Source of the DNA: Roseovarius indicus
GTDB lineage: Bacteria > Pseudomonadota > Alphaproteobacteria > Rhodobacterales > Rhodobacteraceae
Reading direction: 5' to 3'
NCBI RefSeq assembly: GCF_008728195.1
Contig: NZ_CP031598.1
Location: 3,286,001-3,350,000 of the forward strand
Length of the DNA stretch: 64,000 nt
Positions 1 to 64,000 of the stretch are shown here, piece after piece; positions within the stretch are counted from its first letter, which is position 1; each line of letters opens with the position of its first letter. The translations under genes and the position numbers were made by a program. The notes below the pieces were generated by a model. That model had not been told where the DNA came from, did no database searches, and saw nothing but the letters and a program-made list of their open reading frames with translations.

Positions 1-383
1 CGGAAATGCGGCTCAATGCCGATGGCGACATGGTGCTCGATGGCACGCTGACCACCGGCGGCCCGACCCCCGCAGGCGGCTGCGACGCCGTCTTCGACGC
101 GGAATTCGAGCGCCTCTCCGTCTCCGATCACGCCACGCTGATGTGGGAGAACGGCCACCTGCCCGCCGTGGGTGCGACGCTGCCGGGCGCGCCGATCAAC
201 GTGTCGGAGAAGATGGGCGGGATCCTGAACGAGCTTGAGCACGCGCATATCTACATCGAAGAGCTGCACGCCCGGCTGGCCTTCCAGGAAGAGCAGCGCC
301 AGGCACAGGAGGCGGTCAATATCGCGCTTTCCGAACAGCTCGCGGCCCTCGCGGCCCGGCTCGAAAAGCTGGAGGTCCGTTGA
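1..383 (+). CDS. Array gene 1 (3' part): secreted tail-fibre-like protein, cassette A
   Basis: Only the last 126 or so residues are inside the window; the reading frame is open at base 1. It begins inside the conserved DGPEMRLNADGDM segment and carries a type A C-terminal cassette (ERLSVSDHATLMW, GHLPAVG, LNELEHAHIYIEELH), followed by an alanine- and glutamate-rich coiled-coil tail. It is unusual in having lost one cysteine of the conserved second Cys pair: it reads PTPAGGCD where its paralogues read PTCAGGCD or similar. That leaves a single unpaired cysteine in this region, unless another lies upstream. Function unknown; the family is inferred to be exported because the complete members have signal peptides. 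Confidence 0.9.
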   Translation, partial: EMRLNADGDMVLDGTLTTGGPTPAGGCDAVFDAEFERLSVSDHATLMWENGHLPAVGATLPGAPINVSEKMGGILNELEHAHIYIEELHARLAFQEEQRQAQEAVNIALSEQLAALAARLEKLEVR

Positions 384-466
384 CGCAAGGCGGGCCCTGG
401 CTTACAAAAATCCTTTATTAACCAATGACGTTGCCCGCGTGCAGCGCTTGAACAAAGGATTTCAGT

Positions 467-1627
467 ATGAAGGTTTTTCCGCTCTGCGCCGCACTTGTCG
501 TCGCGGCCTTTCCTGTCACGGCCGAACAGGTCTTCAACGAGAATGTCATCGTCGGCGGCGGCCTGTGCGCCGGTAATTACTGCCAGGCCGGCACCAGCTT
601 TCCCGAGGGGCTGCTGCGGCTCAGCACCCAGTCGCCGCGCATCCATTTCAACGACGCCTCGGCCGTCAATCAGCACGAATGGCAGATCCGCGCCAACGAG
701 GACAGCAGCAGCTATCTCAGCATGTTCTCGATCCTCGACCTGACCGCGGCCACCACGCCCTTCACCCTGTTCGGCGGTGCGCCGGACAACGCGCTCTGGG
801 TCGACGGCCATGGGCTGGTGGGCCTCGGCACATCGCTGCCCCAGCAGGATCTGCACATCGTGGCGTCGGGCAACTACCCCGGCATAAGGCTGGAGCGTAC
901 ACAGGCCCCAGCCCATTCATGGGACATCCTGGCCGATCAGACAGGGTTCGGCATCCGGGATGTGACCAGCAACAACAAGCTGCCGTTCTTCATCGCCAGC
1001 GATGCGCCCCCCTGGGCGATCTGGCTCGACAGCGCCGGCTATCTCGGGCTCGGAACGGATGACCCCGCCGCGCCGCTGGAACTGCGGCGCGAGGACAGCT
1101 TCAACTTCTTCCGCATCACCGCCGCCGGCGCGACGTTCAACGAGTCGGTGGATTTCGTATTCACCGAGGGCCCGCTCGGCACCGGAGAACTGCGCTACAA
1201 CATCGTCGATACCGACGGACCCGAGATGCGGCTGAACGCCGATGGCGACATGCGGATCGAGGGCGCGCTGACCACCGGCGGCCCCGCCTGCGACAGCGGC
1301 TGCGACGCGGTGTTCGACGCCGGGTTCGAGCGCCTCTCGGTCTCCGACCATGCCGCGCTCATGTGGGAGAACGGCCACCTTCCGGCGGTCGGCCCCACCC
1401 TGCCGGGGGCACCGATGAACGTGTCGGAGAAGGTGGCCGGCATCCTGAACGAACTCGAGCATGCGCATATCTATATCGAAACCCTCCACCGACGGGCCGC
1501 AGCACAGGAAGACCAACTTGCCCGTCAGGCCGAACAGCTGGTCGCGCAGGGTGCGGCCCTTGCCCAGCAGCAGGCGCTTACCGCCCGGCTGATGGCCCGG
1601 CTGGACCAGCTTGAACAGGGCAGCTAA
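467..1627 (+). CDS. Array gene 2: secreted tail-fibre-like protein, cassette A
   Basis: A 386-residue protein with a signal peptide at about 1-19 (cleavage near VTA-EQ). The first Cys pair is LCAGNYC. Two modules follow: the first ends at GLGTSLPQQDLHI, the second at GLGTDDP. Then come the conserved FRITA...GPLGTGELRYN core, the second Cys pair (CDSGC) and cassette A. The tail is longer than in most paralogues and is rich in Gln, Ala and Leu, as expected for a coiled coil. AAAGGA at 454-459, seven bases before the ATG, supports the start. Its N-terminal module (EQVFNENVIV) is closest to array gene 15, 16 kb away. Function unknown. Confidence 0.9.
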   Translation: MKVFPLCAALVVAAFPVTAEQVFNENVIVGGGLCAGNYCQAGTSFPEGLLRLSTQSPRIHFNDASAVNQHEWQIRANEDSSSYLSMFSILDLTAATTPFTLFGGAPDNALWVDGHGLVGLGTSLPQQDLHIVASGNYPGIRLERTQAPAHSWDILADQTGFGIRDVTSNNKLPFFIASDAPPWAIWLDSAGYLGLGTDDPAAPLELRREDSFNFFRITAAGATFNESVDFVFTEGPLGTGELRYNIVDTDGPEMRLNADGDMRIEGALTTGGPACDSGCDAVFDAGFERLSVSDHAALMWENGHLPAVGPTLPGAPMNVSEKVAGILNELEHAHIYIETLHRRAAAQEDQLARQAEQLVAQGAALAQQQALTARLMARLDQLEQGS

Positions 1628-1755
1628 GCCCCGTCCGGGCAGGCGGACCTTCCGGTTTTCCTCCATGGACGGAGCATCGCGAGCCACTTAACGTATATCA
1701 CATAGCCAACGGGCGACCTCGCCCGGCTTCCCCATAGTTAATAAGGTTGCCCCGA

Positions 1756-2964
1756 ATGTCCTTCATTATCCGTACCGCCTTTCCCCTTGCCATCGCCCTC
1801 GCCGCCGCCCCCGCCTGGGCACAAGACGTCATCGGAGACGACCTGGTCCTCTCCGGCGACATCACCCAGAACGGGTTCGGACCGAATTTCTTCGATGCCG
1901 CGTATTCCTCGTTCAGCGGCAGCATGTGTCTCGGGAACAACTGCACCACCAGCGAAGCCAACGGCCTCGGCAACCCGCCCCTCAAACTCAAATGGTCCGA
2001 AGCGGCAATCCTTTTCGAGGATACCAGTAGCAGCAGCTTCGCCGACCGTGACTGGCGCATCGCGGCCACCGGCAGTGCCTCGCAGGAAACCTTCCAGATC
2101 CAGGATTGGGGCGCCGACTGGTCAACCGGCACCGCCACAGCGCCCTTCGTCATTGTCGGCGACGCGCCCGCCAACGCCCTCTGGCTCGACCACACGGGCA
2201 ATATCGGCTTTGGCACCTCCCTGCCACAGGCCGACCTGCACGTTATCGGCGCCAGCTCCGCCGCCCTGCGGATGGAGGCCACCTCCGGCACGTCCCGCAC
2301 CTGGCAGGCCAACGCGAGCGAGGCCAGTTTCTGGATCGCCGACGTGACCGCCAACACCACGCCCTTCGCCCTTGAGGCCAACACCCCCAACGACACGTTG
2401 TGGCTTGCCAGCACCGGCTTTGTGGGCATCGGCACCGCCAGCCCCGACGCCCCGCTCGAGGTCAGCAACGACGACACGTTCAGCTACTTCCGCATCACTG
2501 CCGAGCAGGCCGCGATCAACCAGTCGGCCGACATGACCTTCACCGGCGGGCCCTTGGGCACGGGTGAGTTCCGCTACAACATCGTCGATGGCGACGGGCC
2601 GGAAATGAAGCTCAACGCCAATGGCGACATGGAGATCGACGGCACGCTCACCACCGGCGGTCCGACCTGCGCGGGCGGCTGCGATGCGGTGTTCGACGCG
2701 GAATTCGAGCGTCTCTCGGTCACCGATCACGCGGCGCTGATGTGGGACAAGGGCCACCTTCCGGCGGTCGGCCCTACCCTGCCGGGCGAAGCGTTCAACG
2801 TCACCGAGAAGATGGGCGCCATGCTCAACGAGCTGGAGCATGCGCATATCTATATCGAGGAGCTGCACGCCGAGCTTGGCGCGCAGAAGGCCGAAAAGTC
2901 GGAAATGCAGGCCCAGATCGCCGCCCTGACCGCCCGTCTCGACGCGCTCGAGGTGGCCGAGTGA
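1756..2964 (+). CDS. Array gene 3: secreted tail-fibre-like protein, cassette A
   Basis: A 402-residue protein with a signal peptide at about 1-22 (PAWA-QD). The N-terminal module is the most divergent of the array: between the signal peptide and the Cys pair (CLGNNC) lies an extra segment rich in Phe, Ser and Gly. Modules end at GFGTSLPQADLHV and GIGTASPDAPLEV, followed by the common core, CAGGC and cassette A, with MWDKGHLPAVG in place of the usual MWENGHLPAVG. An in-frame TTG lies nine bases upstream, but AAGG at 1743-1746 is spaced correctly for the ATG at 1756. Function unknown. Confidence 0.9.
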   Translation: MSFIIRTAFPLAIALAAAPAWAQDVIGDDLVLSGDITQNGFGPNFFDAAYSSFSGSMCLGNNCTTSEANGLGNPPLKLKWSEAAILFEDTSSSSFADRDWRIAATGSASQETFQIQDWGADWSTGTATAPFVIVGDAPANALWLDHTGNIGFGTSLPQADLHVIGASSAALRMEATSGTSRTWQANASEASFWIADVTANTTPFALEANTPNDTLWLASTGFVGIGTASPDAPLEVSNDDTFSYFRITAEQAAINQSADMTFTGGPLGTGEFRYNIVDGDGPEMKLNANGDMEIDGTLTTGGPTCAGGCDAVFDAEFERLSVTDHAALMWDKGHLPAVGPTLPGEAFNVTEKMGAMLNELEHAHIYIEELHAELGAQKAEKSEMQAQIAALTARLDALEVAE

Positions 2965-3113
2965 CGCAAGCCGGTCCTTCCGGGGAGATTTTCCCCGGAA
3001 GGTCTGGAAAACCCGACTTTTTTCGTTAGTCTTTCGAGATTAGAAAAACCTTGTTCCGCGCAATTCCGGCGTGGCCTTGACGTTATTGCTTGATTAAAAA
3101 AGGGACCCAATCA

Positions 3114-4238
3114 ATGAAACATGCTCTCCTGACAGTTGCGACCGGAACGGCTCTCGCCCTTGGCTCCGCGACGCTGACGACCGCACAAACCGTCCTGTCG
3201 GGGGATCACAGCGTCGATGGCAAGCTATGCGTGGGCACCCCCTGCGACGGCGCCGAGACCTTCGACCAGATCGACGCGCAGAAGATCAAAGGCTCGCTGG
3301 TGTCGCTCCGCTTCGAAGACACCTCCGGCGCCACACACCCCAACCGCGACTGGCGCCTGCGCGTCAATGATGGCGGCAGCTTCGCCGATGGCGGGCTCGA
3401 CCGCTTCTCGATCGAGGATGTCGATGCCGGCACCATTCCGTTCACCATCGTCGGCGACGCCCCGACCAACTCGTTTTTCGTCAGCAACTTCGGCAATGTC
3501 GGCCTTGGCACGAGCTTGCCCGTCGGGCCCCTTCACATCGTGAACCAGGGCTACAGCCAGGTGAAGCTGGAATCGACGGGGACGCAGTCACGCACGTGGG
3601 ACCTGTATTCCAACGGGAACACCTTCACTGTCCGCGACAGCACCGACTTCAAGGACATTTTCGTTATCGGCAAGTCAGCGCCCAGCCATTCGCTGACGGT
3701 CAGTCAGATCACCGGCAATGTCGGGGTCGGAACACAGTATGCCAGCGCCCCGTTCGAGGTGAGCCGGGACGAAACCTACAACTATTTCCGCATCACCGCC
3801 GCGCAGGCCCTGATCAACCAGTCCGTCGACATCACCTTCACCGGCGGGCCGCTCGGCACCGGCGAGCTGCGCTACAACATCGTCGATGACGACGGTCCCG
3901 AGATGAAGCTCAACGCCGAAGGCGACATGGAGATCGACGGCACGCTGACGACCGGCGGCCCGACCTGCGCCAGCGGCTGCGACGCGGTCTTCGATGCCGA
4001 ATTCGACCGCCTGTCGGTCACCGAGCATGCCGCGCTGATGTGGGAAAACGGCCACCTTCCCGCCGTGGGCCCCACCCTGCCCGGCCAACCCATGAACGTC
4101 TCCGAGAAGATGGGCGCCGTGCTCAACGAGCTCGAGCATGCACATATCTATATCGAGGAGCTGCACGCCGAGCAGGCGGCCGCCAATGCCCGCATCGCAC
4201 GGCTGGAGGCGGCCTTGCAGGCGCTGACAGAGCACTGA
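3114..4238 (+). CDS. Array gene 4: secreted tail-fibre-like protein, cassette A
   Basis: A 374-residue protein with a signal peptide at about 1-24 (MKHALLTVATGT...TTA-QT). Its first 130 or so residues and its upstream leader are close to those of array gene 6, which differs in the middle and at the C-terminus. The first Cys pair is LCVGTPC. Modules end at GLGTSLPVGPLHI and GVGTQYASAPFEV; the region between them is hypervariable. The core, CASGC and cassette A follow, then a short tail. An AAAAAAGGGA tract before the ATG is the ribosome binding site; an in-frame TTG at 3090 is less likely. Function unknown. Confidence 0.9.
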   Translation: MKHALLTVATGTALALGSATLTTAQTVLSGDHSVDGKLCVGTPCDGAETFDQIDAQKIKGSLVSLRFEDTSGATHPNRDWRLRVNDGGSFADGGLDRFSIEDVDAGTIPFTIVGDAPTNSFFVSNFGNVGLGTSLPVGPLHIVNQGYSQVKLESTGTQSRTWDLYSNGNTFTVRDSTDFKDIFVIGKSAPSHSLTVSQITGNVGVGTQYASAPFEVSRDETYNYFRITAAQALINQSVDITFTGGPLGTGELRYNIVDDDGPEMKLNAEGDMEIDGTLTTGGPTCASGCDAVFDAEFDRLSVTEHAALMWENGHLPAVGPTLPGQPMNVSEKMGAVLNELEHAHIYIEELHAEQAAANARIARLEAALQALTEH

Positions 4239-4282
4239 TCCGCCAAATCTGACCGGGGAATGCCCTGCGCTGTCAGCTCATG

Positions 4283-4303
4283 CGGCCCGGGGCGCCCGGG
4301 CCG
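4283..4303 (+). terminator. GC-rich hairpin between array genes 4 and 5
   Basis: A perfect 9-bp stem (CGGCCCGGG / CCCGGGCCG) with a three-base loop lies 45 bases after the stop of array gene 4. There is no T-run after it, so it may be a factor-assisted terminator, an mRNA end stabiliser or neither. Confidence 0.4.
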
Positions 4304-4443
4304 TGCGACCGCGGCGCCAAAGATGGGCGGCCAGGCGAATAAAGTGATCGGAAACCGGAACAGGCCAATGTTTTACTTGTGACAATCCGGGCGGCGGGTA
4401 AGCTCCATCAGAGCTTTGATCCTCTATCGCCAAAGGAATTGCC

Positions 4444-5649
4444 GTGCCCCGTCTTTCTCATGCCCTGACCCTGTCCACATGCCTTGCGGTGCCTCTCCCC
4501 GCCCTCGCCCAGACCGTGCTGTCGGGCAATTACAGCATCGACGGCTTTCTCTGCGTCGGCAACGCCTGCACCGGCTCCGAGACGTTTGATGCGTTTGACG
4601 ACCTCAAGATCAAGGGCTCGGCCATCGGTATCCTGTTCGAGGATACCGAGGGTTCCTCGACCCATGACTGGCGGCTTCAGGCCAACGCCACGAACGAGGA
4701 TTCCTTCTTCCTCCGCGATGTGACCGACGGCACGACACCGTTCAAGATCCTCGGCTTCGCACCGGACAACAGCCTGTTTGTCGACAGCGACGGTGAGATC
4801 GGCCTCGGCACCTCGGTCCCGCAAGCGCGACTGCATGTCGAGACGACCGCGAGCTCCGGCATCCGGATCAACCGGTCCAACACAAGCGCCGGTCAGCAGG
4901 CCTGGGAAACGTATATCGACCCAAACGGGAAATTCGCCATCCTGGACGCCACAAACACCACGGCGCCTATCGGGATCTCGCCGGGGACACCGTCGGGGGC
5001 GCTGCTCTTCGGGTCCACCCGCACCGTCTTCAACAATGCATCCGAGGACTTCAATTTTGAAGTCCGGGGCCAAGCCTACAGACCGCTGATCTTTGCCAAT
5101 GCCGGCACCGGCCGCGTGGGCATAGGCACCGACGGCCCCGACGCCCCGCTCGAAGTCAGCAGCAACGAGACGTTCAGTTACTTCCGCATCACCGCCGAGC
5201 AGGCCGCGATCAACAAGTCGGTCGACGTCACCTTCACCGGCGGCCCCCTCGGCACCGGCGAGCTGCGCTACAACATCGTCGATGGCGACGGGCCCGAGAT
5301 GAAGCTGAACGCCAATGGCGACATCGAGATCGGCGGCACGCTCACTACCGGCGGCCCCACCTGCGCCAGCGGCTGCGACGCGGTGTTCGACGCCGAATTC
5401 GAGCGCCTCTCCGTCACCGAGCATGCCGCGCTGATGTGGGACAAGGGCTATCTTCCGGCGGTCGGCCCGACCCTGCCGGGCCAGCCCATGAACGTCTCGG
5501 AAAAGATGGGCGCCGTTCTGAACGAACTGGAACACGCGCATATCTATATCGAAGAGCTGCACCGCGAGAACGCCGCCCGGGAAGCGCGCTTCGAGGCGCG
5601 GATCGCCGCCCTGACCGCCCGTCTCGATGCGCTCGAGACGGGTGACTGA
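4444..5649 (+). CDS. Array gene 5: secreted tail-fibre-like protein, cassette A, long middle
   Basis: A 401-residue protein that starts with GTG at 4444; AAAGGA at 4432-4437 supports this. The signal peptide ends near PALA-QT at about residue 22. The first Cys pair is LCVGNAC. The middle section is about 30 residues longer than in most paralogues and contains SGIRINRS, a feature shared with array gene 12 (AGIRINRS). Modules end at GLGTSVPQARLHV and GIGTDGPDAPLEV. The core, CASGC and cassette A (MWDKGYLPAVG) follow, with a tail ending ARLDALETGD. Function unknown. Confidence 0.9.
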   Translation: MPRLSHALTLSTCLAVPLPALAQTVLSGNYSIDGFLCVGNACTGSETFDAFDDLKIKGSAIGILFEDTEGSSTHDWRLQANATNEDSFFLRDVTDGTTPFKILGFAPDNSLFVDSDGEIGLGTSVPQARLHVETTASSGIRINRSNTSAGQQAWETYIDPNGKFAILDATNTTAPIGISPGTPSGALLFGSTRTVFNNASEDFNFEVRGQAYRPLIFANAGTGRVGIGTDGPDAPLEVSSNETFSYFRITAEQAAINKSVDVTFTGGPLGTGELRYNIVDGDGPEMKLNANGDIEIGGTLTTGGPTCASGCDAVFDAEFERLSVTEHAALMWDKGYLPAVGPTLPGQPMNVSEKMGAVLNELEHAHIYIEELHRENAAREARFEARIAALTARLDALETGD

Positions 5650-5741
5650 CGCAAACCGGCACCTCAGGAAATTTTCTCGCCGCAAAGTCTGGTAAACCCG
5701 ACTTTTTTCGTTAGCCTTTTGGGCCTAGAAAGGCCCGCATT

Positions 5742-5760
5742 CCGCGCAATTGTGGCGCGG
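5742..5760 (+). repeat. Hairpin in the array gene 5-6 spacer
   Basis: Stem CCGCGC / GCGCGG with loop AATTGTG. It follows a smaller hairpin at 5721-5736 (GGGCC / GGCCC). The core CGCGCAATT recurs in the spacers before array genes 4 (about 3058) and 7 (about 7018), so it belongs to a leader that was duplicated with the genes. Whether it acts in regulation cannot be told from the sequence. Confidence 0.4.
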
Positions 5761-5796
5761 GGTACAGTTATTGATTGATTAAGAAGGACCCCATCG

Positions 5797-6930
5797 ATGA
5801 AACATGCTCTCCTGACAGTTGCGACCGGAACAGTGCTGACCCTGGGTTCCGCCACGCTGACGACCGCACAGACCGTCCTGTCGGGGGATCACAGCGTCGA
5901 TGGCAAACTTTGCGTCGGCTCGTCCTGCCACGGCGCCGAGACCTTCGACCAGATCGACGCGCAAAAGATCAAAGGCACGCTGGTGTCGCTCCGCTTCGAG
6001 GATACCTCGGGCTCCACCCACCCCGGCCGCGACTGGCGTCTGCGCGTCAATGACGGCGGCAGCCTCTCCACCGGCGGGCTCAATCGCTTCTCGGTCGAGG
6101 ATGTGGACGCCGGCACCATCCCCTTCACCATCGTCGGCGACGCCCCCGACAACGCCCTTTTCATCGACCGCTTCGGCCGGATCGGGCTGGGCACCACGCT
6201 GCCCTTCAACGATCTGCACATCGTCAGCAGCTACAGGCCCACCATTCGCCTCGAACAGGACAACACCGCCGGCCCGGTCGCGCAGATCTTCGAACTCGAG
6301 GCCGACGATCGCGGCTTTCGGATCAACGACGCGAGCAACTACAATGATGCCATCTTCCAGATCGAGGACGGGGCCCCGGCCTATGCCCTCAGTATCGCCG
6401 GAACAGGCAATGTCGGGTTCGGAACGCTGTCCCCCTCCGCCCCGCTCGAGCTGAGCCGCGACGACACCTACAACTATTTCCGCATCACCGCCGCGCAGGC
6501 CGCGATCAACGAGTCCGTCGACATCACCTTCACCGGCGGCCCCCTCGGCACCGGCGAGCTGCGCTACAACGTCGTCGATGGCGACGGCCCCGAGATGAAG
6601 CTCAACGCCGATGGCGACATGCAGATCGACGGCACGCTGACGACCGCGGGCTCCTGTTCGGTCGGTTGCGACGCGGTGTTCGAGGCCGACTACCCCCTGC
6701 CCTCGATCGAGGACCACCTGGCCGAGACCCTCGCGCTCGGCCACCTGCCCAATGTCGGCCCCACCCGCCAAGGCGAGCCCTGGGACATGACCGACAAGAT
6801 GGGCCGCGTGCTCAACGAGCTCGAGCACGCCCACCTCTATATCGGTCAGTTGCACGCCCAGAACAGCGCCCAGGCCGCCCAGATCGCCGCGCTTTCGGCC
6901 CGGCTCGATGCGATAGAGGCGGATGACTGA
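5797..6930 (+). CDS. Array gene 6: secreted tail-fibre-like protein, cassette B
   Basis: A 377-residue protein with the same signal peptide and N-terminal module as array gene 4 (MKHALLTVATGT, LSGDHSVDGKLCVG). It diverges from gene 4 in the hypervariable middle (about residues 140-205), rejoins it in the FRITAAQA...GTLTT core, and then switches to cassette B: CSVGC, DYPLPSIEDH, ALGHLPNVGPTRQGEPW, MGRVLNELEHAHLYIGQLH. Leader sequences from about 5680 also match those of gene 4. AAGAAGGA before the ATG is the ribosome binding site. Function unknown; the gene 4/gene 6 pair is the clearest case of mosaic structure. Confidence 0.9.
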   Translation: MKHALLTVATGTVLTLGSATLTTAQTVLSGDHSVDGKLCVGSSCHGAETFDQIDAQKIKGTLVSLRFEDTSGSTHPGRDWRLRVNDGGSLSTGGLNRFSVEDVDAGTIPFTIVGDAPDNALFIDRFGRIGLGTTLPFNDLHIVSSYRPTIRLEQDNTAGPVAQIFELEADDRGFRINDASNYNDAIFQIEDGAPAYALSIAGTGNVGFGTLSPSAPLELSRDDTYNYFRITAAQAAINESVDITFTGGPLGTGELRYNVVDGDGPEMKLNADGDMQIDGTLTTAGSCSVGCDAVFEADYPLPSIEDHLAETLALGHLPNVGPTRQGEPWDMTDKMGRVLNELEHAHLYIGQLHAQNSAQAAQIAALSARLDAIEADD

Positions 6931-7072
6931 CGCCGACCGGGCATTTTCCTGCAACGGTTGAAAAAGTCTGGCATTCCGGGGTTTCCCCGTTACCGTGACC
7001 GGTGTTGAACCCGGTGCCGCGCAATTTACCGCGCGGGCTTATGTCATTTCTTAACGTCAAAGGATAAAATCG

Positions 7073-8251
7073 ATGAAGCGCGCATTCCTTCACGCCCTGG
7101 CCGGCGCGGTCGTGGCCGCCTGTCCGGCAACCCTGACCCTCGCACAATCCACCGTTCTGGCGGGCGATCATGCCATAGATGGCCGTGCCTGTATCGGTCC
7201 GTTCTGCGATGGGTCGACAAGCTTTCCGCCTGTCGAGGCGCTGAAGCTCAACGGCTATACCGTCGGCATCGGCTTCGAAGACGCCTCCGACGGCACCGGC
7301 TTCCCCGACCGCGACTGGCGGCTGCTGGTCAACGACGACATCTCCACGGCGACCGGCGGTATCTCCCGCTTCTCGGTCGAGGATATCGACGCCAGCACGA
7401 TCCCCTTCACCATCGAGGGCGGCGCCCCCGAGAACGCATTCTACATGGCGGATGACGGGGATATCGGCCTGGGAACCTCCATGCCGCAGGCATCGCTGCA
7501 CGTGGCCTCCCAGACGTTCCCGACGTTGCGGCTTGAGCGAACGAGCCCGCCCACATCGGAGTGGAACATCGCAGCGTCCCCGGGGACCCTGCGTATCCGC
7601 GATGTCGAGACCTGGACCATCCCGTTCAGCATTGTCACCGGCGCCCCGACCAACGCCCTGACCATCGCCGAGAGCGGCAATATCGGCATCGGCACCTCCG
7701 AGGCCGCAGCACCGCTGGAGGTCAGTGACGACGCCACCTTCAGCTTCTTCCGCATCACCGCGGCGCAGGCCGCGATCAACCAGTCGGTCGACATCACCTT
7801 CACCGGCGGGCCGCTCGGCACGGGCGAGCTGCGCTACAACATCGTCGACGGCGACGGCCCCGAGATGAAGCTGAACGCCGATGGCGACATGCAGATCCTG
7901 GGCACGCTGACCACCGGCGGGCCCAGCTGCACGGGCGGCTGCGACGCGGTCTTCACCGAAGAGCGGATCATCCCGGAAGCGGACTATGCCGCGCGGATGT
8001 GGGCCGATGGCTACCTGCCCCATGTCGGCCCGACCGCGCCGGAAACGCCGGTCAACGTGAGCGAGAAGCTGGGCGGCATCCTGAACGCGCTGGAACATGC
8101 GCATGTGTTCATCGACCGGCAGAACAGCCGCATCGAAACGCTCGAGGCGGAAAAAGCGGCCCAGAACGACCGGATCGCGGCCCAGGACGCCCGGATCGAG
8201 GCGCTTCTGGCTCGGATGGAGGCGATCGAAACGGGTCAGCGCGCCGACTGA
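7073..8251 (+). CDS. Array gene 7: secreted tail-fibre-like protein, cassette C
   Basis: A 392-residue protein with a signal peptide at about 1-24 (TLA-QS). The first Cys pair is CIGPFC. Modules end at GLGTSMPQASLHV and GIGTSEAAAPLEV. The core is followed by CTGGC and the rarer cassette C: ERIIPEADYAARMW, GYLPHVGPT, LNALEHAHVFIDRQN. Its tail is a clear heptad-like coiled coil ending IEALLARMEAIE. Only array gene 13 shares cassette C. AAAGGA before the ATG supports the start. Function unknown. Confidence 0.9.
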   Translation: MKRAFLHALAGAVVAACPATLTLAQSTVLAGDHAIDGRACIGPFCDGSTSFPPVEALKLNGYTVGIGFEDASDGTGFPDRDWRLLVNDDISTATGGISRFSVEDIDASTIPFTIEGGAPENAFYMADDGDIGLGTSMPQASLHVASQTFPTLRLERTSPPTSEWNIAASPGTLRIRDVETWTIPFSIVTGAPTNALTIAESGNIGIGTSEAAAPLEVSDDATFSFFRITAAQAAINQSVDITFTGGPLGTGELRYNIVDGDGPEMKLNADGDMQILGTLTTGGPSCTGGCDAVFTEERIIPEADYAARMWADGYLPHVGPTAPETPVNVSEKLGGILNALEHAHVFIDRQNSRIETLEAEKAAQNDRIAAQDARIEALLARMEAIETGQRAD

Positions 8252-8397
8252 CCGCGCCTGCGCAAGTCACCTGCCGGGGCGCGCCACGCCCCGGTATTGC
8301 AGGCGCGCGAAAGGCAGTCAGAAAGGCTTTTGCGGAATCACTCCCCTGACGTAAGCTGCGCCGGATCTTTCAGGCATATTCTTCAAAGGAATTTCCG

Positions 8398-9528
8398 ATG
8401 ACCCGTTTCCTGCCCGTGCTGGCCGCCGCCAGCCTTCTTCCCGCCATCGCCCATGCCCAGACCGCCCTGTCGGGCGATCACAGCATCGTCGGCCGGCTCT
8501 GCACCGGGGCTGCCTGCACCAACAACGAGGCATTTGCCGCCTATGACACGATGAAGCTGAAAGATATAAACGCGCGTCTTGTTTTCCAGGATACTTCGTT
8601 GTCCACCAGCTTCCCCACCAATGACTGGCGCCTCCAGGCCAACGACGAATTCAACGGCGGGGCGGAGTATTTCGCCATCGTCGATGTCCAAACCGATAAC
8701 CAGATCCTGCGCCTCGACGCGGGCGCGCCTGCGAATTCCCTTTACGTGACCGAGGACGGCACGTTGGGTGTGGGCACGATGCTGCCGCAGGCGAACCTGC
8801 ACATTGTCGACACCTCAATTGGCGAGGCGCGTCTCCGGCTGGAAAATACCCAAGGCACGAATTACGCCTGGGATCTGCGGGGCAACCACGTGGGGTTCTA
8901 CCTGTATGACGCGACGGCGGGCACGTTGCCCTTCAACGTACGCCCCGGCGCGCCGAACTCATCGCTCGACGTGGCCAGCAACGGCAATGTCGGCATCGGC
9001 ACACCACTCCCCAATGCGCCGCTCGAAGTCAGCGACGATGCAACCTTCAGCTTCTTCCGCATCACCGCCGAGCAGGCGGCGATCAACCAGTCGGTCGACA
9101 TCACCTTTACCGGCGGCCCGCTCGGCACGGGCGAGCTACGCTACAACATCGTCGACGGCGACGGCCCCGAGATGAAGCTGAACGCCGATGGCGACATGCA
9201 GATCGGCGGCACGCTGACGACCGCGGGCTCCTGTTCGGTCGGTTGCGACGCGGTATTCGACGCGGATTATCCGCTGCCTTCGATCGAGGATCACCTCGCC
9301 GAGACCCTCGCGCTCGGCCACCTGCCCAATGTCGGCCCCACCCGCCACGGCGCGCCGTGGGACATGACCGACAAGCTGGGCCGCGTGCTCAACGAGCTCG
9401 AGCACGCCCATCTCTATATCGGTCAATTGCACCAGGAACTGGGCGCCCAGAAAGCCGAGAAACAGGCGATGGAGGCGCAGATCGCCGCGCTCGCCGCCCG
9501 GCTTGACGCGCTGGAACGCGCCGACTGA
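8398..9528 (+). CDS. Array gene 8: secreted tail-fibre-like protein, cassette B
   Basis: A 376-residue protein with a signal peptide at about 1-20 (AHA-QT). The first Cys pair is CTGAAC. Its N-terminal and middle parts are close to array gene 11 (DLRGN..GFY.YD in both), but gene 11 ends in cassette A and this gene in cassette B. Modules end at GVGTMLPQANLHI and GIGTPLPNAPLEV. AAAGGAATT at about 8386-8394 is a leader block shared with array genes 5 and 11. The tail ends ARLDALERAD. Function unknown. Confidence 0.9.
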   Translation: MTRFLPVLAAASLLPAIAHAQTALSGDHSIVGRLCTGAACTNNEAFAAYDTMKLKDINARLVFQDTSLSTSFPTNDWRLQANDEFNGGAEYFAIVDVQTDNQILRLDAGAPANSLYVTEDGTLGVGTMLPQANLHIVDTSIGEARLRLENTQGTNYAWDLRGNHVGFYLYDATAGTLPFNVRPGAPNSSLDVASNGNVGIGTPLPNAPLEVSDDATFSFFRITAEQAAINQSVDITFTGGPLGTGELRYNIVDGDGPEMKLNADGDMQIGGTLTTAGSCSVGCDAVFDADYPLPSIEDHLAETLALGHLPNVGPTRHGAPWDMTDKLGRVLNELEHAHLYIGQLHQELGAQKAEKQAMEAQIAALAARLDALERAD

Positions 9529-9591
9529 CGAGCCGACAGCCAACGCGCTTCCCCGAATTGTGGGGTGGCGCTATCCTCCGGCATATTGCCC

Positions 9592-9611
9592 GCCCGGTTC
9601 ACCGGGCTTTT
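9592..9611 (+). terminator. Terminator-like hairpin just upstream of array gene 9
   Basis: Stem GCCCGG / CCGGGC, loop TTCA, followed by TTTT. It lies only 22 bases before the ATG of array gene 9 and after a CTATCCT element that could be a -10 region. It may terminate gene 8 transcripts, or act as an attenuator in the gene 9 leader. The stem is short, so the call is tentative. Confidence 0.45.
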
Positions 9612-9632
9612 CGTCGTTCCGGAGCCCCTCCC

Positions 9633-10745
9633 ATGAGACACGTCCTTTACGCCATCGCCCTAGCCCTCCCGCCCGCCGCCGCATCGGCAGACGACCTGTT
9701 CATCGACGACGTCATCGTACGAAGCAACTTGCTTTGCGTCGGGGGCGACTGTGCCGACGGCGAGGCGCATATCGCCGGCACTCACGGGCTGAAGGTCAAG
9801 TATATCAACACCGCCATCCAGTTCGACGACACCACCACCAGCACCGTGTTCCCGACCCATGACTGGCAACTGATGGCCAACGAGACCACGCAGAACGGGC
9901 GCGATGCCTTCATTCTCAGCGACCTCACCGCCGGAACCCGCCCGTTCTGGGTTCTCGGCGACGCGCCGGACAACTCGCTCTACGTCGACCATCGCGGCTA
10001 TGTCGGCCTCGGCACCTCCATGCCGCAGGCCGATCTTCACATCACCAACAAGATCCTCGGACAGGCCTTCATCCGGCTGGAAGAAACCTTCGGCACGCCG
10101 CACAGCTGGGATGTGATCGGCAGCAGTTCGGGCTTCGTCGTCTCCGATGTCACCGGGGGCACCATGCCCGTCATCGTCCTGTCGGGCGCGCCGGACCAGT
10201 CGCTCTACATCGCCGCCGACGGCAACGTGGGGCTGGGCACCTCTGCGCCCAATGCCCCGCTCGAGGTCAGCAACGACGACACGTTCAGCTATTTTCGGAT
10301 CACCGCCGCGCAGGCCGCCATCAACCAGTCGGCCGACGTCACCTTCACCGGCGGCCCCCTCGGGACGGGCGAGTTCCGCTACAACATCGTCGATGGCGAC
10401 GGGCCCGAGATGCGGCTGAACGCCAATGGCGACATGGTGCTCGACGGCGCGCTCACCACCGGCGGCCCCACCTGCGACACGGGCTGCGACGCGGTATTCG
10501 ATGCCGGTTTCTCCCGTCTGTCCGTCACCGACCATGCCGCCCTGATGTGGGAGAACGGCCACCTGCCGGCGGTCGGCCCCACCCTGCCCGGCGCGCCGAT
10601 GAACGTATCGGAGAAGATGGGCGCCATGCTCAACGAGCTGGAGCATGCGCATATCTACATCGAACAACTGCACGACGAGGCCCGCGTCCGCGACGCCTTG
10701 ATCGCCGACCTCGCCGCCCGTCTCGAGGCTGTCGAGGCGCGCTGA
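9633..10745 (+). CDS. Array gene 9: secreted tail-fibre-like protein, cassette A
   Basis: A 370-residue protein. The ATG at 9633 follows CGGAG at the right distance and opens a good signal peptide (MRHVLYAIALAL...ASA-DD); the longer in-frame extension has no such features. The first Cys pair is LCVGGDC. The N-terminal half is most like array gene 13 (DDVIVRS..LCVG, PFWV), which ends in cassette C. The last 60 residues are nearly identical at base level to array gene 11. Modules end at GLGTSMPQADLHI and GLGTSAPNAPLEV. Function unknown. Confidence 0.9.
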   Translation: MRHVLYAIALALPPAAASADDLFIDDVIVRSNLLCVGGDCADGEAHIAGTHGLKVKYINTAIQFDDTTTSTVFPTHDWQLMANETTQNGRDAFILSDLTAGTRPFWVLGDAPDNSLYVDHRGYVGLGTSMPQADLHITNKILGQAFIRLEETFGTPHSWDVIGSSSGFVVSDVTGGTMPVIVLSGAPDQSLYIAADGNVGLGTSAPNAPLEVSNDDTFSYFRITAAQAAINQSADVTFTGGPLGTGEFRYNIVDGDGPEMRLNANGDMVLDGALTTGGPTCDTGCDAVFDAGFSRLSVTDHAALMWENGHLPAVGPTLPGAPMNVSEKMGAMLNELEHAHIYIEQLHDEARVRDALIADLAARLEAVEAR

Positions 10746-10840
10746 CACGCCCAACAGGCTTGCCGGATCACCGGACCGTTGTAACATCCCGGCAGGCGCG
10801 GGCCTCGCCGCGCCCCTTATTTGAGTCATTGGAGATTGAC

Positions 10841-12010
10841 GTGACCCGTTCCCTTTTGCCCGCAGCCCTTCTCGCCCTGCCCCTCGCCACCGCCGCCCCT
10901 GCCGACGAGACCGTCTTCGACGACCACATCGTCATCGGCAACCAGTGCGTCGGCCCCGACTGCGCCACCGATGACGAGTTCGGCTTCAGCACCGCGATCT
11001 TCAAGGACCCGCTGATCCGGCTCGAGTTCAACGACACGTCGGCACTCGCCCCCGCCAATGACTGGCGGTTCCTGTTCAACGATCCCTCAGGCGTCGGTGC
11101 CCAATCCTATTTCAGGCTGGAAGACTCGACCGCCGGCACCACCCCCTTCACCATCATGGCCGGCGCGCCGAGCACCGCCTTCCACATGAACGCGGCTGGC
11201 AGGGTCGGGCTTGGCACCACGCTTCCCCAGAACACGCTCCACATCGCCGACGAAGGCTCTGTCACGTTCCGGCTGGAAGAGACCACGGCACCATATTCCT
11301 ACACATTCAACGCAAACGATTTCGGCTTTTGGATCCGGGATCGCACGGCCGACACCGTGCCCTTCGTCATCCAGGCGACGTCGCCGAACAATTCCCTCTG
11401 GGTGGCTGACGACGGCTATATCGGCCTCGGCACCAGCGTTCCGGCCGCACCGCTCGAGCTCTGGAGCGACGAGACCTTCAATTTCTTCCGCCTCTCCGCC
11501 TCGGGGGCCGCGATCAACCAGTCGGTCGACATCACCTTCACCGGCGGCCCCCTCGGCACGGGCGAGCTGCGCTACAACATCGTCGACGGCGACGGGCCCG
11601 AGATGAAGCTCAACGCCGATGGCGACATCGAGATCGAAGGGACGCTCACGACCGCGGGTTCCTGCTCGGTGGGCTGCGACGCGGTGTTCGAGGCCGACTA
11701 CCCCCTGCCCTCGATCGAGGATCACCACGCGCAAACGCTCGCCCTCGGCCACCTGCCCAACGTGGGCCCCACTCGGCCCGGCGAGCCGTGGGACGTGACC
11801 GACAAGATGGGCCGCATCCTCAACGAGCTCGAGCACGCGCATCTCTTCATCGCCGGCCAGCAGGAAGAGATCACGCGCCAGCAGCAGGAGCTTGCCACGC
11901 AACGCGCCGAGCTGGCCGAAACCGGCGCCGCGCTGTCCGAGACCCGGGCCGCGCTGGCCGCGCTGACCGCCCGGCTGGCAGCGCTCGAAACGAGCCGGCG
12001 GGCAGACTGA
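10841..12010 (+). CDS. Array gene 10: secreted tail-fibre-like protein, cassette B, long coiled coil
   Basis: A 389-residue protein with a GTG start at 10841, preceded by GGAG at 10831-10834. The signal peptide is MTRSLLPAALLALPLATAA. The first Cys pair is QCVGPDC. Modules end at GLGTTLPQNTLHI and GLGTSVPAAPLEL. The core is followed by cassette B (CSVGC, LPSIEDHHAQTLALGHLPNVG). The C-terminal tail is among the longest of the array, with repeated Gln-, Glu- and Ala-rich heptads, and should form an extended coiled coil. Function unknown. Confidence 0.9.
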   Translation: MTRSLLPAALLALPLATAAPADETVFDDHIVIGNQCVGPDCATDDEFGFSTAIFKDPLIRLEFNDTSALAPANDWRFLFNDPSGVGAQSYFRLEDSTAGTTPFTIMAGAPSTAFHMNAAGRVGLGTTLPQNTLHIADEGSVTFRLEETTAPYSYTFNANDFGFWIRDRTADTVPFVIQATSPNNSLWVADDGYIGLGTSVPAAPLELWSDETFNFFRLSASGAAINQSVDITFTGGPLGTGELRYNIVDGDGPEMKLNADGDIEIEGTLTTAGSCSVGCDAVFEADYPLPSIEDHHAQTLALGHLPNVGPTRPGEPWDVTDKMGRILNELEHAHLFIAGQQEEITRQQQELATQRAELAETGAALSETRAALAALTARLAALETSRRAD

Positions 12011-12114
12011 CCCCGCCGGCCGGCGCGCCGCCCCGTATCCCGTTTTGAGAAATCGCGGCCATTTGCTAGGCTGGCGGGCAAATTCTTCCGTCATGTTGAT
12101 GAAAGGAATTGCCC

Positions 12115-13215
12115 ATGCACCGCCTTCTTCCCGCGCTCGCCATCGCCAGCCTCCTGCCCGCCACCGCCCCTGCCCAGACCCTGCTGTCGGGAAATCACAG
12201 CATCTCGGGCGGCGTCTGCATCGGCCCCAGCTGTGGCACGGGCGAACTCTTTGCAAGCACCTTGAAACTCAAGGGCAACAGTGTCCGGCTGTTTTTCGAG
12301 GATATCTCCACATCCCCCGGCTTTCCCACAAATGACTGGGTGCTCGAAGCGAATGCGTCATCCGGCACCGGAGATTATTTCGCCCTCAGGGACGCCGATA
12401 CCTTCCAGACGATCATGCGGCTCGACGCGGGCGCTCCTTGGTATTCGCTCTACGTCTCCTCGGACGGCGACGTGGGGATGGGAACCTCCCTGCCGCTGGC
12501 CAACCTGCACGTGCTCGATACCGATGGCACCGCGAGCCTTCGGCTGGAGGGGACAACGGGCACGCCCTACAGTTGGGATCTGCGCGGCAACCAGGGCGGC
12601 TTCTATGTCTACGATATCGGGGCCGGAACCCTGCCCTTGCGGATAAATGCAGGCGCGCCCAGCTCGTCCTTCGCAATCGGCTCCGACGGGAACGTGGGCA
12701 TCGGCACCAACAGCCCCGACGCCCCGCTCGAGGTCAGCGACAACGAGACGTTCAGCTACTTCCGCATCACCGCCGAGAATGCTTCGGTGAACCAGTCTGT
12801 CGACATCACCTTCACCGAGGGCCCGCTGGGCACTGGTGAGATGCGCTACAACATCGTCGATGGCGACGGGCCCGAGATGCGGCTGAACGCCAACGGCGAC
12901 ATGGTGCTCGATGGCACGCTCACCACCGGCGGGCCTACCTGCGACACGGGCTGCGACGCGGTATTCGATGCCGGTTTCCCCCGTCTGTCCGTCACCGACC
13001 ATGCCGCCCTGATGTGGGAGAACGGCCACCTGCCGGCGGTCGGCCCCACCCTGCCCGGCGCGCCGATGAACGTATCGGAGAAGATGGGCGCCATGCTCAA
13101 CGAGCTGGAGCATGCGCATATCTATATCGAACAGCTGCACCAGCGCATCGCGGCGCAAGAGGCCGAGACCGCCGAACTGCGGGCGCTGGTCCGGGATATC
13201 GCCGCGCGGCGCTAG
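12115..13215 (+). CDS. Array gene 11: secreted tail-fibre-like protein, cassette A
   Basis: A 366-residue protein, the shortest complete member. The signal peptide ends near APA-QT at about residue 20. The first Cys pair is CIGPSC. The first two thirds resemble array gene 8 (cassette B), but the last part is cassette A and almost identical in DNA to the end of array gene 9: I see one mismatch between 10471-10656 and 12938-13123. AAAGGAATTGCC precedes the ATG; an in-frame TTG at 12109 is less likely. The tail is short. Function unknown. Confidence 0.9.
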   Translation: MHRLLPALAIASLLPATAPAQTLLSGNHSISGGVCIGPSCGTGELFASTLKLKGNSVRLFFEDISTSPGFPTNDWVLEANASSGTGDYFALRDADTFQTIMRLDAGAPWYSLYVSSDGDVGMGTSLPLANLHVLDTDGTASLRLEGTTGTPYSWDLRGNQGGFYVYDIGAGTLPLRINAGAPSSSFAIGSDGNVGIGTNSPDAPLEVSDNETFSYFRITAENASVNQSVDITFTEGPLGTGEMRYNIVDGDGPEMRLNANGDMVLDGTLTTGGPTCDTGCDAVFDAGFPRLSVTDHAALMWENGHLPAVGPTLPGAPMNVSEKMGAMLNELEHAHIYIEQLHQRIAAQEAETAELRALVRDIAARR

Positions 13216-13258
13216 GGGGCGGCAGTTCAACCATGGGTAGGTCAACGCCGCTATTTTC

Positions 13259-13287
13259 TTGACAGGCGCTGCCAGGAGGTAATCTTT
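13259..13287 (+). promoter_or_regulatory. Candidate sigma70 promoter of array gene 12
   Basis: TTGACA at 13259-13264 is followed by TAATCT at 13280-13285 (15-bp spacing) or a poorer match two bases later. It lies in the spacer, 60 bases from the array gene 12 ATG. The spacing is short, so confidence is moderate. Confidence 0.4.
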
Positions 13288-13323
13288 CTGCAGAATTCTC
13301 ATCTCTCATTTCAAGGAAATGCC

Positions 13324-14601
13324 ATGCTCCGCCTTTCGCCCCTTCCGCTCCGGCTGTCCGCCACCGCCCTGCTGGCCCTTACAGCACTTCTGCCCGCCCC
13401 GTCCTCCGCCGAGGTGCTGAGCAGCACCAACCCCACCATCATCAACAACCTCTGTGTCGGGTTCGATTGCGCCAACAACGAAAGCTTTGGGAGCAGGCTC
13501 GACCTCTCCCGCCTGCGGCTGAAAAACTTCGAAACCTCGATCGAATTCGTCGACACCTCGACCGCTTCGGGGTTTGCCACCACCGACTGGACGCTGCGCG
13601 CCAACGAGGGCGGCAACGGCGGCCTCAACGGCTTTTCGATCGTGGATGCCACCAACGGGTCGGCCCCGTTCACAATCGAAGCCAGCGCGCTCAGCAACAG
13701 CCTCTATGTGGCCTCGGAAGGCGATATCGGGCTGGGCACCTCCCTGCCGCAGGCGCCGCTGCACCTTGAAACGAGCGCGGATGCGGGGATCCGGATCAAT
13801 CGCTCGGGGATGTCGCAGGCCTATGAAATGCTGATTGATGCCCTCGCGGATTTTGTCATCCTCGATGTCGACGCCGGGACCGGCCCTTTCGTGATCCGCG
13901 ATGGCGGTGTTCCGAATTATTCCTTCGATCTCACCCCGACAGGGATGATCTTGAACCGCTTACAAAACTCGACGTTCAACCTGCGCTATTCCTCCGCAGA
14001 CAACGTCAATGCGTTCTTTGTGGAAGGTGACAACGGCAATGTCGGCCTCGGCACCGACAGCCCCGACGCCCCGCTCGAGATCAGCGACGACAACACCTTC
14101 AGCTTCTTCCGCATCACCGCCACCGGCGCGCCCGTCAACCAGTCTGTCGACATCACCTTCACCCAGGGGCCGCTGGGAACGGGCGAGTTCCGCTACAACA
14201 TCGTCGATGGCGACGGGCCCGAGATGCGGCTGAACGCCAATGGCGACATGGTGCTCGACGGCACGCTGACCACCGCCGGCTCCTGCTCGGCAGGCTGTGA
14301 CGCGGTGTTCGATGCCGACTACCCCCTGCCCAGCATCGAGGATCACCAGGCCCGCACCCTCGCCCTCGGCCACCTGCCAAATGTCGGCCCCACCCGCGAC
14401 GGCGAGCCGTGGGACGTGACCGACAAGATGGGCCGCATCCTCAACGAGCTCGAGCATGCGCATCTCTATATCGGCCAGCTGCATCGCGACCTGACGGCGC
14501 AACAGGCGGAAAAGACCGAGCTGAAACGCCAGGTCGATATGCAGGCCGCCCAGATCGCGGCCCTCGTCACCCGGCTCGACGTGCTTGAAACCGCCGACTG
14601 A
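13324..14601 (+). CDS. Array gene 12: secreted tail-fibre-like protein, cassette B, long middle
   Basis: At 425 residues this is the largest member. The signal peptide is about 29 residues (SSA-EV). The first Cys pair is LCVGFDC. The middle section is extended and contains AGIRINRS, as in array gene 5. Modules end at GLGTSLPQAPLHL and GLGTDSPDAPLEI. The core has QGPLGTGEFRYN, then CSAGC and cassette B, with a long tail (LKRQVDMQAAQIAALVTRLDVLE). AAGGAAATGCC before the ATG serves as ribosome binding site. Function unknown. Confidence 0.9.
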   Translation: MLRLSPLPLRLSATALLALTALLPAPSSAEVLSSTNPTIINNLCVGFDCANNESFGSRLDLSRLRLKNFETSIEFVDTSTASGFATTDWTLRANEGGNGGLNGFSIVDATNGSAPFTIEASALSNSLYVASEGDIGLGTSLPQAPLHLETSADAGIRINRSGMSQAYEMLIDALADFVILDVDAGTGPFVIRDGGVPNYSFDLTPTGMILNRLQNSTFNLRYSSADNVNAFFVEGDNGNVGLGTDSPDAPLEISDDNTFSFFRITATGAPVNQSVDITFTQGPLGTGEFRYNIVDGDGPEMRLNANGDMVLDGTLTTAGSCSAGCDAVFDADYPLPSIEDHQARTLALGHLPNVGPTRDGEPWDVTDKMGRILNELEHAHLYIGQLHRDLTAQQAEKTELKRQVDMQAAQIAALVTRLDVLETAD

Positions 14602-14706
14602 CGCCGCGTCAATCGCCGGACTATGCCGAGGGTCGGGGCCGCGCTATCCTGCGCCCAATTGCCCGCCCCCGGTCCGCCCGGCCTTTCGCATTTCGGAGCC
14701 AGTCAC

Positions 14707-15864
14707 ATGCCCAAAGCCCTTTGCACCGCCACCGCCCTTGCCCTTCTTCCCGTCCCCGCCATCGCAGACGACGTCTTCAACGACCATGTCATCGTGCGCA
14801 GTACCATGCTTTGCGTCGGCCTCTCCTGCGTCGATGGTGAACCGACCGTTACCGGCTACCAGGCGGCCGTGAAGATCAAGGATTTCACCGCCACGATCCT
14901 GTTCGACGATACCTCGACCAATGCCGACCTGCCCTTTCACGACTGGCGGCTCAACGCCAACGAGCGGAACCTGTACGGCCGGAACGCCTTCTACATCACC
15001 GACGTGACCTCCGGCACCGATCCGTTCTGGGTCGAGGGCGGCGCCCCGGACGACGCGCTTTTCGTCGCCGATGACGGGTCCGTCGGGCTTGGCACCTCCA
15101 CGCCCCTGTCGGACCTCCACATCGTCGGCGACGGCGCCTTTCCGCGGATCAGGCTGGAACATGTCGACGGCGTCTCCCACGCTTGGGAGGTCGGCGCCTC
15201 CTCGACCTTCTGGTACATCCGCGACGTAACCGGGGACGGCACGCCCGTGGGCGTCGAGGCAGGCACGCCATCCAACACCTTCGTCATCCGCAACACAGGC
15301 TGGGTCGGCATCGGCACCTCGCTCCCCGACGCCCCGCTCGAAGTCAGCAGCGACGACACCTACAGCTATTTCCGCATCACTGCCGAGCAGGCCGCGATCA
15401 ACCGGTCGGCCGATGTCACCTTCACCGGCGGCCCCCTCGGAACCGGCGAGCTGCGCTACAACATCGTCGACGGCGACGGGCCGGAAATGCGGCTCAATGC
15501 CGATGGCGACATGGTGCTCGACGGCACGCTGACAACCGGCGGGCCCACCTGCGACGGCGGGTGCGACGCGGTATTCACCAAACGCCGGATCATTCCCGAG
15601 GGCGAATATGCCGCCCGCATGTGGGCCGACGGCCACCTGCCCTTCGTTGGCCCGACCCGGCCGGAGGCGCCGATCAATGTCAGCGAGAAGATGGGCGGGA
15701 TGCTCAACGCGCTCGAACATGCCCATGTGTTCATCGAGCGGCAGAACGGCCGCATCGCGACGCTCGAGGCGGAGATTGCCGCGCTTCGCGACGCGCAGGC
15801 GGCACAGATCGCCACCCTGACCCAGCGGCTTGCGGCGCTGGCGGGCACGACGAACGCGGAGTGA
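14707..15864 (+). CDS. Array gene 13: secreted tail-fibre-like protein, cassette C
   Basis: A 385-residue protein; the ATG at 14707 follows a CGGAG box and opens a signal peptide (MPKALCTATALALLPVPAIA-DD). The first Cys pair is LCVGLSC. Its N-terminal half resembles array gene 9, but it ends in cassette C (RRIIPEGEYAARMW, LNALEHAHVFIERQN) like array gene 7. Modules end at GLGTSTPLSDLHI and GIGTSLPDAPLEV. The leader shares GCGCTATCCT and AATTGCCCGCCC with the gene 9 leader. Function unknown. Confidence 0.9.
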   Translation: MPKALCTATALALLPVPAIADDVFNDHVIVRSTMLCVGLSCVDGEPTVTGYQAAVKIKDFTATILFDDTSTNADLPFHDWRLNANERNLYGRNAFYITDVTSGTDPFWVEGGAPDDALFVADDGSVGLGTSTPLSDLHIVGDGAFPRIRLEHVDGVSHAWEVGASSTFWYIRDVTGDGTPVGVEAGTPSNTFVIRNTGWVGIGTSLPDAPLEVSSDDTYSYFRITAEQAAINRSADVTFTGGPLGTGELRYNIVDGDGPEMRLNADGDMVLDGTLTTGGPTCDGGCDAVFTKRRIIPEGEYAARMWADGHLPFVGPTRPEAPINVSEKMGGMLNALEHAHVFIERQNGRIATLEAEIAALRDAQAAQIATLTQRLAALAGTTNAE

Positions 15865-15880
15865 CGCCGGGCGCGAAAAT

Positions 15881-15910
15881 TTGACAGGGGGTGAATGCCC
15901 GCTGTTTACT
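15881..15910 (+). promoter_or_regulatory. Candidate sigma70 promoter of array gene 14
   Basis: A perfect TTGACA at 15881-15886 is followed by TTTACT at 15905-15910 (18-bp spacing; GTTTAC at 17). It lies 17 bases after the stop of array gene 13 and about 100 bases before the ATG of array gene 14. Confidence 0.5.
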
Positions 15911-16007
15911 TGAGCCTACCCGCCGTCCGGGGCGGCGGGATTTGAGACCAGTCATTGCCGCGCCAGCCCCCGCCCCCTTGCCGGCGCCCTTATCGGGAGC
16001 CTGCCCC

Positions 16008-17243
16008 ATGCCCTTTCGTCCCCCGGCGCTTTGCGCCATCCTTGCCCTGTCCGGCCTTGCCGCGCCCGCGCTGGCGCAGGATGTGTTCACCGACGGTGTT
16101 CGGATCTCGGACGTCAATCCGACAAGCGCTGATCTTTACGTGGAGGACGATAGCGTCGTCAGGGGCCATACCTGCATTGGTGAAGTCTGCAATCTGGCCG
16201 AAAGCTTTGACGTTGGGTACATTCTGAAGTTGAACACGAGTTCGCCAAGCATCTTTTTCGACGACGACAGTGGTTTTAGCGGCTCAACACCTTCGAACGA
16301 CTGGCGGATCAGGGTCAACGATCCCGAGCCGTTTACCGAGGGCGGGCTGAACCGGTTTTCCATTGAGGACATCACCGCCGCAACCATCCCCTTCACCATT
16401 GCAGCGGGCGCGCCCGAGAATGCCTTCTGGATGACCAGCGCCGGCAATATCGGTCTCGGCACCCTGCTGCCGCAGGACCGGATTCACGCGGTCGGCACCT
16501 TCGGCCCCAGCGTCCGGTTCGAGCAGACCGGCAACGGGCTTGTGCCCGCGCAGACATGGCGCCTGATCGGACAGAGCAGCTTCAACATCGCCGACACCAC
16601 TGCCGGCACCACGCCGTTCCGTCTGGAACGCGCGGCGCCCACGAACGCGCTCTACATCGCCGATACCGGCAACGTGGGCTTCGGCACCGCCACGCCCGAC
16701 GCGCCCTTCGAGGTCAGCGACGACGCAACCTTCAGCTACTTCCGCATCACCGCCGAGCAGGCCGCTGTGAACCAGTCGGTCGACATCACCTTCACCGGCG
16801 GCCCCCTCGGCACGGGCGAGCTGCGCTACAACGTCGTCGATGGCGACGGGCCGGAAATGAAGCTCAACGCCAATGGCGACATGGAGATCGACGGCACCCT
16901 CACCACCGGCGGCCCCACCTGCGCGGGCGGCTGCGACGCCGTGTTCGACAGTAATTTCAAGCGCCTCTCCGTAGCCGAGCATGCCGCGCTGATGTGGAAG
17001 AACGGCCACCTTCCCGCCGTCGGCACCACCCGGCCCGGCGCCCCGATGAACGTGGCCGAGAAGATCGGCGGCATTCTCAACGAACTCGAGCACGCGCATA
17101 TCTACATCGCCGAACTCGAAGCCCGCGATCGGGCACGCGAGGCCGAGAACGCCAGGCTCGGCGACCGGGTCGCGCGGCTTGAGGCGATGCTGGCACAGGT
17201 CGACGGGATGCTTGACCATCCCGTGTCCCCTCCCACCGACTGA
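16008..17243 (+). CDS. Array gene 14: secreted tail-fibre-like protein, cassette A, extended N-terminus
   Basis: A 411-residue protein; the ATG at 16008 follows GGGAG and opens a signal peptide ending PALA-QD at about residue 23. Before the first Cys pair (CIGEVC) there is an extra segment (VRISDVNPTSADLYVEDDS) shared in type with array genes 16 and 17. Modules end at GLGTLLPQDRIHA and GFGTATPDAPFEV. Cassette A follows the core, with the variant MWKNGHLPAVGTT. The tail is Arg- and Glu-rich and ends with a Pro-rich stretch rather than the usual ALE motif. Function unknown. Confidence 0.9.
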   Translation: MPFRPPALCAILALSGLAAPALAQDVFTDGVRISDVNPTSADLYVEDDSVVRGHTCIGEVCNLAESFDVGYILKLNTSSPSIFFDDDSGFSGSTPSNDWRIRVNDPEPFTEGGLNRFSIEDITAATIPFTIAAGAPENAFWMTSAGNIGLGTLLPQDRIHAVGTFGPSVRFEQTGNGLVPAQTWRLIGQSSFNIADTTAGTTPFRLERAAPTNALYIADTGNVGFGTATPDAPFEVSDDATFSYFRITAEQAAVNQSVDITFTGGPLGTGELRYNVVDGDGPEMKLNANGDMEIDGTLTTGGPTCAGGCDAVFDSNFKRLSVAEHAALMWKNGHLPAVGTTRPGAPMNVAEKIGGILNELEHAHIYIAELEARDRAREAENARLGDRVARLEAMLAQVDGMLDHPVSPPTD

Positions 17244-17296
17244 GGGCGACCCGGCCCCGGCATTTCGGATCACACGATTCAAAAGAAGGACATATC

Positions 17297-18409
17297 ATGA
17301 AACCCTATCTTGCCTGCGTCGCCCTCGCGGCCACCGCAATTCCGGCCGCCGCCGAACAGGTCTTCAACGAGAATGTCATCGTCAACGGCAGCCTCTGCGC
17401 CGGCGGCGAATGTGCCCCGGGCGAGGTCTTTGCCGATGAATCCCTCAAGGTGAAGAAATTTGCCGCCCGCATACTTCTCGACGATGCCTCGAACACGGGC
17501 CAGCATGACTGGCAACTGCGCGCCAACGAGACCGGCAGCAATGGCGACAGCCTGTTCGCCATCGACGACATTACCGCGGGGACGACGCCGTTCACCCTGT
17601 TTGGCGGGGCGCCGGACAACTCACTCTACATCGATGAAGATGGGCAGGTCGGGTTAGGCACATCGCTACCCACAGCGAGCTTGCACCTGATCGAAGGGGA
17701 CGGCGCGCCGGCCCGAATTCGGATGGAGGAAACTCTTGGTAGCCCCACCAGCTGGGACTTGGTTTCATTTAATACTATTTTTTATTTGAGAGACCAGATA
17801 GGCAATACGACCCCGGTCATGATCGAGTCGCGCGCGCCCAGTCAATCACTCAGGATAAGGGAAGACGGCAACATCGGCCTCGGCACCGGCAATCCACAGG
17901 CCCCGCTGGAGCTTTCCCGCGACGAGACGTTCAACTTCTTCCGGATCACCGCCACTCAGGCGGCGGTCAACGAGTCCGTCGACATCACCTTCACCGGCGG
18001 CCCCCTCGGCACGGGCGAGCTGCGCTACAACGTCGTCGATGGCGACGGGCCCGAGATGAAGCTGAATGCCGATGGCGACATGGAGATCGACGGCACCCTC
18101 ACCACCGGCGGCCCCACCTGCGCGGGCGGCTGCGACGCAGTGTTCGACGCCGGGTTCGCCCGCCTGTCGGTCAAGGAGCATGCTGCGCTGATGTGGGAAA
18201 ACGGCCACCTTCCGGCGGTCGGCCCCACGCTTCCCGGCGCGCCGATGAACCTGTCGGAGAAGATGGGCGCGATGCTGAACGAACTGGAACACGCGCATAT
18301 CTACATCGAGCAATTGCACGACGATCGTGACGCCGCCCAGGTGCGGATCGCCGGGCTGGAAGCCCGGCTCGCGCGGGTCGAGGCCCTGTTGGCGGCGGCC
18401 GCCGACTGA
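17297..18409 (+). CDS. Array gene 15: secreted tail-fibre-like protein, cassette A
   Basis: A 370-residue protein with the shortest upstream spacer (53 bases). The signal peptide ends near AAA-EQ at about residue 19. The N-terminal module (EQVFNENVIV.G.LCAG) matches array gene 2. Modules end at GLGTSLPTASLHL and GLGTGNPQAPLEL. Part of the hypervariable middle, about 17755-17790, is AT-rich compared with its surroundings (TTTAATACTATTTTTTATTT), which could mark imported sequence. The core, CAGGC and cassette A follow. AAAAGAAGGA precedes the ATG. Function unknown. Confidence 0.9.
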   Translation: MKPYLACVALAATAIPAAAEQVFNENVIVNGSLCAGGECAPGEVFADESLKVKKFAARILLDDASNTGQHDWQLRANETGSNGDSLFAIDDITAGTTPFTLFGGAPDNSLYIDEDGQVGLGTSLPTASLHLIEGDGAPARIRMEETLGSPTSWDLVSFNTIFYLRDQIGNTTPVMIESRAPSQSLRIREDGNIGLGTGNPQAPLELSRDETFNFFRITATQAAVNESVDITFTGGPLGTGELRYNVVDGDGPEMKLNADGDMEIDGTLTTGGPTCAGGCDAVFDAGFARLSVKEHAALMWENGHLPAVGPTLPGAPMNLSEKMGAMLNELEHAHIYIEQLHDDRDAAQVRIAGLEARLARVEALLAAAAD

Positions 18410-18428
18410 CCCCAGCCGCATCGGAGGT

Positions 18429-18457
18429 TTGACAACCCGCTGCCGGGCGTCATTACT
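18429..18457 (+). promoter_or_regulatory. Candidate sigma70 promoter of array gene 16
   Basis: TTGACA at 18429-18434, a 17-bp spacer, then ATTACT at 18452-18457. It lies in the spacer after array gene 15, about 100 bases before the ATG of array gene 16. Confidence 0.55.
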
Positions 18458-18559
18458 CGCCCGGCGATGCGGCCGCACGAAGTGCGCCTGTGCGAAAATT
18501 ATTTTTCAAAACCATGGCATTCAGCCGCAACCCGGCCAGCCATTTCCTAGGGAGACCCC

Positions 18560-19786
18560 ATGCTATTCCGCAACCCCAAGTTTCTAATCAGTTCGGCCCT
18601 TTTCCTTCTGGCCGCCCCTGTCGCCGCGCAGGTCACCACTTTTCCCGACGACGTCGTGATCGAGGGCGACCTGACCGTCGACGCGGGCACCACCGGCAGC
18701 ATGTATGTCGAGGGGGACAGCGTCATCGACGGCTCCCTCTGCCTTGGCAACACCTGCCAGCCGACCACGACCTTCGCGAATGACGAAACGCTTATCCTGA
18801 GATATACGCAGCATTCCATCGTCTTCGACGACACGTCCAGCCCGACCGCGCCCAACCGCGACTGGACATTGCGCGTCAACGATCCCAACTCCGTCGCCAC
18901 GGGCGGGATAGACAAGTTCGCGGTCGAGGACGACACCGCCGGCACGACGCCCTTCACCATCGCCGGCGGCGTGCCGGACAACGCCTTCTGGCTCGACACC
19001 AGCGGGTATCTGGGCCTCGGCACCTCGCTGCCGCAGACGAGTGTGCATGTCGTGTCGCCCCTCGCCTCGGCGGTGATGCGGCTCGAGGAGACGAACGGCA
19101 CGGCGGGCGGGTTCGACATCGCGGCCTCGGATGCGGCCTTCCAAGTCGCCAGCAGCGGCAACAGGACCATCCCGCTCGTGATCGAGGGCACCGCCCCCAG
19201 CAATTCTCTCTACGTCGCCGGTACGGGCTACGTAGGCTTCGGGACCGACACCCCCGCCGCACCGTTCGAGGTCAGCGACGACGACAGTTTCAGCTTTTTC
19301 CGCATCACCGCGACCGGGGCGCCCGTCAACCAGTCGGCCGACGTGGTGTTCACCCAGGGACCGCTCAATACCGGCGAGTTCCGCTACAATATCGTCGACG
19401 GCGACGGGCCCGAGATGCGGCTCAATGCCGATGGCGACGTCACGATCGCCGGCAAGCTCACCACCGCCGGCTCCTGCTCGGTCGGCTGCGACGCGGTCTT
19501 CGATGCCGACTACCCCCTGCCTTCGATCGAGGACCACGTGGCCGAAACGCTTGCGCTGGGCCACCTGCCCAATGTCGGCCCGACCCGGAATGGCGAGCCC
19601 TGGGACGTGACCGACAAGATGGGCCGCATCCTCAACGAGCTCGAGCACGCCCATCTCTTCATCGGGCAGCTCAACGACCGCAACGCCGCGCAACAGGCCC
19701 GGATCGAGGCACAGGACAGCCGGATCGAGGCCCTGACGGCCGAGCTGGCCTCGCTGGCCGCCCGGCTCGACGCGCGACAGAACTGA
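18560..19786 (+). CDS. Array gene 16: secreted tail-fibre-like protein, cassette B, extended N-terminus
   Basis: A 408-residue protein with a signal peptide of about 23 residues (PVAA-QV). An additional beta-rich segment (DLTVDAGTTGSMYVEGDS) precedes the first Cys pair (CLGNTC), as in array genes 14 and 17. Modules end at GLGTSLPQTSVHV and GFGTDTPAAPFEV. The core differs slightly (QGPLNTGEFRYN). Cassette B follows (CSVGC, LPSIEDHVAETLALGHLPNVG), then a coiled-coil tail. AGGGAGACC before the ATG is the ribosome binding site. Function unknown. Confidence 0.9.
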   Translation: MLFRNPKFLISSALFLLAAPVAAQVTTFPDDVVIEGDLTVDAGTTGSMYVEGDSVIDGSLCLGNTCQPTTTFANDETLILRYTQHSIVFDDTSSPTAPNRDWTLRVNDPNSVATGGIDKFAVEDDTAGTTPFTIAGGVPDNAFWLDTSGYLGLGTSLPQTSVHVVSPLASAVMRLEETNGTAGGFDIAASDAAFQVASSGNRTIPLVIEGTAPSNSLYVAGTGYVGFGTDTPAAPFEVSDDDSFSFFRITATGAPVNQSADVVFTQGPLNTGEFRYNIVDGDGPEMRLNADGDVTIAGKLTTAGSCSVGCDAVFDADYPLPSIEDHVAETLALGHLPNVGPTRNGEPWDVTDKMGRILNELEHAHLFIGQLNDRNAAQQARIEAQDSRIEALTAELASLAARLDARQN

Positions 19787-19799
19787 AGGCACACCCGCC

Positions 19800-19843
19800 G
19801 GGCGGCCCGGCCTTGACACGGGCCGCCCTCGCCCTGCTATCCT
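19800..19843 (+). promoter_or_regulatory. Candidate promoter of array gene 17 with the -35 box in a hairpin loop
   Basis: TTGACA at 19813-19818 and CTATCC at 19837-19842 (18-bp spacing) form a plausible promoter. The -35 hexamer lies inside the 11-base loop of a perfect 9-bp inverted repeat (GGGCGGCCC at 19800-19808, GGGCCGCCC at 19820-19828), which could act as an operator or as the terminator of array gene 16. Confidence 0.45.
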
Positions 19844-19940
19844 CGGTCCACCTGCCGGCCGGGGCGGCAGGATCCCGGCCCGTTCACTTGCGCCCGCCCC
19901 CGGCCCCGTCGCAGGCGCCCTTTCCCGGAAAGCCTGCGCC

Positions 19941-21122
19941 ATGTCTCACCGTTTCCCGACGCTCCTCGCCCTGCCGCTGCTCGTCACAGCCCCCGCGCTT
20001 CACGCACAGGAGGTGGTCTTCGGCGAAGGCGTGGACATCTCCGACATCGACACCACCCAGGCCGATCTCTTCGTGACCGGCGACACGGTGCTCGACGACA
20101 GCGTCTGCATCGGCAACGCCTGCGTCGAGACCGAGATGTTCCCCGAGGACACGCTGCTGCGCCTGACCAACCCCGATATCCGCGTGGAATTCGTCGATAC
20201 CAGCTCCGCCGCTGGCAGCTTTCCGAGCAATGACTGGGAAATCCAGATCAACGACACTGCGAATTTCGGGCAGGAGCGCTTTTCCATAGCCGATACGACC
20301 GCCGGCACCGTGCCCTTCACCGTCGAGGCGGGTGCGCCGAGCAGCGCGCTCTGGATCGCCGCCGGCGGCGAGGTCGGGATGGGCACGTCCCTCCCCCAGT
20401 CCGACCTGCATGTCGCCGCCTCGACGCTGCCGACGCTGCGGCTGGAACAGGTCGGGTTCGGGGCCTTTCCGCCCTTTTTCTGGACCCTCGCGGGCAATCA
20501 CAACGTGTTCTACATTGGCAATGCAAACGGCAACGGCTTTCCGTTCAGCATCAATGACGAAGCCCCGAATGCCAGCCTGGCACTTGCCGCGGACGGCAAT
20601 GTCGGCCTCGGCACCGACAGCCCCGGCGCCCCGCTCGAGATCAGCGACGACGAGACCTTCAGCTACTTCCGCATCACCGCCACCGGGGCGCCGGTCAACC
20701 AGTCGGTCGACATCACCTTCACCCAGGGGCCGCTGGGCACCGGTGAGATGCGCTACAACATCGTCGATGGCGACGGGCCCGAGATGCGCCTCAACGCCGA
20801 TGGCGACATGGTGCTCGACGGCACGCTCACCACCGGCGGGCCGAGCTGCTCCGTCGGTTGCGACGCGGTGTTCGACGCCGATTTCGAACGGCTTTCCGTT
20901 ACCGACCACGCCGCGCTGATGTGGGAGAACGGCCACCTGCCGGCGGTCGGCCCCACCCTGCCCAATGCACCGATGAACGTGTCCGAGAAGATGGGCGGCA
21001 TCCTGAACGAACTGGAGCACGCCCATATCTACATCGAGGATCTCAACGCGCGCCTCGCCGCACAGGAGGCGCTGAACGCCCGGCTCATCGACCGGCTCGA
21101 CGCGCTGGAAGCGGCCGACTGA
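19941..21122 (+). CDS. Array gene 17: secreted tail-fibre-like protein, cassette A, extended N-terminus
   Basis: A 393-residue protein, the last of the array. The signal peptide ends near LHA-QE at about residue 22. The extended N-terminus (VDISDIDTTQADLFVTGDT) precedes CIGNAC. Modules end at GMGTSLPQSDLHV and GLGTDSPGAPLEI. The core is followed by CSVGC, which is otherwise typical of cassette B, joined to cassette A (ERLSVTDHAALMW); this is a hybrid junction. The tail ends LIDRLDALEAAD. A hairpin at 21196-21220 follows. Function unknown. Confidence 0.9.
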   Translation: MSHRFPTLLALPLLVTAPALHAQEVVFGEGVDISDIDTTQADLFVTGDTVLDDSVCIGNACVETEMFPEDTLLRLTNPDIRVEFVDTSSAAGSFPSNDWEIQINDTANFGQERFSIADTTAGTVPFTVEAGAPSSALWIAAGGEVGMGTSLPQSDLHVAASTLPTLRLEQVGFGAFPPFFWTLAGNHNVFYIGNANGNGFPFSINDEAPNASLALAADGNVGLGTDSPGAPLEISDDETFSYFRITATGAPVNQSVDITFTQGPLGTGEMRYNIVDGDGPEMRLNADGDMVLDGTLTTGGPSCSVGCDAVFDADFERLSVTDHAALMWENGHLPAVGPTLPNAPMNVSEKMGGILNELEHAHIYIEDLNARLAAQEALNARLIDRLDALEAAD

Positions 21123-21195
21123 CGCGACCGGCGGGGCCATCGCGGCCAAACGCGCCGCCCCGCTTCTTCTGGCCGAAAATATCCTGGGCGGGGAC

Positions 21196-21236
21196 GTTGA
21201 ATTTCCAAAGGAAATTCAACGCTGGGCGCAACGCCC
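21196..21236. repeat. Paired hairpins between the array and prfB
   Basis: A perfect 11-bp inverted repeat (GTTGAATTTCC / GGAAATTCAAC, loop AAA) at 21196-21220 is followed after three bases by a smaller hairpin (GGGCG / CGCCC, loop CAA) at 21224-21236. It lies between the convergent ends of array gene 17 and prfB. Similar twin hairpins with three-base loops occur at 23163, 31170 and 58193, so this may be a dispersed palindromic element that can also end transcription. Confidence 0.6.
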
Positions 21237-21252
21237 CCTGCCCTGAAGCGCC

Positions 21253-22380
21253 CTAGTCCTCGCCCTGCGCCTCGGCCCGGCTCTTGCCCGACACGTTCAT
21301 CGCCAGCGTCGCCGCCATGAACTGGTCAAGATCGCCGTCGAGCACGCCTTTCGTGTCCGACGTCTCGACCCCGGTCCGCAGGTCCTTCACCATCTGGTAG
21401 GGCTGCAGCACGTAAGACCGGATCTGGTTGCCCCAGCCCGCGTCGCCCTTGGCCTCGTGCGCCTCGGCAATGGCCTCGTTCCGCTTGTCCAGCTCCATCT
21501 GGTACAGCCGCGATTTCAGCGCCTTCATGGCGATATCGCGGTTCTGGTGCTGCGACTTCTCGGAGCTGGTCACCACGATCCCCGTGGGAATGTGCGTCAT
21601 CCGCACGGCCGAGTCGGTCTTGTTCACGTGCTGCCCGCCCGCACCGGACGAGCGGAACGTATCCACCCGCACATCCGAGGGGTTCACCTCGATCTCGATA
21701 TTGTCGTCGACCACCGGGTAGACCCAGACCGAGCTGAACGAGGTATGCCGCTTGGCAGCTGAATCGAAGGGCGAAATCCGCACCAGCCGGTGCACGCCCG
21801 ATTCCGATTTCAGCCAGCCATAGGCGTTATGGCCCGAAATCTTGTAGGCCGCCGACTTGATGCCGGCCTCGTCACCCGGGCTTTCCGATTGCAGTTCGAC
21901 CGTGTAGCCCCGTTTCTCGGCCCAGCGGACATACATCCGCGCCAGCATGTTCGCCCAGTCGCAGCTTTCCGTGCCGCCCGCGCCCGCGTTGATCTCGAGA
22001 AAGGTGTCGTTGCCATCCGCCTCGCCATCGAGCAACGCCTCCAGCTCCTTGGCCGCGGCCTTCTGTTGCAGCGCCTTGATGGCGGACTCGGCGTCGTTCA
22101 CGACATCCGCGTCCTCCTCCATCTCGCCCAGTTCGATCAGCTCGATATTGTCCGACAGGTCCTGCTTGATGGAGTCATGCGTCTCGATCGCATCGACCAG
22201 CGCCTGCCGGTCGCGCATCAGCTTCTGCGCCTTGGCCGGGTCGTCCCACAGGGTCGGGTCCTCGACGCGGGCGTTGAATTCCTCCAGCCGGTGCTGGGCG
22301 GTGTCCCAGCCCATCCGCTGGCGCAGAAGCTCCAGCGAATTCTCGATCTCGGAGACGGCGGTTTCGATTTCGGCGCGCAT
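21253..22380 (-). CDS. prfB: Peptide chain release factor 2
   Basis: A 375-residue class I release factor that reads UGA and UAA stop codons and triggers peptide release on the ribosome. The GGQ tripeptide ([10 protein letters not shown], about residues 248-250) is the peptidyl-tRNA hydrolysis motif. The SPF tripeptide at about 203-205 ([16 protein letters not shown]) is the recognition motif of RF2, which separates it from RF1. The gene is in one frame: there is no in-frame stop near codon 25, so the autoregulatory +1 frameshift known from E. coli is absent. It is the last gene of a minus-strand group with GST, PBP1A and amidase genes. Confidence 0.97.
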
Positions 22381-22493
22381 GCGTATGGGTCCTCGGTCTG
22401 CTCAGATGCGGGTGATATCAAGGCCCAAGGGGTTGGACAAGACAGGTCGGTGGTCAGGACGCGCACGCGCGGCCCGTCGATGCGCCGCCTGCC

Positions 22494-23132
22494 TCAGACC
22501 GCCAGGTCCGCGTAAGACACCATCACGTGCTCCCGGTAGGCCGGCCGCTCCTGCAACGCCTCGTAATACCGCCGCACGTTCGGAAACGTGCCCCGCTCGA
22601 TCCCGATCTCGTAATAACGGTACAGCACATGCCCGAACTGCACATCCGCCAGGGTGAAATCATCCCCCGCGAGATGGGCAACCTGCCCCAGCCGGTCCTC
22701 GGCAATCGCCAGCTTCCCCTCAAGCGCCGCCACCGCGGCCCTTATCGCCGGCCAATCGCGCTCGGCCTCGGGCGTGCGCACGACCTTCCAGAAGATCGGC
22801 ACCGTGAAGGCGCTGTTGATATTGACCTTCGCCCATTCCGCCCATTTGTCGACCTGCGCCCGGGCCGGGATATCCTCGGGCCAGAACGGCGCCGTGCCAT
22901 AACGGGTCGCGAGATACCGCAAGATCGCCGCCGATTCCCACAACGGCTCCTCCTCGCCATCCTGCAGAACCGGCACCGTCCGGTTGGGGTTCATGGCACG
23001 GAATTCATCCGTATCCGTCCCGCCGAAGCGATGGCCCACATCGTGGCGCCGATACTCCAGCCCCAGCTCGGCAATGCCCCACATCACCGCCTGCACGTTC
23101 GACGAGGTCTTCCTCCCCCAGACCGTCAGCAT
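22494..23132 (-). CDS. Glutathione S-transferase family protein
   Basis: A 212-residue protein with the two-domain GST layout. The N-terminal thioredoxin-like half contains MNPNRTVPVLQDGE and the ESAAILRYLA segment that binds the glutathione gamma-glutamyl group in this family. The helical C-terminal half contains GDDFTLADVQFGHVLYRYYE, including the conserved N-capping Asp motif. The first residues (MLTVWGRKTSSNVQAVMW) place a Ser at the usual catalytic region. It is probably a cytosolic conjugating or reducing enzyme; the substrate cannot be deduced. It sits between prfB and the PBP1A gene. Confidence 0.9.
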   Translation of the reverse strand: MLTVWGRKTSSNVQAVMWGIAELGLEYRRHDVGHRFGGTDTDEFRAMNPNRTVPVLQDGEEEPLWESAAILRYLATRYGTAPFWPEDIPARAQVDKWAEWAKVNINSAFTVPIFWKVVRTPEAERDWPAIRAAVAALEGKLAIAEDRLGQVAHLAGDDFTLADVQFGHVLYRYYEIGIERGTFPNVRRYYEALQERPAYREHVMVSYADLAV

Positions 23133-23162
23133 GTCACGCCCCTTTCCCCCGGCGCGCCGCCC

Positions 23163-23209
23163 CGGAAAATTCCAAATTTTCCGCCCCCGGAATTTTCACA
23201 AAATTCCGG
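23163..23209. repeat. Twin AT-rich hairpins downstream of the PBP1A gene
   Basis: Two perfect inverted repeats lie next to each other: CGGAAAATT / AATTTTCCG (loop CCA) at 23163-23183, and CCGGAATTTT / AAAATTCCGG (loop CAC) at 23187-23209. They begin six bases beyond the stop of the PBP1A gene and precede the GST start. The layout matches the twin hairpins at 21196, 31170 and 58193. Confidence 0.6.
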
Positions 23210-23214
23210 CGCCG

Positions 23215-25728
23215 TCAGTACAGGCCCCCCGAACTCAGGCTGCCAAAGCTGGCCTTGTCGCTGACCGTGCCGGTATCGCCGTCCGAGGTGGTCACCTCGC
23301 GCACGCCCTCGCCCGAGCGGTTCTGCTCGAACATCTCCAGGTCGTTGCCCATGGCGAAGCCGCCATCGTAGACATACCCGAAGAGCGGCTCCTCGCCGTC
23401 GCGGAAATACTCGGCCACCACATGCGCGCCGCTGGCGCCCTCGGGCAGCCGCTCGCCGGTGTAACGGTCGATCTTGATGAAATGGCCGCCCTCCGGCACC
23501 TTGAACCGGCCGCCGCCGTATTTCTTGATCGCCTGCGACATGAACTCCTGGAAGACCGGCCCGCACATCGACGAGCCATAGGCCCCCCGGCCCAGGCCGC
23601 GCGGCTGGTCGAAGCCGATGTAGCAGCCCGCCGCGATGTTCGAGGTGAAGCCCACGAACCACACGTCGCGCGCATCGTTCGTCGTCCCGGTCTTGCCGGC
23701 CACGGGCACCGGCAGGTTGATCGCCCCCGAGGCCGTGCCGCGCTGTACCACGCCCTGCATCATCGAGGTCAGCTGGTAGGCCGTGACCGAGTCGATCACC
23801 TGGTCGCGGTTCGACACGATACGCGGGCCCCGGTTCTGCGGCACCGAGGGGTCATCGCACTCGATACAGTCGCGCGGGTCATGCTTGTAGACCGTCTCGC
23901 CATAGCGGTTCTGCACCCGGTCAACCAGCGTCGGCTCGACCCGCTCGCCGCCATTGGCGAACATCGAATAGGCCGAGACCATGCGGTAGAGAGTCGTCTC
24001 TTCCGAGCCCAGCGAGTTGGCCAGGAAGGTGCTCATCCGGTCATAGACGCCGAACCGTTCCGCATAGGAGGCAACGGTATCCATCCCCACCTCCTGCGCC
24101 AGGCGGATGGTCATCAGGTTCCGCGACATCTCGATGCCCGTGCGCAGCGGCGTCGGCCCGTAGAACTGGTTCGACGAGTTGCGCGGCCGCCAGATGCCGC
24201 CCGCCGTGTCGATCTCGATCGGCGCGTCGATCACGATCGTCGCCGGGGAATACCCGCTGTCGAGCGCGGCGGCATAGACGAAGGGCTTGAAGCTCGAGCC
24301 CGGCTGCCGGTCGGCCTGCGTTGCCCGGTTGAACACCGAATCCTGGTAGGAGAACCCGCCCTGCATCGCCAGAACCCGGCCGTTATGCACGTCCATCGCC
24401 ACGAAGCCGCCCTGCACCTCCGGCACCTGCCGCAGCGTCCAGCGGATGAAGCTGCCATCGTCATCGGCGGTCATCCGGCGCACATGCACCACGTCGCCCC
24501 GCTTGAAGGTCTCCTTGAAGTCCCCCGGCAGCCAGCCGATATCCTTGCGCGGCACCGACTGGATCCCCTCGACGCCTTCCACGCCGATCGTCATCTCCTG
24601 GTCGCCCCGCTCCAGCACCACGGCGGGGTACCACTGGCCATCCAGCTTGATATCCCGCGCCACGTCGGCCGAAGCCAGCGCCTCGCGCCATTTTGCCTCG
24701 TCCTCCAGCACCGCCTCGTCCAGCGTCACGCCCGTGCCGCGCCATGTCTTGCGGTTGCGGTCGTAATTCTCCAGCTGCCGCTGCAGCGCCTGCGCGCCCG
24801 CCTCCTGCATCTCTGGGTCGATCGTGGCGCGCACGGTCAGGCCGCCGGTAAAGAACTCGCCCTCGCCGAAATCCTCCGACAGCTGTCGGCGGATCTCGTC
24901 GGTGAAATAATCCCGCGGCGGCAAGGTCTCGCGCCATTCCGGGAAATCGCCATTCTGGACCGAGCGCAGATCCTGGGCGATCTCCTCCTCCTTCACGGCC
25001 TCGGTGATGTAGCCGTTCTCGTACATCTCCGTCAGCACGTAGTTGCGGCGGTCGCGCAGCCTGTCCTTGTTGTGCACCGGGTGCGTCCGGCCCGGCGCCT
25101 GCGGCATCGAGGCCAGGAAGGCGGCCTCGTGCGGGGCCAGCTCGCTCAGCGTCTTGTTGAAATAGGTCTGCGCGGCGGCGGTCACCCCATAGGAGTTCTG
25201 CCCGAGGAAGATCTCGTTGAGGTACAGCTCGAGGATATCCTCCTTGCTCAGCGTCTCCTCGATCCGCGTCGCCAGGATGATCTCCTTGATCTTCCGCTCG
25301 ATCCGGCGGTCGCCCGACAGCAGGAAGTTCTTCATCACCTGCTGGGTGATGGTCGAGGCGCCGCGCACCGTCTCGCCCCGCGTCTTGACCGCCTCGACGA
25401 TGGCGGCCGCGATCCCGCGCGCGTCGTAACCGGCGTGGTTGTAGAAATTCTTGTCCTCGGCCGAGATGAACGCCTGCTTCACCAGCTCGGGAATTTCCTC
25501 GGCGGGCGTGAACAGCCGCCGCTCGCGGGCGAACTCGTCGATGATCTTGCCCTCGCCCGAATAGATCCGGCTGATCGTCGGCGGCGTGTAGGTGGCCAGC
25601 GATTCGTGGCTCGGCAGGTCCTTGCCATAGATATGGAACACCGCGCCGATCGACAGCGCGACCATGACGACAATCAGTGTCGCAAGGCTGAAGATCGTTC
25701 CGAACAAGGTGAGAATGGGTCTGAGCAC
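23215..25728 (-). CDS. mrcA: Penicillin-binding protein 1A
   Basis: An 837-residue class A penicillin-binding protein that polymerises and cross-links peptidoglycan at the inner membrane. A single membrane anchor lies near residues 8-32. The glycosyltransferase domain follows, with the catalytic EDKNFYNHAGYD motif and RGASTITQQVMKN. The transpeptidase domain carries SSFK (about residue 478), SRN (in place of the usual SxN) and KTGTT (about residue 676). An OB-like insert lies between the two domains, as in Gram-negative PBP1A. It is downstream of the amidase gene on the same strand, so the two probably share transcripts for cell-wall growth. Confidence 0.96.
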   Translation of the reverse strand: MLRPILTLFGTIFSLATLIVVMVALSIGAVFHIYGKDLPSHESLATYTPPTISRIYSGEGKIIDEFARERRLFTPAEEIPELVKQAFISAEDKNFYNHAGYDARGIAAAIVEAVKTRGETVRGASTITQQVMKNFLLSGDRRIERKIKEIILATRIEETLSKEDILELYLNEIFLGQNSYGVTAAAQTYFNKTLSELAPHEAAFLASMPQAPGRTHPVHNKDRLRDRRNYVLTEMYENGYITEAVKEEEIAQDLRSVQNGDFPEWRETLPPRDYFTDEIRRQLSEDFGEGEFFTGGLTVRATIDPEMQEAGAQALQRQLENYDRNRKTWRGTGVTLDEAVLEDEAKWREALASADVARDIKLDGQWYPAVVLERGDQEMTIGVEGVEGIQSVPRKDIGWLPGDFKETFKRGDVVHVRRMTADDDGSFIRWTLRQVPEVQGGFVAMDVHNGRVLAMQGGFSYQDSVFNRATQADRQPGSSFKPFVYAAALDSGYSPATIVIDAPIEIDTAGGIWRPRNSSNQFYGPTPLRTGIEMSRNLMTIRLAQEVGMDTVASYAERFGVYDRMSTFLANSLGSEETTLYRMVSAYSMFANGGERVEPTLVDRVQNRYGETVYKHDPRDCIECDDPSVPQNRGPRIVSNRDQVIDSVTAYQLTSMMQGVVQRGTASGAINLPVPVAGKTGTTNDARDVWFVGFTSNIAAGCYIGFDQPRGLGRGAYGSSMCGPVFQEFMSQAIKKYGGGRFKVPEGGHFIKIDRYTGERLPEGASGAHVVAEYFRDGEEPLFGYVYDGGFAMGNDLEMFEQNRSGEGVREVTTSDGDTGTVSDKASFGSLSSGGLY

Positions 25729-25817
25729 GCGGGCCCCCGTTTCAAGTTAGGCATCCATATAAGCGGCGGGCGAAAGCCCGTCAAAACACAATCGGGTCAG
25801 GCCCGGCATCCGTCCGC

Positions 25818-27041
25818 CTACTGGCGAACCAGCTTGGCGGCGGCCGCATCGGCAATCCGCCAGGCCTGCAGCGCATCGCGAATCCCGGCCGCCATGGTCG
25901 CGCGCCATTCCGGGTCGCGCAGGTGCTCCAGGTCGCTCTGGCTCGACAGAAACCCCAGCTCGATCAGGATCGACGGGATATCCGGCGATTTCAGCACCGA
26001 GAACCCGGCCGAACGCAACGGCCGCGAGTTGAGCGGCAGCCCCTGCTCCTTGATCCCCAGCCGGATCGCCTGGGCCAGCTGGTCGGCGCGCGGCTGCGTC
26101 TCCATCCGCGCGAGGTCCATCAGCACGTCGGCCACCACGTCGTCGCTTTCGGTCAGGTCCACCCCGGCCAGGATATTGGCCCGGTTGTGCCGCTCGGCCA
26201 GCGCCGCGCTGGCCTCGTCGCTGGCGCTGTCCGACAGCGTATAGACAGTGGCCCCCGTCGCCCGCCCCTCGCTCAGCGCGTCGGCATGCAGCGACAGGAA
26301 AACATCCGCCCCCAGCTCGTGGGCAATCGCCACCCGCCGCTCGAGCGAGACGAACTTGTCTTCCTCCCGCGTCAGCGCCACGTCGAACCCGCCCGCGCGC
26401 AGCAGGTGGTCGCGCAATTCCAGCGCAAAGCGCAGCATCAGCGTCTTCTCGTTGTCGCCGTCGGCCTCGGCGCCCGGGTCGATACCGCCATGGCCGGGGT
26501 CGAGCACCACCAGCAGCTTCTCCTCGCCGGTCTGCCGCGCCTTCTTCACCGCCGGCAGCCCGGGCTGATCGACCTCCCAGCCGGGCAGCGGCGCGGCGCC
26601 CGCGGCGGCGGCGAACGCCTCCTCCGACACCTCGCGCAGGATCACCTCGATCACCACCTTGCCGCTGGCCGTGTCGGTCTTCGCCTCCGTCGTCCTCACG
26701 GCAAAGGGCCCGCCCAGGTCGACCACCATCCGCGACCATCCGGGCCGGAACGTGCCCATGCGCACCGCCCGCGCCCCGTCGGCCCAGTCGATCAGCGCCG
26801 GGTCGGCCCCGCGCCAGTCCACCTCGCGGAAATCCAGCACCAGCCGCGCCGGCTCGTCCAGCGTGAACACGCGGAACGGCACGCCCTGGCTCAGCCCCAG
26901 CCGCACGCGCAGCCCGCCCGAGATATCGTCGATGCGCGTCTGCGCCATCTCGACCCGCGCCAGCGCGCTCAGGTCACGCCCCTGCGCCTGCGCCGAAAGG
27001 CCCATCGCGCAGATCGCCAGCGCCAGACAAATCCTGATCAT
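25818..27041 (-). CDS. amiC: N-acetylmuramoyl-L-alanine amidase (AmiC type)
   Basis: A 407-residue periplasmic enzyme that removes stem peptides from peptidoglycan during daughter-cell separation. It has a signal peptide (about 1-20, cleaving near AQA-QG), an N-terminal AMIN domain for septal targeting (about 25-130), and a C-terminal amidase_3 zinc domain. Zinc-site motifs are visible: VVLDPGHGGIDPGA, a Glu in the LELRDHLLRAGG region, SLHADA, and the catalytic-glutamate segment SILIELGFLSSQSD. It lies 89 bases upstream of the PBP1A gene in the same direction. In related bacteria this pair often follows the RNase E gene, which is not present here. Confidence 0.95.
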   Translation of the reverse strand: MIRICLALAICAMGLSAQAQGRDLSALARVEMAQTRIDDISGGLRVRLGLSQGVPFRVFTLDEPARLVLDFREVDWRGADPALIDWADGARAVRMGTFRPGWSRMVVDLGGPFAVRTTEAKTDTASGKVVIEVILREVSEEAFAAAAGAAPLPGWEVDQPGLPAVKKARQTGEEKLLVVLDPGHGGIDPGAEADGDNEKTLMLRFALELRDHLLRAGGFDVALTREEDKFVSLERRVAIAHELGADVFLSLHADALSEGRATGATVYTLSDSASDEASAALAERHNRANILAGVDLTESDDVVADVLMDLARMETQPRADQLAQAIRLGIKEQGLPLNSRPLRSAGFSVLKSPDIPSILIELGFLSSQSDLEHLRDPEWRATMAAGIRDALQAWRIADAAAAKLVRQ

Positions 27042-27292
27042 CCTGCTCTTCCGCCGTTACCGGTCTTGCTTGCCCCCAGCATACACGACCGCCCCCCGCT
27101 TGCCCACCACCGACGCACCGTCCGGCCGCAGAAAACAGCGCGCCTCCCGCCCTTTCATCTTTCCCGAAATTCTCGAAATCCCCACGCCGCACCAAAACGC
27201 GCGGCCAGAGGCTCAGCCACCACCCCAAGCTTCTTCTTGGTACAAATATCCAAAAACCCGACGCCCGCCCCAAACACGGCCGCCGGCGGGCC

Positions 27293-28435
27293 TCAGCGCC
27301 CCTCCATGAACATTTTCAACCGCCGCAACCCCTCGGCGATGTCCTCCGTGCTCCGCGCATAGGAAAACCGCAGCGTCCCGCCCCCGCGGGCCGGGTCGAA
27401 ATCCAGCCCCGGGGTCACAGCCACGCCCGCCTTTTCGAGAATCTCCTTGGCAAACCCCACGCTGTCATCGGTCAGGTGGCTCACATCCGCATAGACATAG
27501 AACGCCCCGTCCGGCGGCGCGATCCGGTCGAACCCGGCCGCCGGCAGCCCGTCGAGCATCAGCTGCCGGTTGACGCGATAGACATCCATGTTCGCCTCCA
27601 GCTCCTCGGTGCAGTCCATCGCCGCCAGCGCCGCCACCTGGCTCGCATGGGGCGGGCAGATGAACAGGTTCTGCGCCAGCCGCTCCACCACGCGCACATG
27701 ATCCTCCGGCACCACCATCCAGCCCACGCGCCAGCCGGTCATCGAGAAATACTTGGAAAACGAGTTGATCACGTAAGCCTCGTCGCTGATCTCCAGCGCG
27801 CTCACGGCCTTCGAGTCGTACTCGATCCCGTGATAGATCTCGTCGCTGATGAACGACGCCCCCTGCGCCGCCGCCGCCTCCATCAGCGCGGCCATGTCAT
27901 CGCGCCCCAGCATCGTGCCCGTGGGGTTCGCCGGGCTCGCCACCATCAGCCCCGACAGGTCCAGCCCCTCCAGGTCCGCCGCCACCGGCTGCAGCCGGTT
28001 GGCCTCCGCCGTCTCGATATCCACCGGTACAAGGTCCAGCGCCCGCAAAATCTGCCGGTAGCTCGGGTACCCCGGCGCCCCGATCCCCACCCGCTGCCCG
28101 GTATCGAACAGCGCCGTGAACGCCAATATGAACGCCCCCGACGACCCGGAGGTCACGATCACCCGGTTCGGGTCGAGGTCCACCCCGTACCACTCTCCAT
28201 ATAACCGCGCGATCCGCGCCCGCAGCGCCGGCAGGCCCAGGGCCACGGTATAGCCCATCGCATCCTCCCCCATCGCCGCCGCCAGCGCCGCCCGCGCGCC
28301 CTCGGGCGCCGGCGTGCCGGGCTGGCCCACCTCCATGTGGATGATGTGGCGCCCGGCATCCTCGGCCTTCCGGGCGGCCTCCATCACGTCCATCACGATA
28401 AAGGGATCGACGCCGGATCGGGTTGAGTTCCGCAT
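27293..28435 (-). CDS. Pyridoxal phosphate-dependent aminotransferase (class I/II)
   Basis: A 380-residue fold-type I aminotransferase. The PLP-binding lysine is K228 in INSFSKYFSMTGWRVGW; the ASPANPTG motif (about 166-173), DEIYHGIEY and the C-terminal RFSYARS arginine are also typical. The start at 28435 is preceded by AGGAAG at a proper distance; upstream frame extensions have no support. The exact amino acid substrate cannot be read from the sequence. It is transcribed divergently from the M48 protease gene, and a perfect 20-bp palindrome lies between the two starts. Confidence 0.93.
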   Translation of the reverse strand: MRNSTRSGVDPFIVMDVMEAARKAEDAGRHIIHMEVGQPGTPAPEGARAALAAAMGEDAMGYTVALGLPALRARIARLYGEWYGVDLDPNRVIVTSGSSGAFILAFTALFDTGQRVGIGAPGYPSYRQILRALDLVPVDIETAEANRLQPVAADLEGLDLSGLMVASPANPTGTMLGRDDMAALMEAAAAQGASFISDEIYHGIEYDSKAVSALEISDEAYVINSFSKYFSMTGWRVGWMVVPEDHVRVVERLAQNLFICPPHASQVAALAAMDCTEELEANMDVYRVNRQLMLDGLPAAGFDRIAPPDGAFYVYADVSHLTDDSVGFAKEILEKAGVAVTPGLDFDPARGGGTLRFSYARSTEDIAEGLRRLKMFMEGR

Positions 28436-28453
28436 GGATTTCTTCCTAGACTG

Positions 28454-28473
28454 CCCAAGGTTCGAACCTTGGG
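28454..28473. promoter_or_regulatory. Perfect 20-bp palindrome between divergent genes
   Basis: CCCAAGGTTCGAACCTTGGG is a perfect palindrome without a spacer in the 64-base gap between the aminotransferase gene (minus) and the protease gene (plus). Its centre lies about 29 bases from the first start codon and 36 from the second. This is an ideal position for a shared operator bound by a dimeric repressor. No regulator gene is adjacent. Confidence 0.5.
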
Positions 28474-28499
28474 TTGCACTGGAAAGAGACGCCCCGTCA

Positions 28500-29825
28500 A
28501 TGCATCTTGTCCGATTTCTGATGGTGGCCGCGATGCTGGTGGCCACGCTGGCGGCCCCCGCCCGCGCCGCCACCCTGCTGCGCGACCCCGATATCGAGCA
28601 CGCCCTCGAACAGGTCGCGGCGCCCGTACTCAAGGCCGCCGGTCTCGGCTCCACCAGGGTCGAGATCCTCGTCGTCGACGACCGCACCCTCAACGCCTTC
28701 GTGGTGGACCAGAGCCATATCTTCATCCATTCCGGCCTGCTGCTGAAGATGCAGAACGCCGCCATGCTGCAGGCCGTGCTGGCCCATGAGGCCGCCCATA
28801 TCACCAACGGCCACCTCGCCCGCCGCCCCGTCAACCTGCGCAACGCCCGCACCGCCGCCGGCATCGGCGCGGCGCTGGCGGCGGCCGCCGCCGTGGCCTC
28901 GGGCCGGGGCGAGATCGCCGGGCTCGGCGCGCTCGGCGCCGCCAACACCGCCCAGCGAATGTTCTTCGTCCACACCCGCGCCGAGGAAAACGCCGCCGAC
29001 CAGAGCGGCATGCGCTACCTCGCCGCCGCCGGCGCCGACCCGCAGGGCATGGTTGCCGTGATGGATATCTTCCGCGGGCAGGAGGTGCTTTCCGCCTCCC
29101 GGCAAGACCCCTATGCCCGCACCCACCCCCTTTCGCGCGACCGCTACCGCGTGGTCCAGCGGCTGGCGCAGGGCTATGCCGGCCAACAGCGCGAGGATGC
29201 CACCGCGAACTACTGGTTCCAGCGCGCCAAGGGCAAGCTCTCGGCCTTCCAGCGCGCCCCGAAATGGACCCTGAACCGCGCGGGCGAAAGCGGCTACGCC
29301 GATATCAAGGCCATGCGCGAGGCCGCCGCCTATCACCAGCAGGCCGACATGACCCGCGCCGTCGCCGCCATCGACCGCGCCCTCGCCGCCCGCCCCGGCG
29401 ACCCCTATTACCAGGAGCTGAAAGGCCAGATCCTCATCGAAAGCCGCCAGTTCCAGGCCGCCGCCAACGCCTATGCCGTGGCGGTCAAACAGGCGCCCAA
29501 GAACGCGCTCATCCTCGGCGCCTATGGCCGGGCCCTCCTGGCCACCGGCCAGACCCAGGCCGCCATCAAGTACCTCCAGCAATCCTATGACCGCGACGGC
29601 CGCGACCCGCGCGTGCTGCGCGACATGGCCCAGGCCTATGCCCAGCTCGGCAATACCGGCATGGCCTCGCTGGTGACCGCCGAGCGCTATGCCATGCAGG
29701 GCCGCTTGTCGGATGCCGGGATTCATGCCAAACGCGCCTCGGACCTTCTGCCGCGCGGCTCGACCGGCTGGCGGCGGGCGCAGGATGTTCTGGCCGCCGC
29801 CGAGCGCGCCGCCAAGGAAAAATGA
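28500..29825 (+). CDS. M48 family metalloprotease with TPR repeats (BepA/YfgC-like)
   Basis: A 441-residue exported protease. The signal peptide is about residues 1-23 (ARA-AT). The zinc motif HEAAH is at residues 96-100, and a third ligand Glu is likely in HTRAEENAADQ (about 157). The C-terminal half (about 270-430) consists of TPR-like helices. The arrangement matches BepA, a periplasmic protease/chaperone that monitors outer-membrane protein assembly. The ATG at 28500 follows GGAAAGAGA. Two DsbA-like genes follow within 40 bases, so this operon is likely to serve envelope protein quality control. Confidence 0.93.
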   Translation: MHLVRFLMVAAMLVATLAAPARAATLLRDPDIEHALEQVAAPVLKAAGLGSTRVEILVVDDRTLNAFVVDQSHIFIHSGLLLKMQNAAMLQAVLAHEAAHITNGHLARRPVNLRNARTAAGIGAALAAAAAVASGRGEIAGLGALGAANTAQRMFFVHTRAEENAADQSGMRYLAAAGADPQGMVAVMDIFRGQEVLSASRQDPYARTHPLSRDRYRVVQRLAQGYAGQQREDATANYWFQRAKGKLSAFQRAPKWTLNRAGESGYADIKAMREAAAYHQQADMTRAVAAIDRALAARPGDPYYQELKGQILIESRQFQAAANAYAVAVKQAPKNALILGAYGRALLATGQTQAAIKYLQQSYDRDGRDPRVLRDMAQAYAQLGNTGMASLVTAERYAMQGRLSDAGIHAKRASDLLPRGSTGWRRAQDVLAAAERAAKEK

Positions 29826-29862
29826 CACAACCCCCTTTCACGAAATGACGGAGACCCGCTTC

Positions 29863-30615
29863 ATGACACGCCCCCTTCTGCCCGCGCTGGCCGCCGTTGC
29901 CGCCTTCGCCCTGCCCGCCAACGCGCTCGACCTCGAAAGCATGACCGACGCCGAGCGTCAGGCCTTCCGCGCCGAGATCCGCGCCTACCTGCTGGAAAAC
30001 CCCGAGGTCATCATGGAAGCCGTCGCCGTGCTCGAACAGCGCGAGACAGCGGCCCAGGCCGAGTCCGACGGCGAGATGATCCAGGACCACGCCGAGGCGA
30101 TCTTCAACGACGGCTATTCCTGGGTCGGCGGCAACCCAGAGGGCGATGTCACGCTGGTCGAGTTCATGGATTACCGCTGCGGCTATTGCCGCCGCGCCGC
30201 GCCCGACGTCGACGACCTTGTCGAATTCGACGGCAATATCCGCTTCGTCATCAAGGAATTCCCGATCCTGGGCGAGCAATCCATGCTGTCCTCGCGCTTC
30301 GCCATCGCCACCCTCCAGCTCGAGGGCGACGAGGCATACAAGGCCGCCCATGACGCGCTGATCACCTTCGCGGGCGATATCGACGAGACCTCCCTCACCC
30401 GCATAGGCGAGACGCTCGGCCTCGACACCGACGCCATCCTCGCCCGGATGGACAGCCCCGAGGTGACGGAGGTGATCGCCGAGAACCACCAGCTGGCCAA
30501 GTCGCTGGGCATCTCGGGCACGCCGTCCTTCGTGATGGGCGACCAGATGCTGCGCGGCTATGTCCCCCGCGAGGGCATGGAAGAGATCGTCGCCGAGATC
30601 CGCTCCGACTCGTGA
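29863..30615 (+). CDS. DsbA-family thiol:disulfide oxidoreductase
   Basis: A 250-residue periplasmic protein with a signal peptide at about 1-21 (NALDLES). The active-site motif is C106-G-Y-C109 in EFMDYRCGYCRRAAP. The cis-proline loop is SGTPSFV. The N-terminal helical lead (EIRAYLLENPEVIMEAVAVLEQRE) is that of the Com1/ScsC-type DsbA proteins, where it can mediate oligomerisation. GGAGA before the ATG at 29863 favours this start over an ATG 18 bases upstream. It follows the M48 protease and overlaps the next gene, a shortened paralogue. Confidence 0.93.
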   Translation: MTRPLLPALAAVAAFALPANALDLESMTDAERQAFRAEIRAYLLENPEVIMEAVAVLEQRETAAQAESDGEMIQDHAEAIFNDGYSWVGGNPEGDVTLVEFMDYRCGYCRRAAPDVDDLVEFDGNIRFVIKEFPILGEQSMLSSRFAIATLQLEGDEAYKAAHDALITFAGDIDETSLTRIGETLGLDTDAILARMDSPEVTEVIAENHQLAKSLGISGTPSFVMGDQMLRGYVPREGMEEIVAEIRSDS

Positions 30616-31130
30616 CCCGGCTGGCCTTTGCGGCCTGTGTGACGGCCTGCCTCGGCGGGCCGTCATCGGCCGAGACCGACGTCCTGCACCTGACACCCAC
30701 CGAACGCGCCATCCTCGGGCAGGAAATCCGCGCGGTCCTGCTGACCGTGCCGGAATTGCTGCCGATGGACCGCCCCGCGCCGGACGCGGCCGATCTCTAC
30801 GCCGAGGCCATCGAAGACGACCTCGCCCGCCTCAAGACGCACGCGTCGGCGCTGTTCTCACCGAACCTCCCCGGCTTCGGCCCTGCCGGGGCCACCCACA
30901 CCATCGCGCTCTTCACCCGCGACAACTGCCCAGACTGCACCCGCGCCGAAACCGATCTGCGCGCGCTGGCCAAGCGCCATGACCTCCGCGTGACCCTGCT
31001 CGACATGGAGGAAAACAGCGCCCTGGCCGATGCCCTGCAACTCGACATTGCCCCCAGCTACGTCTTCCCGGATCAAATGCTGCGCGGGCATATCCCGGCC
31101 ATCGTGCTGGAACGCTACCTCGAAGACTGA
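30612..31130 (+). CDS. Short thioredoxin-like protein, diverged paralogue of the preceding DsbA gene
   Basis: A 172-residue protein with a GTG start that overlaps the stop of the preceding gene by four bases (GTGA), which implies translational coupling. A signal peptide covers about residues 1-20. The active-site motif is C106-P-D-C109. Two segments match its neighbour: EIRAVLLTVPELL against EIRAYLLENPEVI near the N-terminus, and DQMLRGHIPA against DQMLRGYVPR near the C-terminus. The inserted helical domain of DsbA is missing, so the fold is closer to plain thioredoxin. The cis-proline is retained in APSYVF. It may reduce or complement the first protein; that is inference. Confidence 0.85.
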   Translation: MTRLAFAACVTACLGGPSSAETDVLHLTPTERAILGQEIRAVLLTVPELLPMDRPAPDAADLYAEAIEDDLARLKTHASALFSPNLPGFGPAGATHTIALFTRDNCPDCTRAETDLRALAKRHDLRVTLLDMEENSALADALQLDIAPSYVFPDQMLRGHIPAIVLERYLED

Positions 31131-31169
31131 CCCACGCCCGGAATCAAGGCCGAAGGCCGCCGGGCTAAC

Positions 31170-31218
31170 GGCGATTGCAAGCAATCGCCTGCCGCAAGTG
31201 AATTGCAGGGCAATTCAC
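31170..31218. repeat. Twin hairpins downstream of the dsbA-like operon
   Basis: GGCGATTGC / GCAATCGCC (loop AA) at 31170-31189, and GTGAATTGC / GCAATTCAC (loop AGG) at 31198-31218. Both share the core ATTGC/GCAAT, so arms of the two can also pair with each other. They resemble the twin hairpins at 21196, 23163 and 58193. Confidence 0.6.
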
Positions 31219-31228
31219 GATAGGCGAG

Positions 31229-31259
31229 CGCCTGCCCGTCCCGGCGGGCTGGCGTTTTT
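31229..31259 (+). terminator. Rho-independent terminator of the M48/dsbA operon
   Basis: A GC-rich stem (CGCC-T-GCCCG / CGGGC-T-GGCG, one T-T mismatch) with a six-base loop is followed by TTTTT. It lies about 100 bases after the last gene of the plus-strand operon and before the convergent ispG gene. Confidence 0.7.
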
Positions 31260-31367
31260 GAGAGGGCCCATTCCGTTCATATGGAAGATGTACTTGGCAC
31301 CATAAAGCACCTGCCAGAACCGTCAGCAGCGCCACTCCACGGGCAGGCGCCCGCCCGGCTCGGTACA

Positions 31368-32498
31368 TCACTCCGCCGCCTGAGGCTCCGCCTCGCCCGC
31401 CTCGATCTCCGAGGCCCGCTTCTCGACCTCTTCGACGATATGCTCGATCATCTGCTCGTTCGACATCTTGTGGCTGGCCTTCCCCGCCAGGTACACCATG
31501 CCCGACCCGGCCCCGCCGCCGGTGAACCCCACATCGGTCATCAGCGCCTCGCCCGGCCCGTTCACCACGCAGCCGATGATGGAAAGGCTCATCGGCGTCT
31601 TGATATGCTCAAGCCGCTCTTCCAGAACCTCGACCGTCTTGATCACGTCGAACCCCTGCCGCGCGCAGGACGGGCAGGAGATGATGTTCACCCCCCGGTG
31701 CCGCAGCCCCAGCGACTTGAGGATCTCGTAGCCGACCTTCACCTCCTGCACCGGATCGGCCGACAGGCTCACCCGGATCGTGTCGCCGATCCCCATCCAC
31801 AGTAGGTTGCCCAGACCGATCGCCGACTTGATCGTGCCGCTCATCAGCCCCCCGGCCTCGGTAATGCCAAGGTGAATCGGCGCATCCGTCTGATCCGCCA
31901 GCATCTGGTAGGCGGTCGCCGCCATGAACACGTCCGACGCCTTGCAGCTGATCTTGAACTCGTGGAAATCGTTGTCCTGCAGCACCTTGATATGGTCGAG
32001 ACCGCTCTCCACCATCGCGTCCGGCGTCGGCTCCCCGTATTTCTCCAGCAAATGCCGCTCCAGCGACCCGGCATTCACCCCGATCCGCATCGAACAGCCG
32101 TGATCGCGCGCCGCCTTGATGACCTCGCGCACCCGCTCCTGGCTGCCGATATTGCCGGGGTTGATCCGCAGACAGGCGGCCCCCGCCTCGGCACTCTCGA
32201 TCCCGCGCTTGTAGTGGAAATGGATGTCGGCCACGATCGGCACCGGGCTTTCCCGCACGATCTCCTTCAGCGCCTTCGAACTCGCCTCGTCCGGCACGGA
32301 AACCCGCACGATATCCGCCCCGGCGTCGGCCGCGGCCTGCACTTGCGCCACCGTCGCCTTCACGTCGGACGTGTCGGTGTTGGTCATGGTCTGCACGCTG
32401 ATCGGCGCGCCACCCCCGACCGGAACATTGCCCACCATGATCTGGCGGCTCTCCCGGCGGTATATGTTGCGCCACGGGCGGATTTCATTGAGCGACAT
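31368..32498 (-). CDS. ispG: 4-hydroxy-3-methylbut-2-enyl diphosphate synthase
   Basis: A 376-residue [4Fe-4S] enzyme that makes HMBPP from MEcPP in the methylerythritol phosphate route to isoprenoids. The N-terminal TIM-barrel part has [20 protein letters not shown] and LRINPGNIG. The cluster-binding Cys residues lie in [10 protein letters not shown] and [11 protein letters not shown]; the Glu of the latter completes the site. The C-terminal tail is Glu- and Ala-rich. The length is normal for proteobacterial IspG. It lies 78 bases downstream of the rodZ-like gene on the same strand. Confidence 0.97.
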
Positions 32499-32576
32499 CG
32501 GTCGGCCCCGCTAATTCGGACAATTCATGCTGAATCATAAGTACCATCCGGCCCGGTCGCAATCGGGGGCGCGGGA

Positions 32577-33854
32577 TTATTCCTGCGGCGCGTCGCCCGT
32601 CTGCTCGAGCTGGGCCACGTAGCGCGACAGGTCGCGATCCTGGCTCAGGTCGGCCACGTTATACCGCTCGGTCAGCCCGTCTGCCGCCAGCGCCAGGTCC
32701 GACGTGACAGAGCCGTTCGGGCCCACCGGCCCGTAATGCTTGCCCGCCACCTCGAAATAGACAGCCCCGGATTCGCCCACCCGCAGGGTCGGCGGCTCTT
32801 GCGTCACCGGCACGCTGTAGGTGTCGCCCCCGTTCAGGATGCCCTCGTAGACCACGCTGCCATCGGCGGCGCGCACCCGCACCCATGCCGGCCGCACGGC
32901 CACCAGCCGCACACCCGGCGGCGGGTCGGCCACGACCTTGGGCGTGTTGCTCGACGCGGCAGGGCTCTCGCCCTGCTCGTCGCCGCCATTCACCACGCTG
33001 GCGATGACGCTGTCGATATCATTCTGCTCCGCCGCGGGCTCCGACCGGCGGTCGGCCTGCGGAAGTTCGGCCACGAAGGTGCCGACCTCGGACGGGTTCA
33101 GGGTCGAGATCGGCGCATCCCGCGCCACCATCACCGGCACGTCCAGCGCCTCGGGGCGATAGAGCCGGTCCAGCCCCTCTTCGGCCACCGGCGGCAGCAC
33201 ACCGGCGCTGCGCGTCGGGTCTTCGCTGTCGGCCGGGGTCTTCACCGCGGCGTCGAGCGGGTCGAGATCGGTCAGCACGTCCGGCGTGTTCTCGACCGGC
33301 GCGAACTGCACCCGCTGAATTTCATTGAGAACGCTCCACCCGCCATAGCCGATGCCCGCGATCAGTGCGACCAGCACCAAGGCCGAGCCGATGGCGCCCG
33401 GTTCGATCTGGCTGAACATGGTTTCGCGCGCCGGCAGGAACGGTGTCGACGGTGCGATCAGCGGGTCTTTCGGCGCGGCCTTGCGGCGCGGCGCCTCGTC
33501 GGGCTTGCGGATGCTCGAGGCACCGGCCGACATGCCATGCGCAACGGAAAACCCGCATTCGGCGCAGAAATCGGCAAAGGCGGCATCCGGATCCATGCCC
33601 AGATACCGGGCATAGGAGCGCACGTAGCCGGGGATGAAGCCGGGGGTGTCAAAAGCGTCGGGGTCGGCATTCTCGATCGCGGCGATATAGGAGGCCCGGA
33701 TCCGGATCTCCCGTTCCACGTCCAGCAACGATTTGCCCAGGGTCGCGCGTTCGCCGCGCATCTTGTCGCCAAGACGCACGTCGTAGGCATCGAAACCACG
33801 AGGTTTCTCCGCTTTTACAAGAGGATCAGCCGATTTGCTGCGGCGTATGGCCAT
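32577..33854 (-). CDS. RodZ-like helix-turn-helix membrane protein
   Basis: A 425-residue protein with a cytosolic helix-turn-helix domain (about residues 28-95, GERATLGKSLLDVEREIRIR, with GFIPGYVRSYARYLGMD), one transmembrane segment (about 158-180, SALVLVALIAGIGYGGWSVL), a long acidic and Pro-rich linker, and a C-terminal DUF4115 domain (about 310-400). This is the RodZ layout; RodZ links MreB to the cell-wall elongation machinery and supports rod shape. The linker is longer than in E. coli. It is upstream of ispG, a pairing often seen in proteobacteria. Confidence 0.9.
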   Translation of the reverse strand: MAIRRSKSADPLVKAEKPRGFDAYDVRLGDKMRGERATLGKSLLDVEREIRIRASYIAAIENADPDAFDTPGFIPGYVRSYARYLGMDPDAAFADFCAECGFSVAHGMSAGASSIRKPDEAPRRKAAPKDPLIAPSTPFLPARETMFSQIEPGAIGSALVLVALIAGIGYGGWSVLNEIQRVQFAPVENTPDVLTDLDPLDAAVKTPADSEDPTRSAGVLPPVAEEGLDRLYRPEALDVPVMVARDAPISTLNPSEVGTFVAELPQADRRSEPAAEQNDIDSVIASVVNGGDEQGESPAASSNTPKVVADPPPGVRLVAVRPAWVRVRAADGSVVYEGILNGGDTYSVPVTQEPPTLRVGESGAVYFEVAGKHYGPVGPNGSVTSDLALAADGLTERYNVADLSQDRDLSRYVAQLEQTGDAPQE

Positions 33855-33990
33855 GCAACCTGCCCCTTAACAACCCATTGCCTGTTACCCGAACCTGACG
33901 ATTCGGAGCCCGCTCTTTTGTTTACAAGAGGTTACCACACCGCAATATGTATTGCACGTGCCGCATGATTTTTATGGCGCTGACGCGGGT

Positions 33991-35214
33991 TTATGCCGAC
34001 ATTTCTGCACGGTTCAGGGCACAATGGCTCCACAACTCGTCCATTGCGCGGATAAGCCGGTCCATCTCGTCCGGCCCGTGAACCGGCGACGGGGTGAAGC
34101 GCAACCGCTCCGTGCCGCGCGGCACCGTGGGGAAGTTGATCGGCTGCACGTAGATGCCATAGCCTTCCAGAAGCATGTCCGACAGCTTCTTGGTATGCAC
34201 CGGGTCGCCCACGATCACCGGCACGATATGGCTGCCATGATCGATCAGCGGCAGGCCCATGCCCTTGAGCCGCGTCTTCAGGATCTTCGCCCGCTCCTGG
34301 TGCAGATCACGCAGCGCCTGGTCCCGCTTCAGATGCGCCACCGAGGCCGCCGCCCCGGCCGCAACAGCCGGCGGAAGCGAGGTCGTGAAGATGAAGCCCG
34401 GCGCATAAGACCTGATGGCGTCACACATTTTCGCGCTGGCCGCGATATAGCCACCCATCACGCCGAACGCCTTGGCCAGCGTGCCGTTGATGATGTCGAG
34501 CCGGTGCATCAGCCGGTCCCGCTCGGCCACGCCCGCGCCCCGCGGCCCGTACATGCCGACGGCGTGCACCTCGTCGATATAGGTCAGCGCGCCGAACGCG
34601 TCGGCCAGGTCGCAGATCGCCTCGATCGGGCCGAAATCGCCATCCATCGAATAGACGCTCTCGAACGCGATCAGCTTCGGCGCGTCGGGGTCGTCGGCTT
34701 CCAGCAACTCGCGCAGATGCTCGACGTCGTTGTGCCGGAAGATCCGCTTCGCCCCGCCATTGCGCCGCACGCCCTCGATCATCGAGGCGTGGTTCAACTC
34801 GTCGCTATAGATGATCAGCCCTGGAAACAGCTTCGGCAGCGTCGACAATGTCGCGTCATTGGCAATATAGGCGCTGGTGAACAGAAGCGCGGCTTCCTTG
34901 CCATGCAGGTCCGCCAGCTCCGATTCGAGCCGCTTGTGATAGACCGTCGTGCCGGAAATGTTCCGCGTGCCGCCCGACCCTGCGCCGGTGGCCTCGATCG
35001 CCTCGTGCATCGCCGCCAGAACGACCGGGTGCTGCCCCATGCCAAGATAGTCGTTGCCGCACCACACGGTGATCGGCGTTTCGGTGCCGTCCGAACGGCG
35101 CCAGGTCGCATGCGGGAACTGGCCGTTCTTGCGCTCGATATCGATGAAGGTCCGGTACCGGCCCTCGTCATGCAACCGCGAAATCGCCTCGTCCAGCTTG
35201 GCAGAATAATCCAC
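33991..35214 (-). CDS. hemA: 5-aminolevulinate synthase
   Basis: A 407-residue PLP enzyme that condenses glycine and succinyl-CoA to 5-aminolevulinate, the first step of tetrapyrrole synthesis by the C4 pathway of alphaproteobacteria. Visible motifs are [43 protein letters not shown] and the PLP lysine in [14 protein letters not shown] (about residue 247). The upstream gap contains a FnrL-type box (35377-35390) and an AT-rich inverted repeat (35301-35326), so oxygen control is likely, as known for hemA in Rhodobacter. It supplies haem for the haem oxygenase encoded 5 kb away; that link is inference. Confidence 0.97.
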
Positions 35215-35300
35215 TTGGATCCCCTTCCTTGGCAGTCTCCGCCCCCATCAGATCCGATCCGGGAACAGACGTCGCGACCCGCACGACATATTCAATATTC

Positions 35301-35326
35301 TATATGCATACCCTAAGATGCATATA
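35301..35326. promoter_or_regulatory. AT-rich inverted repeat upstream of hemA
   Basis: TATATGCAT and ATGCATATA form a perfect 9-bp inverted repeat with an 8-base spacer, about 87-112 bases upstream of the hemA start. The size and symmetry suit an operator. I do not recognise the regulator. Confidence 0.45.
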
Positions 35327-35376
35327 AGATGACGCTTTCCACGACAACAGGTAACAAATCGTCACGCCCCCCGGCT

Positions 35377-35390
35377 TTGACCTGTGTCAA
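35377..35390. promoter_or_regulatory. FNR/FnrL-type box between hemA and the M20 peptidase gene
   Basis: TTGACCTGTGTCAA matches the FNR-type consensus TTGA-N6-TCAA exactly in both half-sites. Its centre is 170 bases upstream of the hemA start and 73 bases upstream of the divergent peptidase start. FnrL control of hemA is established in Rhodobacter species. A weak -10-like TTGTTA about 30 bases from the centre on the hemA side fits class II activation. Confidence 0.7.
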
Positions 35391-35456
35391 CCTGCTGGAC
35401 AGCGCCAAGCGTCCTGTTACGGTCGCCCCGACCTATCAGACCACCCGGAGATTTCC

Positions 35457-36836
35457 ATGCCGATTGACGCCGTTCTGACGCGCATTGACGACCAGTTGCC
35501 CGACGCCCTCGACCGCCTGATGGCGCTTCTGCGCATCCCCTCCATCTCGACCGACCCGGCCTACAAGGCCGATTGCCAAAGCGCCGCCGACTGGCTGGTC
35601 GCCGACCTGCAAAGCATTGGAATCGATGCCGAAAAGCGCGAAACCCCCGGTCACCCCATGGTCGTCGGCCATGTCGAGGGCGACGGGCCCCACCTGCTCT
35701 TCTACGGCCATTACGACGTGCAGCCCGTCGACCCGCTGGACCTATGGAAAACCGAGCCCTTCGCTCCGGAAATCCAGGACACCGACCAGGGCCGCGTCAT
35801 CCGCGGCCGCGGCGCCTCCGACGACAAGGGGCAGCTGATGACCTTCGTCGAAGCCTGCCGCGCCTACCGCGACGTCAACGGAAGCCTGCCCTGCCGCATC
35901 ACCTTCTTCTTCGAAGGCGAAGAGGAATCGGGTTCCCCCTCCCTCGTGCCCTTCCTGAAGGACAACGCCAAGGAGCTCTCCGCCGACATCGCGCTGGTCT
36001 GCGACACCTCCATGGTCTCCCCCGGCGTCCCCTCCATCGCCTCGCAGCTGCGCGGCATGCTGAAGGACGAATTCACCCTCCACGGGCCGAAGATCGACCT
36101 CCATTCCGGCCATTACGGCGGCCCGGGCCTCAACCCCCTGAAGGAAATCGCCCGCATCATCGCCTCCTTCCACGATGAGAACGGCCGCGTCGCGGTCGAG
36201 GGCTTCTACGACGGCGTCGAGGAAGTCCCCGACGAGCTTCTCCGCCAATGGGAAAACTGCGGCTTCGACGAGGAAACCTACCTGAAATCCGTAGGTTACA
36301 CCCAACCCCATGGCGAGCGCGGCTATTCCACCCTGGTGCAGCAATGGGCCCGCCCGACGCTCGAGATCAACGGCCTCTGGGGCGGCTACCAGGGCGCGGG
36401 CTCCAAAACCGTCATCCCGGCCGAGGCGCATTGCAAGCTCACCTGCCGCCTTGTCGGCGACATGGATCCCGACCACGTCCGAAAGGCGCTCCGCCAGCAC
36501 GTCGAAGACCGCCTGCCCCCCGACGCCTCCGTCACCTGGGACAACAATCTCGACGGCTCCCCCGCCTCGGTCATGAACATCGACCGGCCCGAATTCGAAC
36601 AGGCCCGCCAGGCGCTGTCGGAGGAATGGAACCGCGAGGCCGTCTTCTCCGGCATGGGCGGCTCGATCCCGGTGACCCGCTTCTTCAAGGACATCCTCGG
36701 CCTCGATTCCATGCTCATCGGCTTCGCCCAGGACGACGACGCCATCCACTCGCCCAACGAGAAATACAACGTCGAGAGCTTCCACAAGGGCATCCGCAGC
36801 TGGGCGCGGGTGCTGGACAAGCTGGCCAAGGCGTAA
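35457..36836 (+). CDS. M20 family dipeptidase/deacylase
   Basis: A 459-residue cytosolic metallopeptidase of the M20 family. The first metal motif is LFYGHYDVQP, with the ligand His and bridging Asp. The catalytic and ligand glutamates are in FEGEEESGSPS. A dimerisation (lid) domain lies at about residues 205-365, and the C-terminal metal-binding region contains DDDAIHSPNEKYN. The length and motifs match dipeptidases of the CNDP/ArgE-like branch. The substrate is not defined. It diverges from hemA, and the FnrL-type box between them might also affect it. CGGAG before the ATG supports the start. Confidence 0.93.
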   Translation: MPIDAVLTRIDDQLPDALDRLMALLRIPSISTDPAYKADCQSAADWLVADLQSIGIDAEKRETPGHPMVVGHVEGDGPHLLFYGHYDVQPVDPLDLWKTEPFAPEIQDTDQGRVIRGRGASDDKGQLMTFVEACRAYRDVNGSLPCRITFFFEGEEESGSPSLVPFLKDNAKELSADIALVCDTSMVSPGVPSIASQLRGMLKDEFTLHGPKIDLHSGHYGGPGLNPLKEIARIIASFHDENGRVAVEGFYDGVEEVPDELLRQWENCGFDEETYLKSVGYTQPHGERGYSTLVQQWARPTLEINGLWGGYQGAGSKTVIPAEAHCKLTCRLVGDMDPDHVRKALRQHVEDRLPPDASVTWDNNLDGSPASVMNIDRPEFEQARQALSEEWNREAVFSGMGGSIPVTRFFKDILGLDSMLIGFAQDDDAIHSPNEKYNVESFHKGIRSWARVLDKLAKA

Positions 36837-36856
36837 GGTCCGGCCAAGGTGGGTTT

Positions 36857-36898
36857 CACCCACCCTACGCACGCCGTAGGGTGGGTGCCAACCCACCT
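36857..36898. repeat. Palindromic CACCCACC repeat element
   Basis: A perfect 13-bp inverted repeat (CACCCACCCTACG / CGTAGGGTGGGTG, loop CACGC) at 36857-36887 overlaps a further stem (GGTGGGT / ACCCACC). The segment GGGTGCCAACCCACC recurs at 55477-55491, downstream of lon. This looks like a dispersed REP-type repeat. A run of 11 C follows at 36966-36976. Confidence 0.65.
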
Positions 36899-37120
36899 GC
36901 GGACGAAGCTGGCACACGCCCGGAACAAGTCCGCGCCCCGGCGCGGCGCCGGGCGCGTGCCACCGCCCCCCCCCCCGCATGGCCGGGGCACCACGCCTGG
37001 TCCATCAGACCGGACAACCAGTCGTTTCCGGGTATAATGAGAGTCGAATCAACTCAGGGCCGCGCCAATGTTTCCGGCGCAACGTGCCCTCAATTACCTG
37101 GCTTCATTGAAAGAAATCAC

Positions 37121-37981
37121 ATGATCAAGGCCCTTCTGAAAGAGAACCTCGTCTTCCTGATCGTCTCATTTCTCGCCTTTTCCTCGACCCCCGCCCTCGT
37201 CCAGGCCCAGGCGTCGGATTACACCCCTGTCCCTTTTACCGAAACCCTGACGCTGTCGCGCGGAAGTGTTTCGCCGCCATCCCCGAATAGCTTCTATCTC
37301 GGCCGCGACGACTATTGCGAAATCACCCAGTCCGAATGGGGGTGGCAGAGCTGCGCCAGCATCGACGCCTTCCTGCTGGGCGGCGCGCCCGGGGTCGACA
37401 CGGCGATCATCGAAAAGCCGGTCTCCGACGGCTATGTCACCTACGACGACTGGAACGACGCCGACCGCGACGAGGAAATCGCCGCCATCGAGACCGAGCT
37501 CGCCCTCTCGATGCGCAGCCAGTCCGAGGCCACCGGCCAGGATATCCACTTCCTCGGCTGGCGCGCCTACCCCACCCTCGACCAGCAGAAGAACTACCTC
37601 TACTACGCCACCGATATCGAGTGGGACGGCGAAAGGCTCATCAACATCACCGCTACCATCTTCGACCGGCGCGGCTATGTAACCTTTTCCATCGTGCCGC
37701 TCTCGAGCGAGCTGAACGAGGCGCAGATCGCGAAGATGGTCGACGACACCCTCGCCCCCTACAGCCCGGCCCCCGACGAATCCTACGCCGCCTTCGAAAC
37801 AGGCGACAAGATCGCCGCAGCCGGCGCCGTCGGGGTGCTGGCCACGCTGGTCGGCGTGAAATACGGCAAGACGGCCTTTGCCGGCCTCGCGGCCATCGCG
37901 CTGCTGGTGCTCAAGAAGGCGTGGTTCCTGCTTCTCTTCCCGCTCATCTGGATCAAGTCGTTCTTTCAGCGTAAGGAGTGA
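37121..37981 (+). CDS. DUF2167-like membrane protein
   Basis: A 286-residue protein with an N-terminal signal peptide or anchor (about 1-30) and one or two C-terminal transmembrane segments (about 230-275, GVLATLVGVKYG then ALLVLKKAWFLLLFPLIWIKSFF) ending in RKE. The middle part has DGYVTYDDWNDAD, GWRAYPTLDQQKNYLYYATDIEW and an Asn-Ile-Thr-rich strand, which resemble the DUF2167 family of exported membrane proteins. The function of that family is not known to me. The ATG at 37121 follows GAAAGAA. The gene stands apart, between an M20 peptidase and a dehalogenase-like hydrolase. Confidence 0.75.
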   Translation: MIKALLKENLVFLIVSFLAFSSTPALVQAQASDYTPVPFTETLTLSRGSVSPPSPNSFYLGRDDYCEITQSEWGWQSCASIDAFLLGGAPGVDTAIIEKPVSDGYVTYDDWNDADRDEEIAAIETELALSMRSQSEATGQDIHFLGWRAYPTLDQQKNYLYYATDIEWDGERLINITATIFDRRGYVTFSIVPLSSELNEAQIAKMVDDTLAPYSPAPDESYAAFETGDKIAAAGAVGVLATLVGVKYGKTAFAGLAAIALLVLKKAWFLLLFPLIWIKSFFQRKE

Positions 37982-38014
37982 GCCGAGGTTTCACGCCAAA
38001 GACGGGAGCGACAC

Positions 38015-38881
38015 ATGCCAATCCCCGGCTTCACCGATCACACCGCCACCCTCAACGGCATCGACATCGCCTGGTCCGAAGCCGGCGACGGCCCGCCGCT
38101 CCTTCTCCTCCACGGCTTCCCGCAGACCCGCGCGCTCTGGGCCCGTATCGCTCCCGAACTGGCGCAAACCCACCGCGTCATCTGCCCCGACCTGCGCGGC
38201 TACGGCGACAGCGGCAAACCCGCCGAAATCGCCGCCTACAGCTTCCGCGAAATGGCCCGCGACCAGATCGCCCTCATGCACCATCTCGGCCACTCCACCT
38301 TCGCCCTCGCCGGCCACGATCGCGGCGGCCGCGTGGCCCACCGCCTGACCCTCGACGCCCCCCACGCCGTCACCCGCCTCTGCGTCATGGATATCGTCCC
38401 CACCCACACCCTGCTCGAACCGCTCAAGCGCGAGGTCGCGCAGGCCTATTACCACTGGTTCTTCCTCGCCCAACCCGAGCCCTTCCCCGAAACCATGATC
38501 GGCCACGACCCCGACGCCTATTACCACTCCTGCCTGCTCGGCTGGGGCGGCGCGCAACTCTCGGATTTCGATGAAGACCAACTGACAGCATACCGCACCG
38601 CCTGGCGCGATCCCGACACCATCCGCGGCATGTGCAACGACTACCGCGCCGCGCTCTCGCATGATGTCCACGATGATGCAGAAGACCTCGACGCCCGCGT
38701 TACCTGCCCCACCCTCGTGCTCTTCGGCGCGCAAGGCGCGATGGCGAAAGCCTTCGATGTGCCCGCCACGTGGGAAGACAAATGCACCGACATGCAGGCC
38801 AGAGGCATCCCCGGCGGCCATTTCTTCCCCGACACCAACCCGGCCGACACCATCGCGGCCCTCAAGGCGTTCTTCGCCTGA
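38015..38881 (+). CDS. Alpha/beta hydrolase, fluoroacetate dehalogenase-like
   Basis: A 288-residue alpha/beta hydrolase. The expected catalytic set of fluoroacetate dehalogenases is present: nucleophile D102 in AGHDRGGR, carboxylate-binding R103 and R106, acid D126 in VMDIVPT, halide-site H147, W148 (YYHWFFLAQP) and Y210, and the base H269 in GGHFFPD. The LLLHGFPQT oxyanion-hole motif lies near residue 32. The family hydrolyses haloacetates, including the C-F bond of fluoroacetate in some members; other members act on other haloacids or epoxides. The true substrate is therefore inferred. The start at 38015 is probable. The gene appears to stand alone. Confidence 0.88.
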   Translation: MPIPGFTDHTATLNGIDIAWSEAGDGPPLLLLHGFPQTRALWARIAPELAQTHRVICPDLRGYGDSGKPAEIAAYSFREMARDQIALMHHLGHSTFALAGHDRGGRVAHRLTLDAPHAVTRLCVMDIVPTHTLLEPLKREVAQAYYHWFFLAQPEPFPETMIGHDPDAYYHSCLLGWGGAQLSDFDEDQLTAYRTAWRDPDTIRGMCNDYRAALSHDVHDDAEDLDARVTCPTLVLFGAQGAMAKAFDVPATWEDKCTDMQARGIPGGHFFPDTNPADTIAALKAFFA

Positions 38882-38946
38882 CACCCGCGCATGGCGAGAC
38901 AGCCCGAAAGGGCTGGCGAGCACTCGCGAATTTTAAAGGAAGAAAG

Positions 38947-39023
38947 TGGCGCGGTTGACGGGGCTCGAACCCGCGACCTCCGGCGTGACAGGCCGGCACT
39001 CTAACCAACTGAGCTACAACCGC
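38947..39023 (-). tRNA. tRNA-Asp (GTC), copy 1
   Basis: A 77-nt gene that folds into the cloverleaf: acceptor GCGGTTG / CAACCGC, anticodon stem CCGGC / GCCGG with loop CTGTCAC (anticodon GTC), a T-loop TTCGAGC, discriminator G and encoded CCA. It is identical in sequence to the copy at 39274-39350. Confidence 0.97.
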
Positions 39024-39151
39024 GTGCCGGGCGTCTTACGCCAGCCCGCAGGCGCCGTCAATCGCCAAATAACACCTCGTGTGGCTCTTTCAAGCCCCGG
39101 CCAGCGCGCGCCGCGTTAACCCGGCGCCGCGCCGATCCGCGCACCGACGGA

Positions 39152-39181
39152 ATACCGACAAAATACCGACGTGATACCGAC
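39152..39181. repeat. Three ATACCGAC copies at an 11-bp period between the tRNA-Asp genes
   Basis: ATACCGAC occurs at 39152, 39163 and 39174, exactly 11 bp apart. This is close to one turn of DNA. It lies upstream of tRNA-Asp copy 1 and downstream of copy 2 and may be a short tandem repeat or a phased protein-binding site. Confidence 0.5.
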
Positions 39182-39273
39182 ATGGCAAAATCCAAGAAAA
39201 CAAGGCCATTAACCCGCGATTCGCGAGCTTGCCCGAAACACCCTGATTTTCCGGAAATTTACCAAGGCAGCGA

Positions 39274-39350
39274 TGGCGCGGTTGACGGGGCTCGAACCCG
39301 CGACCTCCGGCGTGACAGGCCGGCACTCTAACCAACTGAGCTACAACCGC
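39274..39350 (-). tRNA. tRNA-Asp (GTC), copy 2
   Basis: A 77-nt gene with the same sequence as copy 1, including the CCA end. The two genes are 250 bases apart on the same strand and may be cotranscribed. Identical sequence points to recent duplication or continuing gene conversion. Confidence 0.97.
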
Positions 39351-39469
39351 CCGCTGCCCGCCCGGGGCTGACCCCAAGCGTGATGCGCTTCTTAGGGCCG
39401 TCGCCGCGCCCCGTCAAGCACTCGAAACACCGAATTTCAGGTTTCTTTTCCACCGCCCCGAACACCGCC

Positions 39470-39667
39470 TCAGCGGCGGCCCAGAACGGTGATGATCTGC
39501 CCCAGCTGCCGCCGCTCCTCGGCGTCCTCGCAACTCGTGTACCAGTCTTTCAGCATGGCCAGCTCTTCCGGACGCAACGGCCCGTCCGGCGTGTCGTCAA
39601 GGCTTTGTCGGATGGCCGAGAGGGTCTCCCCCCATCGGCCGCCATCCGGCGTCAGTCTTTTCCTCAT
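39470..39667 (-). CDS. Small hypothetical protein, 65 residues
   Basis: A 65-residue soluble protein, rich in charged residues and probably helical (RPEELAMLKDWYTSCEDAEERRQLGQIITVL). GAGGG lies at a suitable distance before the ATG on the minus strand. There is no signal peptide or membrane segment. I do not recognise a family. It lies between the tRNA-Asp pair and the light-sensing island and appears to have its own transcript. Confidence 0.65.
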   Translation of the reverse strand: MRKRLTPDGGRWGETLSAIRQSLDDTPDGPLRPEELAMLKDWYTSCEDAEERRQLGQIITVLGRR

Positions 39668-40011
39668 CCAGTTCCCTCAATCACTCCGCGATGCCATGCG
39701 GGTCACGCCCTTCGCCAAAATACCCGCATGCCGATAATATCATACAGCAATGTCCCGGCGCCCTGCCCCGGCCGGAACCGGAAAAAGGCAAAGTGCCGGA
39801 ACCATACATCACGGATTCTGCATTTGACTACAACTGCCTTGACCGATCACGTCTTTGCGAGCCCGCGCCCGGCCCGTAAGGGAAATGGCAACCATTCCGC
39901 GAGACAACGCCGCTCCCCAATACGGTGAACGCCGAAAGTCGGTGTTTGTTGACGGGCAAGTTTTGGTGCTAACGTCCTCCCATCGGCATGGTGCGCATCC
40001 TGGGAGGGAGC
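39668..40011. other. Gap upstream of the haem oxygenase gene
   Basis: This 344-base stretch holds no convincing gene. It is less GC-rich near 39730-39840. TTGACG at 39949-39954 with CTAAC-like bases about 14 bases later is a weak promoter candidate for the haem oxygenase operon. I see no clear operator. Confidence 0.4.
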
Positions 40012-40653
40012 TTGACCGGCAACACCGACATATCGACCCCGTCGCTGAGGGAGGCGCTGCGCGCGCATACCGACGCCGAGCACCAGGCGCTGCACCGGCA
40101 TGCGGCCTTCGACGGGCTGTTCCGCGGCACGCTCGATGTCGTGGGCTACCGCGCGCTCATGATACGTCTTTACGGTTTCCATACCCCGCTCGACCGGGCG
40201 ATCATGGAAACGCTGGCAGGCCGGCCCGCACCGGACAGCGGCTACCGCTACGCCCCCCGCGCGCCCCTTCTGGCGCAGGACATGCAGGCGCTCGGCGCCC
40301 CCGGCGGCACGCCCCCCCTCTGCCCCGGCGCCCGCGCCCTCGTCACGCCCGACACGATCGGCGGCGTGCTCTACGTCCTCGAGGGCGCCACCATGGGCGG
40401 CTCACAGATCGACCGCGCCGCCCATCGCCTTCTCGGCCACGACGGCCCCGCCGGCCGCCGCTACTGGGCCTGGTGCCGGGCCGAGGGCAAGCACCGCTGG
40501 CCCCTCACCCTGCGCCACCTCGACCACCTGCAATCGACCGGCGCGCCCCTGCCCCCGCTCCTGCACGGCGCCCTCGGCACCTTCCGCCTTCTGGCCGACT
40601 GGCTCGCGCCCCTCGACCTCCCCGCCCCGATACCTCAGGCCCGACGCGCATGA
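40012..40653 (+). CDS. Biliverdin-producing haem oxygenase
   Basis: A protein of about 213 residues that opens haem to biliverdin, the chromophore of the phytochrome encoded next. The N-terminal LREALRAHTDAEHQALH segment contains the likely proximal haem ligand (H24 from this start), and GGVLYVLEGATMGGSQI is the distal-helix glycine motif of the family. I chose the TTG at 40012 because a strong GGGAGGGAG lies just upstream; an in-frame ATG at 39988 has no ribosome binding site. The stop overlaps the phytochrome start (ATGA), so the two are translationally coupled. The symbol bphO is used for such genes, but I leave it open. Confidence 0.88.
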   Translation: MTGNTDISTPSLREALRAHTDAEHQALHRHAAFDGLFRGTLDVVGYRALMIRLYGFHTPLDRAIMETLAGRPAPDSGYRYAPRAPLLAQDMQALGAPGGTPPLCPGARALVTPDTIGGVLYVLEGATMGGSQIDRAAHRLLGHDGPAGRRYWAWCRAEGKHRWPLTLRHLDHLQSTGAPLPPLLHGALGTFRLLADWLAPLDLPAPIPQARRA

Positions 40654-42944
40654 CCCTCGACGTCGTCAACCTCGACACCTGCGACCGCGAGCAGATCCAC
40701 CTGATCGGCGCGGTCCAGCCACACGGAGCCCTCATCGCCGTCGATGCCGACAGCCTGGTCATCGACTACGCCAGCAAGAACACCGACCAATTCCTCGGCT
40801 ACGCCCCCGAGGCCATCCTCGGCCGCCCCCTCGCCCGCGTCATCGGCGACGACAACGTCGCCCAGCTGCGCGGCCTGCCGCTGGAACCCTCCACGCCCGA
40901 CCTGCTGAAACCGTGGTTCATCGGCTTTCCCGGCCCCGACGGCGCCCGCATCGCCGCCGAATGCCTCGCCCACCGCACCGGCGGGCATATCATCCTCGAA
41001 TTCCTCCGCCCCGACGAGAACCCCGCCAGCGTCTGGGAAGACGAATACCTCCGCCGCGGCTTCATCTCGGAACTGGTCAAGCCCGGCGCCCTCGTCGAAC
41101 TGGCCGAGGCCAGCGCCCGCATCATCCGCGAAGTCACCGGCTTCGACCGCGTGATGATCTACCGCTTCGCCGAGGACAAGCACGGCGAGGTCATCGCCGA
41201 AAGCACCGTCCGCCCCGACAGCTTCCTCGGCCTGCACTACCCGGCCTCCGACATCCCCGACCCGGCCCGCCGGCATTTCCTGCTGAACGTGATGCGTTCG
41301 ATCCCCGACATCAACGGCACCCGCGTCCCCATCATCAGCCAGCGCGGCACCGTCGCCGATGCCGACGCGCCCGACGCGCTCGACCTCACCTTCTCCAAGC
41401 TGCGGGCGGTGGCGCCGGTGCACGTGGAATACCTCAACAACATGGGCGTCGCGGCCAGCCTGTCGATCTCGCTCATCACCAACAACCAGCTCTGGGGGCT
41501 CGTCGCCTGCCACCATTACGAGCCGCGGATGATCTCGTCCTCGCGCCTGCGCTTCGCCGAGCTGGTGGGCGGCACCACCTCGGCCCTCCTGCAAAGCATC
41601 GAGAACACCAACCAGCTGCAGAAATCCATCGCCGCCGAGAAAACCGCCTTCCGCATCGAACAACAGGCCCGCACGGGCGCCGCCCTCAGCGACCTGATCG
41701 CCGACCGCGCCCAGCACCTGATGGACCTGATCGACGCTCACGGCCTTTTGCTGGTGCAGGGCGACGAGGTGGTGAGCTTCGGCACCGTCCCCGACACACC
41801 GCTCGATGTCTCGCCCCTTCTCGGCCACCTCACCGACGGCGTCGCCACCTCCTCGCAGCTCTCGTCGCTGATCCCGATGTCCGACCGCAACATGCAACGC
41901 GCCGCCGGCGCGGCGCTTCTCGACCTCTACGACAATGGCCGCGACTACCTCGTCTTCCTGCGCAGCGAGTTCGACCAGACGATCCGCTGGGCCGGCAAGC
42001 CCGACAAGATCGAGACCACCACCGAAGACGGCATCACCCGCCTCTCGCCCCGCGGCTCCTTCGCGCTCTGGCGCGAGGAACGGCGCGGCCAAAGCCGCCC
42101 CTTCGACCTGCGCGACCAGGACGCGCTGCGCATCCTGCGCCGGGCGCTCTTCGCGCTCAACAGCCTCGAACACGAACGCGCCGCGCTCGAGGCGCAGAAG
42201 GCCGCCGAGGCCGAGGAAATCCGCCTCCGCCACGCCCTGCTCGACGCCTCCCGCGCCTCCTCTCTCGGCGAACTGGCCTCGGCCATCGCGCATGAGCTCA
42301 ACCAGCCCCTCTCGGCCATCTCCAACTTCGTCAGCGCCTGCCGGCAGGAATTCCGCAACGCCGGTGCCGCCATCCCCGAAAAGGCCGCCCACCTGATGGA
42401 CAGCGCCGTGACCGAAACCACCCGCGCCGGCGACCTCATTCGCCGGGTGCGCGACTTCATCTCGACGGGCGACCTCAACCCCGACGAGATCGACCTCAAC
42501 GACGCCATCAAGCAGGGCATCGACCTCGCCCTCGTCTCCTCCGACCTGCCACGGCTCGAGGTCAACCTGCTGCTCGACCCGCGCCTGCCCCGCGTGCTGG
42601 CCGACCCGGTCCAGATCGGCCAGGTCGTGCTCAACCTCGCCCGCAATTCCATCACCGCCATGGAAGACGCCCCCCGGCAGAAACTCACCGTCGAGGTGAT
42701 CCGCATGGGCGACACGGTCGACGTGCAGGTGCGCGATACCGGCCATGGCATCCCGGCCGAACAGCAGGCCCACCTCTTCGAGCCGTTCCACGCCTCCACC
42801 ACCCGCGGCATGGGCATAGGCCTGTCCCTCTGCCGCTCCATCGTCGAGGCGCATGGCGGGCGCATCTGGTCCGAGCCCACGACGGGCGGCGCGGTGTTCG
42901 TCTTCCAACTGCCAATCCGCGGGGTGCATGGTGACCAGCTCTGA
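40650..42944 (+). CDS. bphP: Bacteriophytochrome histidine kinase
   Basis: A 764-residue red/far-red photoreceptor kinase. The biliverdin-attaching cysteine is C11, before the PAS domain (DREQIHLIGAVQPHG). The GAF domain (about 140-300) has YPASDIPDPAR, with the conserved Asp, and LRAVAPVHVEYLNNMGV. The PHY domain (about 315-480) carries the tongue motifs RWAGKP and SPRGSF. The kinase part has the phosphorylated H548 in AIAHELNQPLSAI, of the same HELNQPL class as FixL, and a HATPase domain with NLARNSITAM and DTGHGIP. It overlaps the haem oxygenase gene by four bases and the response regulator gene by 17, so all three form one operon. Confidence 0.95.
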   Translation: MTLDVVNLDTCDREQIHLIGAVQPHGALIAVDADSLVIDYASKNTDQFLGYAPEAILGRPLARVIGDDNVAQLRGLPLEPSTPDLLKPWFIGFPGPDGARIAAECLAHRTGGHIILEFLRPDENPASVWEDEYLRRGFISELVKPGALVELAEASARIIREVTGFDRVMIYRFAEDKHGEVIAESTVRPDSFLGLHYPASDIPDPARRHFLLNVMRSIPDINGTRVPIISQRGTVADADAPDALDLTFSKLRAVAPVHVEYLNNMGVAASLSISLITNNQLWGLVACHHYEPRMISSSRLRFAELVGGTTSALLQSIENTNQLQKSIAAEKTAFRIEQQARTGAALSDLIADRAQHLMDLIDAHGLLLVQGDEVVSFGTVPDTPLDVSPLLGHLTDGVATSSQLSSLIPMSDRNMQRAAGAALLDLYDNGRDYLVFLRSEFDQTIRWAGKPDKIETTTEDGITRLSPRGSFALWREERRGQSRPFDLRDQDALRILRRALFALNSLEHERAALEAQKAAEAEEIRLRHALLDASRASSLGELASAIAHELNQPLSAISNFVSACRQEFRNAGAAIPEKAAHLMDSAVTETTRAGDLIRRVRDFISTGDLNPDEIDLNDAIKQGIDLALVSSDLPRLEVNLLLDPRLPRVLADPVQIGQVVLNLARNSITAMEDAPRQKLTVEVIRMGDTVDVQVRDTGHGIPAEQQAHLFEPFHASTTRGMGIGLSLCRSIVEAHGGRIWSEPTTGGAVFVFQLPIRGVHGDQL

Positions 42945-43536
42945 CACGCCATTCGAGGTCTACGTCGTCGAGGATGACGATGCCGTCCTGAAATCCCTCG
43001 GCGCCCTGATGGAGGCGCATGGCTACGGCGCCACCCTGTGCCGAACGGCCGAAGACTTCCTGAAAAGCTTCGACCCGGCCCGCCGCGCCTGCCTCGTGCT
43101 CGACCTGCGCCTGCCGGGGATGAGCGGCATGCAGCTTCAGGCGCGGCTCGCCGAGATGGGCGTCGACATCCCCATCGTCGTGGTCACCGCCCATGGCGAC
43201 GTGCCCATCGCGGTGCAGGCCATGCGCGCCGGCGCCATCGACTTCATCGAGAAGCCCACCGAGGCCGAGCGCCTGCTCGAGGCCGTCGCCGCCGCCCGCG
43301 CCACGCTCGAAAACCGCGCCCCGCCCGAGGTGCCCCGACAGGTCATCGCCGACCGCCTCGCCCGCCTGACCGAGCGGGAACAGGAAGTGCTCCACCACCT
43401 CCTGCATGGCAAGCTCAACAAGGAAATCGCGGCCGAGCTCGGCATCAGCCAGCGCACCATCGAGGTCCACCGCGCCCGCATCCGCGAGAAAATGCAGGCC
43501 CGCGGCATCGCCGACCTGATCCGCATGCTGGGCTGA
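42928..43536 (+). CDS. FixJ-type response regulator (REC-LuxR)
   Basis: A 202-residue two-domain regulator. The receiver domain (about 9-125) has acidic residues EDDD, the phosphoacceptor D59 in LVLDLRLPGMSG, the Thr in VVVTAHGD and the Lys in FIEKPTEAE. A LuxR-type HTH follows (LTEREQEVLHHL, NKEIAAELGISQRTIEVHRARI). The ATG at 42928 lies inside the end of the phytochrome gene, a 17-base overlap. It is the obvious output partner of the kinase: light-dependent phosphorylation should switch its DNA binding. Its targets are unknown; the palindrome at 43556-43571 is a candidate. Confidence 0.94.
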   Translation: MVTSSDTPFEVYVVEDDDAVLKSLGALMEAHGYGATLCRTAEDFLKSFDPARRACLVLDLRLPGMSGMQLQARLAEMGVDIPIVVVTAHGDVPIAVQAMRAGAIDFIEKPTEAERLLEAVAAARATLENRAPPEVPRQVIADRLARLTEREQEVLHHLLHGKLNKEIAAELGISQRTIEVHRARIREKMQARGIADLIRMLG

Positions 43537-43555
43537 TCCCGCCCCGCCCGCGGCA

Positions 43556-43571
43556 TACGTATATATACGTA
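43556..43571. promoter_or_regulatory. Perfect TACGTA-TATA-TACGTA palindrome
   Basis: A 16-bp perfect palindrome made of two TACGTA half-sites separated by TATA. It lies 20 bases after the response regulator gene and 150 bases before the B12-binding protein gene, in an otherwise GC-rich gap. LuxR-type HTH regulators bind short dyads of this kind, so the adjacent FixJ-type regulator is a candidate ligand. Confidence 0.5.
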
Positions 43572-43722
43572 GTGGATTATCCCAACTAGCCGGTTGTGCC
43601 GCCTCGGCCTTACGCTCGGTTAGCCAGAAAGTGATCTCGAAGACTCCTCGATGAATTCGGTTTGAGCAGTCGACCAAGGGAAGGCCGATCCTCGAGGCAG
43701 CGAGAATGCCGGGAGGAGGCAC

Positions 43723-44541
43723 TTGTTCAATTCCACACCCATCCTGCTCCGTCGCGGGCCGGGCGATCACCGCCATGTGCTCGCAGCCGGGGCCGCCCAA
43801 ATGCACCTGCTGGCGGGCCTCGCCCACGAGGTCGTCCGACGCCTGGCCTACCAGGAACGTGACGCGGCGCGCATTCGCCAGGGCCCGCCCACGCATCAGG
43901 TCGAACGGCTCTGCGAGGCGCTGATCGCCACCGGCGACACCGCCGACGCCGAAGAGATCCTCGCCGAGATCGCCCGCGGCGAAAGCTTCGAAACCCTCTG
44001 CCTGCAATATCTCTCCGCCGCCACGCGCATGCTGGGCGACTGGTGGCTCGAAGACCGCGCCAGCTTCGCGCAGGTCACCACCGCCACCGGCAAGATCTTC
44101 GAGATCCTGCGCAAGGCCGACGCCCCCGCCACCGCCGCCGCCCGCCCGACCGACGTGACCGTCGTCTTCGCCTCCGTGCCGGGCGAACAGCACACCCTCG
44201 GCGTCCGCATGGCCGCCGATCTCTTCCGCGGCGACGGCTGGGAGATCGCCCTCAAGCTGGGCTACACCCAGGATGAACTGATCGCCGAAATCCGCAAGCT
44301 GAAGCGCTGCATCGTCGGCCTCTCCATCGGCGGGCGCCACTCGCTCGACGCGTTGGGCGACGTGGTCACCGCGCTGCACACCCACTGCCCCGAGGCGGTG
44401 ATCGTGGTCAGCGGCCAGGATATCGAAGAGCTCCGCCCCCACCTTGCCGCCATGGGCCTCGACGGGATCGCCGGCGAATTGCAGGAAGCCAAGACCACCA
44501 TCTCCGCCCTCTGGGACCGCGAGATGACCCGGCCCAAATAG
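43723..44541 (+). CDS. B12-binding AerR/CarH-like sensory protein without DNA-binding domain
   Basis: A 272-residue protein. The helical cap region (about 60-135) has LGDWWLEDRASFAQVTTATGKIFEILR, matching the W-x-x-D...VT pattern of cobalamin-sensor cap domains. The B12-binding domain (about 143-265) has the E-x-H-x-x-G motif in PGEQHTLG, with H157 as probable lower cobalt ligand, and later SIGGRHSLD and VVSGQDIEE. The TTG start at 43723 is supported by GGAGGAG at 43712-43718. It has no HTH, like AerR/PpaA antirepressors of photosynthesis genes and unlike CarH. Next to a phytochrome it may be a second, blue/green light or redox sensor; that is inference. Confidence 0.82.
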   Translation: MFNSTPILLRRGPGDHRHVLAAGAAQMHLLAGLAHEVVRRLAYQERDAARIRQGPPTHQVERLCEALIATGDTADAEEILAEIARGESFETLCLQYLSAATRMLGDWWLEDRASFAQVTTATGKIFEILRKADAPATAAARPTDVTVVFASVPGEQHTLGVRMAADLFRGDGWEIALKLGYTQDELIAEIRKLKRCIVGLSIGGRHSLDALGDVVTALHTHCPEAVIVVSGQDIEELRPHLAAMGLDGIAGELQEAKTTISALWDREMTRPK

Positions 44542-44547
44542 CCCCGC

Positions 44548-46008
44548 CTAAAGCACCGCGTGCCAGACCTCCCGCCGCCAGTCCGACCCCGCAAAGGGCC
44601 GCCCGGCCTCGGTTCCGGCACACACCACCCCGCCAAAACACAGATCACTATCGGCCCGCATCTCCACCCGGTGCCCCAGCGCCCTCAGATGCTCGGCCTC
44701 CGGATGCCCGTCCGCCACCAGCAATGCGCCATCCTCGCTCCGCCACCGCGGCGCATGGATCGCGGCGGCCAGATCCTCGCCCGCCACACCCGTCTTCGCC
44801 AATATCTGCAACAGCGTCTGCACCTGCCCGTCCGCCCCCGGCGTCGCCAGCGCAGTCACGCTCTCCCCCGACCGCGAAATCATCGGCGCCAGCGTATGCA
44901 CCGGCCGCTTCCCCGGCCCCGCCGCATTCGCCCCACCGGTGAACCCTTCGGCCCGGTTGTTCAGCACGAAGCCCCCTTCCGGCACGAAGATGCACGACCC
45001 GAAACTGTCGAACACGCTGACCAGCGACGAACAGACCATGCCGTCGGCATCCGCCGTCGCCACACCCGCCGTATGCAGATAGGCCCTCGGCCCGCCCCGC
45101 CCAGAGGCCCGCCGCAAGTCGATCTCCAACCGCTCCCGCAACAGCGCATCCCCCTCGGCCACCCGGTCACGAAACTGGAAACTCGCCTCCGTCAGCTCGA
45201 CACAGAGATGATCGAGCGACGCCGCGTCGCCGATCTTCACCCCCTGCATGCCCTGCAAACTCATCGCCAGCAGCACGCCCTGCGTCATCGGCGGCTGCAC
45301 CTCCACCGTACCGCCCTGCCAGCCCACGCTCACCGGCGCACCCAGCTCACTGCGATGCGCCGCCAGATCTGCCGCCGCCAACAGCCCGCCCTGCCCCTGC
45401 ACGGCCCGCGCGATGGCGTCGGCCATATCGCCCGCATAGAACGCCTCCCGCCCCTCGGCCCCGATCCGTTCCAGCAGCGCGGCAATCTCCGCCTGTACCA
45501 CCGGCCCGCCGCCGGCCCCTTCACGCACGACACCCCAACCCTGCGCGCCGCCCCGCGCCAGCCTCTCCGCTTGCTCGGCAATCGCCCCCCGGTCGCCAGT
45601 GCAAATCGGGCAGCCCGCCCGCGCCAGTTCCACCGCCGGCGCCAGGCACGCCGCTAACGGCAACCGCCCGAACCCCGCATTCGCATCGCACCACCCGGCC
45701 ACAAGCCCCGGCACCGTCACCGACAACGCCGCCGAGGTCACGCTCGCAAACCCCGCATCCATCGGCGCCGCCCCGGTTCCGTTCACCGCCCGCGTGCCCC
45801 GGCTCGGATCATGCACCAGCGCCAGCATGTCGCCGCCCAGCCCGCAACTGGCCGGCGCCACCACCGCCAGAACCGCCTGCGCCGCGATCATCGCGTCGCA
45901 GGCATTGCCACCCCGGCCCAGCACCGTCAGCCCGGCCTCCACGGCCAGCGGATGCGCCGCCGAAACGCCGCCTGTTTCTCCTGTCGTGATCTGTCGGACG
46001 CTCTGCAT
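44548..46008 (-). CDS. Gamma-glutamyltransferase-like Ntn hydrolase
   Basis: A 486-residue member of the gamma-glutamyltransferase family, somewhat shorter than E. coli Ggt. The N-terminal part has SAAHPLAVEAGLTVLGRGGNACDAMIAAQ and GLGGDM. The predicted nucleophile Thr lies in LHTAGVATADADGMV, but the usual TTH is replaced by TAG. FVLNNRAEGF and TLAPMI follow. No signal peptide is seen, so it may be cytosolic, unlike classic Ggt. It lies 65 bases downstream of the amidase gene, at the end of the ABC transporter block, which suggests hydrolysis of an imported gamma-glutamyl or related amide. Substrate unknown. Confidence 0.85.
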   Translation of the reverse strand: MQSVRQITTGETGGVSAAHPLAVEAGLTVLGRGGNACDAMIAAQAVLAVVAPASCGLGGDMLALVHDPSRGTRAVNGTGAAPMDAGFASVTSAALSVTVPGLVAGWCDANAGFGRLPLAACLAPAVELARAGCPICTGDRGAIAEQAERLARGGAQGWGVVREGAGGGPVVQAEIAALLERIGAEGREAFYAGDMADAIARAVQGQGGLLAAADLAAHRSELGAPVSVGWQGGTVEVQPPMTQGVLLAMSLQGMQGVKIGDAASLDHLCVELTEASFQFRDRVAEGDALLRERLEIDLRRASGRGGPRAYLHTAGVATADADGMVCSSLVSVFDSFGSCIFVPEGGFVLNNRAEGFTGGANAAGPGKRPVHTLAPMISRSGESVTALATPGADGQVQTLLQILAKTGVAGEDLAAAIHAPRWRSEDGALLVADGHPEAEHLRALGHRVEMRADSDLCFGGVVCAGTEAGRPFAGSDWRREVWHAVL

Positions 46009-46073
46009 CGGTCTCTTCCATCAAGCCTCGTGGTCACGAAGGAGATACCCGGCCAGCCAAAGCCCCGCCAGCC

Positions 46074-47492
46074 TCAACCGGCGCCCATCACCGCCTCGAT
46101 GAACGCCGCCGCCCGGAACGCCGTGATATCGTCGAAACTCCGCGCCACCACCTGAACGCCCACCGGAATGCCGTTCTCCGCCCGGCCCACCGGCACGGTC
46201 AGCACCGGCAGCACGCCCAGCATGTTGAACGCATGGGTCGTGACCCAGTCGTAATCGGTGTTCAGGCTGACCCCGTTCACCTCCATCCGCTCCCACGGCA
46301 TCTGCTCGGCCCCCACGTCGTTGACCAGCGTCGTCGGACAAAGCAGCGCGTCATGGTCGCGCAACACGGGCTCGAGCTGCGCATAAAGCCGCTGCGCACA
46401 GGCGCGCTCCTCGGCCAGCGCCGACACCCGCGCGCCTTCAAGCTGCTCGCGCTGCCAGACAAGATAGGGCGACAGCTCCTCCGCCCGGTCGGGGAAGTAA
46501 CGGGTGATCGCGTCGCCCAGCATCACCAACGCGTGGTGGCTCGCGGCCTCGGTGATATCCCCGGGCCAGTCGATCGCCGGATGCCCGATCTCGGCCCCCG
46601 CCGCCGCCAGCCGCGCCACCGCTTCGTCCAGAACCCGCCGCACCCCGGCTTCGGGCCCGGTCGGCCCGAGATCGAAGCTGACGGCAAGGCGCGGCCTGCT
46701 CCCGCTGCCCAACCCCTCCGGCACCGCCACCCGCTCCCGCAGGCTGTGCATATCCGCCGCGTGACAGCCCGAGATGACATTCAGCAACAGCGCGCAATCG
46801 CCCACCGTCTGCCCCATCGGCCCGATCACGCTGTAGACATCATGCCCCTCGTCAGGGTCCGGCACCCGCCCATGCGGCGGCTTGTACCCGGCAATCCCGC
46901 ACATCGACGCCGGCACCCGGACCGACCCGGCACTGTCGCCGCCGATGGCCAGCGTGCTCGTGCCTGCCGCAAGGCTCGCCGCCGACCCGCCCGACGAGCC
47001 GCCGGGCGTCACATCCGTATTCCACGGGTTGCGCGTCACGCCCCAGGCCTTGGTCGCCGTGATCCAGCCCATCGCGAATTCCGACGTGGTGCTGCGGGCG
47101 TGCAGGATACCCCCCGCCGCCCGGATCCTTGCCACCACCGGATGATCAGCCTCCGCCACCGGGCTCTCGACCACCCGGCTGCCCCGTGTCGTGCGCCCGC
47201 CCACCTGGTCGTAGACATCCTTCACCGCCACCGTCAGCCCTTCCAGCGGCCGCACCTCGCCACGCCCGCCATAGCGCGCTTCGGCCTCCCTGGCCTGCGC
47301 CAGCGCCGCTTCGAAAAACGTCTCGGTAAACGCATTCACCACCGGCTCCACTCGCTCGGCCTGCGCGATCTGCGCCTCGACCACCTCGACCGGTGACAGG
47401 CTCCGCTCGCGGTACCGCTTCCGCAGCTCCAGAGCAGGCATCCGGCACAGTTCGTCACCGGGCAAAAGGCGCGTGAGGGTCTTCATGGTCAT
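46074..47492 (-). CDS. Amidase signature family hydrolase
   Basis: A 472-residue amidase with the Ser-Ser-Lys triad: Lys in LTVAVKDVYD, the cis-Ser in TPGGSSGGSAASLA, and the nucleophile in IGGDSAGSVRVPASMCGIAGYKP. The length is normal. Two start codons are possible (47492 and 47486). It lies nine bases from the end of the permease gene on the same strand, so it is part of the transporter operon. The family hydrolyses amides, including glutamyl-tRNA amides, indoleacetamide and carbamates; here cleavage of the imported compound is likely, but no substrate can be named. Confidence 0.93.
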   Translation of the reverse strand: MTMKTLTRLLPGDELCRMPALELRKRYRERSLSPVEVVEAQIAQAERVEPVVNAFTETFFEAALAQAREAEARYGGRGEVRPLEGLTVAVKDVYDQVGGRTTRGSRVVESPVAEADHPVVARIRAAGGILHARSTTSEFAMGWITATKAWGVTRNPWNTDVTPGGSSGGSAASLAAGTSTLAIGGDSAGSVRVPASMCGIAGYKPPHGRVPDPDEGHDVYSVIGPMGQTVGDCALLLNVISGCHAADMHSLRERVAVPEGLGSGSRPRLAVSFDLGPTGPEAGVRRVLDEAVARLAAAGAEIGHPAIDWPGDITEAASHHALVMLGDAITRYFPDRAEELSPYLVWQREQLEGARVSALAEERACAQRLYAQLEPVLRDHDALLCPTTLVNDVGAEQMPWERMEVNGVSLNTDYDWVTTHAFNMLGVLPVLTVPVGRAENGIPVGVQVVARSFDDITAFRAAAFIEAVMGAG

Positions 47493-47501
47493 CTGGCCGG
47501 C

Positions 47502-49496
47502 CTAGGTCCGTCCGGCCGTCTTGCGCGAAAGCTGGGCGCTTGTCGCCCGGATCAGCCGGTCGATGATGATCGACAGGAAGGAAATCCCCAAGCCCGCCAC
47601 GATCCCTTCGCCCGGCTGCACCTTGGAAATCGCGATCAACGTGTCATGCTCCAGCCCCCGCGTGCCCACCAGCGCGGTGATCACCAGCATGCCGAAGGCG
47701 AACATCACCGTCTGGTTCACCCCCAGCAGGATATCCGGCAGCGCCAGCGGCAGTTGCACATGCCGCAGCTTCTGCCAGCGCGAACAGCCCGACATCTCGG
47801 CGGCGTCGATATTCGACTTCGTCACCCCCCGGATCCCCTCTTTCGTATAGCGGATCCCCGGCGGCAGCGCGTAGGCCACAATGGCAATGAGGCCGGAGAA
47901 CTCCCCCACGCTGAACAGCATCACCACCGGGATCAGGTAGACGAAATTCGGCATGGTCTGCAGCGTGTCGATCACCGGCGTCACCGCCCGGTCGGCCCAG
48001 TCCGACAGCCCGGCCAGGATACCCACCGGCAGCGCGATGATCAGCGTCAGGATCGTCGCCAGTACAACCAGGTAAAGCGAGGTCATCGCCGCATCCCAAT
48101 AGCCCGTCACCACGATGAACCCCAGCAAGCCCGCGCAGACCGCCGCCAGCCGCCAGCCGCTCAGCGCCCAGCCCAGGAAGGCCACCGCCGCGATGGCCAC
48201 CGCCCACGGCACGCCCAGCAGGAAATCCTTGGTCGGGCGCATGACCGACAGGATGGTGGTATCCCGCACCGCCTTGATCTGGGTGTAGTATGTATCGCTC
48301 ACCCACAGGATCGCGTCGTTCCAGAAATTCCCGGTCGAAATCGTCCAGGCGTCCGGATACTCCCCCAGCGCCGGCACGAACGGCGCCACCAGGACCAATA
48401 CCACGGTCGCCCCCAGACAGATCCACCACGCCCTGTGCCGCTCCCAGAGCGAACCCTCCACCTCCGCATGGCTCGGCCGCCGCAGCGCCGCCGCCTTCGA
48501 CAGCCGGTCCAGCAGCACCGCCATCAGCGTGATCGCGATCCCCGCCTCGACCGCCTCGCCGATGCGCAGCGCCTTCAGCCCTTTATAGACCTCGCCGCCA
48601 AGCCCCCCGGCCCCGATCACCGACGCGATGATCACCATGGCAAAGGTCAGCAAAATCACCTGGTTCAGCCCGATCAGCAGATGCTGCCGCGCCGCCGGCA
48701 GCAACACCGTCCACATCTTCTGCCGCGGCGTGCAGCCCGCCATCGTGCCGAAATCGGCGATATTCGCCGGCACCCGCTGCAGCGCCGCCGTCGTCACCCG
48801 CGCCATGGGCGGCATCGCATAGATCACCGTCGCAATGATCGCCGCCACCGGGTTGAACCCGAACAGCAGCAGCACCGGCACGAGATAGGAAAAGGTCGGG
48901 ATGGTCTGCATCACGTCATAGACTGGCGTCAGAATGCGGTTCGCGGTCTCGCTGCGATAGCCCAGCACGCCCAGCAGGATGCCCAGCACAAGGCTGATCA
49001 GCACGGCAAACACCACCGACGACAGCGTCAGCATGGCCGAGCCCCAAAGCCCGAAGATCAGGAAATAGCCCAGCGTCAGCGCGGTAAAGACCGCCACCCG
49101 CACCCCCGCCAGCCGCCACGCGAACAGCGTGAAACCGGCGCAGACCGCAGGCCAGGGCAGCGGCGGCAGGGTCGTCGCCTCGCCATCCGCCCCGTAGAAG
49201 GTGAACCCTTCCGACAAAAGCCCCTGCGCGATGTCCACCGGCACTTCCAGCAGCCCCGCGAACATCCGCGACACCTCCGACAGGGTCACCCCGCCAAGCG
49301 CCAGGTCATTGACCACATACTTGATCGCATCCGTGCCCCAGGCCGCGATGCCCCAGACCATGCTTTCGGGATAATCCTCCAGCCACGCAGGCAGGCCGAT
49401 GACGCCCGCGGCCACGATGCCGATCAGCACCAGCACCGGCGCCAGCTCGGCCGCCGTCCTGTGCCACCCGCCACGCATGTCGACACTGGCACTCAT
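47502..49496 (-). CDS. Betaine-type ABC transporter permease, double-length
   Basis: A 664-residue permease with two ProW-like BPD_transp_1 domains in one chain (about residues 135-345 and 445-645). Both have the EAA-type loop region (TMAGCTPRQKMWTVLLPAARQ in the first, AEMSGCSRWQKLRHVQLPLA in the second) and repeated DVMQTIPTFSYLVPVLLLFG-like segments. Most bacteria encode one such domain and use a homodimer; the duplicated form occurs in some alphaproteobacteria. It overlaps the ATPase gene by four bases (ATGA). Together with the binding protein it should import a quaternary amine such as glycine betaine, choline or a related molecule. Confidence 0.93.
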   Translation of the reverse strand: MSASVDMRGGWHRTAAELAPVLVLIGIVAAGVIGLPAWLEDYPESMVWGIAAWGTDAIKYVVNDLALGGVTLSEVSRMFAGLLEVPVDIAQGLLSEGFTFYGADGEATTLPPLPWPAVCAGFTLFAWRLAGVRVAVFTALTLGYFLIFGLWGSAMLTLSSVVFAVLISLVLGILLGVLGYRSETANRILTPVYDVMQTIPTFSYLVPVLLLFGFNPVAAIIATVIYAMPPMARVTTAALQRVPANIADFGTMAGCTPRQKMWTVLLPAARQHLLIGLNQVILLTFAMVIIASVIGAGGLGGEVYKGLKALRIGEAVEAGIAITLMAVLLDRLSKAAALRRPSHAEVEGSLWERHRAWWICLGATVVLVLVAPFVPALGEYPDAWTISTGNFWNDAILWVSDTYYTQIKAVRDTTILSVMRPTKDFLLGVPWAVAIAAVAFLGWALSGWRLAAVCAGLLGFIVVTGYWDAAMTSLYLVVLATILTLIIALPVGILAGLSDWADRAVTPVIDTLQTMPNFVYLIPVVMLFSVGEFSGLIAIVAYALPPGIRYTKEGIRGVTKSNIDAAEMSGCSRWQKLRHVQLPLALPDILLGVNQTVMFAFGMLVITALVGTRGLEHDTLIAISKVQPGEGIVAGLGISFLSIIIDRLIRATSAQLSRKTAGRT

Positions 49497-50551
49497 GTCA
49501 CGTCTTCGTTCAGCAACAGCCGGATCACCGTCTTCGCCGCGATCCGCCCGACAAGATTGCCCTCGGCGTCGACCACGTCCGTCGGCCCGTCGGCATTGAC
49601 GATCTGGCCCGCCACATCGCCCACGATATCGGTCTCCTTCACCGGCTCGCCCCGCACGGCCCCCGCCGCCGGCACCATGACAGAACCCACCTTCACCACC
49701 TGCCGGCGCGGGATCTTCCGGGTGAACTTGGCCACGTAATCATCGGCCGGGCTGGTGATCAGCTCTTCCGGCGTGCCAACCTGCACCACCCGGCCCGAAT
49801 GCATGATGGCGATCCGGTCGGCCAGCCGCACGGCCTCTTCGAAATCATGGGTCACGAAAACGATCGACTTCCGCAGCATCCCCTGGATGCGCAGGAATTC
49901 GCTCTGCATCTCCGCCCGGATCAGCGGGTCGAGCGCCGAAAACGGCTCGTCGAGGAACCAGACCTCCGGCTCGGTCATCAGGCTGCGGGCGATACCGACC
50001 CGCTGCTGCTGCCCGCCCGACAGCTCGTGCGGCATGTAGGCCTCGCGCCCGGCAAGCCCCACCATCTCGACCAGCTCGCGCGCCTTCTTCTGCCGCTCGG
50101 CCTTGCCCACCCCCTGCATCCGCAACGGAAAGGCTACGTTGTCGAGCACGGTCAGATGCGGCAACAGCGCGAAATCCTGAAACACCATGCTGACCGCATG
50201 CCGCCGCATCTCGATCAGCTTCTGCGGGCTCGCCCGGCCAAGGTCATAGCCCGCCACCTCAAGCTCGCCCAGCGTCGGCTCGACCAGCCCCGCCATGCAG
50301 CGCAGCAGCGTCGACTTGCCGGAACCGGAAAGCCCCATGATCACAAAAATCTCGTCGCGCCGCACCTGAAGGCTCACGTCGCGCACGGCGGCGATCACCT
50401 CTCGCTCGGCCAGCACCTCGTCGGTGATCTGCCCGGCGTCGCCCTTGGCCAGGGCGCCGGCGGCCTCGCCGTAAAGCTTCCAGACCGCGTCGCACCGGAT
50501 CACCACGTCTTGCTTGGTTTCGCTCGTCATCGAACTCTGCAGGTCCTTCAT
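49493..50551 (-). CDS. Betaine-type ABC transporter ATP-binding protein
   Basis: An ATPase of about 352 residues of the ProV/OpuAA type. Walker A is GLSGSGKST, the signature is LSGGQQQR, Walker B is VWFLDEP, and the H-loop is FVTHDFEEA. A C-terminal CBS-like region follows, ending IRLLLNEDVT. Three starts are possible (GTG 50575, ATG 50551, ATG 50530); I take 50551, although no start has a strong ribosome binding site. It lies between the binding protein gene (about 110 bases upstream) and the permease gene (four-base overlap). Confidence 0.92.
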   Translation of the reverse strand: MKDLQSSMTSETKQDVVIRCDAVWKLYGEAAGALAKGDAGQITDEVLAEREVIAAVRDVSLQVRRDEIFVIMGLSGSGKSTLLRCMAGLVEPTLGELEVAGYDLGRASPQKLIEMRRHAVSMVFQDFALLPHLTVLDNVAFPLRMQGVGKAERQKKARELVEMVGLAGREAYMPHELSGGQQQRVGIARSLMTEPEVWFLDEPFSALDPLIRAEMQSEFLRIQGMLRKSIVFVTHDFEEAVRLADRIAIMHSGRVVQVGTPEELITSPADDYVAKFTRKIPRRQVVKVGSVMVPAAGAVRGEPVKETDIVGDVAGQIVNADGPTDVVDAEGNLVGRIAAKTVIRLLLNEDVT

Positions 50552-50660
50552 GTGATCGGCTACCCTGTCTTGCACCGTTTGCAGCGAAACCGAAACGGCG
50601 CCCTCCCCGGTGATGCCCGCCGGCGCACGACTGACGCCGGCGGGCTCAACTTTCAGGCGC

Positions 50661-51608
50661 TTACTTCAGCCACGCCTGCCAGACGGCCTCGTTCTCGGCC
50701 ATCCACTCGTCGGTCACGGTTTCCAGCGGCACACCGTCCACGTCGACCTTGCGGTAGCCATCGGTCAATTGGCTGTCTTCCAGCTCGAACTTCTCGATGA
50801 TCGCGGCGGCCTCGGGCTCGGCGTCGACGAACTCCTTGTTGGCAAAGAGCCACAGCACGCCGGTCTCGACGTTGCAGTCATGGGTCGCCTCCGGGTTCGA
50901 GCCCCAGGACGGGTCGTCGTGACAGCCCTCTTCGTATTCCGGGAACTCGACGAACTCGCCCTCGTCGCTCATGAAATACCAGTGCGGGGTATAGCCCCAC
51001 GCGATCACCGGCTCCCCCCGGCGCGCGGCGGCCGACACGGTCGCCACCAGCGCCGCGGCACTGCCCGAGGCGATGGGTTCCACGTCGATATCGAAGGCCG
51101 TCGCCATCTCCTCGACCGGCATGATCCAGTCGGCGGGCCCTTCCACGAACCGCGCTTTCGGCGCAGTCTCGGCGGTGGCCAGCGCCTCGATGCAGCCCGG
51201 CTCCTTCAGCGCCTTCCAGTCGGGCAGGCCCGGGCAGACCTCCTTAAGCGACATCGGATACCACCACCCCTCGGCGGTGCTGATCCCGGTCGAGCCCGCG
51301 TTCACGGCCTTGCCGCTCTCGGTCGAGCCCTCGCAAAGCTCCATCGTCGACTGCCAGCACACGGTGTAATGCAAATCGCCCGTCTGGATGCCCGAGAAGC
51401 TGGCGGCATAATCGGCATCGACATACTCGATGTTGTACCCGGCCTTCTCCAGCGTCGCGCCAAGGATGGTCGAGATCAGGTCGGTCGAGGTGTCGCTCAC
51501 GATGGGGATCACCACCGGTTCCGTCCGGTCGGTCGCCAGCGCCGGGGCCGCCGCCGCAAGACAGGCCGCGCCCGCCACTGTCCGGAGTGCATAATTCGTA
51601 AAGGTCAT
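50661..51608 (-). CDS. Betaine/choline-type ABC transporter substrate-binding protein (OpuAC family)
   Basis: A 315-residue periplasmic binding protein with a signal peptide at about 1-25 (ALA-TD). Aromatic segments that could build a cation-pi cage for a quaternary ammonium group are present (CWQSTMELC, EGWWYPMS, WGYTPHWYF). Several cysteines (CPGLPDW, EPGCIEAL, EEGCHDDP, THDCNVE) suggest disulfides. It is the first gene of the transporter operon and follows the XRE-type regulator gene. The ligand could be a betaine, choline, carnitine or an amide derivative; the sequence does not decide it. Confidence 0.92.
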   Translation of the reverse strand: MTFTNYALRTVAGAACLAAAAPALATDRTEPVVIPIVSDTSTDLISTILGATLEKAGYNIEYVDADYAASFSGIQTGDLHYTVCWQSTMELCEGSTESGKAVNAGSTGISTAEGWWYPMSLKEVCPGLPDWKALKEPGCIEALATAETAPKARFVEGPADWIMPVEEMATAFDIDVEPIASGSAAALVATVSAAARRGEPVIAWGYTPHWYFMSDEGEFVEFPEYEEGCHDDPSWGSNPEATHDCNVETGVLWLFANKEFVDAEPEAAAIIEKFELEDSQLTDGYRKVDVDGVPLETVTDEWMAENEAVWQAWLK

Positions 51609-51784
51609 TCGTTACTCCCTGCTATGTAGGCTTTGTTTTTCCCGGCGATCGCGCCCCGCACGCCTTGGCGAGGCGGCGGCACGATCCGCACCGGTCTTGA
51701 TCTTCCAAGCTTACCTAAGCGGCGGAACGCCCGGAAAGAAAGTCTCGCAATGTCGTGCAAAAAGCTACAGGTCGCGACATCCCG

Positions 51785-52618
51785 TCACGACCGGAACACA
51801 TCCCACGGCCGCCCGGTAAAGACCTGCTCCTCCGGGTCGGAATCGTTGCGCGTGGCGTCGAGGATATCAGAGGGAATCGTCGGATCGTCGAGGCTGATCA
51901 GCCCGCATTCCCGGATCTCGGCGCGCACGTCCACCTTGGGCCCCAGCGCTTCCCACACCACGCGGTAACAGGCGATATCGCGCGACATGGCACTGCTCAC
52001 CCCAAGGCTCAGGCCGGTCATCAGCGACGCCTGGTCCATCCGCGACGGGTACAAGATCGTCGTCCACATCATCTGCCCCGCGCGCTTCTCGCGCTCGTGC
52101 ACCATGATCCGCTCGCCATTGTGAAAGGCGATGCCGGTATAGAAGAGCAGGTTCCGCGACCGCCGCTTCGACGCCCCGTAATTCTCGACGTTCCAGATAT
52201 AGACGAAGCCCTTGTCGGAAAACATCCGCATCAGCGAGCGCTGCATCATCCCCGGAAACTCCACCGGGCGGAAGAAGCACTTGTAATAGCCGATATACTC
52301 GGCCATGTCGCGTCGCGCATTGGGGTTCACCCGGTGCAGCTTGGCGATGAAACTGCCGAACGGGTCGATCTCGGGGCCCTGCGGCCGGCGCAGCGAGATC
52401 AGCCGGCTGAAATCGCCCGCCTCCATGTAGATCTCGTGCAGCTCGACCCCGAAGAAATCACAGATATTCCGCAGGTTCCGATGCGACGGCCGGCTCTGCC
52501 CGTTCAGGTAGCGGTGAAACTGCTGCCGGTTGATCGCCAGCTTCTCGCACACCTCGGTGATCGAGTGGGCGTAACTGCACAGCAGGCGCAGATTTTCCGG
52601 AAAACTGTCTTCGGCCAA
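51785..52618 (-). CDS. XRE-family transcriptional regulator
   Basis: A regulator of about 277 residues. The N-terminal HTH covers about residues 5-65 (SITEVCEKLAINRQQFHRYLNGQSRPS, then NICDFFGVELHEIYM). The C-terminal 200 residues contain aromatic and Arg-rich segments and form a ligand or effector domain I do not recognise. I chose the TTG at 52618 because AGGAG lies eight bases upstream; the frame continues open further upstream but runs toward the tRNA-Val gene without coding features. It is encoded just upstream of the binding protein gene on the same strand and probably controls the transporter/amidase block. Confidence 0.85.
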   Translation of the reverse strand: MAEDSFPENLRLLCSYAHSITEVCEKLAINRQQFHRYLNGQSRPSHRNLRNICDFFGVELHEIYMEAGDFSRLISLRRPQGPEIDPFGSFIAKLHRVNPNARRDMAEYIGYYKCFFRPVEFPGMMQRSLMRMFSDKGFVYIWNVENYGASKRRSRNLLFYTGIAFHNGERIMVHEREKRAGQMMWTTILYPSRMDQASLMTGLSLGVSSAMSRDIACYRVVWEALGPKVDVRAEIRECGLISLDDPTIPSDILDATRNDSDPEEQVFTGRPWDVFRS

Positions 52619-52747
52619 GTCGGGCGCTCCTGAGTGGGGTGCGGGGCCAATATGATCCGGAGGGGGCAAACTGTCCAATTCCGCGGGCCCGGCATCACGG
52701 GCAATCCCCGGCGTTCCGGTGCAATTGCTGACAGGACAGGCAGATAA

Positions 52748-52823
<76 letters not shown>

Positions 52824-52904
52824 GGTGACGCGTCTCATACAAAGACCGGCGCGGGCGCGCAAGGGCCAAGGTGACGATTGACACCACCCTTTGCACGCGC
52901 CTTC

Positions 52905-53378
52905 ATGGCAGCCATGAGCTTCGACCCCGAAACCCACTGGACACACCCCGCCCGCCCCTTCGCCGATTTCCGCGTGGGCGAGGTGTTCCGCGCCCCCTCG
53001 CGCACCATGACCGAAGGCATCTTCGCCGCCTTCCAGACGGCCAGCGGCGACAATCACCCGATCCACTATGACCGCGCCTACCTGAAACGCCGCGGCCATC
53101 CCGAGCTCTACGCCCACGGCTACCAGACGCTCATCCAGGCCGCCATCGGCGCCTCGCCCCTGGCGCACGAGATGGGCGACGCCCTCATCGGCTTTCTCGA
53201 ACAATCCAGCCGCTTCCTTGCCCCGGTCTATTGCGGCGACACGCTCTACCCGGCCTTCGAGATCACGGCCCTCACCGAAGGCAGCACCACGGGCGTGATG
53301 GAACTGAAAGTGACCATCCACAACCAGGACAGCGTGCTGGTGGTCGAGGGCATGCAGAAATACCTGCTCACCCTCTGA
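52905..53378 (+). CDS. MaoC-like hydratase
   Basis: A protein of about 157 residues with a hot-dog fold of the MaoC dehydratase type. The catalytic Asp/His motif is ASGDNHPIHYD, followed by HGYQTLIQAAIG. Such enzymes hydrate enoyl-CoA or related thioesters; the specific substrate is unknown. The start is uncertain: ATG at 52905 or 52914, neither with a clear ribosome binding site. The 3' end overlaps the convergent phosphatase gene by 11 bases. Confidence 0.85.
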   Translation: MAAMSFDPETHWTHPARPFADFRVGEVFRAPSRTMTEGIFAAFQTASGDNHPIHYDRAYLKRRGHPELYAHGYQTLIQAAIGASPLAHEMGDALIGFLEQSSRFLAPVYCGDTLYPAFEITALTEGSTTGVMELKVTIHNQDSVLVVEGMQKYLLTL

Positions 53379-53958
53379 TCCGGCCCTGGCCGGCGATCAC
53401 CGTCGCCATCCCGTCCTTCACGTGATGCACCACCCCCTGCCCGCCCGGCACCTCGCCCATCCGCTCCAGCGGCAGGCCAAGCGCAAGGCAGCGCAGCGCG
53501 CGCGACGTCACGCCATGGGTCACGATCACCGTCGGCCCCGCGAGCCGCGCCAACAGCCGCGACAGCCGCGCCTCCATCTGCTCCAACCGTTCGCCGCCCG
53601 GTGCGGTGAACTTCCACAGATGCGGATCCTCGGTCATGTCCTCCGGCAAGCGCGCGGCAAGGTCTGAAATCAGCTCTCCGTGCCAGTCTCCCATGTCGAT
53701 CTCGCGCAGGTCCGGCTCCGCAACCACCTCGAGGCCCAGCCCCGCCACGGCAATGCGAGCCGTCTCCCACGCCCGCCCCGACGGGCTCGACAGAACCGAA
53801 ACCCCCTCCGGCAGACAAGTTTCGAGAATCGCGCCCTGCGCCCGGGCCTGCCGCAGACCGGTCTCGGTCAGCGGGCTGTCGAGATGCCCCTGAAGGCGCC
53901 CCTCGACATTCCATTCGGTCTCGCCATGCCGCAAAATCCACATTTCCGGCAGGGACAT
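53368..53958 (-). CDS. Histidine phosphatase family protein
   Basis: A protein of about 196 residues of the phosphoglycerate mutase-like superfamily. The catalytic motif is LRHGETEWN near the N-terminus; a second His lies in VIVTHGVTSR, and the Arg and Glu residues in SSPSGRAWETA and REIDMGDWHG complete the site. I take ATG 53958 (MSLPEMW); ATGs at 53964 and 53979 are also possible. Members act on phosphorylated sugars, cobalamin precursors or other phosphoesters; the substrate cannot be named. It overlaps the end of the MaoC-like gene. Confidence 0.9.
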   Translation of the reverse strand: MSLPEMWILRHGETEWNVEGRLQGHLDSPLTETGLRQARAQGAILETCLPEGVSVLSSPSGRAWETARIAVAGLGLEVVAEPDLREIDMGDWHGELISDLAARLPEDMTEDPHLWKFTAPGGERLEQMEARLSRLLARLAGPTVIVTHGVTSRALRCLALGLPLERMGEVPGGQGVVHHVKDGMATVIAGQGRIRG

Positions 53959-53989
53959 GGCCATTCGCGCCTCATGCAAGGGGGGAGAA

Positions 53990-54064
53990 TGGTGGGTGAT
54001 AAGAGATTCGAACTCCTGACATCTTCGATGTGAACGAAGCGCTCTACCACTGAGCTAATCACCC
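53990..54064 (-). tRNA. tRNA-Val (CAC)
   Basis: A 75-nt gene: acceptor GGGTGAT / ATCACCC as seen after pairing, anticodon stem CTTCG / CGAAG with loop TTCACAT (anticodon CAC), T-loop TTCGAAT, discriminator A and encoded CCA. It differs from the tRNA-Val (TAC) gene at 52748 in several arms, so it is not a recent copy. Confidence 0.95.
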
Positions 54065-54083
54065 GCCGACGCGTCTATTAGCG

Positions 54084-54551
54084 TTACTCCGCGGGCTCTG
54101 CAACCGTCTCGTTCGATTTATCGTCATCCGCGCGATCCGCCGGGTCCAGCGCCGGGCCCGCCGTCTTGCTCTGGCGGATCTTGGCGACGGTGATCCGCGC
54201 GTTCGACGTGTCCTTGGTGCGCTGGTGCTTGATCTTGCCAAAGGGCTGCAGGTTCACCTCGCGCCCCTCGGCGATGGCCTCGGCCAGAACGTCGATCATC
54301 GCCTCGATCGCGGGCTTGGCGAATTTCTTGCGCACGCCCGAGCGGGTCACCACCTCGTCGATCAGCTCGCGTTTCTTCAGCTCTGTCGAGGTGACCACGG
54401 TCGGCGTCGTATCGGGCACGACATCCGGCGCGGTCTTGGCCGCGGCCGAGCCCGGCGCGGGCTTCGTCGCCGCCCTTGCGGGCTTGGCGGATGTCGCTTT
54501 CTTGGGGGTGGAAGACTTGGACTTGCTCGATCCAGTCGTTCTCGCTGCCAT
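54084..54551 (-). CDS. HU-family DNA-binding protein with basic N-terminal tail
   Basis: A 155-residue protein. Residues 1-55 form a low-complexity Lys/Ala/Ser/Thr/Pro tail, like those of histone-like proteins. Residues 58-135 form an HU/IHF domain (KKRELIDEVVTRSGV, AIAEGREVNLQPFGKIKHQRTK), somewhat diverged: the usual GFG loop is replaced by QPFGKI. An acidic C-terminus follows. GAGG before the ATG at 54551 favours this start. It probably binds DNA without strong sequence preference as a nucleoid protein. The tRNA-Val (CAC) gene lies 20 bases downstream. Confidence 0.88.
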   Translation of the reverse strand: MAARTTGSSKSKSSTPKKATSAKPARAATKPAPGSAAAKTAPDVVPDTTPTVVTSTELKKRELIDEVVTRSGVRKKFAKPAIEAMIDVLAEAIAEGREVNLQPFGKIKHQRTKDTSNARITVAKIRQSKTAGPALDPADRADDDKSNETVAEPAE

Positions 54552-54619
54552 GGTGTGCCTCTTTTGTTTCAATTATGTTTCAACCCTACCGCTTTTCTTG
54601 TGATTTGGCCACCTGTCAG

Positions 54620-54648
54620 TTGACTGATGGTAGGTTCATACTTTTAAT
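54620..54648 (+). promoter_or_regulatory. Strong sigma70-type promoter
   Basis: TTGACT at 54620-54625, a 17-bp spacer and TTTAAT at 54643-54648 match the consensus at five of six bases in each box. The surrounding DNA is AT-rich compared with the genome. Transcription would start near 54655, about 24 bases before the GTG of the small secreted protein gene. Confidence 0.7.
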
Positions 54649-54678
54649 CCGACTAGATATAGTACCTGGGGAACTAAC

Positions 54679-54870
54679 GTGAAAAAGACACTTGCTGCTG
54701 CCGCAATTGCCGCGACCTTGGTTGCCGGAACCGCCTCTGCCGGTTCGCTGTCCGATCCGATCGTCACGCCGGATGTCGTCATGGTCGACGCACAGGAAAA
54801 CGCGTCGAACGTCGAAGGCCTCATCGCGGCCGTGGCCGTGATCGCCATCATCCTCGGCCCGTCACTCTGA
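54679..54870 (+). CDS. Small exported protein, 63 residues
   Basis: A 63-residue protein starting with GTG and preceded by GGGGA. Residues 1-21 form a signal peptide (MKKTLAAAAIAATLVAGTASA). The mature part of about 42 residues has a short acidic stretch and a hydrophobic C-terminal segment (GLIAAVAVIAIILGP) that could insert into a membrane. A promoter close to consensus lies upstream. I do not recognise a family. A GC-rich inverted repeat at 54881-54902 (GCGGCCG / CGGCCGC) follows but lacks a T-run. It lies between the divergent HU-like gene and the convergent SRPBCC gene. Confidence 0.75.
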   Translation: MKKTLAAAAIAATLVAGTASAGSLSDPIVTPDVVMVDAQENASNVEGLIAAVAVIAIILGPSL

Positions 54871-54961
54871 CCCGGAAGGCGCGGCCGCATCCTGCCGGCC
54901 GCCTCCGCCTCCCACGGCGCGCGCCCCCGGGTCTGCGCGCCCCTCGACTATTTCCCGATAC

Positions 54962-55402
54962 CTAGAAGTCCCCGCTTTCCAGAATCCGCAATCGCGGCTT
55001 GTGCCGCGCCCCGTAGAGATACCGCGCCCACAGCGCGAAGGCGCCGGTCAGCAGCCCGGCCTCGATCTCGATCGTATCGGTCAGCCGGCTGCCCCCCGGC
55101 GCCGGTGTGACGCTCATGGTGTGCCGCCATTCCTTGACCCCGGCCCCCTTCTCCGACGAGCGCAGCACCATCCGGCTGTCATCGCATTCGACGACCTCCA
55201 TGTGGTAGGGCTGCTTCGGCAGCTTCCCGAAGAGCGATACCATCACGTCGATCTTCTGTCCTTCCTGCACCCGCCCATCGGGCAGCCCCTCGAAGGCCAC
55301 GACCCCCTCCATCACCCGCGCCAGCGCGCCGTAATCCGTGGCCAGCGCCCAAAGGCGTTCGGGCGAAACGGGGTAATCGTGGGTCAGGTGAACAGTCTTC
55401 AT
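54962..55402 (-). CDS. SRPBCC family protein
   Basis: A 146-residue START-like (SRPBCC) protein. It begins with the typical MKTVHLTHDYPVSPERLWALATDYGAL strand-helix lead, seen in polyketide cyclase/dehydrase-type proteins, and has an EWRHTMSVTPAPGGSRLTDTIEIE strand pair near the C-terminus. Such proteins bind hydrophobic ligands; no enzyme activity can be assigned. It has no signal peptide. It stands between the small secreted protein gene and lon. Confidence 0.85.
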   Translation of the reverse strand: MKTVHLTHDYPVSPERLWALATDYGALARVMEGVVAFEGLPDGRVQEGQKIDVMVSLFGKLPKQPYHMEVVECDDSRMVLRSSEKGAGVKEWRHTMSVTPAPGGSRLTDTIEIEAGLLTGAFALWARYLYGARHKPRLRILESGDF

Positions 55403-55476
55403 CGCAGGGCTCCGGGCAACGTGGTCCCTGCCCTTAAATCACGCCCCAACCGGCTTGTCCCGCCGTTACGTGGGCT

Positions 55477-55491
55477 GGGTGCCAACCCACC
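55477..55491. repeat. Second copy of the GGGTGCCAACCCACC element
   Basis: This 15-base segment, itself a short hairpin (GGGT / ACCC with a GCCA loop), also occurs inside the palindromic element at 36857-36898. It lies between lon and the SRPBCC gene. Confidence 0.55.
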
Positions 55492-55500
55492 ACACCCCGC

Positions 55501-55534
55501 AAAAGAAAAAGGGCGCCCCGCAGGACGCCCCTTC
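55501..55534 (-). terminator. Rho-independent terminator of lon
   Basis: On the minus strand a stem (GGGCG / CGCCC) is followed by a TTTTTCTTTT tract. It begins 23 bases after the lon stop codon. Confidence 0.65.
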
Positions 55535-55556
55535 TCAACTCTTCGGACCCTCGGGA

Positions 55557-57968
55557 TCAGTGCGCCACGGCGCCCGACCCTTCGCCACCGGCCTTCCGCG
55601 CAGCTTCCGCCGCGGCGGCCTCTTCGGCAGCTTCGTCCCATTCGACCGGCTCCGGCTCTTCGGTCAGCGCCAGCTTGAGCACGTCGCGCACGTGGTCGAC
55701 GGGCACGATCTTCAGCCCCTCCTTCACGTTGTCGGGGATCTCGGTCAGGTCCTTCTCGTTCTCCCGCGGGATCAGCACGGTCTTGATACCGCCCCGAAGC
55801 GCGGCCAAAAGCTTCTCCTTCAGACCGCCGATCGGCAGCGCGTTGCCGCGCAGCGTCACCTCGCCGGTCATGGCGATGTCCTTGCGCACCGGAATACCGG
55901 TCAGCACCGAGACGATAGAGGTCACCATGGCAAGCCCCGCGCTCGGCCCGTCCTTGGGCGTCGCACCTTCGGGCACGTGCACGTGGATATCCCACTTCTC
56001 GAACTGCGGCGGCTTCACCCCGATATCGGGCGCGATCGACCGCACATAGGAACTGGCCGCGTCGATCGATTCCTTCATCACGTCGCCCAGCGTACCGGTC
56101 GTCTTCATCCGGCCCTTGCCCGGCAGGCGCAGCGCCTCGATGTTCAGAAGCTCGCCACCGACGCTGGTGTACGCCAGCCCGGTCACGACACCGACCTGGT
56201 CCTTCTCCTCGGCCAGGCCGAACTTGAACTTCTTCACGCCCAGGAAATCGCCCAGGTTCTCGCGCGTCACCGTGATCGTCTCGTCCTTCTTCCGGATGAT
56301 CCGGGTCACGGCCTTCCGCGCCACCTTGGCAATCTCGCGCTCGAGGTTCCGCACACCGGCCTCCCGCGTGTAAAGGCGGATGATGTCGGTCAGCGCCTCG
56401 TCGGTCAGCTCGAACTCCTTCTTCTTCAGACCGTGGTTCTTGATCTGCTTCGGAACGAGGTGCTGCTTGGCGATCTCGCGCTTTTCGTCCTCGGTGTAGC
56501 CCGCCAGCGGGATGATCTCCATCCGGTCCTTCAGCGGCTCCGGCATGTTGTAGCTGTTGGCCGTGGTCAGGAACATCACGTTCGACAGGTCGTATTCCAC
56601 TTCAAGATAGTGGTCCACGAAGGTGCCGTTCTGTTCAGGGTCCAGAACCTCGAGCATCGCACTTGCCGGGTCGCCGCGGAAGTCCTGCCCCATCTTGTCG
56701 ATCTCGTCGAGCAGGATGAGCGGGTTGGTCGACTTGGCCTTCTTCAGCGCCTGGATGATCTTGCCCGGCATCGACCCGATATAGGTCCGGCGGTGCCCGC
56801 GGATCTCGCTTTCATCGCGCACGCCGCCAAGGCTGATGCGGATGAACTCGCGGCCCGTGGCCTTGGCCACCGACTGCCCGAGCGAGGTCTTGCCCACGCC
56901 CGGAGGGCCGACAAGGCACATGATCGGGCCCTTCAGCTTCTTCGAACGCTGCTGCACCGCCAGGTACTCGACGATCCGCTCCTTCACCTTCTCAAGCCCG
57001 TGGTGATCGGCGTCGAGGATCTCCTCGGCGCGGCTCAGGTCCTTCTTGACCCGGCTCTTCTTGTTCCACGGAATGCTCAGCATCCAGTCGAGGTAGTTGC
57101 GCACAACCGTGGCCTCGGCGCTCATCGGGCTCATGTTCTTGAGCTTCTTGAGCTCGCCCTCGGCCTTCTCGCGCGCCTCTTTCGACAGCTTGACCTCGGC
57201 GATCTTCTCTTCCAGCTCGGCAATCTCGCCTTCGCCGTCCTCGCCGTCGCCAAGCTCCTTCTGAATGGCCTTCATCTGCTCATTCAGATAGTATTCGCGC
57301 TGGGTGCGCTCCATCTGGCTCTTGACCCGGGTCTTGATCTTCTTCTCGACCTGCAGAACGCTCATCTCGCCCTGCATCAGGCCATAAACCTTCTCCAGCC
57401 GCTCGCTCACGGAAAGCGTTTCCAGAAGCTCCTGCTTCTGGGCGACCTCGATGCCAAGGTGACCGGCCACGAGATCGGCCAGCTTCGCGGGCTCGTCGCT
57501 TTCGGCGACGGCGGCCAGCGCCTCTTCGGGGATGTTCTTCTTGACCTTCGCGTAACGCGCGAACTCATCCGTCACCGTGCGCAGAAGCGCGGTGATCGTC
57601 GCGGCGTCGCCGGGCATCTCGTTGATATACTCGGCCTTGGCGTCGAAGAACTCTTCGTTCTCCAGGTATTCGGTGATGCGCACGCGCGCCACCCCTTCGA
57701 CCAGCACCTTCACGGTGCCGTCGGGCAGCTTCAGCAGCTGCAGCACGTTGGCCAGCACGCCGACGCGATAGATCCCGTCCGCCGACGGGTCGTCTTCACC
57801 GGGGTCGATCTGGCTCGACAGCAGGATCTGCTTGTCGTCCTGCATGACCTCTTCCAGCGCCCGGACCGATTTCTCGCGGCCCACGAACAGCGGCACGATC
57901 ATGTGGGGGAACACCACGATATCGCGCAGCGGAAGCACCGGGTAGGAATTGTTGAGGGGTTCTTGCAT
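55557..57968 (-). CDS. lon: ATP-dependent protease Lon
   Basis: An 803-residue cytosolic AAA+ protease that degrades misfolded and regulatory proteins. The N-terminal substrate-binding domain ([21 protein letters not shown]) is followed by a coiled-coil region, the AAA+ domain with Walker A ([12 protein letters not shown]) and Walker B ([10 protein letters not shown]), and the protease domain with the catalytic Ser in [11 protein letters not shown] and a Lys in the [10 protein letters not shown] region. The C-terminal tail is Ala- and Glu-rich. AGGA before the ATG is the ribosome binding site. A heat-shock-type promoter lies upstream and a terminator follows. Confidence 0.97.
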
Positions 57969-58046
57969 GCTCTTGTCCTGTTTTTGGCAAGACGGCTCCG
58001 GCCCCGCGTATCGGCAGCCACGTCCGTCTCCGTTTCCAGAAGATTA

Positions 58047-58074
58047 ATCTGGGGCGGTTCCACCCTTCTTTCAA
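58047..58074 (-). promoter_or_regulatory. Candidate RpoH (sigma32) promoter of lon
   Basis: On the minus strand TTGAA (58074-58070) is followed after 15 bases by CCCCAGAT (58054-58047). This fits the known sigma32 pattern TTGAA-N13-17-CCCCATnT with one deviation. Transcription would begin about 75 bases before the lon start. Confidence 0.55.
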
Positions 58075-58192
58075 CCTTCGTTCGAACAACCATGCCCCGG
58101 TGTGTCAGGCGGAGCAAGCGCCAAATCCCTAGGTTTTTCAGGGTCCGCGCCGCGCGCGGGCGCGAAGATCACAGCTCCGTGCATCCCCGGCA

Positions 58193-58239
58193 GTCGAAAT
58201 CTTCAAAAGATTTCGACCCGCTTTCTTTTCAAGAAAGCG
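58193..58239. repeat. Twin hairpins downstream of tgt
   Basis: GTCGAAATCTT / AAGATTTCGAC (loop CAA) at 58193-58217 and CGCTTTCTT / AAGAAAGCG (loop TTC) at 58219-58239, one base apart, end 11 bases from the tgt stop. The same layout is seen at 21196, 23163 and 31170. Confidence 0.65.
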
Positions 58240-58249
58240 CCCCCGACCC

Positions 58250-59533
<1,284 letters not shown>

Positions 59534-59592
59534 TCACACCGGAACCCGGCCGGCGACCCGGGCCGGTCATAAATCCTCGCAAAGGGTACGCC

Positions 59593-60429
59593 ATGACGCA
59601 GGACAAGAGATCGGTCTATTCCCGCACCTGGGATAACTACGTGACCAAGTCTTTCCCCGACATCCAAAACGCCCCGGCCAGGAAGCCCGGCGATCTGCGC
59701 GAATGGCAGGTCCTGAACACGACCGACGATCACTACACGTGGCCCGGCGACGAGTGGGGCGACGCCGATGCGGTCGCCCGCATCCTCGACACCTGCGTGG
59801 CGCCCTATCTCGTCGCCCCGCCGGCCCACGCCGTGGAAATCGCCTCCGGCAGCGGCCGCATGACCCGCCCCTTCCTCGACCGCTTCCCGAATGCGCAGAT
59901 CGGCTGTTTCGACATATCGCAGGCCTTCCTCGACCAGATGCACCTCCGGTTCCCCGACGAGATCGCGTCGGGCCAGATGACGACACATCTGCTGAACGAC
60001 AAGCCCGGCTTCATGTACGAAGTCATCGAAACGGCCGGCCTGCACGGCAGGATCGATTGCCTGTTTTCCTATGACGCGATGGTGCATGTCGAGTTGCACA
60101 CCGTGCTGATCTACATCGCGACCGCCGCCGCCGTGCTGAAACCGGGCGGCCTCCTGTCGATGAGCGTGGCCGACGGCGCCAACCCCCTGGCCTTCCAGAA
60201 AATGCTCTGCAACGCACCCAGCGTGTTCCGCCTCGGCGGAAAGGCCGGGCCGCAATTCCAGTTCATGTCGCACGACATCCTCGAATACATGCTGCCGCGC
60301 ATGGGCTTCGCCTTCGATCTGCATGACTGCAACGGGCGCGATATCTTCTTTTCCGCCCGGCTCGAAGACCCCGGCGCCGCCCGGCGGGCCTTCCGCGACG
60401 CCGGCAGCAACTGGTGGCTGGCGCCCTGA
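59593..60429 (+). CDS. Class I SAM-dependent methyltransferase
   Basis: A 278-residue methyltransferase-like protein. The SAM-binding motif I is AVEIASGSGRMTRPF, followed by the acidic end of strand 2 in IGCFDISQAF, and later FSYDAMVHVE and the motif LKPGGLLSMSV. AAAGGG lies six bases before the ATG at 59593. The acceptor is unknown. The gene appears to be monocistronic, between tgt (divergent) and the rimB-rimK fusion gene. Confidence 0.88.
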   Translation: MTQDKRSVYSRTWDNYVTKSFPDIQNAPARKPGDLREWQVLNTTDDHYTWPGDEWGDADAVARILDTCVAPYLVAPPAHAVEIASGSGRMTRPFLDRFPNAQIGCFDISQAFLDQMHLRFPDEIASGQMTTHLLNDKPGFMYEVIETAGLHGRIDCLFSYDAMVHVELHTVLIYIATAAAVLKPGGLLSMSVADGANPLAFQKMLCNAPSVFRLGGKAGPQFQFMSHDILEYMLPRMGFAFDLHDCNGRDIFFSARLEDPGAARRAFRDAGSNWWLAP

Positions 60430-60543
60430 CGCCGCCACGTTTCACGGGCCAAAGGTTGCTTCACCACCCTTTCCGTGTTGTCCTTGCAGTGACTGAAATC
60501 CGACGGGGCGGAAAAGACCCCGGCACAGAAAGGGAGACCGCCG

Positions 60544-61971
60544 ATGCCCGATGACGCAGCGCCGGAGACACTGCAATTCGGGTGGGAAGAATGGATTTCC
60601 CTCCCCGATCTGGGCGTGCCCGCCCTGCGGGCCAAGGTCGACACAGGTGCCCGCACCTCGGCCCTTCATGCCTTCGATATCGAAACCTTCGGCTCCCAGG
60701 CCCGGCCCAAGGTGCGCTTCACCGTGCACCCGATCCCCGGGCGCGACGACCTGGTGATTCCCTGCTCCGCCAACATCGTCGACCGGCGCGAGGTCGCCTC
60801 CTCGAATGGCGAGAAGGAAATGCGCTACGTCATCGAAAGCGCGCTTCTGGTGAACGGGCAGAAATGGCCGATCGAGATCACGCTGACCAACCGCTCGACC
60901 ATGACATCGCGGATGCTGCTCGGCCGGCAGGCGATGAAGGATCACATCTCGATCGCCGCCACCGACCGCTTCCTGCAACCGGAACTCAGCTACGACGTCT
61001 ACCACACCTCCCGCATGCGCGAGGTGGCGCCCCAACGCGCGCTCCGCATCTGCGTGCTAAGCCGCGAAGACAATTACTCCACCCGCCGCCTCGTCGAAGA
61101 GGGCGAAAAACGCGGGCACTCGGTTGAAGTCATCAACACAACCCGGTGTTACATGGCGATTAATGCCCTTGCCCCCGAAGTTCACTACGACGGCAAGCGC
61201 CTGCCCCGCTTCGACGCCGTGATCCCCCGCATCGGCGCCTCGATCACCCCCTACGGCGCCGCCATCATCCGCCAGTTCGAGACCATCGGCACCTACTGCG
61301 TCAACGGCGCCGCCGGGATCACCGCCAGCCGCGACAAGCTCTACGCCCACCAGATCATGGCCCGCGCCCGCATCGGCATGCCCAACACCGCCTTCGCCAG
61401 CTCGCCCCGCGACACCGCCAACATCATCAGCCTCGTCGGCACCACGCCGCTGATCGTCAAGCTGCTGGAATCGACCCAAGGCAAGGGCGTCGTCCTGGCG
61501 GAAACCAAGAAAGCCGCCGAATCCGTCATCGACGCCTTCCGCGGGCTGAAGGCCAACTTCCTCGTGCAAAGCTTCGTCAAGGAAGCGGCGGGCGAGGATA
61601 TCCGCTGCCTCGTCATCGGCGGCAAGGTCGTGGCCTCGATGAAACGCACCGGCGCCGAGGGCGATTTCCGCTCCAACCTCCACCGCGGCGGCACCGCCAA
61701 ATCGGTCCGCATCACCAAGGAAGAGCGTGAAACCGCCGTCCGCGCCGCCCGCGCCTTCGACCTCAACATGGCCGGCGTCGACCTGCTTCGCTCCGAAAGC
61801 GGGCCCAAGGTGCTCGAGGTCAACTCCTCCCCCGGCTTCGAAGGCATCGAGACCTCCACCAACAAGAACATCGTCGGCAAGCTCTACGAACAGATCGAGG
61901 CCCGCGTCCGCCCCGTGCCCATCCGCCGGCGCAAGACCTCGACCAGCGGCAGCGCGGACAAGCAGACGTGA
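60544..61971 (+). CDS. RimB-RimK fusion: retropepsin-like protease plus ATP-grasp glutamate ligase
   Basis: A 475-residue two-domain protein. The N-terminal 150 or so residues match the RimB/ATP-dependent zinc protease family (PF05618), with the aspartic-protease-like motif VDTGARTSALHA (D33-T-G). The remainder is an ATP-grasp ligase of the RimK type: LSREDNYSTRRLVEEGEKRG, NGAAGITASRDKLYAHQIM, KLLESTQGKGVVLAE, and the Mg/ATP segment EVNSSPGFEGIE. RimK adds glutamates to the ribosomal protein S6 C-terminus; RimB is a protease acting on that system in Pseudomonas. In many bacteria the two are separate genes. GGGAG before the ATG supports the start. Confidence 0.9.
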   Translation: MPDDAAPETLQFGWEEWISLPDLGVPALRAKVDTGARTSALHAFDIETFGSQARPKVRFTVHPIPGRDDLVIPCSANIVDRREVASSNGEKEMRYVIESALLVNGQKWPIEITLTNRSTMTSRMLLGRQAMKDHISIAATDRFLQPELSYDVYHTSRMREVAPQRALRICVLSREDNYSTRRLVEEGEKRGHSVEVINTTRCYMAINALAPEVHYDGKRLPRFDAVIPRIGASITPYGAAIIRQFETIGTYCVNGAAGITASRDKLYAHQIMARARIGMPNTAFASSPRDTANIISLVGTTPLIVKLLESTQGKGVVLAETKKAAESVIDAFRGLKANFLVQSFVKEAAGEDIRCLVIGGKVVASMKRTGAEGDFRSNLHRGGTAKSVRITKEERETAVRAARAFDLNMAGVDLLRSESGPKVLEVNSSPGFEGIETSTNKNIVGKLYEQIEARVRPVPIRRRKTSTSGSADKQT

Positions 61972-62045
61972 CCCGCACTTCCTCTCGACACCGGTGACGA
62001 TAAATCCTATATGTTCTGTCGGAATATGAACGACAGGAACCCCCG

Positions 62046-62408
62046 ATGACACAGAGCCCGGAACCGCTTGAGGGCACCCCCCTCATCGCACCGTCCAGCA
62101 CGGAGCACCCGCTTTACGAGCCGGTGGTCGAAGCGTGTCGTTCCGTCTACGACCCTGAAATCCCGGTGAATATCTACGATCTGGGGCTGGTCTACACGAT
62201 CGATATCGATGCCGAGAACGCCGTGCGCGTCACCATGACGCTCACCGCCCCGGGCTGCCCCGTCGCGGGCGAGATGCCGGGCTGGGTCGCCGACGCGATC
62301 GAACCGCTCGAAGGCGTCAAGCATGTCGATGTCGAACTCACATGGGAACCGCCGTGGGGCATGGACATGATGTCCGACGAGGCGCGCCTCGAACTCGGCT
62401 TCATGTAA
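62046..62408 (+). CDS. SufT/MIP18-family Fe-S assembly protein (DUF59)
   Basis: A 120-residue protein of the DUF59 family. The hallmark motifs are VYDPEIPVNIYDLGLVYTI and LTAPGCPVAGEMPGWV, with the reactive cysteine. The family supports maturation of iron-sulfur proteins, and SUF-linked members are named SufT. A HesB/IscA-type gene 1.5 kb downstream fits this role. The stop codon lies inside a hairpin (62407-62432) that may end transcription. Confidence 0.92.
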   Translation: MTQSPEPLEGTPLIAPSSTEHPLYEPVVEACRSVYDPEIPVNIYDLGLVYTIDIDAENAVRVTMTLTAPGCPVAGEMPGWVADAIEPLEGVKHVDVELTWEPPWGMDMMSDEARLELGFM

Positions 62409-62432
62409 AAGCAAGCCTTTTGGCTTGCTTTT
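62407..62432 (+). terminator. Terminator-like hairpin at the SufT-like gene stop
   Basis: A perfect 11-bp stem (AAAAGCAAGCC / GGCTTGCTTTT) with a TTTT loop overlaps the stop codon and ends in TTTT. It is also the first of four tandem 29-bp repeats, so it may serve both as terminator and as operator. Confidence 0.6.
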
Positions 62433-62518
62433 CCGTAAAGCAAGCGTTTTCACTTGCATATTTCGAAAGCAACCCCTATGACTTGCATCCTCGCAATGCA
62501 AAGGGTTTCGCTTTCATG
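62408..62518 (+). repeat. Four degenerate 29-bp tandem repeats upstream of the SatD-like gene
   Basis: Units start at 62408, 62437, 62466 and 62495, exactly 29 bp apart. Units 1-3 begin AAAGCAA, and units 2 and 3 contain ACTTGCAT at the same offset; unit 4 is more degenerate (AATGCAAAG) and runs into the start codon at 62516. Each unit is a partial inverted repeat (GCAAG ... CTTGC). The array fills the whole gap between the two genes. It looks like a multi-site operator. Confidence 0.7.
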
Positions 62519-63154
62519 TCTGGCGTACAGGCGGTGTTCACCGGTGACCTGATCGACTCGCGCGATGCCTCCGCCGAGGCGGTCGAACGCGCCATGACGA
62601 ACCTCAAGACCACCGCGCAAAGCATTGGCAAAAATCATGAATTTCAGCCCCGGTTCACCCGGAACCGGGGCGACGGCTGGCAGATGCTGCTGCCTGATCC
62701 GACATTGGTGATGCTGGCCTATCTCGGCCTCGCCGCCGCCCTGCGCGCGGCCGACACCGGCCTTGCCACCCGCATCGCCATCGGGATCGGCCCGGTCGAC
62801 TTCCCCGGCACGACCGACCTCTCCGACGCCGCAGGGCCCGCCTTCGTCACCTCCGGCGACCTGCTCGAAACCCTCGACACCGAAACCACCGCCATTGGCG
62901 GGCACGGCGTCACCGACTGGCAGCGCGGCGTGCTCCAGCTGACCGACTGGGTCGTCACCGGCTGGACCGCCCAACAGGCCGAGGCGGTCGCCCTCATCCT
63001 GCTCGACCCCACCCACGAGACCAACGCCCACCGGGCCAAATCCCTCGGCATCAGCCGCCAGGCCTTCGAGGCGCGGCTCAAGGGCTCGGGCCTCGCGGCC
63101 TTCTCCCACGCGCGCCGCGCCTTCCAGACCCATGACTTCGGGGCCCAAGCATGA
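62516..63154 (+). CDS. SatD-like protein
   Basis: A 212-residue protein of the SatD type. The N-terminal motif FTGDLIDSRD is characteristic, followed by TRNRGDGWQMLL, a nucleotide-cyclase-like strand arrangement, and a C-terminal HTH-like segment (NAHRAKSLGISRQAFEARLKGSG). The biochemical role of SatD proteins is not known to me. The ATG at 62516 follows AAGGG. It overlaps the DUF3307 gene by four bases (ATGA), a common pairing. The 29-bp repeats upstream could be bound by its own HTH; this is inference. Confidence 0.82.
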   Translation: MSGVQAVFTGDLIDSRDASAEAVERAMTNLKTTAQSIGKNHEFQPRFTRNRGDGWQMLLPDPTLVMLAYLGLAAALRAADTGLATRIAIGIGPVDFPGTTDLSDAAGPAFVTSGDLLETLDTETTAIGGHGVTDWQRGVLQLTDWVVTGWTAQQAEAVALILLDPTHETNAHRAKSLGISRQAFEARLKGSGLAAFSHARRAFQTHDFGAQA

Positions 63155-63870
63155 TCGAAACCGTCACCGCCCTGCTCTTCGCCCACGCGCTGGCCGACTT
63201 CCTCTTCCAGACGAACTGGATCAACGCCAACAAGCGCCACCCCGGCGTCATGCTGCTTCACGCCGCCATCGTGCTGGTCACAGCCCAGGCCGCCATCGGC
63301 CGCATCGACGCCCCCGAACTCCTCGCCCTGGCCGCCATCCACCTCGTCATCGACTGCCTCAAGACCTACGGGAACTTCACCTCCCTCACCGCCTTCCTCG
63401 CCGATCAGGCCGCGCATCTGGCCACCATCGCCGCCGTCGCCGCCTATGCGCCCGGCCTCTGGGCCTCCGGCGCATGGGCCGCCCACCCTCAGGCCCTGCC
63501 CTTCATGGCACTCGCCGCCGGCCTCATCCTGGCCCTTCAGGCCGGCCAATACGCCGTCGGCCTGATGATGAAACCCCACGGCACCCGCGTCAGCAGCAAG
63601 GGCCTGCGACGCGGCGGCCAACAGATCGGCCTTCTCGAACGCGGCCTCATCTTCCTCTTCATCCTCACCAATCACCCCATCGGCGTCGGCTTCCTCGTCG
63701 CCGCCAAATCGATTCTCCGCTTCGGCACCGCCACCAGGGATCAGCGCACCGCCGAATACGTCATCATCGGCACCCTCGCCTCCTTCGGCTGGGCCATTGC
63801 CGTGGCGCTTGCCACCCAGTCTCTGCTTGCCGCACTTCCCGCCCTTGAGATCGGCGCGCCGCGGCCTTAG
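63151..63870 (+). CDS. DUF3307 integral membrane protein
   Basis: A 239-residue protein with about six to seven transmembrane segments. The N-terminal HALADFLFQTNWI motif (H-x-x-x-D-F-x-x-Q) is the hallmark of DUF3307 proteins. A second polar motif is AIHLVIDCLK. The start codon overlaps the stop of the SatD-like gene. The pair probably works together at the inner membrane. The function is not known to me. Confidence 0.88.
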   Translation: MIETVTALLFAHALADFLFQTNWINANKRHPGVMLLHAAIVLVTAQAAIGRIDAPELLALAAIHLVIDCLKTYGNFTSLTAFLADQAAHLATIAAVAAYAPGLWASGAWAAHPQALPFMALAAGLILALQAGQYAVGLMMKPHGTRVSSKGLRRGGQQIGLLERGLIFLFILTNHPIGVGFLVAAKSILRFGTATRDQRTAEYVIIGTLASFGWAIAVALATQSLLAALPALEIGAPRP

Positions 63871-63898
63871 ATTCCCGTCAGGACAAAAGGAAACACGC

Positions 63899-64000
63899 AT
63901 GTTCGGAATTCCGGGAAAACAGGCGGTCACCATGACCCCGACAGCCGCATCCCAGATCGCCAAGCTGATGGGCAAGGGCGGCACCAAGGGCCTGCGCATT
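63899..64000 (+). CDS. HesB/IscA-family Fe-S carrier (5' part)
   Basis: The first 34 residues are visible (MFGIPGKQAVTMTPTAASQI then AKLMGKGGTKGLRI). The pattern of a V-T-M-T-P-x-A lead, an amphipathic helix and a K-G-L-R-I strand is that of A-type iron-sulfur carriers such as SufA/ErpA/IscA. The cysteines expected further on are outside the window. AAAAGGA precedes the ATG. Confidence 0.85.
   Translation, partial: MFGIPGKQAVTMTPTAASQIAKLMGKGGTKGLRI

Follow-up and report, generated by a model that had tools for sequence, protein, structure and literature searches.

The 64,000-nt window of Roseovarius indicus analyzed here opens within a tandem gene array and contains 16 complete paralogues (g08 to g23) and the 3′ end of g07, all on the + strand. 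When the contiguous sequence was read upstream of the window, an extension that the first-pass annotation had proposed, it showed where g07 begins and added six more genes. The whole array comprises 23 complete same-strand (+) paralogues, g01 to g23, at genome positions C1:3277804-3307122 (29.3 kb); the row of at least 17 same-direction copies with short spacers described earlier is confirmed and is larger than claimed. A full reading frame with a start codon is present in 23/23 copies, the encoded proteins are 361 to 425 amino acids long, and the intergenic spacers measure 33 to 205 bp. Searching the genome with g15 as the query (E ≤ 0.01) gave 25 matches, every one inside the array. The window features are as follows.

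1..383, + strand: g07, 3′ end; start upstream at genome position 3285172; full protein 403 aa, without one C-terminal Cys
467..1627, + strand: g08, 386 aa; front half 84% identical in nucleotides to a Roseovarius CCMP836_Bin15 gene
1756..2964, + strand: g09, 402 aa
3114..4238, + strand: g10, 374 aa; closest own-array relative of its front half is g12
4444..5649, + strand: g11, 401 aa; GTG start; second module longer
5797..6930, + strand: g12, 377 aa
7073..8251, + strand: g13, 392 aa
8398..9528, + strand: g14, 376 aa
9633..10745, + strand: g15, 370 aa; protein used for structure modeling
10841..12010, + strand: g16, 389 aa; GTG start
12115..13215, + strand: g17, 366 aa; front half 93% identical in nucleotides to a CCMP836_Bin15 gene, head differs
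13324..14601, + strand: g18, 425 aa; second module longer
14707..15864, + strand: g19, 385 aa
16008..17243, + strand: g20, 411 aa; nucleotide identity to a CCMP836_Bin15 gene 97% in the front, 77 to 83% in core and head, lower in the tail
17297..18409, + strand: g21, 370 aa
18560..19786, + strand: g22, 408 aa; front half 94% identical in nucleotides to a CCMP836_Bin15 gene, head differs
19941..21122, + strand: g23, last gene of the array, 393 aa; front half 95% identical in nucleotides to a CCMP836_Bin15 gene
21253..22380, - strand: prfB-like flanking gene (release factor 2), named by eye

Judged by eye, the upstream flank of the array holds amidase-, MraZ-, and prfA-like genes, and the downstream flank holds prfB- and penicillin-binding-protein-like genes. 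Also upstream are a lipoprotein-like gene resembling a muramidase (L009:7426-8172) and, beside it, a gene for a helix-turn-helix protein with pentapeptide-like repeats (L009:5921-7288), both judged by eye; this stretch does not align with the metagenome-assembled genome (MAG) Roseovarius CCMP836_Bin15, though both of its sides do. Long open frames run antisense (- strand) opposite many array genes across window positions 1 to 21122 (e.g., 19884-21149, 421 aa) and are probably a by-product of high GC content and conserved codons.

From the N terminus, each protein consists of a signal peptide, two tandem modules that form the variable N-terminal half, a core, a head, and a C-terminal helix. Mean identity is 0.39 over residues 25 to 212, 0.77 over residues 213 to 285 (approximately the conserved beta core), and 0.65 over residues 286 to 345 (the head, of which three types were distinguished by eye). 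A simple rule detects a signal-peptide-like N terminus in 23/23 proteins, in agreement with the earlier claim for each complete copy. The N-terminal modules end in the fiber motif G-x-G-T-x-x-P, and both G-x-G-T modules, previously noted as GLGT/GIGT, are invariant in the 16 complete window genes. The two Cys pairs are likewise present in 16/16 of these genes; over the whole array, the first pair occurs in 23/23 and the second is complete in 21/23 (one Cys of that pair is missing in both g02 and g07). A monomer model of g15 (pLDDT 89) has beta strands of 3 to 7 residues between residues 27 and 270 and a C-terminal helix of 45 residues (325 to 369). The coiled-coil tail proposed earlier is partly upheld: the long helix is predicted in this one protein, but heptad periodicity was clearly above that of shuffled sequences in only one of four proteins tried, and for that reason we call a coiled-coil tail no more than likely. 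A Pfam scan (E ≤ 1) of 4 of the 23 array proteins gave no match to the S74 peptidase domain.

In sequence and predicted structure, the array proteins resemble trimeric beta-helical fibers, namely phage tail fibers and the mosaic adhesive trimers (MATs) of Bdellovibrio. A profile comparison (E value of 2.9e-10) aligns their G-x-G-T-x-x-P modules with corresponding motifs in Bd2133 (8ond), the solved chain of which begins at residue 662, and the fiber motif and local beta fold are common to the array and phage tail fibers (T4 gp34; PHROGs 9942 and 18345). The earlier description of secreted, diversified, appendage-like proteins is supported by the signal peptides, by this similarity, and by a family-wide link to the type II secretion system (T2SS) presented below. 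What the first-pass annotation had missed, beyond an array that it recognized correctly, were the upstream part, the mosaicism, the link to secretion, and the precedent for the layout.

Among the best 120 of 366 public matches, non-identical relatives with ≥94% identity over full or nearly full length were found for at least 21 of the 23 genes, g09 and g14 being the two without one. All of the 120 listed relatives that carry an organism name are from Roseovarius, and g07, g18, g20, and g22 have matches at 95 to 99% among proteins named Roseovarius indicus. An Emiliania huxleyi culture was the origin of R. indicus EhC03 (PMC4945805). The array of CCMP836_Bin15 shares the left flank (87 to 89% nucleotide identity over 4.2 and 2.3 kb), and in Roseovarius UBA3070 and bin_ce_oilr1.024 (L080 and L081) the 3′ end of a fiber gene precedes a prfB-like gene, as it does here; the genomic place of the array is old. 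We also checked whether the array could be an assembly artifact, as had been raised at first. This explanation was rejected and not borne out, given non-identical relatives of at least 21 of the 23 genes at ≥94% identity elsewhere (best 120 of 366 matches) and the array of another Roseovarius assembly beside the same left flank. The 23 copies are the largest number seen in the genus, followed by 20 matches in the CCMP836_Bin15 genome (G062).

Co-occurrence was scored in 394 genomes from 393 genera, taken from a collection that holds one genome per species; at most 4 fiber and 10 companion first-look candidates were scored per genome, so that single copies may be missed. The fiber was found in 20 genomes, a small Ig/FN3-like companion gene was found in 20, and both were found in 19; only this genome has the fiber without the companion, and only G235 has the companion without the fiber. 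GspG was present in 51/394 genomes, among them 19/19 of the other fiber-positive and 20/20 of the companion-positive genomes. Fiber and GspG shared a contig in 14/19 genomes and lay on different contigs in 5/19; on shared contigs, they were 3.9 to 5.4 kb apart in 11 cases and 9.5 kb, 98 kb, and 857 kb (G410) apart in one case each. Across 56 fiber loci (12 of them in Marimonas arenosa, 5 in Roseovarius CCMP836_Bin15), at least two T2SS clusters were found in 21, a separate companion lay within 1 kb in 31, and L041 contained a fused pair; the companion is fused to the fiber in an acidobacterial MAG. Within the genus (84 genomes), the companion occurs in 7, which are exactly the 8 fiber-positive genomes minus this one, and GspG occurs in 5/8 fiber-positive genomes versus 14/76 others (P = 0.013). 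We hold this family-level link to the T2SS with high confidence.

Marimonas arenosa is another large fiber repertoire, with twelve fiber loci in one genome (L049, L053, L055, L058, L068, L073-L076, L078, L082, and L084); two of these are tandem runs ending at contig ends, and one has companion and T2SS clusters. Elsewhere, a T2SS-linked gene (L056:14388-17480) encodes a single chain that joins an ArsP-like permease, FG-GAP repeats, and a UnbV/ASPIC domain, and clustering placed a relative of it in 25/56 loci. Methyltransferase- or sulfotransferase-like genes follow the fiber gene at L056:11165-13398 and NZ_CP034347.1:67276-68876, a placement that may point to a connection with surface glycans.

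The same association is carried on plasmids. Eight of 72,556 plasmid records match a GspL query, the same eight match the companion, and seven of the eight also match the fiber; the Tropicibacter oceani strain has its fibers on another of its plasmids. Plasmid pMME07001 of Roseovarius faecimaris carries gspD to gspM genes, a gene annotated as protein N, fiber matches at eight places, two companions, and SEL1 and FG-GAP genes. The Tropicibacter fiber plasmid carries rfbABCD, and the plasmid of Phaeobacter sp. G2, from an E. huxleyi culture, carries polysaccharide export genes; rhamnose-operon plasmids of roseobacters are called biofilm plasmids (PMC10090131). The ninth fiber plasmid record, from Diaphorobacter, is outside the T2SS/companion context: in this betaproteobacterium (Diaphorobacter sp. 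HDW4B, L116:11755-14853), two adjoining genes are annotated as “tail fiber domain-containing,” and no T2SS genes are listed nearby. The tie between this fiber family and the T2SS is newly seen here, as is the mosaicism of the array, and no description of the T2SS-companion-fiber set was found in the literature searched.

The genome studied here is an exception. It is rated 99.99% complete, and neither GspG (TIGR01710, E ≤ 1e-15) nor the companion (E ≤ 1e-4) was found in it. No GspD scored over the cutoff; one secretin, in a 480-aa frame, fell far below it and presumably belongs to a Tad pilus. PF03934 was tried and rejected as a T2SS marker: its sole match here is in a 778-aa frame that looks Tex-like by eye and has no relative of the T2SS neighbor clusters around it, and GspG was chosen as the marker because of this Tex-like match. 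Among the best 120 matches listed for the companion and GspL searches, most of them nameless, no protein was named R. indicus, which hints that the lack is general. Either the T2SS locus was lost and the fibers take another route, or it is on a plasmid absent from the isolate or the assembly, or the proteins are periplasmic.

A pairing this close could mean that, instead of being adhesins, the fibers belong to the extracellular portion of the T2SS or of another appendage, for instance as tip or sheath subunits capped by the companion. The acidobacterial fusion is what such a role would lead one to expect, as is the strict pairing of the fiber with both GspG and the companion in genomes other than this one. 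However, 32 of the 51 GspG-positive genomes show no fiber, indicating that the T2SS does not need it; moreover, 23 copies are kept here without GspG, and a structural subunit needs no 23 divergent front halves. We regard an apparatus part as improbable.

Comparisons within the array and with 14 genes of CCMP836_Bin15 (whose genome gave the 20 matches) revealed a mosaic. Synonymous divergence (pS) is 0.56 in the front, 0.47 in the head, and 0.34 in the core, a drop that indicates recombination between back halves, since protein constraint alone would not produce it. Trees built separately from the front, core, and head are mutually incompatible (approximately unbiased [AU] test, P ≤ 2e-4 in each of six comparisons), a conflict that counts as supporting evidence only, because the front region is highly diverged. 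The comparison across species supplies the direct evidence. The best match was in CCMP836_Bin15 for 16/23 fronts, 5/23 cores, and 7/23 heads. Only six fronts (g04, g08, g17, g20, g22, and g23) exceeded 80% identity, at 81 to 97%, and the best cross-species matches of core and head were often to genes other than the one matched by the front. Breaks in identity occur within genes: g20 matches the CCMP836_Bin15 gene at 0.92-1.00 up to about codon 240 and at 0.77-0.83 beyond it. Among seven pairs tested (these six and g19, at 73%), the spacer preceding the matched front half was likewise the best match in 7/7, and the final 240 bp of the gene before it were in 5/7, suggesting that the moving unit is the head, the spacer, and the next front half, with exchange points in the conserved back half. 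As far as the sequences tell, the array appears to diversify by recombination within that conserved back half. In the front halves of the seven cross-species pairs tested, dN/dS was 0.04 to 0.42, which indicates that those front modules are kept and are not free to drift. The selection for variety suspected at the outset fits these data: the fronts are 39% identical on average yet under purifying constraint (seven pairs tested), whereas similarity is greater among the back ends, which are swapped. We consider the array and its mosaic nature nearly certain.

Mosaic structure and cassette exchange could also serve a store for antigenic or receptor-type variation, in which one or few copies are expressed at once and receive new fronts by recombination, allowing escape from phages, protists, or competitors; a precedent is a differentially expressed large tandem array of surface proteins (PMC7971322). 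Unlike silent cassettes, however, all 23 copies have a start codon, a signal peptide, and a full frame, and no single expression site was seen. The ≥94% relatives of at least 21/23 genes (best 120 of 366 matches) suggest slow rather than rapid change. Such a store seems unlikely. More doubtful still is the idea that the array is a decaying leftover from the loss of the T2SS and companion, for which the failure to find GspG, the companion, and a GspD over the cutoff in a 99.99% complete genome would speak: 23/23 frames are intact, the dN/dS values of the seven cross-species pairs indicate constraint on the front halves, and the copy number is the largest seen in the genus (23, the next being 20 matches).

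With moderate confidence, we favor a recombining repertoire of secreted adhesive fibers with variable N-terminal parts. The array, its homology, co-occurrence, mosaicism, and purifying selection on several front halves were established computationally; trimerization, surface display, adhesion, the end that binds, and the ligands are inferred. In this recombining repertoire, each gene would encode a secreted, probably trimeric beta-helical fiber with a Sec signal peptide, most likely serving in attachment to glycans or surfaces. Binding may fall to the variable N-terminal half and trimerization to a shared C-terminal base, recombination in the conserved back half would move the head, spacer, and next front half as a cassette, and the companion may act as an anchor or export partner. 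A broader and tentative proposal, which we think may well not hold in full, is that an unnamed T2SS module of marine alphaproteobacteria (T2SS, Ig-like companion, and short fiber) exports interchangeable trimeric fibers, that some Roseovarius species converted the fiber gene into a recombining set of some 20 or more genes whose N-terminal binding parts differ, and that in this species the set became independent of the T2SS and companion and its products leave by another exit. The locus joins phage-like fibers outside Bdellovibrio, a defined T2SS locus that several roseobacters carry on plasmids, and a module-swapping tandem array, three elements not joined in the literature searched. If the fibers bind surfaces, the array would amount to a collection of marine binding proteins shuffled by nature. 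The near-exact pairing of fiber and companion offers a testable handle on T2SS cargo choice or anchoring, and a genome without a detectable T2SS raises the question of an alternative fiber exit.

A remnant of prophage tail-fiber genes is highly improbable and was rejected: the proteins are similar to tail fibers and three Pelagibacter phages match them, but only weakly (best E value of 9e-5), all copies have signal peptides, the flanks are host-like (prfB-, penicillin-binding-protein-, and amidase-like) with no phage structural gene recognized by eye adjoining the array, one viral-contig scan (query A3) found no relative, and the family adjoins T2SS genes elsewhere. Phage tail fibers differ from the array proteins, which have Sec signal peptides, no S74 match in the four scanned, and no recognized phage genes adjoining. 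The NCBI “tail fiber domain-containing protein” entries on roseobacter plasmids (e.g., pMME07001) are the same family, annotated by name only.

The layout itself, for which the first-pass annotation knew of no named system, has a precedent in the p28-omp locus of Ehrlichia chaffeensis, described as 22 tandemly arranged paralogues encoding outer-membrane proteins with a barrel structure (PMC7971322). Both are tandem paralogous exported proteins of an alphaproteobacterium, 22 there and 23 here; however, the p28-omp products are barrels, whereas the array proteins look fiber-like, and the g15 model (1 of 23 proteins; strands of 3 to 7 residues, a 45-residue helix, pLDDT 89) does not show an outer-membrane beta-barrel fold.

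The MATs of Bdellovibrio bacteriovorus are, according to Caulton et al. 2024 (PMC10769870), 21 paralogues of typically ~1,000 aa that are trimeric and surface-displayed, with a conserved beta-rich domain of ~130 aa directly after the signal peptide and a conserved N-terminal domain opposed to a diversified C-terminal tip. Both families have a signal peptide and beta-helical modules with the motif G-x-G-T-x-x-P-x-x-x-L, and both are many-membered (21 MATs, 23 array genes) with parts exchanged mosaically. The array proteins, in contrast, are 361 to 425 aa long and are encoded in one tandem row, and their family is found with the T2SS and companion; they vary in the N-terminal half and share the C-terminal half, the reverse polarity. 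The array proteins are thus relatives in kind of MATs and tail fibers, but their polarity is not that of the MATs.
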